Shown piece after piece: positions 1-64,000 of a stretch of 64,000 bases of DNA (within the stretch, counting starts at the first letter, position 1; the number at the start of each line of letters is the position of its first letter). The notes under the pieces were generated by a model. The model saw only the letters and a program-made list of their open reading frames with translations, searched no databases and was not told where the DNA came from. The position numbers and the translations under genes were made by a program. Source of the DNA: Diploptera punctata (lineage: Eukaryota > Arthropoda > Insecta > Blattodea > Blaberidae); assembly GCA_030220185.1 (NCBI GenBank), contig JASPKZ010005709.1:270001-334000 (forward strand), read 5' to 3'.

Positions 1-218
1 GGTTAATATTTGTATAGAGAAGGCCTTCAGTGCCATTGTAGATGCTGGTGATGGATAACTTCCGAAAGGCCTACATTTTTAATGGTTGACTATGTTCTAG
101 AAGTAGAAGTTATATTTGAGGAACGTCTTGACACAACAGGTACGAATTTTATAATTTTAATATTTTAGATGAAGATTGACTTGATCGATGGATTTTTCTA
201 TTCTAAAAAATACAGTGA

Positions 219-287
219 ACCCGCCCGGATTAGAACCCGCGGCCCTCGGGAATAGAAGCAATCAACATAAGCACAAGACCACCATGG
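219..287 (-). repeat. tRNA-like relic
   Basis: On the minus strand this reads as a tRNA-like 3' half: a B-box-like GGTTCTAATCC with GC-rich T-arm flanks, preceded by GGTGGTCTTGTGC, which resembles a degraded A box. It abuts a dinucleotide array, as SINE or tRNA-like insertions often do. It is too degraded for a functional tRNA. It may belong to one of the tRNA-like cassettes found elsewhere in the window. Confidence 0.35.
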
Positions 288-290
288 CCG

Positions 291-294
<4 letters not shown>

Positions 295-347
<53 letters not shown>
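295..347. repeat. (AC)n(AT)n microsatellite
   Basis: A pure AC array runs directly into a pure AT array. The same compound AC/AT structure recurs at 634-681 and 54599-54651. The short ORFs crossing it (TH and IY repeats) are artefacts. Confidence 0.95.
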
Positions 348-348
<1 letters not shown>

Positions 349-637
349 CTTCTACTTCTTCTTCTTCTTCTTCTTCTTCACTTCATGGGCTAGGCATAAA
401 TTGCCTGTTCCGCCTCACAGTTGTTCTGTCCATCTTTTCACTGGCCTTCCTACATTCCTTGAACCTGTTAACATTCATTCTTTCCACATGTGTAAGCCAT
501 TTCTCTCTATATTCTCTGATTTTCTCATTCAATGGATATATATTTAATTCTGTTCTTATATCTTCATTCCTTATCCAATCCAATCTTGTGCAGCCTTTTG
601 TTCTTCTAAGGAAGTTCATTTCTGTGCTTTGTACACA
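349..637 (-). pseudogene. LINE-D 3' end fragment
   Basis: The minus strand encodes MNFLRRTKGCTRLDWIRNED followed by an EKWLTHVERM-like stretch. This is the C-terminal tail typical of non-LTR retrotransposon polyproteins downstream of the RT domain (…RRxxGCTR…H..RM…). The (TTC)n run at about 349-381 is the (GAA)n 3' tail of the copy, so it is a 5'-truncated insertion on the minus strand. The reverse transcriptase core is absent. A second member of the family lies at 1681-2365. Confidence 0.75.
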
Positions 638-646
638 CACACACAC

Positions 647-681
<35 letters not shown>
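634..681. repeat. (AC)n(AT)n microsatellite
   Basis: Compound AC then AT array that separates the LINE-D fragment from the S1 SINE. Confidence 0.9.
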
Positions 682-683
<2 letters not shown>

Positions 684-955
684 TTAAGAGACCCTTGGGG
701 TAGTAGGAGGTTAAGGCTCCCACTTTTTCTAGACAATCGACACTTGGTGTTAGCCTGGTTATCAGTCCTGCGTGGCGGCCGCCTTTACCCCCAGAAATAG
801 CGTTTGGTACTCATTTCCGTTAGAGGCTGAGTCGACCTCAGGGCCATAACGCCGCCAGATGGTTTGGATCAGTTTAAAAATCCTGACCCCACCGAGACTC
901 GAAATCTCGACCTTCCGGCTTGTAGCGTAGTAACCCAACCTTTACAATTAAATGA
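682..955 (-). mobile_element. SINE S1 (tRNA-derived), diverged copy
   Basis: The copy matches the S1 copies at 1874-2177, 38962-39263 and 45122-45435. On the minus strand the 5' end is tRNA-like (degraded B box near 903-915) and the body shares the CTCAGCCTCTAACGGAAATG block with the other copies. This copy lacks the cleanest tRNA head, carries several substitutions and has lost an obvious TSD. Confidence 0.8.
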
Positions 956-959
956 AGAA

Positions 960-1086
960 AATAAATACGAGAAGTAGATTATACAGGGGATGATTGGAAA
1001 ACATTAGCTCAGGATAGGGATGTATGGAGAGCTTATGTCATGAACTTACGGGTTCGATAATGCCAGTGAGTTAATACATACTCCAT
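960..1086 (+). pseudogene. LINE-A 3' terminal fragment
   Basis: Encodes the end of the LINE-A ORF (DYTGDDWKTLAQDRDVWRAY) followed by the family's terminal GGTTCGATAATGCCAGTGAGT. Only about 120 bp survive. A small deletion removes the usual RAAMN residues. Confidence 0.8.
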
Positions 1087-1680
1087 AAACCTGGACCATA
1101 AATTGGATGTCCTGAGGAATTCGGTTAGTTTCCGCAGTTCCTACGCGACGGATTTTTATTCAATAAACATTGACTATGCACACTACATAAAATAAATAAT
1201 AAAACTTGAATAATATATGTTGTAGTTTGTATGAACACGTGTCGGTCATCAAGGAAAACGCATCTTGTACATGTTGTAGCTAATTAAGATGTGCACGCCA
1301 TCGCTCGGCGCATTAACGAACTTTGTTTTTCGAAATGTCCGGGTTCCCTGAGGGGCCATACGTCGGGGCGTAATGGTCCAAAGCCCACCCCCTTCCAAAC
1401 TTCTCCCTTTCCCGTCCCCAGACGCTCATCAGACCGCTACAGTTTCGCTAGTTTAACTTATCTCCCGCCAGGCAGCGCTGGGGATAGGGGGGGATAGGGT
1501 TAGTAATGAATGTCACGCAACAATGAAACTCCCGATTTTCTTGTGATCGGAATTTGTCTTCAGGTGAATATCCAATTCCATCCATCTTTAAGCCTTAAAT
1601 TGGCAATGTATCCTATAGGAAACGTGAAATGATTTAATGTATTTGTTATTTTTAATCAAACAAAATTAAAATTTATAAAA
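1087..1680. other. Unassigned, with a GC-rich patch
   Basis: No element is recognised. A patch at about 1285-1500 is clearly more GC- and CpG-rich than its surroundings and includes GGGGATAGGGGGGGATAGGG. The ORF across it shows no recognisable domain. It could be an old repeat or a fragment of a CpG-rich unique region. Confidence 0.4.
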
Positions 1681-2365
1681 CAATGGCTGTCCCTGTCCTT
1701 TTGTATGGGAGTGAATCTTGGATTACCACTACCAAACAAGAAAGTAAAATCCAAGCAGCCGAGATGAAATTTTTAAGAAGAGTAAAAGGCTGCACTAGAA
1801 TGGACCAGATTAGAAACGAGGATATCCGTGAAGAACTGCAGATCTACTCCATAAAAAACAGATATTTAACAACAAGTATAGTAAAGTATTCCCACAACAG
1901 GCCTCAGGAGTCCCTTGGGGTAGTGGGAGGTTAAGGCTCCCACTATTTCTAGACAATCGGCACTTGATGTCAGCCGGGTTGTCAGCCCTGCGTGACGGCC
2001 GCCTTTACCCCAGAACAAGCGTCTGGTACTCATTTCCGTTAGAGGCTGAGTCGAACCCAGGGCCATAGTGCCGCCAGAAGGTTTGGGTCAGTTTAAAAAT
2101 CCTGACCCCACCGGGACTTCAACCCTCGACCTTCCGGCTTGTAGCTCAGTGCCTTAACCACTACGCTACGGCGTGCCGATACAGTGGAAGTAACATGTAG
2201 AAAGAATGGAAGAAGGTAGATTACCAAATAAAATCTTGCATTATTTTCCAAGAGGGAGAAGAGATGTCGGACGTCCTCGGAAGAGATGGTCTTAGATCTA
2301 TTAGTGAAGAGGGAACAGGCAACTCTTGCCTAAACCCGGAAGTGAAGAAGAAGAAGAAGTTATTT
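1681..2365 (+). pseudogene. LINE-D copy split by SINE S1
   Basis: Encodes LLYGSESWITTTKQESKIQA and then EMKFLRRVKGCTRMDQIRNE, the post-RT C-terminal region of a LINE. After a SINE S1 insertion (1874-2177) the LINE resumes at 2178, ending in CCTAAACCCGGAAGTGAAGA and a (GAA)n tail near 2345-2360. It is 5'-truncated, with no RT catalytic motif, and the frame is broken in the distal part. Confidence 0.75.
1874..2177 (-). mobile_element. SINE S1 inserted in LINE-D
   Basis: Minus-strand SINE. The tRNA-like head (GGCACGCCGTAGCGTAGTGG, A box; GGTCGAGGGTTGAAGTCC, B box) is at the right end and the CTTTAC-type 3' tail is at the left. It splits the LINE-D copy, so it is younger. No convincing TSD was seen. 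Confidence 0.85.
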
Positions 2366-2546
2366 TTAATAAAACAGAAGAAAACGAACGAGAAGGAACT
2401 ACCTAAAGTGTGTGTCGAATTACACAATAAACCAGATAGGCCTAACAGTAGTTATACATGATTTTGTTTTCACTGCTGTCCGCCACATTTAAATAACTAA
2501 CACGAGAAATTTGTGTTTTGCCAATTTAAGGGATAGTCAGTACATA

Positions 2547-3207
2547 ATTTAAATTTGATAGCCCAGAAATATTCAATAGAAGTATCTACCAATAAAATTA
2601 AAATAATGGTATTTTGTGGAAAATCCCCAATACCAAGCAAAATGTGTTTAAATAACAAAATTTTAGAGAGAGTTAATGAGTTTACTTATTTGGGATATAA
2701 ACTCTCTTTTGCTGAAAATTTGGATTTATCAGAGAAAATTGTGAAATTCAACAAATCAATGGGAATCATTAATAGAGTTTAAAACCTTCATTAGTGCAAA
2801 AATCAATTCGTACTCGTCTTTATCAAATAATAGCTCGACCAGTCCTATGTTATGGGAGTGAAGCGTGGACTGTAAGGACGAGAGATGAAAGCAGACTAAC
2901 AGCTTGTGAGATGAAATTTATGCGCCGAACAGCTGGCTACACCAAATGGGATCCAAAGAAAAATGTAGAAATCCTTCAAGAATTTAATGTGTCACCAATA
3001 CTGGACTACATCTCCAGATATCAGCTAAACTGGAAGGAACATGTCTCAAGAATGGCTAGATCCAGGATCCCCAAGGCAATAATGAACTACTGTCCAAATG
3101 GGAAACGGTCACTTGGTCGACCTATGAAAAGATGGCACGAAAACCGCTTTCTCAGGCCGTAACAGTTCTTCTAGGACTAATACCTGGCTGGATGATGATG
3201 ATGATCT
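2547..3207 (+). pseudogene. LINE-C 3' half
   Basis: Encodes TNKIKIMVFCGKSPIPSKMC, then a stop, then a second open stretch with GSEAWTVRTRDESRLTACEM, KFMRRTAGYTKWDPKKNVEI and a final GKRSLGRPMKRWHENRFLRP. These match LINE-C at 18618-19589 (MRFMRRTAGYTRWD, GRRSLGRPMKRW). The copy starts downstream of the RT FADD motif, contains a stop near 2780, and ends in a (GAT)n tail at about 3192-3205. Confidence 0.85.
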
Positions 3208-3226
3208 AATTAACACTCAATTTTAC

Positions 3227-3837
3227 TTACTTACTTACCCACTGGCACTATCGAACCCGTAGGTTCATGGCCGCGCGGACATAAGCTCTCCATACATGCC
3301 TATCCTGAGCTAATGCTTTCCAATCATTTTTTGTATAATCTACTTCCCTCAAATCACAGTTAATGTTATTCTCCCACCTCATTATTGGTCTACCAACTGG
3401 GCGTTTTCCCTCTGGCTTTCCTACAATAAGCTTCCATGCAAGTCTTTCATTCCCCATATGTGCAACATGTCCTCTAGTGCCCCGCTATTGTATAAAGTCC
3501 TAACATTCCATGTTCCTAGGAACATGTTCCCTGTGTTTGAGCCTTTGGCATGGGTTCCCTGAAGTAGTCCCCGCCCCGAGAACCGAATGGGGGACTATTT
3601 AACCTCCGGAAAATGTTACCCCAGTTGAACCCATGTCCGCATTTCTTGACAGTTGTATTTTTACGGTGAAAGATCGTCACTCTTTCGCCCAAGGTACTTT
3701 TTTCGTCTGGCTTATCACCTTCGACCAGTCCGGCATGGGTAACCCTATCGGCAGCAATGCTACCGCCGGGATAGCTCTCAGGATCATTTAAGCACGCAAG
3801 CCACTCCACCACGACAAGGTAAAGATACCATGGAGGG
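3227..3837 (-). mobile_element. LINE-A, internally deleted copy with 15-bp TSD
   Basis: Minus-strand LINE-A. The 3' end (3227-3480) carries the (GTAA)n tail and GHVAHMGNER coding. This joins directly to a 5' segment (3481-3837) that starts CCATGGTATCTTTACC and encodes SIAADRVTHAGLVEGDKPDE. The direct repeat AACACTCAATTTTAC at 3212-3226 and 3838-3852 flanks the whole unit. It therefore inserted as one piece that lacks the RT region. The same 5' segment and end occur at 4087-4811 with a different internal junction. Confidence 0.85.
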
Positions 3838-4086
3838 AACACTCAATTTTACCTTTTTAATTTACATACCCCAGTATTATGTCAGATAAAATTGCATAAT
3901 ACCCAAGCGACGCTATTTTTCAACCCACACATTATCTGATACACTTGGGTACAATATTGAATGAATACAATTCATTGGAAGAAGAAGTTAAACAAGAAAT
4001 TGTAAATGGAAATAAGGTGTATTATGCACATTTAACATTAGTTAAAAGTAAACTAATATCTAAATCCGCCAAACTAAGATTATATA

Positions 4087-4811
4087 CTTACTTACTCACT
4101 GGCACTATCGAACCCGTAGGTTCATGGCCGCGCGGACATAAGCTCTCCATACATCCCTATCCTGAGCTAATGCTTTCCAATCATTTCCTGTATAGTCTAC
4201 TTCCCTCAAATCATAGTTAATGTTGTTCTCCCACCTCATTCTTGGTCTACCAACTGGGCGTTTTCCTTCTGGCTTTCCTACAAGAAGTTTCCATGCACGT
4301 CTTTAATTCCCCATACGTGCAACGTGTCCTGCCCATCGCAGTCTACGGGACTTAACTGTTCTGTATTATATATCGCTTCCTATAAAGACCATGTAGTTCA
4401 TTGGTTATGTAGGTTTCTCCATTCACCTGTCTGTTCATCTCTCTTTGGTCCAAAAATTTTCCTAAGACCTTTATTCTCAAATACTCGTAATCTCCTTCCT
4501 CCCTTAAAGTAAGAGTCCTTTGGGCATGGGTTCCCTGAAAGTAGTCCCCGCCCGGAGAACCGAATGGGGGGACTAATTGACCTCCGGAAAATTTTACCCC
4601 AGTAGAACCCATGTCCGCATTTCTTGACGGTTGTATTTTTACGGTGAAAGATCGTCACTCTTTCGACCAAGGTACTTATTTCGTCTGGCTTATCACCTTC
4701 GACCAGTCCGGCATGGGTAACCCTATCGGCAGCAATGCTACCGCCGGCATAGCACTCAGGATCATTTAAGCACACAAGCCACTCCACCACGACAAGGTAA
4801 AGATACCATGG
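4087..4811 (-). mobile_element. LINE-A, internally deleted copy with 10-bp TSD
   Basis: Flanked by AGATTATATA at 4077-4086 and 4812-4821. On the minus strand the 5' segment (VEWLVCLNDPECYAGGSIAA, HAGLVEGDKPDE) is joined at about 4515 to the LINE-A 3' part (RVFENKGLRKIFGPKRDEQT through the terminal GGTTCGATAGTGCCAGTGAG and GTAA tail). RT motifs are missing. It shares both ends with the 3227-3837 copy, so the two look like independently deleted, still mobilised derivatives of a full-length LINE-A. Confidence 0.87.
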
Positions 4812-4976
4812 AGATTATATAAAAACACTAATAAAACCAATAGTAACTTATGCAAGTGAAACATGGACTCTGAAAGAGCCAATCAAACAAAAGAGTTAAT
4901 TTTCGAAATAAAGATACTTAGAAACATGTATGGTCCAAATAAAGGACCAGACCAAACTTGGGAAATGAAAACAAAT

Positions 4977-5311
4977 CCATCCATAATAATTCTGCCAGAG
5001 GGCAGATCTTTCACTGCAATCATAGCATTTTCATGCTATGCTTTGCAGTTTTTACTAGGGAATTATAGGTGTGGTAGCTTCCCGTTACTTTCCATGCCCG
5101 TGAAGGATGATGATGATGATAATGATAAGGATGATGATGATGACCGGATGATTTTCGGGGACCGTTGAGTCCTACGTTCCTGACATTTCTCTTACAGGTG
5201 AGGAAAAACCCCGAAAAAACCTCACCCAGGAGCCTGTCCCGACCGGGAATCGAACCCGGGCCCGCTACGTGACAAGGCAGCACGCTACCTCGAGACCACA
5301 GCGGTGGACTG
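4977..5311 (-). mobile_element. SINE S3 (tRNA-derived) with 8-bp TSD
   Basis: On the minus strand the head is tRNA-like: CCGCTGTGGTCTCGAGGTAG (A box region) and GGGTTCGATTCCCGG (B box). A body with GAGGTTTTTTCGGGGTTTTT follows, then a CATCATCATCATCC-type run. AAACAAAT at 4969-4976 and 5312-5319 flanks it inside LINE-B. A second, plus-strand copy is at 29037-29250. Confidence 0.85.
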
Positions 5312-5654
5312 AAACAAATAGTGAATTAAATAATATAATTAAAAATCAAAATATAATGAATCATATCAGATCTCTTAGGATTGGATGGTTTGGGTCATCT
5401 GATAAGAGTGGATCAACAGAGATTGGTTAAAAAAGTATGTAGGCCAAAAATGGAAGCCTACCGGAACTAGAGCCGTTGGTAGACCTAAGATGAGATAACA
5501 GGACGATGTTTAGGAGTATTTAAAGAAGATGGGGTGACAACCTGAAATTGGCAGAAGATAGAAGAGTCTGGAGGAAGATTATTGAGAAGACCAAAACATT
5601 TAATTTTGAAGTTGTAGTGCCTTAAGATGTTTTCATTTCAAAAATTTCAAATCA

Positions 5655-5960
5655 ATATAATAACACTGGTCAACATGATTTTTGTCTCATGAGTACCAAT
5701 AGTTGTACTTAATAAAGTTTTTTATCGTGTTTTCAAATATGTATTCGGAATTTCTCCATCACCCACAGTTTTTTTTTTATTTCAATTTCAATTGATGGAT
5801 TTAATAATTATTATTTTTTAATAAACTTTTTTCGTCCATTGGCGCAGTGAGAGATGAACACGGGGAACACTTTCATCGGGAGATTTCAGCTATGGAAAAG
5901 AGATATCAAGGAAAATGGAATCCTAATATGCTGGCCGATTATTTTTGGACCATTAAGAGG
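5655..5960 (+). pseudogene. Fragment of a conserved transposon-associated protein (HFHREI/EKRYQGKW family)
   Basis: Encodes DEHGEHFHREISAMEKRYQG, then KWNPNMLADYFWTIKRDV. I recognise this motif set (DEHGE.FH, EKRYQGKW, LADYCW.LKRD) as recurrent in uncharacterised arthropod proteins, but I cannot name a function. A homologous, stop-interrupted copy is at 17620-18115 on the minus strand. Both share an upstream terminus, TAACACTGGTCAACA (here near 5661). The fragment is cut off at about 5960 by LINE-A sequence. Confidence 0.6.
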
Positions 5961-6692
5961 GATGTCAATAAAACTAAATATATGGTCACACATAGAAATC
6001 CATTAAATAATGGAAATGGACAGCTAATGAACAAATGAGGGAAATTTTGAGGAAGTGCCTGAATTCAAATACCTAGGAACAATAATCACAAATAGGAATG
6101 AGATGCACAAAGAAATTAAACATAGGCTCAATTCTGGAAATGCATGCTATTATGCCTTGCAGAGACTCTTGATGTCCCAACTCCTTTCAAAAAACGTTAA
6201 ACTGAAATATATAAAACAATTATTCTACCAGTTATATTATATGGTGCGAAACATGGACTCTTACTTTAAGAGAAGAAAGGAGATTACAAGTATTTGAGAA
6301 TAAAGTACTTAGGAAAATTTTTGGACCAAAGAGAGATGAACAGACAGGTGAATGGAGAAGACTGCATAACAATGAACTACATGGTCTTTACAGGAAGCCA
6401 AATATAATAAGAACAGTTAAGTCTCGTAGACTGCGATGGGCAGGACATGTTGCACGTATGGGGAATGAAAGACTTGCACGGAAGCTTCTTGTAGGAAAGC
6501 CAGAGGGAAAACGCCCAGTTGGTAGACCAATAATGAGGTGGGAGAATAACATTAACTATGATTTGAGGGAAGTAGATTATACAGGGAATGATTGGAAAGC
6601 ATTAGCTCAGGATAGGGATGTATGGAGAGCTTATGTCCGTGCGGCCATGAACCTACGGGTTCGATAGTGCCAGTGAGTAAGTAAGTAAGTAA
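5961..6692 (+). pseudogene. LINE-A copy, 5'-truncated
   Basis: Begins after the RT YADD motif with NKTKYMVTHRNPLNNGNGQL and continues through EFKYLGTIITNRNEMHKEIK, GPKRDEQTGEWRR and GNERLARKLLVGKPEGKRPV to the RAAMNLRVR stop and a (GTAA)n tail. One-base frameshifts near 6038, 6210 and 6297 split the frame. It is otherwise close to the other copies, so fairly recent. Confidence 0.9.
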
Positions 6693-6961
6693 GTTCCATA
6701 GGCGAAATATAGCAGAAAATCGTAATTTCTTACTTTCTAGGTGAGTCCGAATATGTGTAGTTACGAATGTAAAAAAATATTACAGTGTTTGAAATTATTA
6801 TAAATGCCTGTCTCTCGGAAACCTTGCGTGATGGAGAAAACCCGATATCATATTTGAATTCAGGAGAAAAAAATACTATCAGAATCACATATTTCTCTTT
6901 CTGAGACAAAAAAAAATATTTTTGTTGCTCAGTATAATCAAATTTCAAATTAATAGGCATA

Positions 6962-7160
6962 TAACAAAACGGTTTGGCCACTTGAAGAGGATGAATAAAG
7001 ATAGATTCCCAGTTAGGAGTTTGGAGTGGCTTCCAAATCGGAGGAAAAGAAGAGGGAGACCTAAGAAGACATGAACAGAGGGAATTACGAATCTGATGAA
7101 AGACAGAGGATGGAAGGATAGAGATGAATGAAGACAATCAAAACTTAATATTCGACAAGG
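6962..7160 (+). pseudogene. LINE C-terminal relic
   Basis: Translation gives RFGHLKRMNKDRFPVRSLEW then RRKRRGRPKKT, a stop and KDRGWKDRDE. The H..RM … RGRPK pattern is the usual tail of LINE polyproteins. It does not clearly belong to families A to D. Confidence 0.55.
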
Positions 7161-7204
7161 AAGATGTATAAAGGTAGATGAAGAAAAAAATTATTGAAAA
7201 TGGT

Positions 7205-7550
7205 TATTCAATTTTACACTAACTTACTGGCACTATCGAACCCGTAGGTTCATGGCCGCGCGGACATAAGATCCTGAGCTAAAATGTTTTCCAATCATCC
7301 TCTATATATTCTACTTCCCTCAAATCATGGTTAATGTTATTCTCCCACCTTATTCTTGGTCTACCAACCGGCCGCTTTTTTCTTTGTTTTTCCTGCAAGG
7401 AGTTTCCAAGCCTCTCTTTCATTTCCCATTCGTGCTATGTCATGCCCATGAGACATTTTTTTAACTATTCTTATTATATTTGGTTTCCTATAAAAATTAA
7501 GTAGCTCACTGTTTGTAGTCTTCAAGGACTCATGGCAGAGAATCCCCAAA
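7205..7550 (-). pseudogene. LINE-A 3' fragment, diverged
   Basis: Minus strand ends in GGTTCGATAGTGCCAGTAAG and encodes GHDIARMGNEREAWKLLAGK with small deletions compared with younger copies (part of the ALAQDRDVWRAY region is missing). No intact frame. Confidence 0.8.
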
Positions 7551-8235
7551 AATCGAATCGGGCAAATTAATTGTATATATAAATTAGAAACTCAAAGTAA
7601 CTTTTAAAAAATATATAACAAACTTATTCAGTAAGACTTACCTCTAAGCAGGATGACTGAAAACAAAATTACCACAAACTACTTTCCATATACCAACACA
7701 TCGGATATTTTATATTCTTGGCATTTCCAACAAACTATAATAATTAAAAGTAAATGCTTATGGAATTACGTTTGTCCCGATATTCTAAGCTTTAAAGAAA
7801 CGGATATATTTTTCTATATTTTAATAATTCCCGTTTTGGCTAGTGAAATCGCAACGATTATTCACAGAACGCGGAAAGAACCGTAGCTTAAAAATTATAA
7901 CACAAGGGTGAAGCACTAATCAATTTTGAACTAAAACCAAGTTAGCCAACGTAAACATTCCGAAACTAGCTACTTATTGATTTCTAGTGTAATTACGTAA
8001 CTTTTAACTACCAATATCTCTCCTTTTCTTAAACAAATAAGACCATAACATATTAATTTACTTTTAGTAAAAACTAACAACTGTTAATACTTTGAGAAAT
8101 GGATGAAAATTAAAATATATGGGATTCCACTCATCAATACCAGCGATCATTTATCACATTCGATTTTTATACGATTTCGATTTCATCTTTTTTTAAATGG
8201 TTCTGAACTTTTTTATGGTCACAAAACTATATACA
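7551..8235. other. Unassigned AT-rich sequence
   Basis: No recognisable coding, repeat or RNA feature was found. The 77-codon ORF at 7653-7886 has no domain that I recognise. Confidence 0.4.
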
Positions 8236-9440
8236 CCGAGTCCACAAATTTAGTATCATACGAGTACTTTAAACTACTACTATGTCATCATCATCATCAT
8301 AGTACATTCACGAATTTAGGCCATTTGTTGACCTGTTTCGGCCTCAAGAGAACACCATCCAGAAGTCTTTTGAGTGGACGTCCTGGTCTTCTTCTTCCTG
8401 CAGGTTGATATCTTAACATTAGTTTGGGTATTCTGTGATCTTCCATTCGATGAACATGTTGTATCCATCTTGACTTATAATCAGAAATTTTGTTTTCTAA
8501 AGATTCCATGTGTAATTCTTCTAAGATGTCTTCATTTTTGTGATCTAGTAGTGTGTATCCTGCAGTCCTCCGAAGGTATCTCATTTCAGCAGATCTAAGT
8601 CTCTATATATCCTTCTGTTTCAACGTCCATACTTCGCTACCATACAAAAGAGTTGGAAGAGCCAGTGTTTTATACACTTTCAGTCTTGAATGCTTTTGGA
8701 CTAACTGTGGCTTGAAGATAGAATTTATTAACCCTAAAATTCTTAAAAATTTAGATATTTTTGAATTTACATCCTTTTCTTCTTCATATGAGATATTGCA
8801 TCCTAGATATGTAAAATTATTCACTTGCTCCAAAATTGTATTGTCCAGTACAATTTTACTTCTGACAGGATCTACACCTTGAAATGCCATAATTTTTGTT
8901 TTTTCTGTAGATATCTTTAATCTATATTCTTCTGTAATTTTGTTAAGTTCATACAGACCTTTCTGTAGATTATCTTCGGAATTTGCTATTATTATTTGGT
9001 CATCTGCAAACAATAGGGTGTTTAATTTTCAATTTTCTGATATTCTTATTCCAAATTTATATGTTTTGTTCCAGCAACATACTACTATGTCGCTTTGGAT
9101 AATCGTATCTAAATGAAATAATTGACAATCAAAAGAGAAATTCAAAAAAATTTTGCTATACCTCATAGACATTGAATGTGGCCCCCAAGAGTAACGCTGC
9201 AGACATCGCTGTCTGCTAGATATCCAACAATGAACCCATATCGACTACAAAAAAACATGATTAAATTTAGTTTAGTTCATATATTGTTGTCCATTATTCT
9301 CCATTGTTGACATTGTTAACACACACAAAACTTTTCGAGTTTTTCTTTTGATTGTCACCAATTTCATTTAGATACAATTATCCAATGCGACGTAATAGTA
9401 GTTTAAAGTATGATACTATATTTGTGGACACACACACATA
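8236..9440. mobile_element. MITE-like TIR element, split by LINE-C'
   Basis: The left arm (8236-8286, continued at 9080-9135) and the right arm (about 9345-9440) are inverted repeats of about 95 bp. They share TCCACAAAT, AGTATCATAC, ACTTTAAACTACTA, TTGGATAAT and GTATCTAAATGAAAT. The left arm is interrupted by LINE-C' with a 12-bp TSD. Once the LINE is removed, the element is about 400 bp with no ORF, as expected for a MITE. TSD and superfamily are undetermined. Confidence 0.7.
8287..9079 (-). mobile_element. LINE-C' copy with RT motif and 12-bp TSD
   Basis: The minus strand encodes LFADDQIIIANSEDNLQKGL (RT motif F-A-D-D), KISTEKTKIMAFQGVDPVRS, FTYLGCNISYEEEKD, YGSEVWTLKQKDI and, after a frameshift, MRYLRRTAGYTLLDHKNEDI and RRRPGRPLKRLLDGVLLRP. 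The tail is (GAT)n, seen as CATCATCATCATCAT at 8287. TACTACTATGTC at 8275-8286 and 9080-9091 flanks it. 5'-truncated just upstream of FADD. Confidence 0.87.
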
Positions 9441-9501
9441 CATATATATATTTTACTGATATTGCGAAGATTCAAAATAAGAATTTCAAATTCCCAAAAT
9501 A

Positions 9502-9595
9502 ATTAACTCACTGGCTCTATTCAACATGGAGCTTCCCTTGCTATAGGCTACGATCCTATCCTGAGCTAATATTTTTTCAATCATTTCAGTGTAAT
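9502..9595 (-). pseudogene. LINE-A 3' relic
   Basis: Degenerate match to the LINE-A 3' end: the ACTGGCACTATCGAAC-type start and the TATCCTGAGCTAAT block are recognisable. No frame remains. Confidence 0.55.
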
Positions 9596-9596
9596 T

Positions 9597-10455
9597 CATC
9601 ATCACCATCATCTTAAGGCACTACAACTTCAAAATTGAATGTTTTGGCCTTCTCAATAATCTACTTCCAGACTCTTCTATCTTCTTCTGCCAATTTCAGG
9701 TTTGTCACCTTCATCTTCTTCAAATCCTCCCGAACATCGTCCTGTCATTTCATCTTAGGCCTACCAACATCTCTAATTCCTGTAGGCGGCATTTATATAG
9801 TGTTTTAACTAATCTCTGTTGATCCATTCTAATCAGATGACCAAACCATCCAATCCTAAGAGATCTTATATAATTTATTTATATTTTGATTTTTAATTAT
9901 ATTATTCAATTCACTACTTGATTTCATTTTCCAAGTTTTGTCTGGTCCTTTATTTGGACCATACATTTTTCTGAGGACCTTTCTTTCAAAAATTAACAAT
10001 TTTTGTTTGATTATTTCTTTGAGAGTCCAAGTTTCACTTGCATAACTTACTATTGGTCTTATATTTGAAGAGAAATATCTTCGCCAAGACCGAGACTCGA
10101 ACCTGGGACCTTTGGCTTTCCGGGCCAATGCTCTACCGAGGCGAGTTGCGATCTAGACGCAAATTTTTATCTTATATATGTTGTAATTCCCTCGCGCCAA
10201 ACGCTATGAAACATTTGCTTCTATCTTTACAAATGGAGGCTTCTTTATTAAGAATACTTATTTGTTATTAGTGTTTTGTATAATCTTAGTTTGGCAGATT
10301 AAGATATTAGTTTACTTTTAACTAATGTTTAATGTGCATAATACGCCTTATTTCCATTTACAACTCCTTGCTTAAGTTGTTCTCTCCAGTGAATTGTTCC
10401 ATTCACTATTGTACCCAAATACTTAAATGCTGACATTGACTTAATTTGTAGCTCA
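9597..10455 (-). pseudogene. LINE-B copy split by a tRNA-like cassette
   Basis: The minus strand encodes the post-RT region (YASETWTLKEIIKQKLLIFE, RKMYGPNKGPDKTWKMK) and ends at the same CTTAAGATG(GTGATGATG) 3' terminus as 3930-5640. Upstream coding (KYLGTIVNGTIHW-like, YYAHLTLVKS-like) resumes at 10263-10450 beyond the cassette at 10058-10262. Confidence 0.82.
10058..10262 (-). repeat. tRNA-like cassette inserted in LINE-B
   Basis: Same unit as the arms of the 36700-37350 palindrome: TATTTGAAGAGAAA, a tRNA-like segment (rc CTCGCCTCGG … GGTTCGAGTC), ACGCAAATTTTTATCTTAT, then the ATTCCCTCGCGCCAAA block. The D-arm half is partly deleted, so it cannot be a working tRNA. The junctions suggest a short TTAT duplication. 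Confidence 0.7.
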
Positions 10456-10489
10456 TCTGTATTTCTATTGAAATATTGTGTTATTCATC

Positions 10490-10840
10490 TCCCTTACATC
10501 ATAATTAATGTTATTCTCCTACCTCATTCTTGGCCTACCTACAGGGAGATTTTCCTCTTCTAACTACATAAAAATTTACTGTTTAATAACAATGTGTATT
10601 TTAAATTAATTTTTGTTTACAAAACATCAATTTCCCCATAATGTGTGAGTTATCTCAGAATAAACTCTCATCCAGAAAATTCTGTCCACCTACACATCCT
10701 TACCCCAGATTTGTTCCACATTATAACCTTTCATCACTGTAACTATTTTAACTTTATCTACCCATCTGGTCCTGGGTCTTCCTAGATTTCTTCTGCATTC
10801 AATTGCATATATTCCATGCAATCTAAGCTTTCCAACTAAA
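10490..10840 (-). pseudogene. Two LINE relics
   Basis: 10490-10560 is a LINE-A fragment (rc of the …GRPRMRWENNINYD region). At 10680-10840 the minus strand reads IECRRNLGRPRTRWVDKVKI, a LINE C-terminus of another, older family. Neither retains a frame longer than about 50 codons. Confidence 0.6.
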
Positions 10841-11281
10841 TATGTTTAAAGGAATTTCTCCCAGTTTCTATAAAACAAAATCCCTGTATATACTATTGTG
10901 TTCGATTATTGTGATGTTATATATAATTGCCTAAACTTTGATTTCTTGCAGACACTAACTAATTAACTTACTGGCACTATCGAACCCGTAGGATCATGCC
11001 CGCGCAGATATAAGCTCTCCATATATCCCTTTCCTATCTAATGTTTTCCAATCATTCCCTGTATAATCTACTTCCCTCAAATCATAGTTAATGTTATTCT
11101 CCCACCTTGTTCTTGGTCTACCAAATGGGCTTTTCCTCTGGTTTTCCTACAAGAAGTTTCCATGGATGTCTTTCATTCCCCATTCGTGCTACATGTCCTG
11201 CCATCACAGTCTACGAGACTTAAACTTAACTGTTCTTATTATGCCTGGCTTCCTATAAAGACCATGTAATTCACTGTTATG

Positions 11282-11573
11282 TATAATGGAGCCACTGATT
11301 CTCTGGCCTTGACGTTTTCACGACAGTGTTGCCGATATGGATATTCAGTGGGGAGTGGCCGCTTTATGTATGCGGTTAGCAGACATACAGCTGACAACAT
11401 CTCAGCATTTTCAAACCTTACTAGCGCCCTATAGCTGCGTCAAGAGCAGTGATTGGTTGTGGCAGACATCTACTCCCACTACAACCATATCCTTATTAGG
11501 AGTAGAGGGCGAATTTTCCCTTTACCCTTCAATATAACCAAAACCTCAGAGCCGGATATATGGCGGCTCGGGT
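11282..11573. mobile_element. Candidate MITE in LINE-A
   Basis: About 290 bp interrupts LINE-A between GTTATGTA and TAGTCTTCTCC. The two ends are imperfectly inverted (TAATGGAGCCACTG versus TACCCGAGCCGCCA). A TA duplication is possible. It is unusual in holding several runs of unique-looking, GC-balanced sequence. No recognisable protein. Confidence 0.45.
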
Positions 11574-11673
11574 ATAGTCTTCTCCATTCACTTGTCAGTT
11601 CATCTCTCTTTGATCCAAAAATTTTTCTAAGAACATTATTCTCAAATACTCGTAATCTCCTTTCCTCCCTTAA

Positions 11674-11982
11674 CCCATTCGCTTCAGGTTTAAATGCTCA
11701 ATGCAGTTCCCCAAAAACCGGATTTAAGTTACCGTAAATTATATTGTATATTTTCATATAGTCAAAACAAACAAAACATAACGGTACTTGATATCGCAGC
11801 TATGGTGAAGGCCAAACACATTCCTATACTATTCATAAATGTTAAAAAAAGATAACCCTGCCAAGGGATGTACAAAATATTGCAAAATATATAACAGCAG
11901 AGTTAAGCGAGTGTACCTCGTCTTCTGAGTTGAAAGCCATATAATCGCCGGCGAGTGTACTTCGTCTTCCGAGGCTAATGGG
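11674..11982. mobile_element. TTAA-flanked TIR element (piggyBac-like MITE)
   Basis: Inserted in LINE-A between TTAA at 11670-11673 and 11983-11986. Ends are CCCATTCGCTTC and, inverted, CCCATTAGCCTC. Near the right end the GCGAGTGTAC(C/T)TCGTCTTC unit is repeated (about 11908 and 11951). TTAA duplications with CCC-type ends are the signature of piggyBac-group transposons. No transposase, so non-autonomous. Confidence 0.8.
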
Positions 11983-12039
11983 TTAAAGTAACATTCCATG
12001 TTTCGCATCCATATAATATAACTGGTAGTTCTTGCAGAG

Positions 12040-12480
12040 ACTGCATGTTCATGATGATTGTGTTCATTTCAACATCTGTCATTATTATCATATTTCCAAA
12101 CACTTCAATAACTCTCTTGGCTCAATCCTAGCATTAGACATAAATTGCACTCTCTTCCACTTATTTTTCAAGCTTCTATGCTCTTACACTCCTAATTATC
12201 TGGTGTCTAGATTTGAGAAGCTACCTTTTTACCACAATCTTTAAGTCACAAGATAACAATCTGCTAAAAATCCCTCTCCACACCAACTCCTCTTATTCTA
12301 CTTCTCTCATAGTAGCCTCTGCCCGTTCCTGGAATTCTCTCCCTCAAGATATCAGGAGTTGAAGCACACTTGACACTTTTAAATTACGTTTATACAATTA
12401 CTTGTTAAATAATTTTCATAATTAATTCCACGAGTAATTTCCTAATTATCGATAAATTTGGAAATCAAGAGTGGCATTTG
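12040..12480 (+). pseudogene. Jockey/CR1-type LINE C-terminal relic
   Basis: Translation gives FKLLCSYTPNYLVSRF, then in another frame a run resembling P..T…S…..AA…WNSLP..IR (ARSWNSLPQDIRS-like near 12325) and FKLRLYNYLLN. This is the usual ending of Jockey/CR1-type RT polyproteins. It is frameshifted and stop-ridden. Confidence 0.6.
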
Positions 12481-13424
12481 TTTGGACTATTTAGCGAATA
12501 AAATTAAGTTGTTTACTCACAAATCATTATTTAAATATAGTTATTTTAAAATATTGATATATTTAATGTAAATGACAATGTTTTCAAAACAAATGAGAAA
12601 CGATTGGTATGCTTCATTTGCTTCTTTTGTTCACCACTGCAACCAGATCATATTATTTATTGCCAAAGGAACGCAATATTGTAAGAATGCACTCCAGTGG
12701 AGAAAAATGAAACACATCAGACTGTATATTAATTAATTTCTGATGTCCTATGATGTAAATATGACAATTATATTTTTCTGGAATGTTATTACCTGGGAAA
12801 AAATACATTTAAGAAAATGCAAACAGTGGTTTCTTTTTTTGGTGGTATAATCAATTGCTACAAATGTTTTATATTACTCCTGCATGCGCTATGTGTTGAC
12901 ATTCATGCACTCACTATATATACAATCTGGTAGCCGTATTTCTTAGAGGGTCCTGCAAAATAATGCTATGACCTATTCAGAATGTTAAAAAGGAGGTGCT
13001 TTCTTAATTATGATAAACTTTAGTTGGTAAATTCTAGGCGAAACACGACTGTGATTGGTTGTAAATAAAAAAATAATTGAAATGTGATTGGTCATTGACT
13101 CCCATTTGGGGCATGAGTTAAATAGTCTCCACAGATTTATTCTGTCAATAGTAGTTTTTATCTTGTTTTTTTATATTTTATTCATTAAATCTAGAGTAAA
13201 TATATATATATATATATAGATAATAATTGTATTGTAATTATGTAATAATTTATGTTTATTGTAATTTAGACGTAAGACTAATTTTTTTTTGTAACCTTTT
13301 AAACTTTTCAAAAGCATACTCCTCAGTATGGCAATTCATACAAAATTTATTCTATTCAATGGCACTTGTAATTTTAAAATAGAAACAGGTAAAAACATTT
13401 TGCTACCTAGAGACAGTTTAATCA
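12481..13424. other. Unassigned
   Basis: AT-rich sequence with a short (TA)n run near 13200-13219. No coding or RNA signal was seen. Confidence 0.4.
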
Positions 13425-13580
13425 CTAATGAGACCAAGTTCGTGGACTTAGGTCATAGTTTCTGACTATAGTTCATGAGGTTCCCAATCATGGACTTTTT
13501 GTAGAATTTTTTGAGACATTCAATTTTGTGTACAATAATTTGGTGTATTTGTTATGGTTTAGGCAGTGTAAGCCATTTAA

Positions 13581-14923
13581 GGGAGGTGATGGGTGAAAAA
13601 TTGAACATTTGAGATCAAAATTGAATTTTTGTCTTGCTTTTTTGTACTAAAAAATAGCCTATGCTCTAATGTATATGTTGGCAAAGTTTCAGAGGCCTAT
13701 GACACTTCTAAGTGCCCTAAATTACGTCAGAATTAAAAGGCTGTGCCAGTTAAATACTACCTGCATGCAAATCTTTAAACTTGTTTTTCCACACTTTTAT
13801 TTTCACTGCATTTTTGTACATTCAAAATTGAATGGAATTCAAAAATTTTGTTCTAGAAGGTTCAAATGTTTACTGCATGTCCTAAAAACAATGTGTAACA
13901 AAGTAGAGCATGGGTTTCATGATTGAAGTAGTATTTTAAGAAATAAGAAAGAAAATGTATGCAATTATTTATTTTTTTTTTGTGATTCCACACATGAGGT
14001 ACAACATTATTTTTTTTCTCCCTTTGTATTCACATTATAAGAATTCTAATGCATGATGTTTTTCTAAATATCTTAGGGGTCTTGTAAAAAAAATCAGACA
14101 TTTTACTAAAAAATTGTGGAACCCATTTAGTTATTACTTACTTACTTACTTAGTGGCACTATCGAACCCGTAGGTTCATGGCCGCGCGGACATAAGCTCT
14201 CCATACATCCCTATCCTGAGCCAATGCTTTCCAATCATTCCCTGTATAATCTACTTCCCTCAAATCATAGTTAATGTTGTTTTCCCACCTCATTCTTGGT
14301 CTACCAACTGGGCGCTTTCCCTCTGGCTTTCCTACAAGAAGTTTCCATGCACGTCTTTCATTCCCCATACGTGCAACATGTCCTGCCCATCGCAGTCTAC
14401 GAGACTTAACTGTTATTATTATATCATTATATCTGGCTTCCTATAAAGACCATGTAGTTCATTGTTATGTAGTCTTCTCCGTTCACCTGTCTGTTCATCT
14501 CTCTTTGGTCCAAAAATTTTCCTAAGAACTTTATTCTCAAATACTCGTAATCTCCTTTCCTCCCTTAAAGTAAGAGTCCATGTTTCGCACCCATATAATA
14601 TAACTGGTAGAATAATAGTTTTATATATTTTCAGCTTAACGTTTTTTGAAAGGAGTTGGGACATCAAAAGTCTCTGCAATGCATAATAGCACGCATTTCC
14701 AGAATTGAGCCTATGTTTAATTTCTTTGTGCGTCTCATTCCCCATTTAGTTATAATATATGCAAATTAAAAAAAAAATATATCTAATAACTCATAAATTA
14801 AATGTGTCACAAGAATGAAACTTAAACACATCATTATGTATCATGCAGTGAATGTTTGTACAAAAACCCAAGTCTCTAACTCAAAACATGTAGAAAATAG
14901 AAATTTCACCCATCGCCCCCCCC
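13581..14923. mobile_element. TTAA-flanked TIR element containing LINE-A
   Basis: TTAA at 13577-13580 and 14924-14927 flanks inverted ends GGGAGGTGATGGGTGAAA and GGGGGGGGCGATGGGTGAAA (from the right). Subtracting LINE-A (14135-14740) leaves about 730 bp with no transposase motif. The ends start GGG rather than the CCC of typical piggyBac termini, so the superfamily is uncertain. Confidence 0.7.
14135..14740 (-). mobile_element. LINE-A 3' copy with 13-bp TSD
   Basis: CCCATTTAGTTAT at 14122-14134 and 14741-14753 flanks a 5'-truncated minus-strand LINE-A. It encodes NETHKEIKHRLNSGNACYYA, LYGCETWTLTLREERRLRVF, GPKRDEQTGERRRLHNNELH and, after a small insertion near 14425, the final GNERRAWKLLVGKPEGKRPV…RAAMNLRVR block. 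Close to the family consensus, so relatively young. Confidence 0.92.
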
Positions 14924-15002
14924 TTAAGTGTCCAAAAAGCAACTTTTTTAGTGCACTGATCCACTTTCATTACTTAGCTCTAGTCCTATAGTACATATGT
15001 TA

Positions 15003-15794
15003 CTTACTTACTGGCAATATCAAACCCATAGGTTCATGGCCATGCGGACATAAGCTCTCCATACATCCCTATCCTGAGCTAATGCTTTCAAATCATTCCC
15101 TGTATAATCAACTTCCCTCAAATCATAGTTAATGTTATTCTCCCACCTCATTCTTGGTCTACCAACTGGGCGTTTTCCCTCTGGCTTTCCTACAAGAAGC
15201 TTCCATGCACGTCTTTCATTCCCCATACGTGCAACATGTCCTGCCCATCGCAGTCTACGAGACTTAACTGTTCTTATTACATCTGGCTTCCTATAAAGAC
15301 GATGCAGATCATTGTTATGTAGTCTTCTCCATTCACCTGTCTGTTCATCTCTTTTTGGTCCAAACATTTTCCTAAGTACTTTATTCTCAAATACTCGTAA
15401 TCTCCTTCCTCCCTTAAAGTAAGAGTCCATGTTTCGCACCCATATAATATAACTGGTAGAATAATAGTTTTATATATTTTCAGTTTAACGTTTTTTGAAA
15501 GGAGTTGGGACATCAAGAGTCTCTGCAATGCATAATAGCATGCATTTCTAGAATTGAGCCTATGTTTAATTTCTTTGTGCATCTCATTCCTATTTGTGAT
15601 TATTGTTCCTAGGTATTTGAATTCATTCACTTCCTCAAAATTTCCTTCATTTGTCATTAGCTGTCCATTTCCATTATATAATGTATTTCTACGTGTGACC
15701 ATATATTTAGTTTTACTGATATTTACTTCCAGTCCTAATTTCTTAGTGTTACTCAGTAGTGTGTGCGTGTTGTCCTTCAGTATCTCCTATGGTA
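15003..15794 (-). mobile_element. LINE-A 3' copy with 8-bp TSD
   Basis: Minus strand, flanked by ATATGTTA (14995-15002 and 15795-15802). Encodes LGLEVNISKTKYMVTRRNTL, EFKYLGTIITNRNEMHKEIK, the GPKRDEQTGEWRRLHNND region and GHVARMGNERRAWKLLVGKP. A one-base change near 15410 splits it into two frames. It begins just downstream of the RT YADD motif. Confidence 0.9.
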
Positions 15795-16059
15795 ATATGT
15801 TATATACATTAATTACCTCAGAAGAATTATCTAAATGATAGTAAAAATCCTATTCAAACTGGTCAAGTAGTTTTTGAGTTTATAAAGGACAGACAGACGG
15901 ACTACACTCATGTTTGTATAAAAAGATGTGCATTCCCTGAATTGAGCCTACATTTAATTTCTTTCTGCACCTCATTCCTGCTGAAATGAATAGGACTACA
16001 TCATGCAAAATATTGATAAAGCAAGGATACCTGACCTATGAGAAGAATCCAGTCTTGTT

Positions 16060-16620
16060 TATTTTTTATTATTTCACTCACCTCATACTTCATAATTCAT
16101 AACAGATCCAGGGTTTCTTCACATCATTTGTGACATTCTCAATGCTGTGTCACGTTCACAACTGACGTCCAACGGCCTTCTATCCTGCAGACTGACCTCC
16201 GCGCCATCTGGTGGCTGACCGACGAATTTCCAAATCAGTCCTCTCTCCTTATAACCGGGTATTTCAAAATTCATAGTTGTATTTTCATTCTTGCATATGT
16301 AAATTTTTTCCCAAATTGTGAGTTCCTTCGGTTTTTCCAATTGTTTAAGTAATTTTGTTTTGGTTTCTATTCTATGTTTTTCTGACCAGGCATGTGCAGC
16401 TATTGCAGATTTTTCGGTTTCTCCATTTTTAACATTTCTGAGGTGTTCTTTTAATCTTGTATTTAGATTCCTTTTTGTTTTTCCTATGTATATCTTTTCA
16501 CAATCTTTACAATTAATTTCATAAATTCCCGATTTTTTGCAGTCTTCAATCTTTTCATTTTTGTTGGTTTTTATTAAATTACCTAAGCTGTAATCATTTT
16601 CGGTGCTAATTTAATGTTGA
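16060..16620 (-). pseudogene. Penelope-like element: GIY-YIG endonuclease end plus 3' tail
   Basis: The minus strand encodes GIYEINCKDCEKIYIGKTKR, NLNTRLKEHLRNVKNGETEK, SAIAAHAWSEKHRIETKTKL and LKQLEKPKELTIWEKIYICK. The …IYEI…YIGKTKR.L..R..EH…S..A.H pattern is the GIY-YIG nuclease domain found at the C-terminus of canonical PLE reverse transcriptases, where it acts in target cleavage. A frame change near 16330 breaks it. Downstream are the hammerhead-like core (16101-16146) and a GAGGTGAGTG box. The RT domain is missing. This locus links the non-coding hairpins elsewhere in the window to PLEs. Confidence 0.85.
16101..16146 (-). ncRNA. Hammerhead-like core, PLE tail
   Basis: Reads AGCA-TTGAGAA-TG-TCACA…TGTGA-A-GAA-ACCCTGGAT-C-TGTT. 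Stem I AGCA:TGTT (one G·U) and stem II TCACA:TGTGA are paired. The core has U3 and A8 instead of C3 and G8. Stem III is weak. Same family as 41919-41968. Probably a decayed ribozyme motif. Confidence 0.5.
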
Positions 16621-16639
16621 ATTTGATAATACTTGGATT

Positions 16640-16825
16640 TTAAAAACACTCAAACAATCACATGTCAAGGATGGGACCACAATGTTTGGTGAGAATCAGA
16701 AGAAATAGACAATCACATGGAAAGAAGAGTTCCGGAAGGCTTAAGAAAGTGGAGTGATTCCTGGACTGGAAACAACAGGCTAATAGCCTAAAAGGATGAT
16801 GAAGAAGAATTAATATACAGGGTGC
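16640..16825 (+). pseudogene. LINE relic
   Basis: Contains a GHGKKSSGRLKKVE-like stretch and ends TGATGAAGAAGAA, like other LINE 3' ends here. Heavily decayed. Family unknown. Confidence 0.35.
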
Positions 16826-17340
16826 AGCTTTTATTTATGATATGTTGACACAGTAAAATAATACTCTGCACTTTATAACATGACATTGATACCAACACGA
16901 AGCAACTGTTATGTTGGCATTACTGACTTCACCGCATTCTACATAACAACATACGCTTAACTCTAATATTGTCACAAATTGTTTTTTTTTTCCACTTCCT
17001 AAATTTTATATTTAAATATACTTATTATAATACTAAAATATCACAATAAACCACGTTGAGTACATTTCAAGACTATATTGTCTTTTTCTTGACTAGAAGA
17101 AAAAAATTGACTAAATATAATTAATTAAATTACAGATCTGATAATGTAGTTAAAAGAGAACACAAATTTCTTTTAATATCTTCATTAAAAAATAACATTT
17201 TTTATTGACAATAAAAGGTGTTTTATTTTTAGAATATTTCCTCATTATTTTACAGTATGAAAATATTTCATTTCATGTTCTATTAGTTATAACTAAGGTT
17301 AGGAATTTTATTAAATAAAAGATAAGAATGCAATGCTGTT
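16826..17340. other. Unassigned AT-rich sequence
   Basis: Begins with ACAGGGTGCAGCTTTTATTT, which resembles a transposon terminus, but no partner end was found. Nothing else is recognisable. Confidence 0.35.
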
Positions 17341-17344
17341 AGTA

Positions 17345-18420
17345 TATAAATAACACTGGTCAACAGTGGTTTTGTTGCCCTTGATATAAGATTAATTTCG
17401 GATATATTTATGCTCACAATTCATGAAACTATCAATGATTTTGGAAGATTTGCTCTGGTTTTTCTTTACACTACAAAAATCGGAAAATATGAAAAATATC
17501 ACATATATATTTATAATATCAATCGGTTTTTGAAAAATTAGTATGCACTGATGTAAATAGAAAGAAAAATATTGAAAATCCATGTTATACTTCAGTGAAA
17601 CGCCTTTTATAAGATTTTCTTCTATAATTTTTTAGGGGACAATCTCTTTTTAAAGACCAGCAGTAATCTGCCATCAAGTGACGGTACTATCTACCCTGAT
17701 ACCTTTCCTCCACTACTTTTAGATCCTAGTGAAAGCGCACAGCGCACTCCTGTTTGTTGCGCTATAATTTCCTAAATTATCTGGAAATCTATCCAGGTGC
17801 CCTCAGAATCTTGAAGCTTATCAACATGTTTTGCACAATTTCTTTATAATTTGGTGCTTTATAGTTATCTAGGAAATTTTCTACTACCAATACAAAACCC
17901 TTCCAAGCTTTACTTTCCGGAACAGTCATAACTTTGATAAAATTTACATCTTTCATCAATTGCCAAATTTGAGGACCATCAAATATTCCGCCTTTTAACT
18001 TTTACGTACTGAGCTTAGGAAATTTTCTACAAATGTATTTGAAAAATTTTCCTTCCTTGTCCAACGCTTTGACAAATTGTTTTATCACATCCAGATGCAC
18101 GTCGTGAGTACTTTAATTTTGTCAAATAACTGAGATCACGGCCGATGTGTGGAGGGAGGAGTGTGAGAGTGGGGATGATGTGATGTTTGTATTTGCAAAA
18201 AAATGCGCAGAAATCAAATCATGACTGGAAACATAAATTTTATTAGTAACAAACCATTTACTGTTTAAGATATAAGATACGCAAAAATCATAAAAACTAG
18301 AGCACATTCAGCACTTTCATGAATATGTTTTTAAACTGTGCACTTCAAAACATAGAAATTCGCTGAGACATCCAGGGCAACAAAAAAAATTTTTTTTTAT
18401 AGAGCTGTGTTATTCAGCTG
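17345..18420 (-). mobile_element. TIR-like element with conserved protein relic (HLDxFPxNLG … ERYQGR … MADYCW)
   Basis: The minus strand gives, in order across frames: FVKALDKEGKFFKYICRKFP, a KLKGGIFDGPQIWQLMKDVN-like run, FIKVMTVPESKAWKGFVLVV, NYKEIVQNMLISFK, HLDRFPDNLGNYSATNRSAL and VEERYQGR, a stop, then HLMADYCWSLKRDCP. The last motifs match the fragment at 5847-5960. The outer parts look like inverted ends: AATAACACTGGTCAACA … TTTTGTTGCCCTTGAT on the left, AATAACACAGCTC … TTTTGTTGCCCTGGAT read inward from the right. I infer a DNA transposon carrying this protein, with its function unknown and its frame destroyed. Confidence 0.55.
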
Positions 18421-18541
18421 TTTGTGTGTGGAGCTAAGATAAAAGAAAGTCAAGAGTCTAACTTCTCATTATACTATTCAACTGTCTGTGTGTGAAACCA
18501 AAACAAAAGACAGTCATAAGTCTAACTTCTCATTATACTAT
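18411..18541. repeat. Tandem duplication, period about 65 bp
   Basis: Two imperfect copies of a unit containing TGTGTGTG(G/A)A, AAAAGA(A/C)AGTCA and GTCTAACTTCTCATTATACT lie head to tail. Function unknown. Confidence 0.8.
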
Positions 18542-18617
18542 GTTGCAATCTTAACTTTTAGTACATAATAATCCTAGCTCTAGTTATAACAATAGAACAA
18601 TAGTTATTTATTCTTAA

Positions 18618-19589
18618 ATGAGGTATGTATTATTAGTTGAGGATTGGTTTTTACCAATTTTACTGTTAGAAAGAGCTGATGATAACGTTCCACAACAATA
18701 TATTACTAATATCTTCAACATCTATAAAGATAATGAAATCTCTGTTAAACAAGATGGCAAATTATCTTCTTGGGAAAAGATCAACACTGGAGTAAGACAG
18801 GGATGTGGACTTTCACCGGTGCTTTTCATTATATACATGAATAAATTAATAAATGAATGGAGGAAAACACAACGAGGATATATACCCATCAATAGGAACC
18901 TCAAACTCGATGCTATTCTTTTTGCAGATGATTTAGCTCTTCTGGCACTTTCCGAAAATGATTTGCAACGATCAATTTATAATTTACAAAAAATAGGTGC
19001 CAAATTTAATATGGAAATATCAATTAACAAAACTAAAATTATGGCATTTCATGGGAAGGACCCCATACAAAGTAAAATCTGTCTCCAGAATAAAATTTTA
19101 GAGAGATCTAATCAATTTAAATATCTTGGATATTATCTCTCTATCTGGGATGAAAAGGATATCCCTGAAAAACTTACTAGTTATAATAAAAGTTTAGGAA
19201 TTATTAATCAAGTTATGAAACCATCCCTTGTACAAAAAAACACCAGATTACGTTTATATAACACTTTGGCTAGACCAGTGTTGACCTGTGGTAGTGAAGC
19301 ATGGACACTAAAAAAACAACATGAAAGCAGAATAACGGCTTGTGAAATGAGATTCATGCGCAGAACAGCGGGTTACACCAGATGGGATCGGAAAAGGAAC
19401 ACCGATATCTTAAAAGAATTGAAGACTACGCCAATTTTGGAATATATTAAACAGTACCAACTAAATTGGAAACACCATCTTGAAAGAATGAGTTCAAATC
19501 GGATCCCCAAAGCTGTTTATAATTATATACCAAGAGGACGAAGATCACTGGGCCGTCCTATGAAACGCTGGAGGGAAAATTTTCTATAG
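18618..19589 (+). CDS. LINE-C reverse transcriptase, 5'-truncated
   Basis: A 323-codon ORF with the RT signature GVRQGCGLSPVLFIIYMNKL (residues about 58-77) and FADD (about 102-105), the metal-binding motif of the palm. These are followed by KTKIMAFHGKDPIQSK, the RPVLTCGSEAWTLKKQ block and a C-terminus MRFMRRTAGYTRWD … GRRSLGRPMKRWRENFL. The fingers domain and the endonuclease are missing, so the first Met is internal and the protein cannot be complete. A (GAA)n run follows at 19622-19651, the element's 3' tail. Close copies lie at 50785-51665 and 59052-59165. Confidence 0.9.
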   Translation: MRYVLLVEDWFLPILLLERADDNVPQQYITNIFNIYKDNEISVKQDGKLSSWEKINTGVRQGCGLSPVLFIIYMNKLINEWRKTQRGYIPINRNLKLDAILFADDLALLALSENDLQRSIYNLQKIGAKFNMEISINKTKIMAFHGKDPIQSKICLQNKILERSNQFKYLGYYLSIWDEKDIPEKLTSYNKSLGIINQVMKPSLVQKNTRLRLYNTLARPVLTCGSEAWTLKKQHESRITACEMRFMRRTAGYTRWDRKRNTDILKELKTTPILEYIKQYQLNWKHHLERMSSNRIPKAVYNYIPRGRRSLGRPMKRWRENFL

Positions 19590-19819
19590 GATCGTAACAG
19601 GCCTTGGCCTAATACTTGGAAGGAAGAAGAAGAAGAAGAAGAAGAAGAAGAAAGAGGTCAGTGGTGGCTGGTGATGAAATTTTATGGGTATGCATCGACA
19701 TAGTCTCACAGACTAACACTCAAAAATGAAAAGTAAACCCAAAAGTGTATGTGTGTGTGTGTTTTAATGCCATCCTCTATATGTTCATGCTTTTGGTTCT
19801 TTGCTAGGCAGATTATTTA

Positions 19820-20172
19820 ATTTATTTAATTCCATGGCACGACAGGCCTAGAAGGCCCTTAGCCTACCAGCCGGCTGCTGGCCTCAAATCCACATGTGTC
19901 AATCACAGAGACAGATGATCATCTAGCCAGTGTAGGAGTGACATGTGGTCAGCATGTTGAATCCCCCAGCCGTTATAGCTGGTTTTCTTAACCTGGAGCT
20001 GCTACTTATTGTAGCTACCCAAATGCCTCATGATGCTGGTAGGTACCGGTCCCATACTGGCTGAAATACCATGAGAAAATTTCTTCCCCCATGGAGACTC
20101 GAACCAGCACAAGTCCTGTAGCTCTGCGCCAAGGCTTCCTACCTTAACCGCTCGGCTACGGCGCAGGACTTG
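19820..20172 (-). mobile_element. SINE S2 (tRNA-derived)
   Basis: On the minus strand it starts GCGCCGTAGCCGAGCGGTTA (A box of tRNA-Leu/Ser type), with TGCTGGTTCGAGTCTCC as B box. A body with GGGGGAAGAAATTTTCTCAT and AGCCGGCTGGTAGGC follows. Nearly full length compared with 58653-58999. Confidence 0.88.
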
Positions 20173-20904
20173 CTAGGCAGATAGATGGCATTAATGTGGT
20201 CTACTTTAAATTTATGCACCATTTCGGCAGACCACATTACGTAGATGATGTATTCTTGTACTGTGTAGAGAGAGGAGCGTAGGATGAGTGTATGTTTAAA
20301 GTAGATTCCCGGGCAATGAGCACAGGGTATCTAAAAAATATAAATTTATAATAATTTTCTTCTCATTAATCAATTACACATAAAAGCACATTAATTTTAA
20401 TTTATTAGGTGCAGCAGTGCACGCCGGGTATTAGATAGTATTTTTATGAAATTTGTGTAAGGTTTCTAATAAAAGAACTAGAAAATTGACGTGGGGAAGA
20501 AGCATTGTTTTGTTTTTGAAGCATGGTAAAAAAAATAACAATAAATAAGCGGAACAATGTTTTCCTGGCGAAGGAACGTCCTTTTAAAACCTTTTAACGG
20601 CGCTCTTCTGCTGCGGCAATAAAGGAGTTGGAAGGAGTTAGAATTTACTACATGATTTGGTAAGACTCTCTCAACTACATATGTCGATAGAGAGTTTCTG
20701 AACTTGTATGAACAGCATCAGAAAATAAAGTTTGCACAAGAAGTTTTCACCCAGCTATACAACCTTATGAGTTTATTTAAGGTATTATTCTAAAATAAAA
20801 CTAACCTAATTTAAAATATAAGTTTTATGATGATGTAGCCCTAAAAATGTGGGTATGTGTAGTGTAAAGTTTCCTGTGTGAGGGATGATGATGAAGACAA
20901 AGAA
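20173..20904. other. Unassigned
   Basis: No feature is supported. A short AT-rich stretch near 20330-20420 separates it from the PLE locus. Confidence 0.4.
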
Positions 20905-20970
20905 GACATGAAATGATCCATATTTGGTTCGTCTTCCGGGCTTATAGGCCGTGGTCTGGTTGTCTTCATA

Positions 20971-21011
20971 CTCAACGTTTCGTCTACTGCTGCGGTAGAC
21001 ATCATCAGGAG
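20971..21011 (-). ncRNA. Hammerhead-like core
   Basis: CTC-CTGATGA-T-GTCTAC(CGCAGCA)GTAGAC-GAA-ACGT-T-GAG. Stem I is CTC:GAG, stem II is six perfect pairs, and stem III is the self-complementary ACGT. The core matches CUGANGA…GAAA except for an extra U after A9. Cleavage triplet would be GUU. Confidence 0.55.
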
Positions 21012-21572
21012 ATACTGCGTGCTCTCTGTGAACTCCTCAACAGTCGGCTGCAGACTGGCTGGTCGTTGGAAACTGTCTCTCTGTTTATAGCTAAACCCCG
21101 GGTGGAGGGGGGGTTTTTTTCTCGCGCGGACCGAGTTATGCGCTGTCGTGCAGTTTGCAGAAGTCATAGGCTTTGTTGTTGTGTTATGCAGTGCTGGGAT
21201 CCAAATTTTGTTTATCTTTTGAACACTTGATGAACAACCAACAACATATTATAAGATTCGAAGATACTCAGGTATTATCACAAACATCACATTACTACAC
21301 CAGACTATACAGAGAAGCCATTGAAATATATAAACATAAGAATTCCTTCAACAAAAAAGAAGAAACCATGAAGATAAACAAAATTTGGATCCCAGCACTG
21401 CATAACACAACAACGAAGCCTATGACTTCTGCAAACTGCACGACAGCGCATAACTCGGTCCACGCAGAAAACCCCCCTCCACCCGGGGTTTAGCTATAAA
21501 CAGAGAGACAGTTTCCAACGACCAGCCAGTCTGCAGCCGACTGTTGAGGAGTTCACAGAGAGCACGCAGTAT

Positions 21573-21613
21573 CTCCTGATGATGTCTACCGCAGCAGTAG
21601 ACGAAACGTCGAG
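21573..21613 (+). ncRNA. Hammerhead-like core
   Basis: Mirror copy of the minus-strand motif: CTC-CTGATGA-T-GTCTAC…GTAGAC-GAA-ACGT-C-GAG, with a canonical GUC triplet. The stem III ACGT has no loop, so it would have to form between two molecules or two copies, as in dimeric hammerheads. Confidence 0.6.
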
Positions 21614-22377
21614 TATGAAGACAACCAGACCACGGCCTATAAGCCCGGAAGACGAACCAAATATGGATCAAGATGCCGGCCGTGAAAGCCTACAATTATA
21701 TATAAGACATGAAATGCCTAATCCTGTAGAAAACAGCAAGGGGATCACCAGGATAAATGTCCCCAAGCAATGGGCAAATTGCTATTAACAGCACCACTTG
21801 CCTTCTCAACATATGAACTGCATAGAGGTTTGCAGTTTAATGCAGGAATCTGGTGCACAATCTAACGATTAAAAATTTTATACCACCACCTTTCTTAGGC
21901 CCGAGATTCAAAATTTTACAATAAAATGAACTAAATTTAATTAATTAATAATTATGGTGAGTTTTTAAATCTAACTCAATTCATTAATTAAAATAAATGT
22001 CCTTTTAATATTAATGTAAATTAATTTTTTTTTTCCTCAGGGGTCCTCATCTAGGGGATATGTGGATGGCGACCACAAGGTGCCCAAGCTGAGCAAAAAA
22101 TTTCTTCCACTTACTTGTGTTTTGCACTCTTTTAACTTTACTATCTAACCTCTCTTGATTAACTCTTGTTTTTTTTCGACTCCGACGCTATTAAGGCATC
22201 CGAGGGGTAGGGAGTCTTTCCTTTCTTCTATTTCTTCTTTCCTTGATTTTCTTTTCTTCTCCAGAAAAGCCTGATCGGAGGCTATAAGATGGCAGCCCCA
22301 TCACTGGTCTTGCCTTCCTTTGGCAAGCAACCAATTGAAATGACTATTATTATGCTTGCAAGTCTTATACGCAAGAT

Positions 22378-22452
22378 TCCCGGAAAACGCTGAGGGATAA
22401 TTTGTCTATAGGATCGTAAGCAGGTACAGGATGCCTATTTGGAAGGGAAGAA
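22378..22452 (+). pseudogene. LINE-C 3' terminal fragment
   Basis: Matches the last about 75 bp of LINE-C (AAACGCTG(G)AGGGA-type start, TCTATAGGATCGTAA, CCTAATACTTGGAA-like end). Too short for coding. Confidence 0.65.
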
Positions 22453-22484
22453 AGAACTGCGAATTTTTTTGAAATACTTTTTCC

Positions 22485-22830
22485 AAGCCCCACATGCCTA
22501 ACAAGACCCCTTGCCTACCAGCCGGCTGCTAGCCTCAGCAGCCACAGGTGTTAATTTAGCCAGTGTAAGGGGTGTACAAGGTGCCAGCATGTGGGATCCC
22601 ACAGCCGGTATGGCTGTTCTTCTTCTCGAAGAAACTCTGAAAGCAGCTACTTATTGTAGCTACCCAAATGCCTCACGATGCTGGCTGATGACCGGGTCTA
22701 TACTTGACCGAAATTCCACAGAGAAAATTTGTCCCCCCACCAGGAATCAAACCAGTGCAAGTCCCATAGCTCCTGCACCAAGGCTTCTTGCCTCTGAGAA
22801 CCAATCGGCGAGGGTAGGCGGGGACAAAAT
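22485..22830 (-). mobile_element. SINE S2, diverged copy
   Basis: Shares TACCAGCCGGCTGCT, the ACTTATTGTAGCTACCCAAA block and a degraded tRNA-like head (rc …GGTTTGATTCCTGG) with S2. A separate tRNA-like fragment on the same strand follows at about 22855-22925 (rc GGTGGTAAAATGCC … CTGAGTTCGATACC). Confidence 0.75.
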
Positions 22831-22930
22831 TGGGAAATTTAACTATTAAAATTTTAAACCCTGCTGGTATCGAACTCAGGTATGCTGGTCAGGGAAAGCA
22901 GGCATTTTACCACCAGATCTAGCCCTTATA

Positions 22931-23650
22931 AACCCTTTGTAGCGTGTAAATAGCTTCACCAACAAGTTTGTTGAAAGATTTATATACAGGATATATAAAA
23001 ACAACAGCATAACAGTATAAAAGGAACAAGGGGACTGAAGAACTGAATTACAAAATAAACTGTGAAATAAGAAACTCAAAGAAGAAAATTGAATATGTGT
23101 CTACAGTGGAATAAAATTGTGCATGAAATAAAGAATATTTGGGAAAATATATTGGTAATAACATTTCCGCCTTCCTATGGCTCTTACCATCCAATTCAGA
23201 ACCCTGACCTCCCCTTTTTTTTTTGGGGGTGGGTTAATTCTTAACTAATCTGATTTTTTATACATACCCTACCGATATAGTTTTTATAAATTTAACCAAA
23301 TATAAACACCAAAATAAGCCTCTCACAGTTGGGAAAAACAATCCAATATAAAAAAAAAGTTGGTTGATTCTAATCCTCGTAGAAATGGAGGACCAAGTAC
23401 ACACACTTTCGTCTGGGCCTTTTCAGTAACGGCTAACTAGTTTCGATGACATTTCACCCGATTTGTCTTATTATAAAGCATTACCAGTGGTGTAGAGTGG
23501 TCGCCGCTTCATACACTGGAGTTTGGATCTTCACATAGGATGCGAGAATGGAGGATGGGTTAGAAAATATTAATTGTATGCAAGTGTGCTGCCAAACAGT
23601 CCATCCTACAGCTCTGCTTCTTGGGTAGTCAGGGATTTGATTATTATTTT
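22931..23650. other. Unassigned
   Basis: Contains a T8/G-rich run near 23212-23232. No element or gene was recognised. Confidence 0.35.
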
Positions 23651-23654
23651 TTAA

Positions 23655-23946
23655 CCCATTGAGTCTAAAATATTTTTTTTTGTAATTTGATATCACTTGG
23701 AACTGGATTTTTTTAGGAAAAATGAACAGTCATGCAACAACGTGTTTGGTACGATATATATTTACGATTTTTTCCCCACTTATCGATAGTTTTGACTCCA
23801 ATGCTGCCAAATGCATGAAGAGAAATGTACCTAACAGTAATGTAAAAGTCAATGTTAGTGCCATCTCTAAATTAAAAGTTCCATGCTTCAGTCGTCAATC
23901 CGCCGTGCGAGACCATGGAACCATTCCATGCTTCAGAACCAATGGG
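23655..23946. mobile_element. TTAA-flanked TIR element (piggyBac-like MITE)
   Basis: TTAA at 23651-23654 and 23947-23950. Ends CCCATTGAGTCT and, inverted, CCCATTGGTTCT. No transposase; the ORF starting at 23722 reads through the right end and is not a gene. Ends resemble those at 28220-28449 (CACTTTGAGTCC). Confidence 0.78.
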
Positions 23947-23994
23947 TTAACAAACTTTTCCATTTTTTGTTGGAACTTTTGTCTGTGCATTCTT

Positions 23995-24270
23995 CTTTCC
24001 AGGATGGTTTCATTTTGTTATTTACGTTGTAAGTTAAAAATTAAATTGTACCTGTTGGTAGGTGCCGTCGTCCTCAACTTTGTTAATATATTGTATATAA
24101 AATTAACTGGAGTGCTTTCGGAAGTTACCTTCCATCTTCTGCAGGTTGAGTTTCCACTGCGTGTTGTTGTTGTGTACGGTGATGTAACTCCAACTGTTTG
24201 TAGCAGCAACTGACTTGTTTTTGACGATCTCGTATAATGGGTTTGACTGGGGTGCGTTCTCATTGAGAAG
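23995..24270 (-). mobile_element. PLE tail fragment
   Basis: The minus strand carries the end of a reading frame (SKTSQLLLQTVGVTSPYTTT, RSGNSTCRRWKVTS) leading into the hammerhead-like core, then TTAATTTTATATACAATAT and GAGGACGACGGCACCTACCA. The same tail forms the palindrome at 42026-43055, where it is split by mariner. Coding relationship to PLE is inferred from the shared core. Confidence 0.6.
24107..24145 (-). ncRNA. Hammerhead-like core
   Basis: CTG-CAGAAGA-T-GGAAG(GTAA)CTTCC-GAA-AG(CA)CT-C-CAG. Stem I CTG:CAG and stem II GGAAG:CTTCC are paired. Stem III AG:CT replaces the AC:GT of other families, a compensatory change, and the triplet is CUC. U4 is A in this copy, so it is probably inactive. 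Confidence 0.5.
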
Positions 24271-24760
24271 TGAAGTGTTGTTTGTTTCCTTTCACTAGTA
24301 TTGATTATAATTATTTATGTTTGTTTTTGACAAGTGAAATTAAATTTTGTTTGAGCTACTTTGTTTTATATTTGTTCTCTTTTTTGCTAGAAAAACAATA
24401 AAGTAAAATTAATTAATTCTCAAAAGTTAATTTGATTCAGAGCTTCATCGATCAATCAACAGATGGAGAAAGAAGCAGTGCTGCTGGATGACAGAACATT
24501 GTTCATGGAATTACTGATGATGAAACCACCTAAGTTTTGAAACCGGTCTAATTAGAAGATGGGGTATGAGGTGGGATGAAAAGAATATATTTTAAATTAT
24601 ACCTCACAGTAATATTTCCTATAATAGTTCAATATGAAAGCATAATTTAGCCATTTGCACATGTTCAGGATTTCAAATTTTTGCTTGTATCTAGAACTAA
24701 TTTAACTGTGAAATAATTGCAAACCTTGTTGGAAAAATAAGCTGTGATTTATTTTAAAAC
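24271..24760. other. Unassigned
   Basis: AT-rich, with no supported feature. Confidence 0.35.
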
Positions 24761-24761
24761 G

Positions 24762-25002
24762 AAAAATTAATGCTCGAACTGGGACTCGAACCCTGGATCT
24801 CTGACTCTGCGCAAGAATATGATACCAATTACACCATCCGAGCTCCAATACAAGTACCGGATGGTGTAATTGGTACCATACTGACATACCATTACACCAT
24901 CCGAGCTCCAATACGAACATCAGATGCTGTAATAGGTATCATACTGACATACAGAGTCAGAGATTTGGGTTCGAGTTTCGGCTCGAGTATTAATTTTTCT
25001 TT
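24762..25002. repeat. tRNA-like palindrome
   Basis: A minus tRNA-like copy (24775-24850; rc has GGTTCGAGTCCC) faces plus-strand tRNA-like sequence (24930-24990; GGGTTCGAGTTTCGG). Flanks are inverted GAAAAATTAATGCTCGA and TCGAGTATTAATTTTTC. The middle repeats the ATTACACCATCCGAGCTCCA segment twice (24830 and 24892). The A-box halves are scrambled, so these are not functional tRNAs. Confidence 0.65.
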
Positions 25003-25042
25003 CTAAAATAAAACTATGTCCAAATCTGGAAAGTGTTAATTT

Positions 25043-25948
25043 AAAATACACCACATCCATAAAGTCTTTCCAACATTACAACTTCTTATAAAATGAAAAT
25101 TATATAAAAGTTAGTATGATGATCATGAAGAAGGCTTCCAGGCTGTAGGCCATGGTCTTGAGGTTTGAAGTTCCCGGGCGTTTCATCAGAGACTGCGTCT
25201 GGCTCCTCGAGGTTGTCTTGAGGGCTTGAAGTTCCCCGGCGTTTTGCCAGAGACTGCGTCTGGCAACCTCAAGGGTTGTCTTGGGAGCTCAAGACAACCC
25301 ATGAGGATGCCGGATGTAGTCTCTGGCAAAATTTTGGGGAACTTCAAGTCTCAAGACTACAGCCCACAACCCGGAACCCTTCTTGATGATCATCATAATA
25401 ATTCCGGTGTGAAAGCCTAAATCAATACATATAAAAGTTAGAGTTGTGTGGTTTGTGGCAGATGAAAGACAAATTTTCAAAGTTTGTAAAGCTATGTCAG
25501 TGCACTTCCACATGTGCACCTCTTATCGCCTGCAAACATCTACGCGATATTCAATTTCTCGCCATACATATGCAGCATTTCTTGGGTGATGCTAGCAACA
25601 GCATCAGTTTTCCTTCTCAAAGTGTTCAAATCAGATACATGTGTTGCGTATACCCTGTCCTTTACATAACCCTAAAGAAAAAAATCTAGGGGGGTTATGT
25701 CTGGGGATCTAGTGGCCAGGGTGTTGCTAGCCTCACCCAAGAAATGCTGCATAATGTATGGTGAGAAATTGAATATAATTTAGATGTTTTGTGGGCAACA
25801 AAAGGTGTACACGTGGAAGTACACTGACATTGCTTTACAAATTTTGAGAGCTTGTCTTTCATCTGTCACAAAGCACACAACTCTAACTTTCATAGTTTCA
25901 TCTTATTAGAAGTCATATGTTGGAAAGACTTTATGGACACGGTGTATA
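25043..25948. mobile_element. Foldback TIR element containing a PLE tail
   Basis: Ends TACACCACATCCATAAAGTC and, inverted, TACACCGTGTCCATAAAGTC, followed by TTTCCAACAT on both sides. The arms continue inward as a long palindrome (GTTGTGTGGTTTGTGGCAGA opposed to TGTCACAAAGCACACAAC; CAGCATTTCTTGGGTGATGC opposed to GCCTCACCCAAGAAATGCTG). Removing the PLE insertion leaves about 580 bp. No transposase. It resembles a foldback or MITE derivative of a Tc1/mariner-like element. Confidence 0.65.
25115..25428. mobile_element. PLE-tail hairpin with 13-bp TSD
   Basis: ATATAAAAGTTAG at 25102-25114 and 25429-25441 flanks a 314-bp palindromic unit. Minus-strand copies of the tail occupy the left part, with the GTTTCATC/GTTTTGCC ends of cores at about 25180 and 25235. 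A plus copy (TGAGGATGCC…GGCAAAATTTTGGGG) occupies the right part, which ends GGTGTGAAAGCCTAAATC. It proves that such hairpins insert as discrete units. Cores here are degraded (GAAAC changed to CAAAA in the plus copy). Confidence 0.82.
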
Positions 25949-27080
25949 ACATTAAATTAAGCAGTAATTTCAGAAAGATTTCTGAATCAGGAAAATTTCT
26001 GAAATTCAGCACATGAGCAGGCGATTCAGAATCAAATCTTTATCTTGTATGTTAGATATTCTACGATCCACTGGTAAAAATATCTCTTTGAATTTTGTCA
26101 TTAATTTCCTCTATTATTTTGCAGAGTATTTTTACTGCTTCTATTTTCTTAATATAAAAATCTGACAAACCTATATAAAGTTGGTAGTCAGTAGAGCCAA
26201 CATATGACATGACAACTCTAAACTTGAACTAGCAACAAAAATAATAACATCCAATATTAAATATAAAAATTATTCCTCTTGCAACTTATATACAAAGTTG
26301 GTACCGGCCCCTTATTTACACATATATACAACAACGCGTTGCTATTGCTTTCCGCTAGAGTATTAACAAATAGACAAGGGTTTATTTTATTGACGGCGTG
26401 CAGCTGGCTGTTCCGCAGTGCCATGCTGCTGCAGACGCCGCTGTTCCTGACCGGCTGCGATGTATGAGAAAACACACAGCACGGCATAGCAGATCTGATC
26501 CGACTGTAACAGACAAATAACACTGTGACATCGAATAATAATTATAAATTTAAGCAATATACAAGTATATATATATATACAGATATACTGCGACAAAGCA
26601 AAAGAGACAACTGATAGAGTGTTTTTTTTTAATTTTGGATTTTAGATAAATCCCCAACTTCTAATTGTCAGATTTCGCTGATTTATGGAGAATACATTTC
26701 TCATTTTATTTCAAAGGCACATCCTGAGTTTCGTTGCGAAAAATCAGAAATTGTGACTGCTAAAGTAATTTTTAAATTTTTGTATCAGTTGAACTTCTAC
26801 TGCTGTTGGTCCAATTTTGCTGGTTAATGAACACGACCTTATTTTTTTAAAATAAATTTACAATATGGCAAGGGTGATTTCAATGAAACAAAAATTGTGG
26901 CCACTAGAGTATTAATAGACACACATACATACACACACACACATATATAAGTTTTGGTAATGATCATTTTTGGTGTCTACTAGATACAATCGGTAAAAAT
27001 CTGTAAACTTTTTCAAAAAATCTTTTCATGAGAACAACCTCAATAGTTTTAGCCCTTCAGAATTCACTAATGATGATATA
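25949..27080. other. Unassigned, with short microsatellites
   Basis: AT-rich. (AC)n at about 26925-26943. The segment 26955-27075 (CATTTTTGGTGTCTAC, TGTAAACTTTTT) resembles 55960-56080, so it is a repeat of unknown family. A GC-rich patch at 26395-26460 has no homology that I recognise. Confidence 0.4.
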
Positions 27081-27081
27081 C

Positions 27082-27082
<1 letters not shown>

Positions 27083-27133
<51 letters not shown>

Positions 27134-27136
27134 AAT
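27083..27136. repeat. (TAA)n microsatellite
   Basis: Nearly pure TAA array. Similar arrays occur at 27487-27535, 29335-29580 and 30058-30235. Confidence 0.95.
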
Positions 27137-27164
27137 ATTGTTTTATTAGGATTTTTTTTACATT

Positions 27165-27840
27165 ACAGTAGTTATCCTTCATCCCAAATGTATTTTGCCC
27201 CACCACAGCTTTCTATCTTCAGCATCTTCTTCTTTGAAGTCTTTTCTGATCATGTTTCTTCTCACTCCGTCCATCCACTGTTCCCTGGGTTTCCCCTCCC
27301 CTCCTGCTTTCAGCATTTCCAATCCAGCATCATTCTTGGACTTCTATTACTCTCTCCATCCACTTCAGATGTCTATAACATTTCAATCTCTATTCTTCTA
27401 TTACTTCTATAATATTATGTTTAACGTTAATATTTTGTAATTTCCTGGTTCCGAATTTTCTCCTTTCTCGATTTTCTTGATCGTGATGATAATATTAATA
27501 ATAATAATAATAATAATTATTATTATTATTATTTTATTTATATATTGATTTTCAACGTTTATGCATCTTTCGGTGCCTAAAGTTATATTTTCCTTCTCCA
27601 CTTGTCTCTATCCATCCAATCCATTTCTTCCAGTCCTCTTGTTTTCATTCCAGTTCTTATTTCTTGCATCCACGAGTTTCAAGGTTTTCCTTTCCTTTTT
27701 CTTCCAGGTGGATACCATTCCAATGTTTTTTTTTGGGGGGGGAGTAACCTTGCTTCTTGCTTTCATCGTACATGCCCTTATCAATTTAACGGCTTGTATC
27801 TTATATAATCTACTATTCATTTTTTTCTCGTACGACAGTA
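27165..27840 (-). pseudogene. LINE C-terminal relics (two)
   Basis: At 27190-27400 the minus strand reads like GGEGKPREQWMDGVRRNMIR and KDFKEEDAEDRKLWWG. At 27600-27700 it reads LVDARNKNWNENKRTGRNGL. The first is the GxPRxxWxDxV … W end of LINE polyproteins. The two may be one copy split by a (TAA)n expansion. Confidence 0.45.
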
Positions 27841-28219
27841 TTTCTTATTTTTTCTAATTTTGAACACCTTGCTGCTCTCCTCAAGAAATCCATTTCCATC
27901 GACATAAGTTTTTCTTCTAATAATAATAATATAATAATAATAACAATTTTATTTTTCACAGATTAACATTACACATTGTAGATTCATTTACTTGCCTCCT
28001 GTAAGAATATTAGTTTGTTGGTGGCTGTCTTGATCAGTTGATTTCCATACATGGCGATTAATTATTAAAAACTTCCTAAGTGCTCTCAAGCACAGGTTTA
28101 TGTTCAAATTTACGATTTTAGACTCTAGAGCATTGAGCTGCCATTTGTAAGAGTACTAGCTGTTAGAGCGATTAATTTTGTCTTATTTTCAGGGTAGTTG
28201 TCTTATTATTTTAGCTTAA

Positions 28220-28449
28220 CACTTTGAGTCCAGTGGTGGTACTAGTACCACGGCATTTAAATGACACTGAAGCCGGAGAAAAATTAAATTCCTCAGCATG
28301 CCTGTTCTGGCAGATTTACAGGGATTTTTTTCTGATCAGAGAACACCTCTCTAAATCCACCAGCACTGGCATACCGAGGAATTTAATTTTCTCCGGCTTC
28401 AGTGTCATTTAAATGCCATGGTACAAATACCACTGCAGGACTCAAAGTG
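28220..28449. mobile_element. TTAA-flanked long-TIR element (piggyBac-like MITE)
   Basis: TTAA at 28216-28219 and 28450-28453. Inverted arms of about 80 bp start CACTTTGAGTCC and include CATTTAAATGACACTGAAGC and CGGAGAAAA(T)TTAAATTCCTC. The loop is about 70 bp. No coding capacity. Confidence 0.85.
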
Positions 28450-28453
28450 TTAA

Positions 28454-29036
28454 TGCATTTTTAATGTTTATTAATATCAAAATTTGACAACCTGGGGCAT
28501 TTGTGAAAAAAAAATCAAAATTATATATATATATATATCATACCCTTATTCCTTTTTTTTTTATGATTTATTTGATACCACAAATATGACTATATTTGTT
28601 CTTTTCATTTCCTTTCCAATATTAAAGACTTTATTTTCTATCATTTAATTTTAGGTTTTTCATTATTATTTTTTATTTCCATTACAACATTCATTTCCTT
28701 GTCACATAAACTGTCACATTCCATCTCCTATACTTTTTGACTATATATGGACATGGAGTATCTCTTTAGAAAAATGATCAAGTTCAATGCTAGGGCAAAT
28801 ATGATAGGGTGAAAACGATCATGGGTTCGGGGATTATACAGGCCTTAAAGCTTCTTGATACTTGTCTTACATGTAATACAAAAAATAAAACCTTCATCCA
28901 AGAAACATGATCCAATTAGATTGAACCTAGCCCCACTGCATCTGAGACAATGATGTTACTCCAAGACTACAGTAGTGGGCATAAAATTAATAAAATTAAT
29001 AATAATAATAATAATTAAAATTAAACAAAAAGAGAG
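28454..29036. other. Unassigned
   Basis: AT-rich, with a short (AT)n at about 28523-28539. Nothing else is supported. Confidence 0.35.
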
Positions 29037-29250
29037 CTAGTCCACTCTTGTGGTCTGGAACTAATGCTGTTGCCTCAGACATTACAGGCCCAGATTTGAA
29101 TCTGGTCGCGACAAGTTCCTTGAATTAGGTATTTTGAGGATTTTTCATCACCTGTAAGACATATCAGGAAATTTTTAAGCCCAAGTGGTCCCTGAACATC
29201 ATAATCTTCAATGTCATTATCACCTTGTTTAAAAACACATTACGAATAGG
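29037..29250 (+). mobile_element. SINE S3, diverged
   Basis: Plus-strand copy of the family at 4977-5311. Shared features are a tRNA-like head (TGTGGTCTGGAACTAATGCT, then AGATTTGAATCTGGTCGCGA as B box) and the body words GAGGATTTTTCATCACCTGT, AAGACATATCAGGAA and GGTCCCTGAACATCAT. Confidence 0.7.
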
Positions 29251-29334
29251 CAAATGATTTTGATTTAAAGCATCTATAAATAAGGTAAAATATAAACAGA
29301 GCTAAAACAAACAAAAAAAGATGATCATCATAAT

Positions 29335-29536
29335 GAAAATTATAATAATAGTAAAAATTATGATGATAATAATAATGATTATGGCGAAAAATAATGAAAA
29401 TGATAAATAATAATAGTAGTAGTAATAATAGTAATAATAATAATAATAATAGTAATAATAATAAAAATAATAACAACAATAATAACAAATAATAAAAATA
29501 ATAATAAAAATAATAATAACAATAATAAATATAATA

Positions 29537-29579
<43 letters not shown>

Positions 29580-29580
29580 G
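29335..29580. repeat. (TAA)n-rich array
   Basis: Interrupted TAA repeats. The 118- and 78-codon ORFs of Tyr/Ile/Leu on the opposite strand are products of this array. It continues as a second block at 30058-30235 beyond a LINE relic and a PLE tail. Confidence 0.95.
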
Positions 29581-29880
29581 AAATTAGAAAACACAATGGA
29601 AGCAGAAGAAAGCATAATTGAAAGAATTGAGGAGAAGGAATTAAAATGGTTAGGACATATTTTAAGAATGGAAGATGAGTGATGGCTGAAATTACTATAT
29701 CAATGACAACCGATTAGAAAGAAAAAAAGAGGGAGACCAAAGTTAACATGGAAGGAAAACATGAGGATAGTAATGCAAGCAAGAGAACTAAACATTGAAG
29801 ATGCCCAAGATCGTAGGCTTTGGAGGCTTGGCACGAGGAGACAGCAGCAGCTGTAAAAACCCAAAGACAGATAGATAGAT
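29581..29880 (+). pseudogene. LINE C-terminal relic
   Basis: Reads MEAEESIIERIEEKELKWLG, HILRMEDE, a stop, then KKKRGRPKLTWKENMRIVMQ, ARELNIEDAQDRRLWRLGTR. The LKWLGHILRM … RGRPKLTW … DR..WR pattern is a LINE C-terminus. Family distinct from A to D. One or two stops. Confidence 0.7.
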
Positions 29881-29899
29881 ATAATAATAATAATAATGT

Positions 29900-30057
29900 A
29901 TTGACGTAGACTTTCACGGCCGGAGTTGCTATGATGATCTTGAAGAAGATTTTCGGGCTACAATCCTTGAGGATGCCAGACACAGTCTCTGGCGAAACAT
30001 CGGGGAACTTCAAGCCTCAAGACCATGGCCTACAGCCCAAAAATCTTCTTCAAGATC
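29900..30057 (+). mobile_element. PLE tail, short inverted unit in a (TAA)n array
   Basis: Starts GACGTAGACTTTCACGGCCG, the conserved PLE end read in reverse. It turns over at about 29960 and continues through the hammerhead-like core (29964-30004) to CCCAAAAATCTTCTTCAAGA. The GATCTTGAAGAAGATTTTCG arm pairs with the right end. It is embedded between two TAA arrays, probably its insertion target. Confidence 0.75.
29964..30004 (+). ncRNA. Hammerhead-like core
   Basis: TCC-TTGAGGA-T-GCCAGA…TCTGGC-GAA-ACAT-C-GGG. Stem I TCC:GGG (with one G·U), stem II six perfect pairs. Stem III is damaged (ACAT instead of ACGT). Position 3 is U facing G8. Confidence 0.5.
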
Positions 30058-30084
30058 ATAATAATAATAGTAATAATAATAATA

Positions 30085-30119
<35 letters not shown>

Positions 30120-30195
30120 TGATAAAATGATGATGAAAAAGATAATAACAGTAATAATGATTATGATAATGATATGATGAAAATGAATGATGATG

Positions 30196-30227
<32 letters not shown>

Positions 30228-30504
30228 TAATCATAAAACATAAACAAAAAAAAATTAAACAAAAAAAAAAAGAGCTACAAACCAAAGAGAAGAGACTCAG
30301 GCAGGGGATCTCAGCATCTGTTGAGCTACTCTAATGGAAATGATACGATGCAGCGACAGATTCAACATATGTGGCTGATAACACAATAACACATGCTTAA
30401 GTTTTACATGTTTACACAGTAATTCACATATCTAGGTACAGGGAATTAAAAGAGTTTTACCACATTTGAGAGTTCACCTCCTTGTGAACTTACATACTAT
30501 ATAT

Positions 30505-30745
30505 AGTATATGTTAATGATGGTGTATTATTAGGTGATAGTGAGGAAATACTAATAACCAACACATAAATTTGTTTTTCTATTTATATTTTCTTAGTGTT
30601 ATTATTATGAAACCGAAGCTGGAAGTAAATATCAATAAAACTAAATGTATGGTCAAACATAGAAACATATTATATAATGGAAATGGATAGTTAATTACAA
30701 ATGATGAAAATTTTGAAGAAGTGCCTGAATTTAAATACCTCATGT
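30505..30745 (+). pseudogene. LINE-A relic spanning the RT motif
   Basis: Reads YVNDGVLLGDSEEIL where young copies have YADDVVLLADSDEIL. It then continues with VNINKTKCMVKHRNILYNGN and EEVPEFKYL before breaking off. Both catalytic Asp are affected (A-D-D to N-D). It ends at about 30740 without the family 3' end. Confidence 0.7.
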
Positions 30746-30913
30746 GACTGTAAAAAATTGTGAAAGAGATAAACTTTGAATCAAGATAAATTGGCACAAA
30801 ACAGTAAGTTACAATATTTTATTTGAAGAGAAAATATATGCCTGAATCAGGATTTGAACCTAATAATTAAAACATGTTGTCTGTTCATTCTTACCTCTTA
30901 GAGTTGTTTTTTG

Positions 30914-30955
30914 TCGAACATATGTTTCAGAGCTTCTTAGCCCCATCGTCAGCGA
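30914..30955 (-). ncRNA. Hammerhead-like core
   Basis: TCG-CTGACGA-T-GGGGCT…AGCTCT-GAA-ACATATGT-T-CGA. Stem I TCG:CGA; stem II with two G·U pairs; stem III ACATATGT is a perfect palindrome; triplet GUU. All core positions match CUGANGA/GAA apart from the extra U. Confidence 0.6.
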
Positions 30956-30976
30956 TTACAGCGATTGAGTCTGTAA

Positions 30977-31018
30977 TCGCTGAGGATGGGGCTAAAAAGC
31001 TCTGAAACATATGTTCGA
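30977..31018 (+). ncRNA. Hammerhead-like core
   Basis: Opposite arm of the same hairpin: TCG-CTGAGGA-T-GGGGCT(AAAA)AGCTCT-GAA-ACATATGT-T-CGA. N7 differs (G versus C) while the invariant core is kept. Confidence 0.6.
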
Positions 31019-31033
31019 CAAAAACAACTCTAA

Positions 31034-31637
31034 GGCTCGAATCTATGAACGCATTAGACTGTAAAAGTCGTTCTCTGCCTGTACGCTGCTGAGAAAGTTG
31101 CATCCAAATATGTTTTTGCGTACTCAAAAATCTGTTCATGCGATAATAATTGTTGAAATTCCTAAGCTACCTGGCGAGGTGACTTAGCAGAGAAACGAAT
31201 CGTGAGCAACCCGATGGGAACCGATGTAGTTTGAAACCTTGCCGCGTACCTTGCTGCTTTATCCAAGATGTCGGACCTTGAAGACTTCGATCATGTTTTC
31301 AGCATATGCAGAGAAGAGGAATTTGATAAAGTATACCAAAGAATTCAACTGGAAGAACAGGAGAATCGGCATAATATTGCACGATGCAGACATCGTCGTA
31401 TACGGTATTATTTGCGGGACGCCAGAGTAAATGCATTCCTCTAGCAGATGAAAATAACGGAAGTGGTTTTATCACTGAGAATTCTGGGTAATTTCTTGCT
31501 AATATTATGAAACGACGACTTTCATGCATGACCAGTTAGTGGGTAGCTAATTCGATCTTTGCACTTGCTCACGGTGAGTCAGCTCACCAGTGATTGGAAG
31601 TAATTTGAGTAGAGACTAATGTATTTGCATGCGGCCG
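31034..31637 (+). mobile_element. PIF/Harbinger-like non-autonomous element, TAA TSD
   Basis: TAA duplicated at 31031-31033 and 31638-31640. Ends GGCTCGAATC and, inverted, CGGCCGCATGCA. Encodes MSDLEDFDHVFSICREEEFD, KVYQRIQLEEQENRHNIARC and RIRYYLRDARVNAFL, then stop: an acidic N-terminus plus an Arg-rich segment reminiscent of Harbinger transposase N-termini, without a DDE domain. Five copies in the window (also 38656, 39712, 53584, 61329). The superfamily call rests on the 3-bp TWA duplications and is an inference. Confidence 0.72.
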
Positions 31638-31859
31638 TAAGAGGTAAGAATGAACAGACAAAATGTTTTAATTATTAGGCAAACCTCTTAATGTTACTTC
31701 CTATTGTATTTTTAAATAAAATTTGAACCCAATGTCTCTGGTTCTTTATACCAGTGCTCTATCTAGTAAGCTACAGACATTCAAACACATATTATTTCTC
31801 TCCTACATTATATGAATTCCAATGTGCTGAGGTATATACTTTTCTAAAATTAATATTAA

Positions 31860-32854
31860 CCTTTTGAACGCCATGCCCGGCATGTGCCGGTGAAAGTGTG
31901 TGTACAGCGGTATGCCACGCCTGGCAAGCTCCGGTTTTCAATCTTATTATTTTAAATATTTTTTCCTGAAGTTTTTACTTCAATAAACTAAAATTATTTT
32001 TCGTGCTGTGTTTGTACATCCTTTCTTAGCAATACTTTGCACATCCCTTACAGAATAACGGTACAGGCCAGTTGTAAATGTGTTTTCTAAAGGAGGGTGT
32101 ACATTCATGTTTCAAGGCCTTTTTTTTTTTTTGGCTATGGAATATTGCAATTTCAGGATTTTCTCTTTATTTATTTTATTTTTAGTTGAAAAGATACCTG
32201 GCCAAGGGGTAGGTCGTGCTGTGAAACACAGTGATTCATGTCTCGAAGTTGACGAAAATACAATACGCGAGTTTATTTTGTCAGTTTTATCAGAAGATGA
32301 GAGTGACAGTAACAGTTCATCAAATGATTATTGGTTTGACGAATGTGATAGTAGTCCTGTTTCTAAGAGAATATTATTACAATCTAAGCCTGGAAATAGT
32401 AAAGCAAGTGATGTAGACCTAAATGAACATGGTGTGAGTGACAGTGGTGGGTGTGTCGCGCCAGACGAAACACGTGGCATAAAACAGCTGTTTGACTGGA
32501 ATGGATTCGAACCCAGGACCATAAAAAATGTTCAACAATTTGAATATTACAAGTGTTTAGTGATAATGCCATCAAAAATATTCAATAGGATAAATGTTTT
32601 AGTGATAGTGATAACAAATTTCAATGAAAACACCGTGCTGAATTCGAACCTGGGATCTTTACAAGTGGAAGCAACACCGTTTAACCTTCAAATAAATGTA
32701 TAATAGTGAGTTTAAATTCAATTTAGCCTGGCATGTAGACAGTTAATTATACTTTATAAAGGTTTATATTATATAGTATGGCGTAGTACTTTAAATTTAA
32801 AAAACCTGGCACCCACAGCCCAGCTGGCAAAAGGGAAACTCGGCGGTCAAAAGG
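31860..32854 (+). mobile_element. piggyBac-like element with N-terminal transposase remnant
   Basis: TTAA at 31856-31859 and 32855-32858. Ends CCTTTTGAACGCC and, inverted, CCTTTTGACCGCC. The ORF from about 32190 (VDENTIREFILSVLSEDESD, SNSSSNDYWFDECDSSPVSK) is acidic and Ser-rich, like the N-terminal region of piggyBac-family transposases. No DDD catalytic domain follows; instead a tRNA-like pair of B-box-like words (32497-32515 and 32640-32655) lies at the 3' side. Non-autonomous derivative. Confidence 0.75.
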
Positions 32855-32929
32855 TTAAGAAGCTAAAGCTATTACTATGATTGAAATGAGTAAATTAAAC
32901 CAAACACAATTAAACTATTGTAATCAATG

Positions 32930-33415
32930 GTAAAGAGAAACATTTTTTGCCTGAACTGGGAATTGAACCCCAAACCTTCAGCCTTCTGGGCTGATGCTCT
33001 GACCACTGAGCTAATTCAGGCTACATTCCCAAAAGGGAGGATTTATGCTTGGATGGGAATGTAGCCTGAATTAGCTCAGTTGTCAGAGCTTCAGCACGGA
33101 AAGCTGAAGGTTCGGGGTTCAATTTCTGGTTCAGGCAAAAATGTTTCTCTTTTTAAAATACAATAGGAAGTAACATTAAGAGGTTTGTTTAATAAATAAA
33201 ACATTTTGTCTGTTCATTCTTACCTCTTAGAGTTGTTTTTGTCAAACATGTTTCAGAGCTTCTTAGCCCCATTGTCAGCCATTACAGACTGAATTTTCTC
33301 ATGTTGTCGGCCCTGATTCTTGATTCTAGCTCTCTTTGCAGGAATCAAGAAACAGGGCTAACAAGCTCTAAAATATGTTCGACAAAACAACTCTAAGAGG
33401 TAAGAATTTCTCTTT
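32930..33415. mobile_element. tRNA-like pair plus PLE-tail hairpin
   Basis: The minus tRNA-like (32940-33024) and plus tRNA-like (33062-33138) copies face each other; the plus copy reads GAATTAGCTCAGTTGTCAGA … GGTTCGGGGTTCAATTTC. Then CAATAGGAAGTAACATTAAG and AGGTTTG lead into a PLE hairpin: minus core (33241-33281) and degraded plus arm ending ACTCTAAGAGGTAAGAATTT. The flanks GAGAAACATTTTT(T)GCC and GGCAAAAATGTTTCTC extend the tRNA acceptor stem. Confidence 0.72.
33241..33281 (-). ncRNA. Hammerhead-like core, decayed
   Basis: CTGACAA-T-GGGGCT…AGCTCT-GAA-ACATGT-T. G8 is A, and stem I is not paired. Sister of the 30914 and 30977 cores. Confidence 0.4.
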
Positions 33416-33816
33416 ACCATTGATTATGAACTTTTTGTCCCACTACACCTCTAGTAGCTTCTTTAACATGAAGATTTTAATGGGAATCACAGCACATTTA
33501 TAGCGAATGAAACTTATTTCAATATGAGAATCCATTATAATAAAGGAGAGATATTTAAGGTCAAAAATAAGCTTCACTGATTATAAATGTGGTGTTATTC
33601 CCATTAAAGTCTTCTTGTTAAAGAATCCGCTAGAAGCATAGTGAGGAACAAAAAGTTCATAGCTTGGCACGCAGGAATTCATACAATAAAGGAGATAAAT
33701 AATAAGTTTTTAATAAAAATTGAAGTGGGAAGTAACACTGTGAGATATTTCCAATTTATGAATGAATTGGGAGAAAATATTTTTAATATCTCACCTCATA
33801 AAGTTGCATGTTTTCA

Positions 33817-33860
33817 CGATACCAGTTTCAAAAGTATTTTGTTACTTTCGTCTTCAGTCA
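33817..33860 (-). ncRNA. Hammerhead-like core
   Basis: TGA-CTGAAGA-C-GAAAGTA…TACTTTT-GAA-AC(TG)GT-A-TCG. Invariant CUGANGA and GAA are intact. The inserted base after A9 is C. Stem I TGA:TCG (one G·U); triplet GUA. Confidence 0.5.
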
Positions 33861-33953
33861 ATGTCAAACTCCAGCTCACTGACCGAAGATGAAAGTAAAA
33901 GAATACTTTTGAAACTGGTATTGTGAAAAGACACAACTTTATGGAGTGAGATA

Positions 33954-35501
33954 CACTGCTCAAAACAATTAGAGGAACACTTGTAATAAATTGAATAAGT
34001 AATTGTTTTTTAAAGCTGTGATGCTGAAAGTTGGACAATATGTAAATTGAATTATTAATTTTATCATTGGATACAAATTTTAAAGATCCATGGCCTAAAT
34101 ACAGAGAAATTGCCTCAAATAACAAATATAGAGAATTTTTTATTTTGCAAGGCACTGGCCACTTCTAATTGGTAAGCTTCCTGATGTTACTATAGTGACG
34201 AATGTTGATTATTGCCTTGTTTATTGAAGTCTCTGACAAAATGAGACATTTAAATGAGTTTGAAGTGTATCATGCTCTACATCTTTTATGACAAGGTCAA
34301 TCTCTGCGACAAGTGGCTAGAGAACTTGGGGTTTCTCCTTCCGTGGTGTCCAGGTTACGCAACAGGCACAGAGAGACAGGACAGTATTGTAGAAGACGTG
34401 GCCAGGGCCGTAAATTTAAAACAAGCCCCCAGGATGACAGATATGTTGTTCTTTCTGCTCTTCGACAGCGTACAAAAACTGCAAAAGACCTGCAGAATGA
34501 CCTTCATATGGCTTCCGGAATCCGGGTTTCAAGACCAAACCACAAGGAACAGATTAAGGAAAGAGAATATTCGTCCAAAAAGGCCCGTTAAAAAACCACA
34601 CTTAACAAATGGGCATAAGGCAGCAAGACATAACGTATGCTGAAAACCATGGTGATTGGAACCTGAACCAGTGGGAGTCTGTGCTCTTCTCGGACGAATC
34701 CAGGTATCGTCTTACATGTTTGTGATGGTCGATTGAGGGTATGGGGATGGCCAGGAGAAAGATTTTCTGCAGAGGCTGTACAGGAAATTGATAGATTCGG
34801 AGGAGGTTCCATAATGGTGTCGGCCGGAGTTATGTACAACAATCGTACGGACCTTGTACTTGTTCCCCAGCGACTGAATGCTGTCCGGTATATCGAGCAC
34901 GTTCTGGAAGAGCATGTAGTACCTGCTGCCATTGGAGTAGGCCCTGGATTTCTGTTTATGCAGGATAATGCCAGGGCACATTCTGCGGCTGTCACCAGGG
35001 ATTTCCTGAGGAGGAATGAAATTGAGGTAATGGAGTGGCCAGCGGTCAGCCCAGACCTCAACCCTATTGAAACACTTGTGGGATCTTCTAGACAGGAAGG
35101 TCAGGAACCGATATCAAGCTCCACAAACTCTGCAGCAACTTGGAGATGCTCTGAAGGAGGAACGGGAGAATATCCCGCAAGAGGAAATCCACAATCTTAT
35201 TGGGAGCATGCCACGAAGGTGCCAAAGTGCCATGGAATGTCGTGGAGGCCATAGACGATACTAACTCTATATAACGAGTGTTTAACTTAGAAAAATAAGC
35301 ACAAGATTCAATTGCTTACATAGCGGAATTATTTGAAAAGTTAATTGTCAGCGTTATTCATTTGTTTTTACTGACATGAGCAATAAATAAAATAATAAAT
35401 AACCACAAATAATGTACTTTATTAATTTCATGTTTGTACCTTTATCCAATGAAAAAATATTTGCATATTTCATAGTGTTCCTCTAATTGTTTTGAGCAGT
35501 G
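33954..35501 (+). mobile_element. Tc1-type transposon, 1548 bp, TA TSD
   Basis: TA at 33952-33953 and 35502-35503. Terminal inverted repeats CACTGCTCAAAACAATTAGA then GGAACACT at both ends. Carries a Tc1 transposase pseudogene (34241-35264). It sits inside a PLE hairpin, so it is younger than the hairpin. Confidence 0.95.
34241..35264 (+). pseudogene. Tc1 transposase (DD34E), disrupted
   Basis: The frame opens MRHLNEFEVYHALHLL, hits a stop near 34288, then continues QVARELGVSPSVVSRLRNRH, the paired-like HTH DNA-binding domain, through RRRGQGRKFKTSPQDDRYVV. After further frame changes come LFSDES (first Asp, about 34693), MQDNARAHSA (second Asp, 34964-34966) and SPDLNPIE (third acidic residue). 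Thirty-four residues separate the last two, giving DD34E. A frameshift after PIE separates KHLWDLLDRKVRNRYQAPQT. All catalytic residues survive, but the frame does not. Confidence 0.92.
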
Positions 35502-35711
35502 TATTAAGATTATTTCTCCAACTCATTCATAAAATGAAATAATATGTGTTTGAATCAGAATGTCTGATAAGTTAGTGGATAGAGCGCTGGTGTACAGGAC
35601 CAGAGACACTGGGTTCAAATCCCAATTCAGACGTATATTTTTTTTCTTCAAATAAACTTTTTTATTTGGTCAGAAGTGATAAATTTAATATTTAACATCG
35701 AAAGTTACAAT

Positions 35712-36352
35712 ATACAGAGTGTAACAGGACCACACCGACAAAATGATAGGGATGATAGGCCATGCAGAGAGGATAATTTTTTGTGAAGGAACATATAGTC
35801 GCAAACACGTCGTTTATGAGTTATGCACAGATGAAGGTGTTCACCTGTAAGGGTCGGAATTGAATACAAACAATTGTACATGTATCATTTTATTGAAAAA
35901 TATATGTTTATACAATAAGTATTCAAACAGTTGACCCTGTGCCTCATTGCATGTTTAATATTGTCTCAGCAACGATCGGCCAGCATGGCCAATCATGGCA
36001 GGATTCTTTTTGATGTTATCAAAACAATTATTAATTAAATAAAAAATAAAACATAGTTTTATTTAATTTAATTAATAAATATGGATTTTCATCAAGTAAA
36101 CACCAACTCAATTGATTATTAAAACAATTATTGTTTGAACACTTATTGTAAACATGTCTTTTTCAATAAAATGATACGAGTACAATTGTTTGTATTCAAT
36201 TCCGACTCTTACGGGTGAACACCTTCATCTGCGCATAACTCATAAACGATGTGTTTACGATTATATGTTCCTTCACAAAAAAATTATCCTCTCTGCATGG
36301 CCTATCATCCCTATCATTTTGTCGGTGAGGTCCTGTTATACTCTGTATTTTT
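35712..36352. mobile_element. Long-TIR foldback element
   Basis: Ends TATACAGAGTGTAACAGGAC and, inverted, ATACAGAGTATAACAGGACC. The arms stay paired for about 200 bp (ACCGACAAAATGATAGGGAT, AGGCCATGCAGAGAGGATAA, CGGAATTGAATACAAACAAT) and enclose a unique AT-rich middle. No ORF with a domain. TSD possibly TA. ACAGGGTGT-type ends also occur singly at 16820 and 50764. Confidence 0.8.
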
Positions 36353-36355
36353 TTA

Positions 36356-36700
36356 TATTTTCAGGAGATTTTGTCTATGAGCAGAAATGATGTTCCTTAT
36401 TCTGAAAACAATCACTCATGATCAGAGGAGGTTATTGCTGATGAATACTTAAGCAATATGCTTTCAGTTAAGCATTTTACATAATATGTAAAAATGTGTA
36501 AGACTATTTAAAATATGTAGTCCTGCCAAAAAAAATGTAAAAACATGTAACATGGACATGAAATATAATATTCTAAGTAGCCTAATTTGTTAAAATTTTA
36601 AGTTCTCAGAGTAATATGTACTGAGGAAAAAATATATAATTACATAGAAATCCAGACTCTAGTGAAAATGCATGGAATGAAACAAACTTATAACTGACGA
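36356..36700. other. Unassigned
   Basis: AT-rich spacer between two foldback structures. Nothing recognised. Confidence 0.35.
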
Positions 36701-36761
36701 TTTTTATTATTAATTTAACACTTCTCATAGAAGGATAAATTATATTTGAAGAGAAAAATTT

Positions 36762-36838
36762 TCGCCTAGACCGGGATTCGAACCCGGGACCCTTGGCTTT
36801 CCGGGCCAAGTGCTCTACCAACTGAGCTACCGAGGCGA
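36762..36838 (-). tRNA. tRNA-like segment (non-canonical)
   Basis: A cloverleaf can be drawn: acceptor TCGCCT(C)/(T)AGGCGA, D arm GCTCAGTTGGTAGAGC, T arm CCGGGTTCGAGTCCCGG. The anticodon arm is odd: CTTGGC/GCCAAG with loop CCGGAAA, so U33 is C, and counted with the normal five pairs the loop is nine bases. Not a credible decoding tRNA; more likely a tRNA-derived module of a mobile element. Confidence 0.5.
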
Positions 36839-37253
36839 GTTACGATCTAGACGCAAATTTTTCTCTTATGTACGTTGTAATTCCCTCGCGCCAAATGCTT
36901 GAAACCATAGCTTCTATCTTTGCAAATGGCGGCTTCTTAGTTAAGAAGACATTTATTGGGAATTTAACACTACTTTATAGCCAGTAGGGCTTCTATTAAC
37001 GATTTTTATTATTAATTTAACACTTCTCATAGAAGGATAAATTATATTTGAAGAGAAAAATATGAGAAGTGTTAAATTAATAATAAAAATCGTCAATAGA
37101 AGCCCTACTGGCTATAAAGTAGTGTTAAATTCCCAATAAATGTCTTCTTAACTAAGAAGCCGCCATTTGCAAAGATAGAAGCTATGGTTTCAAGCATTTG
37201 GCGCGAGGGAATTACAACGTACATAAGAGAAAAATTTGCATCTAGATCGTAAC

Positions 37254-37330
37254 TCGCCTCGGTAGCTCAGTTGGTAGAGCACTTGGCCCGGAAAGCCAAG
37301 GGTCCCGGGTTCGAGTCCCGGTCTAGGCGA
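37254..37330 (+). tRNA. tRNA-like segment (non-canonical)
   Basis: Plus-strand twin of 36762-36838 with the same unusual anticodon arm. Both A-box and B-box words are intact, so RNA polymerase III could in principle start here. Confidence 0.5.
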
Positions 37331-37428
37331 AAATTTTTCTCTTCAAAAACAAAAATAAAACTTATAACTAATTATATTATTTTTGGTCTGGACATCTTAC
37401 CTCAATATTAATGTTGATTTGTTCTTGG

Positions 37429-37464
37429 ACATGTTTCAAAACAATTCTGTTTTATCGTCAGCTT
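37429..37464 (-). ncRNA. Hammerhead-like core
   Basis: CTGACGA-T-AAAACA(GAAT)TGTTTT-GAA-ACATGT-C. Stem II six pairs, stem III palindromic ACATGT, triplet GUC. Stem I is not paired beyond one base. Confidence 0.5.
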
Positions 37465-37489
37465 TCCCAGACTCTTTCCCAGTCTGGGA

Positions 37490-37525
37490 AAGCTGACGAT
37501 AAAACAGAATTGTTTTGAAACATGT
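37490..37525 (+). ncRNA. Hammerhead-like core
   Basis: Opposite arm, identical core and stems to 37429-37464. Confidence 0.5.
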
Positions 37526-37612
37526 CCAAGAACAAATCAACATTAATATTGAGGTAAGATGTCCAGACCAAAAATAATATAATTAAAATAACCTCAAAAT
37601 ATAACTTCCTAA

Positions 37613-38068
37613 AACTAAATATTAAACTTATAACTCTCCAAATCAGTTTTGGGTTCATACGAAGATCTCCAAATTTTGAGTTCAAGAACAACTTTTACTT
37701 TCAAAATTAATATTACTTTGTGTGAAAAAAAATTAAACATAAAAATGAAATTTTATTCGTAATAATTGCACTTCATGACCCTAAGAGAATAAAATAATAG
37801 CATTTATGAGAACTCTTGTTTAAATTAATAAATAATTTGTCTTGTTCAGTTTACTACACTGTTTCACTCTAAGGAAACTCACACTTTGATAAATTTATAA
37901 TTCAAGCATTGTCAAACTTAAACTGTTGTTTGTTCACTCATATGATGCACTGAACACTGAACATCAAGTTTTTTTTTTTCTTTTTACTTTGAAGTTTTTC
38001 ATCTGTTGATCATATGTTACACTGGTATACAACAATCCAGAAAAAACATCTTGTGAATCATCAAAACT
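37613..38068. other. Unassigned AT-rich sequence
   Basis: No supported feature. Confidence 0.35.
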
Positions 38069-38069
38069 G

Positions 38070-38260
38070 TTGAATTTGGGGGACCAAAATCCATGCAAAA
38101 GATGGTTGGATGCTATAGAAGAAACAGTAAACAGCTGTTGAAGTTGAAGAATTGGAAAGAAAAGCTACAGACAGAGAGGAATGGAGGCTGATGTTGAGGA
38201 AGCTCAAGGTCCATTTTGGGCTCTAATGTCAATGCTGCTGCTGATGATGATGATGAAAAA
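38070..38260 (+). pseudogene. LINE relic with (GAT)n tail
   Basis: GGGGACCAAAATCCATGCAA begins a GGPKSMQKMVGCYRRNSKQL-like stretch. It then reads like DREEWRLMLRKLKVHFGL and ends CTGCTGATGATGATGATG. It resembles the tail of an older LINE; no intact frame. Confidence 0.45.
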
Positions 38261-38316
38261 GAATCCATGCAGAATGATTGAGTATGAAAAAAAATCACTC
38301 TAGTTTAACATTTTCT

Positions 38317-38605
38317 ACATGATGCCATATTGCAGGCTGTACGGCCCATTTTTTTCCTTACGACTGACACTATTGATGGCATTTCTTGCCTTGAATGCTC
38401 AAATTTTGTGTAATGCCACAGATAATGATCAGTTCCAGCAAGATGAAGCACTGCCTCACTATCATTGTCAGGTTCACAAGTATCTTAATTGTGTTTTTCC
38501 AGAATGTTGGATAGGATCAACATGACTTCTTGGCAATGTTCTTATGAAATGGCCACCACATTCCTCAGATTTAACACCATGTTTTTTTTTTTGTGGTGTT
38601 AATAA
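38317..38605 (+). pseudogene. Tc1/mariner-type transposase relic
   Basis: Reads QFQQDEALPHYHCQVHKYLN, CVFPECWIGST, then in another frame WPPHSSDLTPCFFF. The Q-Q-D-x-A-x-P-H … PP.S.DLTP…FF pattern is the second and third acidic blocks of a DDE transposase of the Tc1/mariner superfamily. A related fragment (VFQQDGAPPHYG) is at 48985-49055. Upstream and downstream parts are missing. Confidence 0.65.
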
Positions 38606-38655
38606 AGGAGGGTGCTTATGTCCCTTTTCTACCACAAGATCTAAGTAAACTTTAA

Positions 38656-39559
38656 GGGTTGTATCTATGAATACATTATACCGTAAAAGTCGTTCTCAGC
38701 TTGTACTCTGCTGAGAAAGTTGCATCCAAAGACATTTTTGCATACTCAAGAATCTGTTCATGCGATAATAATTGTCGAAATTCCTAAGCTACCTGGCGAG
38801 GTGACTTAGCAAAGAACGAATCGTGAGCAACCTGATGGGAACCAATGGTAACTGATGTACTTTGAAACCTTGCTGCCTACCATGCTGCTTTATCCAGGAT
38901 GTCGGACCTTGAAGACTTCGATCATGTTTTCGGTATACGCGGAGAAGAGGAATTTGATAGATAAAGGTAAAGTGATCCCACTACAGGCCTCAGGAGGCCC
39001 TTGGGGTAGTAGGAGGTTAAGGCTCCCACTTTTTCTTGACAATCGGCACTTGATGTCAGCCGGGTTGTCAGCCCTGCGTGACGGCCGCCTTTACCCCAGA
39101 ACAAGCGTCTGGTACTCATTTCAGTTAGAGGCTGAGTCGACCCCAGGGCCATAGTGCCGCCAGAAGGTTGGGTCAGTTTAAAAATCCTGACCCCACCGGT
39201 CTCGAACCCTCGACCTTCCGGCTTGTAGCGCAGTGCCTTAACCACTACGCTACGGCGTGCCCCGGAATTTGATAGAGTCTACCAAAGAAATTAACTGGAA
39301 GAACAGGAGAATCGGCGTAATATCGTGCGATACAGTCGTCGTATACAGTTTTATTTGCGGAACACAACCGTAAATGCGTTCCTCTAGCAGATGAAAATAA
39401 CGGAAGTGGTTTTATCGCTGAGAATTCTGGGTAATTTCTGCCAATATTACGAAAAAAACTACTTTCATGCATGACCAGTCAGCGACTTGCTAATTTGAAC
39501 TTTGCACGTTCTCCGGGAAAAATCAGCTCACCAGAGACTAATGTATTTGCATGCGGCCC
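38656..39559 (+). mobile_element. Harbinger-like element carrying SINE S1, TAA TSD
   Basis: TAA at 38653-38655 and 39560-39562. Same family as 31034-31637: encodes MSDLEDFDHVFGIRGEEEFD, interrupted by S1 at 38962-39263, then RVYQRN-like and LEEQENRRNI. Removing the SINE gives about 600 bp, the usual size of the family. Confidence 0.78.
38962..39263 (-). mobile_element. SINE S1 with 13-bp TSD
   Basis: GGAATTTGATAGA at 38949-38961 and 39264-39276 flanks a nearly full-length S1. The tRNA-like head at the right (GGGCACGCCGTAGCGTAGTG) and the CACTTTACC-type tail at the left show minus orientation. Inserted in the Harbinger-like ORF. Confidence 0.92.
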
Positions 39560-39711
39560 TAAATGTGGATTGAAGAAGCTGCAGCTACAGCTACATCTGA
39601 CATGTTCTTCAGAGTCAGGCAACAGTTGGATTATCCATCGATGTTAGCTGCATTATACATGCCACCTAAATCGAGGCATTGTAATGCAATACCTCACAAA
39701 AAAAAAACTTA

Positions 39712-40275
39712 GGGTTGTATGCAAATACATTAGTCTCTACTCAAATTACTTCCAATCACGGTGAGCTGAGATCGAATTAACGGCCGCCTTACCGGTCATG
39801 CATGAATGTTGACGTTTTCGTAATATTGGCAATGAATTACCCAGAATTCTCAGCGATAAAACCACTTCTGTTATTTTCGTCTGCTATAGAGGAATGCATT
39901 TATGCTTGCATCCCGCAAATAATACCGTATACAAACACGTCTGTGACACGCAATATTACGCCGATTCTCCTGTTCTTCCAGTTGAATTCTTTGGTAGACT
40001 CTATCAAATTCCTCTTCTCCGCGTATACCGAAAACATGATCGAAGTCTTCAAGGTCCGACATCTTGGATAAGTTTCAAACTACATCGGTTTCCAACGGTT
40101 CCCTTCGGGATTTTCACATAAGTTTATATCTTGAGCTACGATCTTAAGGTACCTTGTCAGGTAGCTTTCAATTATTACCGCGTGAATAGATTTCTGAGTA
40201 AGAAAAACGTGTTTGAATAAAACTTTATCAGCAGAGAACGCCTTTTACTGTCTAATGCGTTCAAACATTCGACCC
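39712..40275 (-). mobile_element. Harbinger-like element, TTA TSD
   Basis: TTA at 39709-39711 and 40276-40278. Ends GGGTTGTATGCAAATAC and, inverted, GGGTCGAATGTTTGAA. The minus strand encodes MSDLEDFDHVFGIRGEEEFD, RVYQRIQLEEQENRRNIACH, RRVCIRYYLRDASINAFLYS: 63 codons then stop. Nearly identical to 53584-54150. Confidence 0.78.
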
Positions 40276-40626
40276 TTAGTGTCCAGTGTATCAGATGAGT
40301 CATTAATCATAGTTTATATATGATAGTGTTTGAAATATAAATTTATAAAATGTAACTTTCTATAGAGACGGAATACAATGAAGATTGTAATAACTGGATT
40401 CAGAACATAACATTGCAAAGTAAACTCACCATGGAGGACTTATATTTGCGTTGAATTACTTGACGTGTCTTCGGATCTGTAAAACAAAGAATTCCATTTC
40501 ATTATAAAGAATGTAATACATAATATATCAGGAGTGGAGATAAATTTTGACAAAAGTGTAACAATGAAAAAATTCATGTATTTTATGTCTTTCGGGGTAA
40601 ATGGCCATGGTCTGGTTTTAATAACA

Positions 40627-40667
40627 CTCAACGTTTCGTCTACTACTGCAGTAGACATCCTCAGGAG
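40627..40667 (-). ncRNA. Hammerhead-like core
   Basis: CTC-CTGAGGA-T-GTCTAC…GTAGAC-GAA-ACGT-T-GAG. Stem I CTC:GAG, stem II six pairs, stem III ACGT, triplet GUU. Confidence 0.58.
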
Positions 40668-40752
40668 ATTCTGCATGCTCTTTGACCTCCTAACTCTTCA
40701 AATGTCGGCTGCAGACATTTGAAGAGTTAGGAGGTCAAAAAGCACGCGGAAT

Positions 40753-40793
40753 CTCCTGAGGATGTCTACTGCAGTAGTAGACGAAACATTGAG
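40753..40793 (+). ncRNA. Hammerhead-like core
   Basis: Opposite arm. Same stems I and II, but stem III is ACAT, so this copy has lost a pair. Confidence 0.5.
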
Positions 40794-40959
40794 TGTTAAT
40801 AAAACCAGACCACCACCATTTAGCCCGAAAGACATAAAATACATGAATCAAGACACCTGCCGTGAAAGTCTACAATTTTACAATGAAAAAATTAGTAAGC
40901 AGTTCTCAGCAATAAAGGAAATTAATGTGATGGACATATAATAAAAGAAGTCAAAATAT

Positions 40960-41165
40960 TAAAATTCATCGGAGAACATATTGTTTAAACAACTCACCTC
41001 ATAGGATTCATGCTTCCATGATATCGCGATTTCAAACATAATCATGTTCATCGTCAGCCATAACTCCGACTGATGAATCCTATGAGGTGAGTTGTTTAAA
41101 CAATATGTTCTCCGATGAATTTTAATGATTATACCTCATAATGTTTACTTCCCAACATTAATTAA
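40960..41165. mobile_element. PLE-tail hairpin, asymmetric
   Basis: AACAACTCACCTCATAGGAT on the left opposes ATCCTATGAGGTGAGTTGTT on the right. The right arm has lost most of the core (CTGATGAATCC). Beyond it the sequence runs through GTTCTCCGATGAATTT to ATACCTCATAATGTTTACTT and CCC, the conserved end. Confidence 0.78.
41016..41064 (-). ncRNA. Hammerhead-like core, well formed
   Basis: GTTATGG-CTGACGA-T-GAACAT(GATT)ATGTTT-GAA-ATCGCGAT-A-TCATGG. Stem I has about six pairs (including G·U), stem II six pairs, and stem III the palindrome ATCGCGAT with A15.1-U16.1. Triplet AUA. This is one of the most complete hammerhead layouts in the window. Confidence 0.65.
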
Positions 41166-41224
41166 ATATAAGTCAAAATATGTTTATATTTAGGAAGCAA
41201 ATAATAAATATAAAAATATCCTCA

Positions 41225-41535
41225 ACTCATATCCAACTCAGGGATGAGATGAGATGAAGCCCTCTATATAGAGGTCTGTGAATGACAAGGGTGCCGACCG
41301 ACGCACCTGATGCATCATCTCTGGGGCAGATGAATGAAATGAAATGAAATGGATGAGATGAGTATGGAGAAATGGTGGAATTAAATTATTGCAGGAGAAA
41401 ACGGGAAAAACCCCAAGAAAACCTGCCTAAGCTCTGTTTCGTCCACCACGAAACCCATATGACTGAGACTTGATCTCGGAACCCCAGCGGTGAGAGGCAA
41501 GTTTCTAACTGCTTGCGCCATGGAGCTGCCTATTT
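41225..41535 (-). mobile_element. SINE S4 (tRNA-related)
   Basis: On the minus strand the head is AGCTCCATGGCGCAAGCAGT … GGGTTCCGAGATCAAGTCTC (weak A and B boxes). The middle has GTTTTCTTGGGGTTTTTCCC, a motif shared with S3, and the tail is an (ATCTC)n-type run, seen at 41225-41245 as GATGAGATGAGATG. Single copy here. Confidence 0.6.
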
Positions 41536-41689
41536 AGAAAGTAAATTTGTTTCAAAATGAATGAAAAAAAAAAATGTACCCAAAGAATCCAAGAAATTGG
41601 TGGTGGTAGTAGAAGTAAGCCCTTACATCTCTCAATGGCACTTAGGCATTCTCCCTCTCAGGGGAGAAATTCAACTACCTGTATACTAA

Positions 41690-42011
41690 GTTAAGTTATG
41701 TAGATAGGAAATAACACTATGAGGTTTTTTAATATTGTTTATTTTTTATTATTTCACTCACCTCATACTTCGTAATTCATAGCAGACCCTGGGTTTCTTC
41801 ACAAATTTTGTGACATTCTCAATGCTGCGTCACGTTCACAACAACTTCACAAGTTGTGAACGTGACACAGCATTGAGAATGTCACAAAATTTGTGAAGAA
41901 ACAAGTTGTGAATGTGACGCAGCATTGAGAATGTCACAAAATTTGTGAAGAAACCCAGGGTCTGCTATGAATTACGAAGTATGAGGTGAGTGAAATAATA
42001 AAAATAAACAA
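41690..42011. mobile_element. PLE-tail hairpin with 14-bp TSD
   Basis: TACCTGTATACTAA at 41676-41689 and 42012-42025 flanks 322 bp. The unit starts near AGGAAATAACACTATGAGGT, the conserved end read backwards. It contains one minus and two partial plus copies of the tail seen at 16060-16150, and ends GTATGAGGTGAGTGAAATAA. It is the cleanest evidence that a multi-copy inverted PLE tail integrates as a unit. Confidence 0.88.
41919..41968 (+). ncRNA. Hammerhead-like core with U3-A8
   Basis: AGCA-TTGAGAA-TG-TCACAAA…TTTGTGA-A-GAA-ACC(CAG)GGT-C-TGCT. Stem I AGCA:TGCT (two more pairs beyond a mismatch), stem II seven pairs, stem III ACC:GGT with a three-base loop, triplet GUC. C3 and G8 are replaced by U3 and A8, which can still pair. 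Confidence 0.6.
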
Positions 42012-42025
42012 TACCTGTATACTAA

Positions 42026-43055
42026 CTTATGATGAAAGTTAAAAATTAAGTTGTACCTGTTGGTAGGTGACATCGTCCTCAACTATATTAAAATATTGTA
42101 TATAAAATAACTAGAGCACTTTGGAAGTTATTTTCCATCTTATAACTTCCAAAAGTGCTCCAGTTAATTTTATATACAATATTTTTACAAAGTTGAGGAC
42201 GACAGCACCTACCAACAGGTACGAGGGCGGATCGGAAAGTAACGCACAATAATTTTTTTCTGCCTTGGTATTGCAGCTAGAATGTTGAAATTTCATAGAG
42301 ATATAGTTTGAAGTTTTCACTACAGATGGTATTTTTTTCTCAGGTGCACCTCTTGCGAGAGAAGCTTGAACTATGCAACAAAGATGGCGCGCATGCTACA
42401 GTCATCCACCTGTGAGGAACAGAGAGAAGTGTTGTTCGATTTTTGTGGGCCAAAGGGCATAAACCCAGTGAAATTCACAGAGACATGCGTGGCGTGTATG
42501 GGGATGATTGTATGGACCGTAGCAATGTCTCCAGGTGGTGCACATTCTTCCAAGAGGGACGCGTGAACCTTAGTGATTCGCCACGCTCCGGCCGGCCGAC
42601 AACAGCAGCAATCCCGCAGAATGTCAGAGGCATTGAGGCGGCAATTCTGAACGACCGGCGTGTGCAACTGCGAGCATATTGGAACTGGTAACACGATGGG
42701 AAAAATGTGTTGAGAAAGTTGGTGACTATGTCGAAAAGTAGGTAAAAGATGTAAGTTCATTTGTGATTTTTTTCCTTTTTTTTACTATTAAACTTTTTAA
42801 AAAAAAATTATTGTGCGTTACTTTCCGATCCTCCACTTGGACGACTGTAGAATGCGCGCCATCTTTGTTGCATAGTTCAAGCTTCTCTCGCAAGAGGTGC
42901 ACCTGAGAAAAAAATACCATCTGTAGTGAAAACTTCAAACTATATCTCTGTGAAATTTCAACATTCTAGCTGCAATACCAAGGCAGAAAAAAATTATTGT
43001 GCGTTACTTTCCGATCCGCCCTTGTACAATTTAATTTTTAACTTTCATCATATGA
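42026..43055. mobile_element. PLE-tail hairpin split by mariner
   Basis: Left arm 42026-42130 and right arm 42135-42221 are inverted copies of the 23995-24270 tail (CACCTACCAACAGGTAC, TTTTATATACAATAT). The right arm resumes after the mariner at 43025 (ACAATTTAATTTTTAACTTT). The core is truncated at the hairpin centre (AAGATGGAAAATAACTTCC). Confidence 0.75.
42222..43024. mobile_element. mariner derivative: deleted copy plus inverted 5' end
   Basis: TA at 42220-42221 and 43025-43026. The left part is a mariner with its 5' end, the first about 90 codons of transposase (MARMLQSSTC, frameshifted) and, after a deletion at 42678, the last about 20 codons and 3' TIR (ending 42831). From 42832 the 5' end is repeated in inverse orientation. 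TIR CGAGGGCGGATCGGAAAGTA. Not coding-competent. Confidence 0.88.
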
Positions 43056-43194
43056 CTTCACCTCAACGGAATTTGATATGAATTTTACTAGTATTTATAC
43101 TAACTTGGTTACACTTGTTTTTGGACATATGTCATTGAGTCAGTGTTCTGCCTCTTAGTGACATCTAGGAAACCAATATTTAAAAAAACAATAA

Positions 43195-43870
43195 GATTGT
43201 GTACCTGTTGTGGCAGTCGTCCTCAACAAATTATATTTGTATAAATATTCAGTTAGGACTTTTGGAACTGGTTCCATTTTCGAAAGCTGTTCATTGGGTA
43301 CTGATTTTGTTCAACACAATAGAAAACTCCCTCTTAACAACGCAAAGAGAAAATGATAACAGAAAAATAAACATCTTAGAAGAAATAGAAATCATAAAGC
43401 AAGCAAGAAATGATAACCTGCTGAACGAGAACACGCCCTACCAGATCAACCCATTATACAATATATTCGTTAAACGAAACCAGTACCCAATGAACAGCTT
43501 TGAAAATGGAACTGGTTCCAAAAGGCCTGGCTGAATATTTTATTTTTCTTTCTTTCTTCTTCTTCATGGTTTAGGCTTATTTACTAGCCTGTTCCGGTTC
43601 CAAATTGCTGCTCTTTCCATCTTTTCCTTGGTCTTCCCAAACTTCTTCTTCCTCGTGGTGAATAGTCATCCTTGCCAAGTGTTCTTTCCAGTTTGTTCTG
43701 TATTTCTCTATTGTTGTGTTTAATTCCTCTACTTTTAGTTGATGTCTTATTTCTGGGTTGTTATTTTATACAAATATAATTTGTTGAGGAAGACTCCCAC
43801 AACAGGTACAAAATTATATTGTATTTTAAATATTAACAATAATCTCAATGGAACAAAATACCAAGTAGCA
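43195..43870. mobile_element. PLE tail with C-terminal coding, split by a LINE relic
   Basis: Left minus tail (CTGTTGTGGCAGTCGTCCTC, degraded core) faces a plus copy with coding: NTIENSLLTTQRENDNRKIN, ILEEIEIIKQARNDNLLNEN, TPYQINPLYNIFV, which resembles the last residues of PLE polyproteins. Then a degraded core (TTGAAAATGGAAC…GTTCCAAAAG). LINE relic sequence (about 43553-43765) interrupts before ACAAATATAATTTGTTGAGG and CCACAACAGGTAC. Sister tail at 48640-48800. Confidence 0.65.
43553..43765 (-). pseudogene. LINE relic inserted in PLE tail
   Basis: Begins at the left with a TTCTTTCTTCTTCTTC run (a GAA tail on the minus strand). The minus strand has PRKKKFGKTKEKMERAAIWN, a basic C-terminal-type stretch. 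Family not assigned. Confidence 0.45.
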
Positions 43871-44065
43871 CACTGGAGATAAGAATAAAAAATAGGAAGT
43901 ATCTATTAGGAAGACTAATATTCAGGCAGATAGACCAGATGTGGGAAAACCTAAAGGCAATAGGAGTAGAGTGGACAGCAATCATGAACGAAAAATGCTG
44001 GGAGGATAGAAATGTGTGGAGAAAGCTAAGTCGGATGACCCATATGAAAAAATGAAAACATTCTA
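43865..44065 (+). pseudogene. LINE C-terminal relic
   Basis: Reads KNRKYLLGRLIFRQIDQMWE, NLKAIGVEWTAIMNEKCWED, RNVWRKLSRMTHMKK. The …W..A…R.VWR… ending is typical of LINE C-termini. One open frame but no start. Confidence 0.5.
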
Positions 44066-44089
44066 TAGAAGAAGTACTTATTTTGTATT

Positions 44090-44215
44090 TGAAGAAAAAA
44101 ATTATATACTCAGACTGGGGTTTGAACCCAGGACCTTTGGCTTTCTAGGCCAATGCTCTACCACTGAGCTACCTGAGAAAGTCCAATCTTAACGCAAATA
44201 TATCTCTTACACACT
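44090..44215 (-). repeat. tRNA-like cassette
   Basis: rc reads GGTAGCTCAGTGGTAGAGCA, TTGGC(CTAGAAA)GCCAA, GGTCCTGGGTTCAAACCCC. The anticodon arm here has U33 and would read AGA. Flanks TTTGAAGAAAAAAAT and ATATATCTCTTA match the other cassettes. The following AAATGGCGGCTTCTTGTTTA block is shared with 36700-37350. Confidence 0.6.
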
Positions 44216-44329
44216 GTTAATTTCCGATCGCCGAATGTTACTAACATTTGCTCGATCATGCAAATGGCGGCTTCTTGTTTAAGAAGACATTTATTGGGAA
44301 TTTAAACACTACTTTATTATTATTATTTA

Positions 44330-44525
44330 ATTTTAGGAAGTGATATTTTGAGGTTATTTTAATTATATTATTTTTAGTCTGAACATCTTACATCAGTATT
44401 AATGTTGATTTGTTCTTGGACATGTTTCAAAACAATTCTGTTTATCATCTGGACAAGCTGATGATAAAACAGAATTGTTTTGAAACATGTCCAAGAACAA
44501 ATCAACATTAATATTGAGTTATTCA
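44330..44525. mobile_element. PLE-tail hairpin
   Basis: Starts TAGGAAGTGATATTTTGAGG (conserved end, reversed). The left arm reads CAGTATTAATGTTGATTTGT and the right arm ACAAATCAACATTAATATTG. Same family as 37351-37612. The minus core is degraded at the centre; the plus core is intact. Confidence 0.82.
44455..44490 (+). ncRNA. Hammerhead-like core
   Basis: CTGATGA-T-AAAACA(GAAT)TGTTTT-GAA-ACATGT-C. Differs from the 37490 copy only at N7 (T versus C), the one variable core position. Confidence 0.52.
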
Positions 44526-45121
44526 AGTTAAAATTGGGAAACACATTATGAGGTTCTTAATTTATAAATTAATGAGTCATTTTAACATCTTACCTCATAT
44601 TTCCTGTTTTATCAAACACGGTAACTATAGTTTTCAAATGATCTTGTCATTCATTTCAACTGCCATTATGACTACCGGATATTCGTTGGAATCTCCCTCT
44701 ATAACGTTGCCATCTGGTGTTGATTTGACGAACTTCGAGATATCGTTGCCATCTGGTATTGATTTGATGAACTTCGAGATGAGGTCACGTTCATCCGGAA
44801 TGTCAAAATTCATAGATTTAAATTTGTTCTTCTGTATAAATATTTTCTCCCAAACTGTCAAATCCAAAGGTTTTTCCAAATGTTTTAGAAGTTTAGCTTC
44901 TTTTTCAATTCTATGACCTTCCAACAAACAGGAAAAACAAAAAGAAATTTGGACACTCGCACAAAGGAACACTTTAGAAATATTAAAAATGGTGAAATTG
45001 AAAAATCAGCTATTGCAGCACATAGTTTGTTGGAAGGTCATAGAATTGAAAAAGAAGCTAAACTTCTAAAACATTTGGAAAAACCTTTGATTTGACAGTT
45101 TGGGAGAAAATATTTATACAG

Positions 45122-45435
45122 TAAAAGTAAAAGTAAAAGTAAAGTGATCCCACAACAGACCCGGAGGCCCTTGGGGTAGTAGGAGGTTAGGGCTCCCACT
45201 TTTTCTAGACAATCGGCACTTTATGTCAGCCGGTTGTCAGCCCTGCGTGACGGCCGTCTTTACCCCCAGAACAAGCATCTGGTACTCATTTCCGTTAGAG
45301 GCTGAGTCGACCCCAGGGCCATAGTGCCGCCAGAGGGTTTGGGTCAGTTTAAAAATCCTGACCCCAACGGGACTTGAACCCTCGACCCTCCGGCTTGTAG
45401 ATCAGTGCCTTAACCACTACGCTACGGCGTGCCCC
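45122..45435 (-). mobile_element. SINE S1 with 16-bp TSD
   Basis: GAAAATATTTATACAG at 45106-45121 and 45436-45451. Full-length minus copy: head GGGGCACGCCGTAGCGTAGT and GGTCGAGGGTTCAAGTCCC, tail (ACTTTT)n. Best reference copy of the family in this window. Confidence 0.95.
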
Positions 45436-45619
45436 GAAAATATTTATACAGAAGAACAAATTTAAATCTATGAATTTTGACATTCCGGATGAACGTGACC
45501 TCATCTCGAAGTTCATCAAATCAATACCAGATGGCAACGATATCTCGAAGTTCGTCAAATCAACACCAGATGGCAACGTTATAGAGGGAGATTCCAACGA
45601 ATATCCGGTAGTCATAATG

Positions 45620-45666
45620 GCGGTTGAAAATGAATGACAAGATCATTTGAAAACTATAGTTACCGT
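45620..45666 (+). ncRNA. Hammerhead-like core with U3-A8
   Basis: GCGG-TTGAAAA-T-GAATGA(CAAGA)TCATTT-GAA-AACTATAGTT-A-CCGT. Stem I GCGG:CCGT (one G·U), stem II six pairs, stem III a 10-nt palindrome. U3 and A8 replace C3 and G8. Confidence 0.6.
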
Positions 45667-45760
45667 GTTTGATAAAACAGGAAATATGAGGTAAGATGTT
45701 AAAATGACTCATTAATTTATAAATTAATATTGAGGTAAGATGATCGGACTAAAAATAATA

Positions 45761-46085
45761 TAACTACTTTATAAACCCAGTAGGGTTTCTTTCAATGTTT
45801 TTATTATTAATTTAACACTTTTCATCGAAGGATAATTATATTTGAAGAGAAAAATTATACACTCAGACTGGGGTTTGAACCCAGGACCTTTGGCTTATTT
45901 TGTGTTTTTCAGCCTAAAACTGATTTGTATATTGGAAAATATTTGTAATATTACAGAGTAGTGATACTTACTGTATTCTTCAAGTACGAATATTCCTCCC
46001 TTTTGAGTAAAACACTTGCGGATGTGGTCGAGTCGCACAAAGAACTGAAATAAACACAACAACTTTAAACAAAACCCTGGTTACA
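45761..46085. repeat. Truncated tRNA-like cassette and spacer
   Basis: 45770-45895 repeats the cassette's leader (CTACTTTATAAACCCAGTAG, TTTGAAGAGAAAAATTATAC, ACTCAGACTGGGGTTTGAAC) but stops in the T-arm region. 45900-46085 holds nothing I recognise. Confidence 0.55.
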
Positions 46086-46089
46086 ACAT

Positions 46090-46780
46090 TTACAAGCTTA
46101 TATTTGAAGAGAAAAATTCATGCGTACACTGGGGTTTGAACTCAGAACCTTTAGCTTTATATGTTAATGCTCTACCATCTGAGCTATCCTAAGCCTCCAA
46201 ATGTAAAGGCAAATTTTTCTCTTATACATTTCAATTGCCAAGAGCGCCAAAGGCTACAAACCATTGCTCAACACATAACAAGCTTTAATAGTGAATAGAG
46301 AACATATTTTTAACGACTCACCTCATATAATTTCAAATTTCTTTGATACCGGCGGTATCTTGTCTGTATCAAAGAAATTTGAAATTATATGAGGTGAGTC
46401 GTTAAAAATATGTTCTCCACTCACTATTAATGATATAACCTCATAATGTTTACTTCCCAATATTAATTTAAATATAATTAGCTGCTTCTTTATAAAGCCA
46501 ATAGATCTTCTTTCAATGTTTTTATTATAAATTTAACATTTCTCATTGATTCCCATTAAAAATCTTCTTAAATAAGAAGCCGCTATTTGTGTGCTTACAG
46601 CCTTGGGAACTGAAATGTATGAGAGAAATATTTGCATTTAGATTAGAGACCTAGGATTGCTCAGGTAGTAGGGCATTAGTGTATATAACTAAAGGGACTG
46701 GGTTCAAACCCCAGTCTAGGCATTATATTTTTCTCTTCAAATATAATTTGTCCATCAGCGAAAAATCTTAAATTTATAAT
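46090..46780. mobile_element. Palindrome: tRNA-like cassette / PLE hairpin / tRNA-like cassette
   Basis: Minus tRNA-like at about 46116-46195 (rc GCTCAGATGGTAGAGCATTA, GAGTTCAAACCCC) and plus tRNA-like at about 46655-46725 (GGGTTCAAACCCCAGTC) flank an inner hairpin. In that hairpin CTCACCTCATATAATTTCAA opposes TTGAAATTATATGAGGTGAG. The inner hairpin lacks a complete core. It shows the tRNA-like and PLE-tail modules combined in one symmetric structure. Confidence 0.75.
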
Positions 46781-47008
46781 AAAAACATTTACAAGCATAT
46801 TTCCCAAACTGTATGACATTACAATTATTTGCAACTATAATTATTAATATATTTTGCATTTTTGTAATATTAATCCGCCCTGATTATAAAAGCTAATATA
46901 ATGAATTCAAATGCTTCATGATTGCCATAAAATATCTGTAGCTCAGAAATCTAGATTCACAATTTCCATAATTCACAGGAGGGAGAATTTACTACTTTGT
47001 ACCACTAA
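46781..47008. other. Unassigned spacer
   Basis: AT-rich, no feature supported. Confidence 0.3.
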
Positions 47009-47240
47009 GGCTGGTATTCAAGAACAAAGTTTTCCGTGAAGAGCAACTCTTAGCCCGTCTCTCCGTGGTTAATTATGAGGGTCATGCAGAACCTACTCTA
47101 ACTGGCTCACTCTATTCAACATCATGTGCTAACAAGATATTTATTTAAAAAAATTCTGGGAACAATTGAAAGATGAGAGCCTCAGCTTACGGAAGAAGAA
47201 GATGTCATGGCCTAGAAAGCTTGGTTCTTGAATACTGGTC
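47009..47240. mobile_element. 232-bp MITE, TAA TSD
   Basis: TAA at 47006-47008 and 47241-47243. Inverted ends GGCTGGTATTCAAGAACAAA and, from the right, GACCAGTATTCAAGAACCAA. TWA duplication and GG ends suggest a PIF/Harbinger-type MITE distinct from the GGGTCG family. No ORF. Confidence 0.82.
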
Positions 47241-47558
47241 TAAGTGATATTGGAGTTACAGCGGCTTTTATACAAGCCTAAATTAGCATTAATAAAGATG
47301 AGAGTTACTACTTTTATCTTCAAATAGATATCTTTCTTGTGATTAATACTACATCAAATCACTGGAAATAGAGTTACAACTCTTGACCTCTGAAGTACAG
47401 ACATGTATACACCATGAGAAGGACCAACACTACCAATAAGAAATTGTTACAAATCAAAAGCTAATAAAGTTATTGTAACATTGTTGTTGCAAAACATAGA
47501 TAAACTCAATAAGTTTTATGGTGACAACAATGAAATTGAATTTTTATACAAAAAAATC
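47241..47558. other. Unassigned
   Basis: Contains a tRNA-like-looking stretch near 47370-47425 that is too weak to call. Otherwise AT-rich. Confidence 0.3.
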
Positions 47559-47621
47559 ACTATGAGGCTTAATTTAAGATTGAATTAAAATACTTCACAC
47601 TTCATCTCATATCCAGTCTTC

Positions 47622-47670
47622 TAATTAGACTGCAGTTTCAAAGCTTTGGCAGCTTCATCTTCATTAATTA
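47622..47670 (-). ncRNA. Hammerhead-like core with 6-bp stem I
   Basis: TAATTA-ATGAAGA-T-GAAGCT(GCCAA)AGCTTT-GAA-ACTGCAGT-C-TAATTA. Stem I six pairs, stem II six pairs (one G·U), stem III palindrome ACTGCAGT, triplet GUC. Only C3 (here A) departs from the core. Confidence 0.62.
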
Positions 47671-47827
47671 CTCATCGACTGATGTTATGTCTATCCGAAG
47701 AACTGATTCTTCTTCCCTTTGTTGGTGGACTGATAAATCTCTGGATCTAATCAGAATCAGCAGGAATTTTGAAAATGAATGAGTAATTTTTTAACATCTT
47801 ACCTCATATTTTATGTTTCTTCAAACA

Positions 47828-47871
47828 CGGGAACTAGTTTTCGAGAGAAGGATCTCTCTCATTTTCAACCG
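47828..47871 (-). ncRNA. Hammerhead-like core with U3-A8
   Basis: CGG-TTGAAAA-T-GAGAGA…TCTCTC-GAA-AACTAGTT-C-CCG. Stem II is six perfect pairs of different sequence from its sister at 45620-45666. Stem III palindrome AACTAGTT, triplet UUC, stem I CGG:CCG. Confidence 0.6.
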
Positions 47872-48149
47872 ACATTATGACTACCAGATTTTCGTTGGAA
47901 TCTCCTGTCAATAATGTTGGCATCTGGTATTGATTTCTTCTCTCGAAAACTAGTTCCCGTGTTTGAAGAAACATAAAATATGAGGTAAGATGTTAATAAA
48001 GACTCATTAATTTACGAATTAAGAACCTCATAATGTTATTTCCCATATTTAACTATGATGGAATTTTAAAGTTCATAAGTTTTTCTTTCTTAAGAATTAA
48101 ATGAATCGTGATTTCTTCTTACCTCATACTTCTATGTTTTTTTAAACAC

Positions 48150-48192
48150 AGCACTGCAGTATCAGCGACCCATTGTCACCATCCTCAGCTGT
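48150..48192 (-). ncRNA. Hammerhead-like core, decayed
   Basis: CTGAGGA-T-GGTGAC…GTCGC then TGATAC where GAAAC is expected. Core 5' part and stem II are present; the GAA part is lost. Confidence 0.35.
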
Positions 48193-48515
48193 TTTCAGTC
48201 GTGAATGGGTCGCTGATACTGCAGTGCTGTGTTTAAAAAAACATACAAGTATGAGGTAAGATTCATTTAATTCTTATGAATTTAACCTCATAATGTTAAA
48301 AATTCCCAAATTTAATATATAAATTTTTCTTTCTTGTTTATTTTAATGTGGATTTTTTCCCAAACCATGAGTTCTTTTTGTTTTTCTATTTGTTTAATTA
48401 GTGGTTTATGAACTTCGAAATTTCCACGGATTCTGATTGGATCCGGAGGTTCATCGGTCCACCAACAGAGATAAGAAGAAGTAGTTCTTCTCATCAATGT
48501 AACATCAGTCGATGA

Positions 48516-48565
48516 GAAATTATTGAAGATGAAGCTGTCCAGGCTTTGAAACCGTAGCCTACTTA
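48516..48565 (+). ncRNA. Hammerhead-like core
   Basis: Sister of 47622-47670: AAATTA-TTGAAGA-T-GAAGCT(GTCC…)GGCTTT-GAA-ACCGTAGC-C-TACTTA. Stem II keeps pairing through a U·G. Stems I and III are weakened. Confidence 0.48.
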
Positions 48566-48639
48566 AAAGACTGGATATGAGGTGAGGTATGAAACATTTC
48601 AATTTAATCTTAACAATAAAATTATTAAAAAAATAAATA

Positions 48640-48800
48640 AAATGTTGTACCTGTTGTGGTAGTCTTCCTCAACAAATTATATTTGTATAAAATATTCAAC
48701 TAGGCCGTTCGGAACCTGTTCCATTTTCAAAGCAATATTTTATACAAATATAATTTGCTGAGGAAGACTGCCACAACAGGTACAAAATTGTATTTTTTTT
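48640..48800. mobile_element. PLE-tail hairpin
   Basis: GTACCTGTTGTGGTAGTCTT opposes AAGACTGCCACAACAGGTAC, with ACAAATTATATTTGTATAAA inside. The minus core (TTTGAAAATGGAAC…GTTCCGAACGG) is degraded. Same family as 43195-43870. Confidence 0.78.
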
Positions 48801-48984
48801 TTAAATATTTAACAATAACATCAATGGTACAAAATGTTTCTTAAAAGTATTAACAATGAAATTATTATTTTAAATTTTGTGGTGCCAATAAAATTTCATT
48901 TTCTCATGTTTATTTTAATTTTAAGTTTTGTGATGACAACAATTAAATTACTTAAATTCTCATGTTTATTTGTTGTTTGTTTTG

Positions 48985-49055
48985 ATGTCTTCCAACAAGA
49001 TGGAGCTCCCCCACATTATGGAAGGAAACAATGCTCAGGATTTTTAAGCCATGAA
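48985..49055 (+). pseudogene. Tc1/mariner-type transposase scrap
   Basis: FDVFQQDGAPPHYGRKQCSG: the second-Asp block of a DDE transposase. A min-strand tRNA-like segment (rc …GGTTCGTGGGTTCAAACCC) follows at about 49061-49140. Confidence 0.6.
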
Positions 49056-49140
49056 AATAAAAATTGACTGTAACAGGGTTTGAACCCACGAACCTCAAAA
49101 CCAGAGGTGCACATGTGGAAATTTACTGATTACCACACAA

Positions 49141-49804
49141 ACTTGTTGAGGTTATGTATGTTTTGTAACAAACTGAATTGCAATAAAACTGTTACTTTCT
49201 GTTCTATAACAGTTTGTTATTGGTAATATTGGTCCTGGATACACTGTATTTTTAAGCTTGCTGTAAAGAACATTTTACTATCTTACATACCATTAAGTAT
49301 GGGTGAATACCTAAATGTAAGTAATATTTGATTGGAATTGCATCTCCATCTTTTCTTGTGAAAGTGCTGCCTCTTATTATTATGGCGTATTTTAATTGCA
49401 ATGTAAATTAGTTTCATTATATAGTTATGTATGTATGTGTTATATTTTATATTGTTGTTTATGAACAGATTGTAATCTGGACACGTGCTAAAGCATCTAT
49501 GGTGCTCTAATGGATGTTAAAATAACATACAAATATTTAAATGTGACTTTTATGGTTTCATACCATTGTTACCATTGTCAAATTGAGCTTATAGGTGTAG
49601 CAATGATTCCTGAGGAATGAAATTTGTAATGAGAGCTTAGATGCGAGTCCTGTACTAACCAGTTGTAGGTCTCAGCCAATAGGAAGTATGACCACACATC
49701 ATTGCTAACTCCCCCCTCGCTAGCTGCTCGCTAGCGAATATCAAATACAGTCACTGCTAAATATTTTTAAAATCTCGCTACAAAAATTAATTAATATAGG
49801 TAAT
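49141..49804. other. Unassigned
   Basis: No supported feature. GCTCGCTAGCG near 49725 is a local palindrome only. Confidence 0.35.
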
Positions 49805-50072
49805 CTTTATTGTAGACTGCGATGGGCAGGACATGTGGCACGAATGGGGAATGAAATACGTGCATGGAAGCTTCTTGTCCGAAAACCAGAGGGAAAACGC
49901 CCAGTTGGTAGACCAAGAATGAGGCAGGAGAATAACATTAACTATGAATTGAGGGACGTAGATTTTACAGGGAATGATTGAAAAACATTAGCTCAGGATA
50001 GGGATGTATGGAGAGCTTATGTCCGCGCGGCCATGAACCTACGGGTTCGATAGTGCCCGTGAGTTAGGACAT
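49805..50072 (+). pseudogene. LINE-A 3' fragment
   Basis: Encodes LRWAGHVARMGNEIRAWKLL, VRKPEGKRPVGRPRMRQENN, then a stop in place of W in DWKTLAQDRD, and RAAMNLRVR. Ends GTGCCCGTGAGTTAG without a long GTAA tail. A short AC array follows at 50108-50126. Confidence 0.85.
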
Positions 50073-50204
50073 CTTTATACGTGGAGGAAGTATATTCACT
50101 ATATATATACACACACACACACACACTCTATATTTGGTTTATATCTCTCTGTTAATGTTTTAAATAACCACTAAATGTCACTTTAATTTAAACCATCTAT
50201 AGTC

Positions 50205-50400
50205 TTCCCCGCGCCTTAGCCATGTGATTAAGACAAGATGTCTTGGCGCAGAGCTACGGGACTTGCGCTGGCTCGAGTCTCCATGGGGGAAGAAATGTTC
50301 TCAAGGAATTTCTGCCAGTATGGGACCGGTGCCCACCCAGCATCATGAGACATTTGGGTGGCTATAATAAGTAGCGGCTCCACGTTGAGAAGACCCGATA
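50205..50400 (+). mobile_element. SINE S2, partial
   Basis: Starts CCCCGCGCCTTAGCCATGTG and carries CTTGGCGCAGAGCTACGGGA and GGCTCGAGTCTCCATGGGGG. It ends after GTAGCGGCTCCACGTTGAG, about 60% of full length. Confidence 0.82.
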
Positions 50401-50784
50401 TTCACATTGCACTATAATTTTAAGACTTCAGGCAGCAAGTGTACAAAATATTTTAATTATAGTCTACGGTTTAAAATATAAAATCAACACATCCGCGTCT
50501 CACTATAATTCTCTATGGACTGTACATGTTTTGTAAGATGAACTGTTTTGTTTGTACGTGTGGCAGGCAGAGAATTCACAGCTGAGCAGTCTGGATAGGC
50601 TCTTCGATTGGATTTACGGTCAAGGACATTTTTCAAAATCCCTTGCGCGACCTATACTAGTGTTCACTAAGTGGTCGAAATTCGACCATAAATAACACGT
50701 CACTTTATATTAGACTAGACATTGTTAGTTATAAAGTGTATTAGCCCCATAATCGTAAAAATACAGGGTGTATATTTATGTCAA
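50401..50784. other. Unassigned
   Basis: ACAGGGTGTATATTTATG at about 50764 resembles a transposon end. Nothing else is supported. Confidence 0.35.
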
Positions 50785-51665
50785 GTGTAACACTGGAGTA
50801 AGACAGGAATGTGGACTTTCACCGGTGCTTTTCATTATATATATATATATATTTGAATAAATTAATAAACGAATGGAGGAAAACACAACGAAGATATATA
50901 CCCATCAATAGGAACCTCAAACTCGATGCTATTCTTTTTGCAGACGATTTACCTGTTCTGGTACTCTCCGAAAATGATTTGCAACGATCAATTTATAATT
51001 TACAAAAAATAGGTGCCAAATTTAATATGGAAATATCAATTAACAAAACTAAAATTATGGCATTTCATGGGAAGGGCCCCATACAAAGTAAAATCTGTCT
51101 CCAGAATAACATTTTAGAGAGATCTAATCAATTTAAATATCTTGGATATTATCTCTCTATCTGGGATGAAAAGGATTTCCCTGAAAAAATTACTAGTTAT
51201 AATAAAAGTTTGGGAATTATTAATCAAGTTATGAAACCATCCCTTGTACAAAAAAAACACCAGATTACGTTTATATAACACTTTGGCTAGACCAGTATTG
51301 ACCTATGGTAGTGAAGCATGGACGTGTAAAAAGACAACATGAAAGCAGAATAACGGCTTGTGAAATGAGATTCATGCGCAGAACAGCGGGTTACACCAGA
51401 TGGGATCGGAAAAGGAACACCGATATCTTAAAAGAATTGAAGACTACGCCAATTTTGGAATATATTAAACAGTACCAACTACATTAGAAACACCATCTTG
51501 AAAGAATGAGTTCAAATCGGATCCACAAAGATGTTTATAATTATATACCAAGAGGACGAAGATCTCTGGGCCGTCCTATGAAACGCTGGAGGGAAAATTT
51601 TCTATAGGATCATAACAGGCCTTGGCCTAATACTTGGAAGGAAGAAGAAGAAGAAGAAGAAGGAG
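50785..51665 (+). pseudogene. LINE-C copy with RT motif, frameshifted
   Basis: Starts at VTLE(Q)DRNVDFHRCFSL-type sequence (GVRQEC block), then NKLINEWRKTQRRYIPINRN, AILFADDLPVLVLSENDLQR and SIYNLQKIGAKFNMEISINK. An extra A near 51258 and a small change at 51325 break the frame before RQHESRITACEMRFMRRTAG, YTRWDRKRNTDILKELKTTP. A stop replaces W in QLHWKHH. Ends with a (GAA)n tail. Very close to 18618-19589, so a recent duplicate. Confidence 0.9.
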
Positions 51666-51714
51666 TGTAACTGATAATGGAGGTGATAGTATTCTAAATT
51701 AGCACCCAGCATCG

Positions 51715-51790
51715 TGTTGGTGGACCGACATGCTAAGCACATGTCACCCCTACACTAGCAAGATGATCGTCTACCTCTGTGAATAACACA
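51715..51790 (+). mobile_element. SINE S2, 3' fragment
   Basis: GACATGCTAAGCACATGTCA, CCCCTACACTAGCAAGATGA and ATCGTCTACCTCTGTGAAT match S2 near its 3' end. Confidence 0.65.
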
Positions 51791-52360
51791 TGGACATGTA
51801 TTACTTCCCTGTAGTTAAAATGAGAGCTTTGGTGCTGGATTTTGGTGCCTTGCAGTTAAAAATGACAGATAATTTTTTGGACATGGCATTTGTACATCAC
51901 ATGCTTCTCTGTAAGAAATTTAACTCTTGCACCTTGAAGATTTTCCATAAACACTGCCTTGCAGTTAAAAACATTAGAACTGTTTCCAAAAAAAATATTG
52001 ATAACATTAAAGCTCATCAATAGTTACTAAACAAACACAAAAAAAAAATGGTTGACAAACAGAGGAGAAAATGGTACCTAACTGTTTTGTCTTAGCTTAT
52101 TTATATATAAATATTGGTTTTTTCATATTTTTTGGATCGCTCATTTGAATTGTAGGCATAGAACAAGTATCAGTAAGAAATCTATGATATAATTAACGGT
52201 GTCAGTTTAGGAAGGAAAGGTATAGAGAGTATTGAATCAAAAGTCCATCACATAGGAACCATGTAAACTAAATGAATTCCTCACCAAGTTGCATTTATTA
52301 TCCAATTTTACTGGTTTACGAAATGTATCTTCCCTTTGTTAATTAAATCATATGTATTAC
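51791..52360. other. Unassigned, with a small direct repeat
   Basis: GCCTTGCAGTTAAAAA occurs at about 51848 and 51957. The ORF between them has no recognised domain. Confidence 0.35.
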
Positions 52361-52689
52361 TAACGTACCCGGCAGACGTTGTCCTGCCCGAACGTTCAAT
52401 TCTCATGTCATGGCAGACGATAAAAATATGTTACTTTTTTTACCATAAAATTCAGCAATTAGGACATAATTAGATATTATTAAATAAGTTCACAAGAAAA
52501 CCTCTTACAGCCTTCTGTTGTGGCTCAAGAAGTGTGAATGATGTCACATAGTCATGAACATTAGAATTGTACCCTCCTTTGCAGATAAGTTAAGAACCGT
52601 CATATAACAATTATATTAGAGTGAAAAAAAAAGATAAATTGATGAGAGTGAGTCAAAACAGTTTTTTTCTTTTCTTTTTTTCTTCCAGC

Positions 52690-52835
52690 TAGATTTCATT
52701 TCTTGTCCACTGTGCACCGGTCCCATACTAGCCAACATTCCATGAGAAAAATTTCTTCCCCCATAGAGACTCGAACCAGCGTAAGACCCGTGCGCCAAGA
52801 CTTCTTGCCTTAACCACTCGGCTAGGTGCGAGACT
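52690..52835 (-). mobile_element. SINE S2, 5' fragment
   Basis: rc reads CGCACCTAGCCGAGTGGTTA, GGTTCGAGTCTCTATGGGGG and CATGGAATGTTGGCTAGTAT: the tRNA-like head and first part of the body only. Confidence 0.75.
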
Positions 52836-52949
52836 CTTGGTATTAATGAAAGACAAAAATGGTTATTGTGAGTTATCCGTAAGAGATAAGGGACTCTTGG
52901 TATTAATGAAAGAAAAAAATGGTTTTTGTGAGTTATCCGTATGAGATAA
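52833..52949. repeat. Direct duplication of about 58 bp
   Basis: GACTCTTGGTATTAATGAAA … TGTGAGTTATCCGTA(A/T)GAGATAA occurs twice in tandem with a few differences. Confidence 0.85.
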
Positions 52950-53285
52950 ACATATGCTATCACGGACTTTTTTGTAGAGCTTTTTGAGATATTCAATTCT
53001 GTGTACATTAATTTTGTGTATTTCTTATGGTTTAGGCAGCGTAAGCCATTTAAGCGTCCAAAGAGCTACTTTTTTCACGTTTTCCACTACAAAGGGCAAT
53101 TTTTAAGGGTGTAAGAGTCGAGTATCACAACTCTGTTATAGCCTATATTCATCCCGGGAATCTCCTGAACATTTTGCAAGAAACCCCATCACAATCGGAT
53201 CAACAGTATGGCCGCACATAAAGTACGAACAAACAAACAAACATACAAACAAACAAACATTAATTTTTATATACAAGATGAAAAA

Positions 53286-53580
53286 AACAAATACAGCAGC
53301 TGCAAGAACAATTTTTAATTTTTGAGTTGGAGGTAAATCCTTTTCTCTAATGATTGGATTTATTTGATATTTGTAGCATACCTTTGTAGTTTTATTTCAA
53401 TATCATATACTGAGTTTCATTGTGAAAAATAAAATATTGTGGCTGCTAGAGCTTTTTTCAAGTTTTTCTTTATGTTAACCCTCACTTCTGTAGTTCTGAT
53501 TTTGTTGATTAATTAGATGGTGTTATACATCAACCGGCTATGTACTATTATGTCAGTTTCAAGGAAAAATGTTTAAAGTT
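53286..53580. other. Unassigned
   Basis: No feature supported. Confidence 0.3.
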
Positions 53581-53583
53581 TAA

Positions 53584-54150
53584 GGGTCGTATGCAAATAC
53601 ATTACTCTCTACTCAAATTACTTCCAATCACTGGTGAGCTGAGATCGAATTAACGGCCGCCTTAACCGGTCATGCATGAATGTTGACGTTTTCGTAATAT
53701 TGGCAACGAATTACCCAGAATTCTCAGCGATAAAACCACTTCCGTTATTTTCGTCTGCTATAGAGGAATGCATTTATGCTTGCATCCCGCAAATAATACC
53801 GTATACAAACACGTCTGCGACACGCAATATTACGCCGATTCTCCTGTTCTTCCAGTTGAATTCTTTGGTAGACTCTATCAAATTCCTCTTCTCCGCATAT
53901 ACCGAAAACATGATCGAAGTCTTCAAGGTCCGACATCTTGGATAAGTTTCAAACTACATCGGTTACCATCGGTTCCCTTCGGGATTTTCACATAAGTTTA
54001 TATCTTGAGCTACGATCTTAAGGTACCTTGTCAGGTAGCTTTACAATTATTACCATGTGAATAGATTTCTGAGTAAGAAAAATGTGTTTGAATAAAACTT
54101 AATCAGCAGAGAACGCCTTTTACTGTCTAATGCGTTCAAACATTCGACCC
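53584..54150 (-). mobile_element. Harbinger-like element
   Basis: Ends GGGTCGTATGCAAATACA and, inverted, GGGTCGAATGTTTGAACG. Flanks are TAA (53581-53583) and TAG (54151-54153), an imperfect 3-bp duplication. The minus strand encodes MSDLEDFDHVFGICGEEEFD, RVYQRIQLEEQENRRNIACR. Almost identical to 39712-40275. Confidence 0.75.
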
Positions 54151-54153
54151 TAG

Positions 54154-54597
54154 GTCAATCTTCACTATTTATTGTAGCGCCAAACTAACAATACTGGATA
54201 TTGCAAGTTATTTTCCTTGTTTGACAGTTATGCAACATAAAAATAAGAGTGGGAACATTTGGGGCTTATATGTATGATGCAAAATTTTGATTAGCATTTA
54301 TTAAGATCTGGTTTCATAGCTGTTTGTTGCAAAAGACAGAATCTCTGATAGGACTGACAGCGTTTACATTTTTCTTTAATAATATAGCTATAGTTAAAGA
54401 TTTGGCGTTGAAAGTGTGTGTAAACTTACTTCATGAGCAACTGTAACAGATGGCATGAAAATATATTTTTTTTTAAAAAGGCACTTAACCGGTTGATGCA
54501 TAACATTGTCCAATTAATTCTATCTTGCTTTTCTTAATTAATTGCTATATGCCGAGTTTGATTCTGATAAAAAAAAATGTAGCCCCTAGAGCATTAA

Positions 54598-54598
<1 letters not shown>
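54154..54598. other. Unassigned
   Basis: AT-rich, no feature supported. Confidence 0.3.

Positions 54599-54651
<53 letters not shown>
54599..54651. repeat. (AC)n(AT)n microsatellite
   Basis: Compound array like those at 295 and 634. Confidence 0.95.
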
Positions 54652-54652
<1 letters not shown>

Positions 54653-54827
54653 TACACATCCAAGTTAACTGTTCATGGGCGGAGGGGAAGATTTTTAGCG
54701 CTAGTGTCGCCGATCTACTGAATCTGTGGAAGGGATGTAGGAGAAAAATGTACATCCGATCACGTATTGAAATTTTTCAACTTCAAATGTGGGGGCAGAA
54801 TCTCTAAACACGTGTGAAAGTTCTTAA

Positions 54828-55145
54828 CATGGTTGTCAAATTAGTCATTTAAGCACGGAACGCTCAAGCGGTCGGATCATTTAAAATCACAGTATTGGTC
54901 GTCTCTCTGTTACCAGCCTCACAATAGATCAGAAGTGGCAACATGTAATGAGAAGGGCAAGGAAGGGACAGCTCATTCCTAGACGTAACCCCAAAAGTAA
55001 CAGGGTTGTCAAGTTAGTCATTCTGCCACTGACCGCGCAGAACGACGGATCATTAAAATACATAGTATTTGTCAGCTCTCTACCTGTCAATCAAACAACA
55101 TAATACAAAGGACAGGAAGTGGCAACATAGTAAGGAATAGAAAAG
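54828..55145. repeat. Diverged tandem duplication, spacing about 180 bp
   Basis: GGTTGTCAA(A/G)TTAGTCATT, GGATCATT(T)AAAAT, ACAGTATT-GTC and the AGAAGTGGCAACAT / GGAAGTGGCAACAT words occur in the same order in both halves. No coding. Confidence 0.65.
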
Positions 55146-55204
55146 AGAAAGACAGTTTGTTAGTTAACATATTTTCCGCCTGCACAAAACACTTGTATGG
55201 GTAA

Positions 55205-55340
55205 TATATATATATGACATGATAAGAAAAATAAATGCCTGGATGGGATTCGAACCCGGAATTCTGGGTCGGTACCCCAGCGTATTATCCATTACACCAC
55301 CAGGCGAATCCAATTCAAACACTTATTTTTCTTATCTTAT
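55205..55340 (-). repeat. tRNA-like cassette
   Basis: rc reads GCCTGGTGGTGTAATGGATA, CTGGG(GTACCGA)CCCAG, GGGTTCGAATCCC and CCAGGC. A canonical seven-base loop with U33 and anticodon ACC (glycine-type) can be drawn. Inverted GATAAGAAAAATAA and TTATTTTTCTTATC lie on either side. The outer arms mark it as an element, not a host gene, although the cloverleaf is better than in the other cassettes. Confidence 0.6.
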
Positions 55341-55371
55341 AATATATATATATATATATATATACCCTATA

Positions 55372-55950
55372 TCTAGCAAAATTGTTTTGGATGATGAAAT
55401 TTTAGAACAAGTAAACGAATTTAATTATTTGGGTTATAATTTAACATTTCAAGATAAAGCTGATATATCAAAGAAAATCACAAATTTTACAAAAACAACG
55501 GGGATAATTAACAGTATAATGAAACCATCTTTAGTACAGAAGAACACAAGATTACGTCTTTATAAGATTCTCGCAAGACCAGTATAAAGATATGGTAGTG
55601 AAGTATGGACAATACGAAGAAGAGATGAAAGCCAAATAACAGCAAGTGAGATGCAATTTATGCGCCGTACAGTAGGCTACAAAAAGTGGGACCATAAAAG
55701 AAATGAGGAAATTATGGAAGAGTTGGATGTAGAACCCATTCTCCACCACATACAAAACTACCAGAACAACTGGAAAGCCCATCTTCAACGAATGCCGTCT
55801 TATAGAATTCCAAAAGTCATACTTCGCTACTGCCCCCAAGGCAAAAGATCGCTGGGACGTTCCAAAAAAGCGCTGTATGGAAAATTCCTCTTTGAGACCG
55901 TAACAGGCCACACGGCCTAATACTTGCATGGATGATGATGATGATGATAT
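55372..55950 (+). pseudogene. LINE-C' 3' half
   Basis: SKIVLDDEILEQVNEFNYLG, YNLTFQDKADISKKITNFTK, a stop after LARPV, then SEVWTIRRRDESQITASEMQ, FMRRTVGYKKWDHKRNEEIM, CPQGKRSLGRSKKALYGKFL and a (GAT)n tail at 55931-55948. Begins after the RT motif. Confidence 0.85.
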
Positions 55951-56182
55951 ATATGCCATGACCATTTTTGGTGTCTACAAGGTAGGATTGATGAAATATG
56001 TAAACTTTTTTAAAAATCTTTACAATAGAACAACAACTTCAATAGTTGCATTCCTTTGGAATTCACTAAAAACTTACCCATTGTACGAGGGCGGATCGGA
56101 AAGTAACGCACAATAATTTTTTTTTAAAAAGTTTAATAGTAAAAAAAAGGAAAAAAATCACAAATGAACTTACATCTTTTAC

Positions 56183-57244
56183 CTACTTTTCGACATAGTC
56201 ACCAACTTTCTCAACACATTTTTCCCATCGTGTTACCAGTTTCAATATGCCCTGTTCGTAGAAGTCCGTTTGGTTGAAGTGTAGCCATCTGCGCACTGCT
56301 GATTTCACTTCCACATCTGTCTCAAAGCGTTTGCCGGCCAGGAATTTCTTCATGGGACCAAACAGATGAAAGTCCGATGGTGCAAGATCCGGACTGTATG
56401 GTGGATGCTGGAGCACCTCCCAACCAAATTCGGCGATTTTCTGACGAACGACAGCAGCAACATGGGGGCGAGCATTGTCATGAAGAAGTTTAACGTTAAT
56501 GTTGTGATGTTTGTCACGAATGGCACGACGCAACTTCACCAAAGTTTTAATGTAGGCTGCAGCATTCACAGTGGTCCCGTGTTCAGCAAAGTCCACCAAT
56601 AAAACACCATGCATATCCCAGAACACTGTCACAAGCACTTTCCTGGCAGATTGAGTCACTTTGAATTTTTTCTTTACTGGGGAACCAGCATGTTTCCACT
56701 CCATTGATGCCTGCTTTGTTTCGGGCGTGTAGTGGTACGCCCACGACTCATCACCTGTGACGATTCCTTCCAGAAAGTCATGTCCTTGTGCGGTGTACCA
56801 CGTTAAGTGGTCCAAGCTTGCCATCATTCGCTGGCCCTTGTGGTCGTCTGTCAGGTTCTTAGGCACCCAGCGAGCACTAACTTTACAGAATTTCAAATTT
56901 TCATGAACAATATCGTACACCGCACCATAGGAAATGTTGAACTTCTGCGATAAGGCTCGCAGTTGCACACGCCGGTCGTTCAGAATTGCCGCCTCAATGC
57001 CTCTGACATTCTGCGGGATTGCTGCTGTTGTCGGCCGGCCGGAGCGTGGCAAATCACTAAGGTTCACGCATCCCTCTTGGAAGAATGTGCACCACCTGGA
57101 GACATTGCTACGGTCCATACAATCATCCCCATACACGCCACGCATGTCCCTGTGAATTTCACTGGGTTTATGCCCTTTGGCCCATAAAAATCGAACAACA
57201 CTTCTCTGTTCCTCACAGGTGGACGACTGTAGCATGAGCGCCAT
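56183..57244 (-). CDS. mariner transposase (DD34D), intact ORF
   Basis: Cut-and-paste transposase of the mariner family. The open frame begins upstream with a TTG, but the first ATG (ATGGCGCTC) gives 353 residues, near the usual mariner length. N-terminal HTH region: SVVRFLWAKGHKPSEIHRDM and SNVSRWCTFFQEG. Linker: ALSQKFNISYGAVYDIVHEN and the WVPKNL motif. Catalytic residues: D165 in VTGDESWAY, D256 in LHDNARPH, D291 in YSPDLAPSDFHLF, with 34 residues between the last two. Ends RWEKCVEKVGDYVEK. No stop or frameshift, and close nucleotide identity to the partner copy, point to recent activity. One TIR is incomplete at the central junction. Confidence 0.95.
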   Translation of the reverse strand: MALMLQSSTCEEQRSVVRFLWAKGHKPSEIHRDMRGVYGDDCMDRSNVSRWCTFFQEGCVNLSDLPRSGRPTTAAIPQNVRGIEAAILNDRRVQLRALSQKFNISYGAVYDIVHENLKFCKVSARWVPKNLTDDHKGQRMMASLDHLTWYTAQGHDFLEGIVTGDESWAYHYTPETKQASMEWKHAGSPVKKKFKVTQSARKVLVTVFWDMHGVLLVDFAEHGTTVNAAAYIKTLVKLRRAIRDKHHNINVKLLHDNARPHVAAVVRQKIAEFGWEVLQHPPYSPDLAPSDFHLFGPMKKFLAGKRFETDVEVKSAVRRWLHFNQTDFYEQGILKLVTRWEKCVEKVGDYVEK

Positions 57245-57504
57245 CTTTGTTGCATAGTTCAAGCTTCTCTCGCAAGAGGTGCACCTGAGAAAAAAATACC
57301 ATCTGTAGTGAAAACTTCAAACTATATCTCTGTGAAATTTCAACATTCTAGCTGCAATACCAAGGCAGAAAAAAATTATTGTGCGTTACTTTCCGATCCG
57401 CCTTGGTATTGCAGCTAGAATGTTGAAATTTCACAGAGATATAGTTTGAAGTTTTCACTACAGATGGTATTTTTTTTCTCAGGTGCACCTCTTGCGACAG
57501 AAGC

Positions 57505-58593
57505 TTGAACTATGCAACAAAGATGGCGCGCATGCTACAGTCGTCCACCTGTGAGGAACAGAGAAGTGTTGTGCGATTTTGTGGGGGCCAAAGGGCAATA
57601 AACCCAGTGAAATTCACAGGGACATGCGTGGCGTGTATGGGGATGATTGTATGGACCGTAGCAATGTCTCCAGGTGGTGCACATTCTTCCAAGAGGACGT
57701 GTGAACCTTAGTGATTCGCCACGTTCCGGCCGGCCGACAACAGCAGCAATCCCGCAGAATGTCAGAGGCATTGAGGCGGCAATTCTGAACGACCGGCGTG
57801 TGTGCAACTGCGAGCCTTTATCGCAGAAGTTCAACATTTCCTATGGTGCGGTGTACGATATTGTTCATGAAAATTTGAAATTCCGTAAAGTTAGTGCTCG
57901 CTGGGTGCCTAAGAACCTGACAGACGACCACAAGGGCCAGCGAATGATGGCAAGCTTGGACCACCTAACGCGGTACACAGCACAAGCACAAGGACATGAC
58001 TTTCTGGAAGGAATCGTCACAGGTGATGAGTCGTGGGCGTACCACTACACGCCCGAAACAAAGCAGGCATCAATGGAGTGGAAACATGCTGGTTCCCCAG
58101 TAAAGAAAAAATTCAAAGTGACTCAATCTGCCAGGAAAGTGCTTGTGACAGTGTTCTGGGATATGCATGGTGTTTTATTGGTGGACTTTGCTGAACACGG
58201 GACCACTGTGAATGCTGCGGCCTACATTAAAACTTTGGTGAAGTTGCGTCGTGCCATTCGTGACAAAGTCACAACATTAACGTTAAACTTCTTCATGACA
58301 ATGCTTGCCCCCATGTTGCTGCTGTTGTTCGTCAGAAAATCGCCGAATTTGGTTGGGAAGTGCTCCAGCATCCACCATACAGTCCGGATCTTGCACCATC
58401 GGTCTTTCATCTGTTTGGTCCCATGAAGAAATTCCTGGCCGGCAAACGCTTTGAGACAGATGTGGAAGTGAAATCAGCAGTGCGCAGATGGCTACACTCC
58501 AACCAAACGGACTTCTACGAACAGGGCATATTGAAACTGGTAACACGATGGGAAAAATGTGTTGAGAAAGTTGGTGACTATGTCGAAAAGTAG
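57505..58593 (+). pseudogene. mariner transposase, frameshifted
   Basis: Nearly identical to the minus-strand copy but broken. An extra G near 57585 and a lost G near 57697 shift the N-terminus. An extra GT near 57805 and the duplicated AQ in TAQAQGHDFL are further changes, and a base is lost near 58268, before KHHN. All three catalytic Asp codons are still present. The stop is followed by the family 3' end. Confidence 0.93.
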
Positions 58594-58652
58594 GTAAAAG
58601 ATGTAAGTTCATTTGTGATTTTTTTCCTTTTTTTTACTATTAAACTTTTTAA

Positions 58653-58999
58653 GTCCCGCGCCGTAGCCGAGCGGTTTAAGGTAGGAAGTCTTGGCGCAGA
58701 GCTACGGGACTTGCGCTGGTTCGAGTCTCCATGGGGGAAGAAATTTTCTCATGGTATTTCGGCCAGTATGGGACCGGTGCCAACCCAGCATCGTGAGGCA
58801 ATTGGGTAGCTACAATAAGTAGCGGCTCCAGGTTGAGGAACCAGCTATAACGGCTGGGGGACTCGACATGCTAACCACATGTCACCCCTACACTGGTTAT
58901 TGATCATCTACCTCTGTGATTGACATATGTGGATGTGAAGGGCCAGCAGCCGGCTGGTAAAAGGGCAACCGCTGAAAAGTGGAAAAGACCCTCAATCGG
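58653..58999 (+). mobile_element. SINE S2 with 11-bp TSD
   Basis: AAACTTTTTAA at 58642-58652 and 59000-59010. Full-length: GCGCCGTAGCCGAGCGGTTT head, CTGGTTCGAGTCTCCATGGG B-box region, AGCTATAACGGCTGGGGGAC body, CCGGCTGGTAAAAGGGC near the end. Inserted just after the mariner transposase stop, so it is younger than the mariner copy. Confidence 0.95.
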
Positions 59000-59051
59000 A
59001 AACTTTTTAAAAAAAAAATTATTGTGCGTTACTTTCCGATCCGCCCTCGTA

Positions 59052-59165
59052 TATACCAAGAGGATGAAGATCACTGGGCCGTCCTATGAAACGCTGGAGG
59101 GAAAATTTTCTATAGGATCGTAACAGGCCTTGGCCTAATACTTGGAAAGAAGAAAGAAGAAGATT
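59052..59165 (+). pseudogene. LINE-C 3' terminal fragment
   Basis: Encodes RSLGRPMKRWRENFL-like residues followed by the LINE-C terminus and a (GAA)n-type tail. It abuts the mariner TA, so the mariner dimer probably inserted into a LINE-C copy whose left part is not next to it now. Confidence 0.75.
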
Positions 59166-59416
59166 ATTCAAGTTTTGACAGCTAATTATATTGTTTGTGT
59201 TTATCATTCAATAATAATTATATTTACAGTTTAGTTAAACTATCTTGATGTCTGTTACGACTCATTTTAGCTGTCTTGTAATTAGCTTGAACCTGAGATT
59301 TGCATGCTGGAGCACGTTCCCAGCCCCCTCATGATCAATCGTTCATAAAATTAAAAGACAGATTAGCTATAGTTTAAAAGCTATATTACTTAAATATGTT
59401 TATAGTTAATTAAATC

Positions 59417-60300
59417 TTTAGAGAATGAGGAAGGCCTACAACTGAATGGTATTAATAAGCTGTTAGTTTATGCTGATGATGTAGTACTACTGGCCGATAG
59501 TGATGAGATACTAAAGGACAACACGCACACACTATTGAGTAACGCTAAGAAATTAGGATTGGAATTAAATATCAGTAAAACTAAATATATGGTCACACGT
59601 AGAAATTCAGTATATAATGGAAATGGACAGCTAATGACAAATGAGGGAAATTTTGAGAAAGTGGCTGAATTCAAATACCTAGGAACAATAATCACAAATA
59701 GGAATGAGATGCACAAAGAGATTAAACATAGGCTCAATTCTGGAAATGCGTGCTATTATGCATTACAGAGACTTTTGATGTCCCAACTCCTTTCAAAAAA
59801 CGTTAAACTGAAAATATATAAAACTATTATTCTACCAGTTATATTATATGGGTGCGAAACATGGACTCTTACTTTAAGGGTGGAGAAAAGATTAAGAGTA
59901 TTTGAGAATAAAGTTCTTAGGAAAATTTTTGGACCAAAGAGAGATGAACAGACAGGTGAATGGGGAAGACTACATAACAATGAACTACATGGTCTTTATA
60001 GGAAGCCAGATATAATAAGAACAGTTAAGTCTCGTAGACTGCGATGGGCAGGACATGTTGCGCATATGGGGAATGAAAGACGTGCATGGAAACTTCTTGT
60101 GGGAAAGCCAGAGGGAAAACGCCCAGTTGGTAGACCAAGAATGAGGTAGGAGAACAACATTAACTATGATTTCAGGGAAGTTGATTATACAGGGAATGAT
60201 TGGAAACCATTAGCTCAGGATAGGGATGTATGGAGAGCTTATGTCCACGCGGCCATGAACCTACGGGTTCGATAGTGCCAGTGAGTAAGTAAGTAAGTAT
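59417..60300 (+). pseudogene. LINE-A copy including RT YADD
   Basis: The open frame starts upstream of any Met: EEGLQLNGINKLLVYADDVV (RT motif Y-A-D-D at about 59457-59492), LLADSDEILKDNTHTLLSNA, KKLGLELNISKTKYMVTRRN, through GPKRDEQTGEWGRLHNNELH to GRPRMR. A single base change then makes a stop (TGG to TAG in MRW). The remainder (NYDFREVDYTGNDWKPLAQD … RAAMNLRVR) follows in frame, then the (GTAA)n tail. Best LINE-A copy in the window. Confidence 0.92.
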
Positions 60301-60469
60301 GTTTATAGTTATCCTACAAGTGGTATACTCAAAGAAGGATGAAATTGTCTGTAAACCAGGGCCCAGCTACAGACTCTGCATATTAGAAACTTGTATGAGA
60401 CAAGCTAGGTTTGTATATAATTAAAGTCAGGTTTCAAGCAATAATAGAGAGAATATAGTCCACGTACAT

Positions 60470-60660
60470 TCAGCACTACAGTATGATGTGGTCCTACACC
60501 TCGTCCATTGTTCTCCTCCAGTCGTCTCTACCCTTAGGTCTTACATTCCACTTGTGATTTCACATTTCCTAATATCATACACATCATCCGACCATCTGCT
60601 TTTAGGTCTCGCTCTTGTCTTTTTCCCTGTGGTTGATTAACAAAAACTTGATAAAAGCCT
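60470..60660 (-). pseudogene. LINE C-terminal relic
   Basis: rc reads TGKKTRARPKSRWSDDVYDI and RKCEITSGM, the RPxxRWxDDV motif of LINE tails. Decayed. Confidence 0.5.
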
Positions 60661-61189
60661 CGGAAAAACTGCACTTAAACTAGCATGAAATATTTTCAAA
60701 GTCCTATAGAGCAACAGTGTGCATGCACCAGAATTTATAGAGCCAGCGATAACCCACAATCGAACCACATATCGATTGTCATCCTCGTTTACTATACGTC
60801 GCTATGAAGTTTAAATGACTGATATTAGCAATAAATCCCCAAATCTATGTTAAAAAAAATATATTAACAATATTAAAATTACCAAACGTTTATTAAAAAA
60901 GGGTGTACACTTACTTATCACTCTCTAACGCTGATCCAACCAGCGATAACCCAAAACAGCGATAGAAAAATCATACACTAAGTGTAATATACTCTGTGGA
61001 GAAAATAGCAGTTAGCATCACCAATATTGTCTAACTGTCATAATATTGTGATTTGCATATTTAAATAAATACTTCAAAATTGTCTAATAATGTTATAAAA
61101 ATTGTTTGAAAAAGTTTAAAATATTAAATAATGTTAGTAAATACAGAAGAAGAGCTATAGTTTATAACAATATAACTGAAAAATCAAGC
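60661..61189. other. Unassigned
   Basis: CCAGCGATAACCCA occurs at about 60743 and 60938 in otherwise AT-rich sequence. No gene. Confidence 0.35.
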
Positions 61190-61310
61190 GCTAGTAGAAG
61201 TGCAGTTGAGCCAAAGCCTCTCTTTTCCTCCATTCTATTCACATGCCCTTTCCACTTCAACCTCATCTTTATAATTGCGACTATATCCAGAACTGTATAC
61301 AGCTGCTTCA
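61190..61310 (-). pseudogene. LINE C-terminal relic
   Basis: VLDIVAIIKMRLKWKGHVNR then MEEKRGFGSTAL. The RLKWKGHVNRM motif is the LINE H…RM block. Confidence 0.6.
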
Positions 61311-61328
61311 GTACATTATTAGGTCTTA

Positions 61329-61933
61329 GGGCCGCATGCAAATACATTTGTCTCTACTCAAATTACTTCCAATCACTGGTGAGCTGATTCACCGTGAGCA
61401 ATTGCTGAGATTGAATTAACAGCCAACTTACCGGTCATGCATGAAAGTTGTCGTTTTCGTAATATTGGCAAGAAATTACCCAGAATTCTCAGTGATAAAA
61501 CCACTTCCGTTATTTTCGTCTGCTAGAGGAACGCATTTACGCTTGCATCCCATAAATAATACCATATACGATGACGTCTGCATCGCGCAATATTACGCCG
61601 ATTCTCCTGTTCTTCCAGTTGAATTCTTTGGTAGACTCTATCAAATTCCTCTTCTCCGCGTATACCGAAAACATGATCGAAGTCTTCAAGGTTCGACATC
61701 TTGGATAAAGCAGCAAGGTATGCGGCAAGGTTTCAAACTACATCGGTTCCCATCGGGTTGCTCACGATTCGTTTCTCTGCTAAGTAACCTCACCAGGTAG
61801 CTTAGGAATTTCAACAATTATTATCGCATGAACAGATTTTTGAGTACGCAAAAATGTATTTGGATGCAACTTTCTGAGCAGAGTACAGGCAGAGAACGAC
61901 TTTTACGGTCTAATGCATTCATAGATTTGAGCC
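61329..61933 (-). mobile_element. Harbinger-like element, TTA TSD
   Basis: TTA at 61326-61328 and 61934-61936. Ends GGGCCGCATGCAAATACA and, inverted, GGCTCAAATCTATGAATG. The minus strand encodes LEDFDHVFGIRGEEEFDRVY, QRIQLEEQENRRNIARC. End sequences are closest to 31034-31637. Confidence 0.78.
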
Positions 61934-61954
61934 TTAGTCTCCATTCATTACTGA

Positions 61955-62085
61955 CTTTGATAGATCCCAATATGTTCTTCAAAATTCTCCATATAATAAT
62001 GGCCGCCCATCTACTAATGTCTGCAAAATGGATCCATGTTTCTGCTACATAGGTTACTATGGATCTCATAAGAGTTTTATATATA
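61955..62085 (-). pseudogene. LINE relic (LINE-B-like)
   Basis: IYKTLMRSIVTYVAETWIHF then ADISRWAAIIIWRILKNILG: the Y.. E(S/T)W region after the RT domain, with substitutions. Confidence 0.55.
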
Positions 62086-62226
62086 TTATTAATTTTGTAT
62101 TTCTATGTACCACTTGGCTCCTAGTATAGTATATTAAAAGAAAAAGGCATAAAAATCTTAAAAATACAGACCTTTATTGCCAGGTATGATTTCAAGGTAG
62201 GCCTATATGAAAATTTCATATGTTAG

Positions 62227-64000
62227 GTACCAGTATTCTTCACTCCTCCCCTGATTACAATGCATGACCAGGAATTCCTCTTCATTGAAATTTCAGCTAG
62301 TTTACAGAGATGTCTCCTGTGTGTGGTGTACAAACCTCCGAAAGTAGAGTATCTTAGTGATATAGAAACACCTTTATTAAGTTTACTGCCGCATTATCAG
62401 CATGTTATAGTAATGGGCGACTTTAACTCTAACTTACTTTCTTCCTCATCTTCATCATCAGAACTACTGGCATTATTTCACGCATGCAATATGTATGTCT
62501 TGCCTTTACAACCAACTCATCACACATCGACGACTGATACATTAATAGACATCATAGCCACGACAAATTCACAGAAAATTATAAACTACGGACAAATATC
62601 TGCCCCCGGCATATCAGCCCATGACGTCATATATATCGAATACTCTCTCCAGTGTCCTAGGACTCGTCCTAAATTATTAACGTATCGAAATTTAAAAAAT
62701 ATTAACCAGCAAGCTCTAATTGCAGACGCTATCGACATGCCGTGGCATGATATTTGGACCCTATTCACAATTGACGAAAAATTGCTTAAATTTAACAATA
62801 TGATATTAGAACTTTACGACAAACATGCCCCGTTGAAGACTAGACGAATTACTAAATCCCCAGCTCCCTGGATGTCCCACGAAATTCGACTACTGATGGC
62901 TGAGAGGGATGCTGCTTTTCGAAAATATAGACGGGACAAAAGTGACGCTAACTTAAGACAATATAAGACATTAAGAAACAAAACGAATCAAAACATTAGG
63001 AACGCTAAGTTGCGGTATGCTCATAGTCTCATTGATCCAAACACAAATGCAAGTGATATGTGGAAACGTATTAGATCAATGGGCCTACGGCAGTCGACAA
63101 CCAAAGGAGAGAGCATTAACATACCACTGGACGATCTAAACCAACATTTCACATCATATGCCACACTTAACATAAACACTACGACCAAACAACAAACTAT
63201 AGATGAGCTCCTATCCACACCTACTCCTTCCCGAGAAAAATTCTTCTTTTCCTATATAATGCCAATCGACGTTAAACTATCCCTGGACCGCATTAGAACT
63301 AAAACACAAGGTATAGACAATATAAGTATCGACTTTTTAAAGAAAATACTCCATGTCATACTGCCAACTGTAACCCATATATTTAATGCCTCAATTATGA
63401 CCTCAACTTACCCCGAACTCTGGAAAAAAGCTATAGTCAGACCAATCCCTAAAATTAAATTACCTGTAACACCAAACGACTTTAGACCAATCAGCATCCT
63501 CCCAGTCCTATCTAAGGCCTTGGAGCGCATTGTTCATGGACAATTAACTGATTACCTTAACACTCATAACATACTCGACCCATACCAATCAGGTTTTAGG
63601 ACAGGCCATAGTACGGCAACCGCACTTCTTAAAGTTACCGAAGATGCGCGTGAAGCAATGGACAGTGGCCACATGACAATATTTACACTCTTGGACTTCA
63701 GTAAAGCTTTCGACACTGTTGACACTGACATATTAATAGCAAAATTACGCGCTCTGAATCTTTCGGACAATGCTGTTAACTGGCTTGGATCCTATCTTCA
63801 TGGTCGCCAGCAATGTGTATTCAATGCAGAACTTTCCTCATCCTGGCTATCACTGAAGGGTGGCGTCCAACAAGGTTCAGTGTTAGGACCACTTCTGTTC
63901 TCTATCTATGTTAACGATATATCCAGTAGACTTACCTACTGTCGATATCACCTATACGCTGACGATTTGCAAATTTACATTCACTCCCATCCTGACGATG
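62227..64000 (+). CDS. Jockey/CR1-type LINE polyprotein, partial EN and RT, open to window edge
   Basis: An uninterrupted frame of about 590 codons begins after a TAG at 62224 and is still open at 64000. EN end: CVVYKPPK, VIVMGDFNSNLL and THHTSTTDTLIDIIATT (APE-type endonuclease blocks). Linker: APWMSHEIRLLMAERDAAFR. RT: VRPIPKIKLPVTPNDFRPIS, SGFRTGHSTATALL, LLDFSKAFDTVD (first Asp), GGVQQGSVLGPLLFSIYVND and LYADDLQIY (catalytic Y-A-D-D). The N-terminal EN half and any ORF1 are missing, so it is 5'-truncated near 62227. The lack of stops over 1.77 kb indicates a young copy. Clade assignment between Jockey and CR1 is uncertain. Confidence 0.92.

Follow-up and report, generated by a model that had tools for sequence, protein, structure and literature searches.

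Hammerhead-like cores with one extra base

A stretch of 64 kb of Diploptera punctata DNA (the window) raises the question of whether the hairpins recurring in it are hammerhead ribozymes of Penelope-like elements (PLEs), and what a base added to their catalytic core after A9 might do. Both strands were scanned, and all coordinates are positions within the whole window. The strict scan demanded stem pairing, GAA, A15.1-U16.1 and H17, and left core positions 3 and 8 free. It returned 13 hammerhead-like cores that each have a single extra base following A9 (U in 12, C in 1) and none with zero or two extra bases; stem II did not directly follow A9 in any of the 13. These matches, further copies and associated features are given below, hammerhead assignments being predictions.

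20971..21011, minus: F1a hammerhead, CTGATGA+U, stem I CTC:GAG, stem II GTCTAC:GTAGAC, stem III ACGT (strict scan)
21573..21613, plus: F1b hammerhead, second arm of the F1a inverted repeat (strict scan)
20914..21670: F1 inverted repeat, hammerhead copies facing outward; 13-bp direct repeat 20903-20915 / 21704-21716
40627..40667, minus: F1c hammerhead, CTGAGGA+U; 14-bp direct repeat 40561-40574 / 40880-40893 (strict scan)
40753..40793, plus: F1d, other arm of the F1c pair (looser scan)
24509..24553, plus: F2 hammerhead, CTGATGA+U, stem III ACCGGT, then tail hairpin (strict scan)
24601..24619, plus: F2 tail motif, 3 mismatches, 3' strand of the tail hairpin (motif search)
30914..30955, minus: F3a hammerhead, CTGACGA+U, stem III ACATATGT (strict scan)
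30977..31018, plus: F3b hammerhead, other arm of the F3a pair (strict scan)
33242..33281, minus: F3c, decayed copy (G8A), tail hairpin TAAGAGGT:ACCTCTTA (covariance model)
33817..33860, minus: F4a hammerhead, CTGAAGA+C, stem III ACTGGT (strict scan)
33880..33923, plus: F4b, other arm of the F4a pair, extra base U, U4C (looser scan)
41016..41063, minus: F5 hammerhead, CTGACGA+U, stem III ATCGCGAT; 12-bp direct repeat 40948-40959 / 41170-41181 (strict scan)
41781..41826, minus: F6a hammerhead, U3-A8 (TTGAGAA+U), G.A at the base of stem II, stem III ACCCAGGGT (strict scan)
41921..41966, plus: F6b, other arm of the F6a pair (strict scan)
41676..42025: F6 insertion including 14-bp direct repeats 41676-41689 / 42012-42025; tail motif on left arm only
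41707..41725, minus: F6 tail motif ACCTCATARTGTTAYTTCC, 3' strand of the second hairpin
16101..16146, minus: F6c copy, overlapping the 3' end of the endonuclease reading frame (looser scan)
16119..16610, minus: C-terminal part of a PLE GIY-YIG endonuclease, stop codon within hammerhead stem II (PF01541)
45620..45666, plus: F7 hammerhead, U3-A8 (TTGAAAA+U), stem III AACTATAGTT (strict scan)
44557..45727: F7 inverted repeat with endonuclease fragments; left-arm core copy (F7b) without one A
47622..47670, minus: F8a, hammerhead-like, ATGAAGA+U, stem III ACTGCAGT (strict scan)
48517..48565, plus: F8b, other arm of the F8a pair, TTGAAGA+U (covariance model)
47828..47871, minus: F9 hammerhead, U3-A8 (TTGAAAA+U), stem III AACTAGTT (strict scan)
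48025..48043, plus: F9 tail motif, right arm
48148..48192, minus: F10, hammerhead-like, CTGAGGA+U, GAT for GAA, G at position 17, probably dead (looser scan)
37425..37464, minus: F11 copy, CTGACGA+U then A10.1 (AUA), stem I of 1 bp (covariance model)
37490..37529, plus: F11 copy, other arm; 12-bp direct repeat 37358-37369 / 37624-37635 (covariance model)
29964..30004, plus: F12, hammerhead-like, TTGAGGA+U (U3.G8), score in control range (looser scan)
46285..46430: inverted pair with tail start, without ribozyme; each arm starts 25 nt ahead of GAGG

The layout was found at all seven places that the sequence-only reading had quoted as best cases, with the stems it gave, and its single extra base, nearly always U, recurred in every strict match. 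The CTGANGA core that it ascribed to these cases was present in three of the seven. The sites at 41919-41968, 45620-45666 and 47828-47871 carry TTGANAA, in which both bases of the 3-8 pair are changed, and 47622-47670 reads ATGAAGA. Apart from the extra base, 8 of the 13 strict matches have the consensus core (seven with U, one with C), the other five being U3-A8 (four) or A3 (one).

Only with one extra base does the layout occur far more often than by chance. A set of 100 first-order Markov windows yielded 4 matches at one extra base, 11 at none and 8 at two. On the same palindrome-rich sequence, the exact core with one extra base had 8 real matches against 1 for all 179 permuted cores, which gave 1 more match at two extra bases and 2 at three. 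A degenerate core with three extra bases had two real matches: 47828-47871 read in a different register, and a site at 23089 that looks like noise. When the scan was loosened and made neutral in the number of extra bases, 14 one-extra-base sites ranked in the top class (score 35 or more), the best of 5 control windows reaching 34.5. They comprise 12 of the 13 strict matches plus 40753 and 48148; F2 (24509) was missed. Nine further rows score 30-34, within the control range, among them F12 (29964), its relatives at 25234 and 25298, F4b and F6c, while those at 43495, 24107, 48410 and 34387 were taken as chance matches.

Independent cases are fewer than sites, because most sites are arms of inverted repeats, and decayed copies are present (48148 with GAT and G17; F11 with its single stem I pair). 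Distinct variants do exist, as had been claimed, but the figure of about ten families depends on the cut chosen: twelve labels are used here, with F7 and F9 82% and F2 and F8 71% identical, and blastn at E 1e-4 merges the copies into 5 groups via short common pieces.

Pairing and covariance models

Positions 3 and 8, which the scan did not constrain, are C-G in five of nine families, U-A in three and A-G in one, so that C-G or a compensating U-A occurs in 8/9. The pair is broken or weakened in other copies (C-A in F3c, U-G in F8b and F12). Between the sister families F7 and F9, stem II shows two double changes with pairing kept. Stem cells were paired in 105 of 107 cases, 37 being changed on both sides, in sequences that had been selected for pairing; 0 of 2000 shuffles reached the observed covariation values, a test given little weight because it is biased by that selection. 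The F7/F9 stem changes and positions 3-8 would thus be the less biased support for hammerhead pairing.

The Rfam hammerhead models gave no match over the window, either at gathering or up to E 10. When three loci were rescanned singly, only F2 matched (RAGATH-1-hammerhead, 12.3 bits, E 7.5). Since these models report none of the copies, hammerhead counts in animal genomes may be too low. MAFFT alignments placed F1 and F6 wrongly. A covariance model seeded with F2, F3, F4, F5 and F8 reached one unseeded family, F10, at E<0.01, with F11 at 0.012-0.015 and F7 at 0.8; F1, F6, F9 and F12 were not matched up to E 10. Two sites taken as noise score 0.12 and 0.16 with it.

Insertion structure and link to PLEs

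Descent from PLE ribozymes, also proposed from the sequence alone, gained support from adjoining endonuclease coding, flanking direct repeats and a one-armed tail. Endonuclease coding runs directly from upstream into the ribozyme in F6, F7 and F9. The F6c frame matches PF01541 (E 9.6e-8) and is 93% identical to a D. punctata protein, and the F9 codons match the C-terminus of the Diploptera protein P0008; in F7 and F9 the endonuclease was assigned via homologues. No GIY-YIG endonuclease evidence was found for the other families. For F1, whose reading frame used as protein query had no homologue and which is also without the tail motif, the tie to PLEs is the insertion structure alone; F12 resembles F1 by eye, with no blastn link at E 1e-4. 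No PLE reverse transcriptase was seen next to these truncated copies, and the two RVT_1 matches scanned (18618, 8603) are not joined to any of them. No PLE DNA from other hosts was found in viral contigs (protein, alignment, F1 pattern) or prokaryote contigs (alignment).

Of the 14 inverted repeats, 7 are flanked by direct repeats of at least 12 nt (12-14 bp), compared with 22 of 2000 random pairs; the F10 direct repeat is of low complexity, and at F7 and F10 there is in addition a longer repeat with a different origin. None of at least 12 nt was found at F3, F3c, F4, F8, F9, a second F11 pair or 46285-46430. The tail motif, called per arm with up to 5 of 19 mismatches, is on one arm only in 11 of the 14 inverted repeats, on neither in 3 and on both in none. 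A separate search for the motif gave 9 matches, with 0.09 expected. A second conserved hairpin follows the ribozyme in most families: the tail motif pairs with TATGAGGT, a partner found in 9 of 22 copies, and both strands change together (TAAGAGGT:ACCTCTTA, TTGAGGT:ACCTCAA). We also considered GAG/GTRAG after the ribozyme as a splice donor; as GAGGT is paired with ACCTC and the two vary together, the tail hairpin was preferred, a donor being the less likely reading.

Taken with this insertion structure, the sites are very probably PLE ends and minimal type I hammerheads, located within the pLTRs (terminal repeats) of some ten PLE families. Most copies are probably short insertions, truncated at the 5' end, in which two pLTRs lie in inverted orientation and the tails point outward. 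Their RNA template would mostly have been uncut by the ribozyme, because in eight palindromes (F1c, F3, F4, F5, F6, F9, F10 and F11) the arms start elsewhere than at the cut site. A possible exception is 46285-46430, which begins about where a cut RNA would, its arms starting before GAGG at the cut-to-GAGG distance of F7 and F9.

Could the palindromes instead be MITE-like inverted-repeat transposons or assembly fold-backs, resembling hammerheads by chance? The window is full of palindromes, several of them without a core, and Rfam reports mostly miRNA-like hairpins there. This is nonetheless highly improbable given the scarcity of permuted-core matches, the endonuclease adjoining three families, the one-sided tail and the flanking direct repeats around half of the insertions. 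It is scarcely credible that these are C/D-box snoRNA-like elements. In snoRNAs, UGAUGA is box C, which the hammerhead core resembles, and CUGA is box D; Rfam sR22 matches F2 (E 0.011) and, below its cut-off, F1b (E 0.3), but far under the gathering score (21/40 bits), and three stems with GAA-A..U-H are not C/D features, nor do the U3-A8 families have the box. The chances are about even that the copies are dead relics, functionless 5'-truncated debris of PLEs whose ancestral ribozyme was active. They are indeed short inverted-pLTR insertions or fragments, with broken cores in F3c, F4b, F7b, F10 and F11. Against this, strict matches with a consensus core plus U (7/13) or C (one), or with compensated U3-A8 (four), prevail; moreover even a dead copy documents a live ancestor, so that decay is compatible with the assignment to PLE hammerheads.

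Possible dimers and a proposed start codon within the core

Stem III is a loopless palindrome of 4-10 nt in F1, F2, F3, F5, F7, F8 and F9; the exceptions are F4, where ACTGGT has a G-U, and F6, where ACCCAGGGT has an odd centre. Two ribozymes would pair through this stem, each cut after H17, and such RNA dimers are the somewhat favoured mode of action. Of 11 homodimers folded at minimum free energy (cofold), 4 (F6, F7, F9, F10) had intermolecular stems I and III together with the stem II hairpin of each RNA; there was no double hammerhead in those of F1, F2, F5, F8 and F12, and F3 and F4 were partial.

Because the extra base is nearly always U, A9-U-G10.1 reads AUG, with A6 at -3. The ribozyme would sit at the ORF-pLTR junction and translation would start inside the catalytic core. 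The predicted cut site lies 26-30 nt after A9-U-G in 9/9 representatives. As far as the accessible part of PMC11167929 goes, the Poseidon element PAc of Anolis carolinensis has its start codon at about the same place, at the start of stem II, with the cut 26 bp downstream, an extra base going unmentioned there; host and families differ, and the PAc hammerhead cleaved in vitro only with its own protein, mutation of the ribozyme leaving insertion unaffected. In F2, F4, F6, F7, F8 and F10, a frame opened at the AUG reaches a stop within 5-7 codons. The AUG is lost in 3 of 23 scored copies (F11, AUA), and one (F4a) reads ACG. An in-frame UGA at U11.1-G12-A13 (F2, F4, F7, F8, F10) was considered as the end of a designed mini-ORF and rejected, since its presence in 5 of the 8 families that have U11.1 does not clearly exceed one in three.

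A start codon within the core, with folding and initiation competing, is a bold reading which we hold at somewhat below an even chance. The fuller version is speculative and rather unlikely: core and start codon would be one object in some ten families of the cockroach, as probably also in the element of Anolis, the contest between ribosome and folding would decide for each transcript between mRNA and (dimer-cut) RNA, and the two end points of the TATGAGGT:ACCTCATA hairpin would set both reverse-transcription starts, leaving every insertion with a long and a short tail. The Anolis element has two neighbouring reverse-transcription start sites in vitro, which palindromes whose two tails differ in length would fit (accessible text of PMC11167929). 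It is an evenly balanced alternative that these are the same PLE hammerheads with a non-coding extra U, a structural trait from one ancestor or one that lowers the rate, the AUG arising only because hammerheads commonly have G10.1. In F11 the extra U stays while the AUG is lost, F4a has C, and the one extra base occurs in all 13 strict matches. In a viroid hammerhead, an additional core base is reported to weaken cleavage while being tied to infectivity (PMC11014351, in the part available); on the other side stand the start of the Anolis PLE ORF at this place (PMC11167929, in part) and the AUG kept though the endonuclease frame differs between F6 and F7/F9. If the extra base does make a start codon, the role of PLE hammerheads becomes directly testable as translation or cleavage; a review calls the in vivo role of the minimal forms a mystery (PMC7761336, accessible part).

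Comparison with known systems

In dimer-cleaving PLE variants, stem III is palindromic and so short that it closes poorly in the monomer. Lunse, Weinberg and Breaker (2017) reportedly described small PLE hammerhead variants that cleave as dimers; the likeness, as far as that source is available, lies in the small size, the PLE linkage and a stem III suited to dimers, and their consensus could already contain the extra base. In viroids, De la Pena and Flores (2001) are said to have found an extra nucleotide after A9, an A. The extra base is therefore less unusual than the sequence-only reading had held: it marks a variant and does not exclude the hammerhead class, given the viroid precedent. 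In the accessible part of PMC11014351 the viroid case is one extra core base; here it is U, in many retrotransposon families.

PLE hammerheads are described as type I, minimal, with little or no helix III, in pLTRs (PMC6155905, PMC7761336, PMC7229834, accessible parts), and those of Cervera and De la Pena (2014), as far as available, share type, size and position with the present ones. The extra base of every strict match goes unmentioned in the accessible parts of the same three articles, and no description of it in PLE hammerheads was found in the literature searched, whose reach did not include the primary PLE-hammerhead papers. Hammerheads with U3-A8 instead of C3-G8 are in print (Perreault et al. 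2011, PMC3088659), a compensatory core change that F6, F7 and F9 have in common with them; unlike those cases, it recurs here in three families of PLEs within a single locus, combined with the extra base. Such natural U3-A8 cores and many differing stems are material for biochemistry.

The insertions themselves recall Penelope of Adineta vaga, which in the available part of PMC3846280 forms head-to-head palindromes of inverted pLTRs with target duplications of 8-10 bp and, optionally, a 31-bp tail on one inverted pLTR. Here too the tail is on one arm, but the insertions are mostly pLTR-only (125 bp to 1.2 kb), with an extension of 31-43 nt and direct repeats of 12-14 bp.

Detection and families of the core

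The window, animal-like DNA with a G+C content of about 36%, contains retrotransposon fragments throughout. We scanned it with a strict pattern composed of stem I (at least 3 pairs), xTGAxxA, k extra bases, stem II (at least 5 pairs), GAA, an A...U stem III, H and stem I'. Thirteen sites appeared at k=1 and none at k=0 or k=2; the same scan of 100 first-order Markov windows gave, in sum, 4 sites at k=1, 11 at k=0 and 8 at k=2. The exact core occurred in the real sequence at 8 sites with k=1 and at none with k=0, 2 or 3, and scanning that sequence with the 179 remaining permutations of the core produced 1 site at k=1, 1 at k=2 and 2 at k=3. This permuted-core control is important because the region is palindrome-rich. 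In a looser, k-neutral scan, the top of the ranking was formed by 14 sites with one extra base; F2 was missed, and the scores of F12, F4b and F6c were within the range reached by control windows. The presence of one extra base after A9 nearly throughout, claimed in the sequence-only reading, is thus upheld by all 13 strict sites, but the core CTGANGA given there for seven best cases differs from that found by the strict scan in four of them.

The cores were sorted into families F1 to F12 (lower-case letters denote copies).

Copies of the hammerhead-like core (window coordinates)
F1: 20971, 21573, 40627, 40753
F2: 24509
F3: 30914, 30977, 33242
F4: 33817, 33880
F5: 41016
F6: 16101, 41781, 41921
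F7: 45620, 44619
F8: 47622, 48517
F9: 47828
F10: 48148
F11: 37425, 37490, 44416, 44455
F12: 29964

Comparison of the copies together with their flanks (60 bases upstream, 120 downstream) gave identities of 82% for F7/F9 and 71% for F2/F8, and the remaining inter-family links were 23-98 nt long. The earlier count of about ten families varies with the threshold chosen: we used twelve labels, and 5 groups form at E 1e-4. The putative membership of F4b and F6c rests on kinship to F4a and F6a, respectively, and that of F12 on its visual resemblance to F1. A palindrome at 25234-25338 contains decayed F12 relatives and, apparently, one more copy of this region of the core in tandem.

Pairing within the core

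In nine families, 105 of 107 cells were paired and 37 had changed on both sides (shuffle means 68 and 11), for sequences that had been pre-selected by a stem-demanding scan. Positions 3 and 8 (hammerhead numbering) provide less biased support, because the scan left both free: five families have C-G there, three (F6, F7, F9) have U-A and one (F8a) has A-G. Beyond these representatives, C-G is found in F10 and F11, U-G in F8b and F12, and C-A in F3c. Base pairing of C3 with G8 is known, and natural U3-A8 has also been reported (PMC3088659). Between F7 and F9, stem II changes from A-U to G-C and from U-A to A-U.

The covariance model R3, built from five sequences, recovered second copies and, outside the seed, F10 (E 9e-4), F11 (0.012-0.015) and F7 (0.8). 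Up to E 10 it reported none of F1, F6, F9 and F12, and sites taken as noise, two in number, scored 0.12 and 0.16. The motif is therefore common to the families, yet these are too divergent for one small model.

Endonuclease coding and the extra base

Coding sequence for a GIY-YIG endonuclease runs into the ribozyme.

Coding feature
16119-16610, minus strand: GIY-YIG endonuclease coding, ending inside stem II of F6c

The closest named proteins to the endonuclease fragment are from Diploptera punctata, the best being 93% identical across the whole query, which suggests a cockroach or a close relative as the probable source of the DNA. The related protein P0001 has nearly identical terminal residues. 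The F7 endonuclease frame, recognised by homologues P0003 and P0008, also terminates in stem II. The last 24 residues of P0008, a D. punctata protein, match the F9 frame through the ribozyme at 88%, indicating that this core is also part of the coding sequence in a Diploptera copy. Residues 208-244 of P0025, an annotated D. punctata protein, match 16099-16209, where the F6 ribozyme lies, in antisense; hence at least one end of a Penelope-like element (PLE) is annotated as a host protein in this species.

The extra base was U in 12 of the 13 strict sites; F4a has C, yet U in the opposite arm of its inverted repeat. Together with A9 and G10.1 it reads AUG in 19 of the 23 scored copies (AUA in three F11 copies, ACG in F4a). 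In all nine representatives the base at -3 is A6, and the predicted cut lies 26-30 nt behind the AUG. Since the AUG is retained whether it lies in the endonuclease frame (F6) or outside it (F7, F9), it could plausibly act as a translation start codon. This reading is weakened by the AUG-initiated frames of six families, which close within 5-7 codons. A harmless U inherited from one ancestor would account for the data too, and we consider the two explanations about equally probable.

Probable tail hairpin, stem III and predicted cut site

GAGGT is found 46-58 nt after A9 in F2, F3a, F3c, F4a, F5, F6, F7, F8b, F9, F10 and two F11 copies; it is missing or elsewhere in F1, F3b, F4b, F8a, F12 and a third F11 copy. 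In full tails GAGGT is followed by ACCTCATARTGTTAYTTCC, with 9 matches at no more than 3 mismatches against 0.09 expected. Tail strands 28-39 nt apart are paired and change together (TATGAGGT:ACCTCATA, TAAGAGGT:ACCTCTTA, TTGAGGT:ACCTCAA), the pairing partner being found in 9 of 22 copies. We infer a second conserved hairpin downstream of the ribozyme.

Seven of the nine families form stem III from a loopless palindrome, 4-10 nt long. Within one RNA it could close as a hairpin of at most 2-3 pairs; full pairing would be possible between two RNAs. Predicted homodimers formed a double hammerhead for F6, F7, F9 and F10, a partial one for F3 and F4, and none for F1, F2, F5, F8 and F12. Judging by the title of Lunse 2017, PLE hammerheads that cleave as dimers have already been described.

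In short palindromes, arms start upstream of the predicted cut site by 19 nt (F9), 22 (F10), 43 (F4), 44 (F3), 45 (F11), 57 (F6) or 79 (F1c), and one F5 arm starts 11 nt downstream; F1 and F8 arms extend more than 140 nt upstream. The off-cut starts of these eight short palindromes agree with uncut RNA being the main insertion substrate, as reported in PMC11167929. In an inverted pair at 46285-46430, which has the tail start TATGAGGTGAG and no ribozyme, each arm starts 25 nt before GAGG, close to the 5' end that cleavage by a hammerhead would produce; across nine families the predicted cut precedes GAGG or GAGA by 19-26 nt, the distance being 25 nt in F7 and F9. This pair may come from cut RNA, a single case that proves nothing.

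Inverted repeats and insertion

A flanking direct repeat of at least 12 nt was found for 7 of 14 inverted repeats, compared with 22 among 2000 random pairs; none of this length flanked the remaining seven. The repeats measure 12 nt in F5, F7, F10 (low complexity) and F11, 13 in F1, and 14 in F1c and F6; F7 and F10 additionally have a longer repeat of other origin. At up to 5 mismatches, the tail motif was present in a single arm in 11 of 14 cases (F8 and F10 exactly at this limit), in neither arm in three (F1, F1c, F3) and never in both. The longer arm continues for 31-43 nt past the inverted part to the direct repeat (F1, F1c, F5, F6, F7, F11).

In Anolis, the enzyme cleaves both strands, extends them and initiates reverse transcription at two neighbouring sites (PMC11167929). 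Each palindrome would thus arise from two cDNAs started at the two sites; the rival explanation is self-priming, as proposed in PMC3846280.

Several further arrangements were observed. A third, partial F6 copy (41853-41902) lies within the F6 palindrome. It stops inside the ribozyme, at GAAAC ahead of stem III, and the next copy's upstream end is attached there; this resembles a jump of the reverse transcriptase to a second template near, but not at, the predicted cut site. At 47574-48613 the F9 and F10 palindromes are nested inside the F8 inverted repeat, and the F7 direct repeat sits within an F11 copy. tRNA-like sequences occur in palindromes at 36740-37352, 32932-33152, 46098-46746 and 24748-25012; the first three have one per arm, pointing outward, and in 36740-37352 about 195 nt of other sequence lie on the side facing the centre. 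A 2.5-kb palindrome (56124-58652, 97% identical) contains two mariner-like transposase frames in inverted orientation.

Comparison with known elements

Precedents exist singly: PLE hammerheads, a short stem III, U3-A8 and, in a viroid, an additional base in the core. Their constant association across about ten families escapes Rfam and was not found in the literature searched, a scope outside which two primary PLE papers fall. Descent from PLEs, as proposed from sequence alone, is corroborated by the endonuclease coding that enters the F6, F7 and F9 cores and by the Penelope-type inverted repeats with a one-armed tail. According to PMC3846280, Penelope combines an inverted copy of its terminal repeat (pLTR) with palindromes in head-to-head arrangement, short duplications of the target and a 31-bp tail that is optional on one inverted pLTR. 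By their inverted pLTRs, one-armed tail and short flanking repeats, the inverted repeats of the window follow the Penelope pattern.
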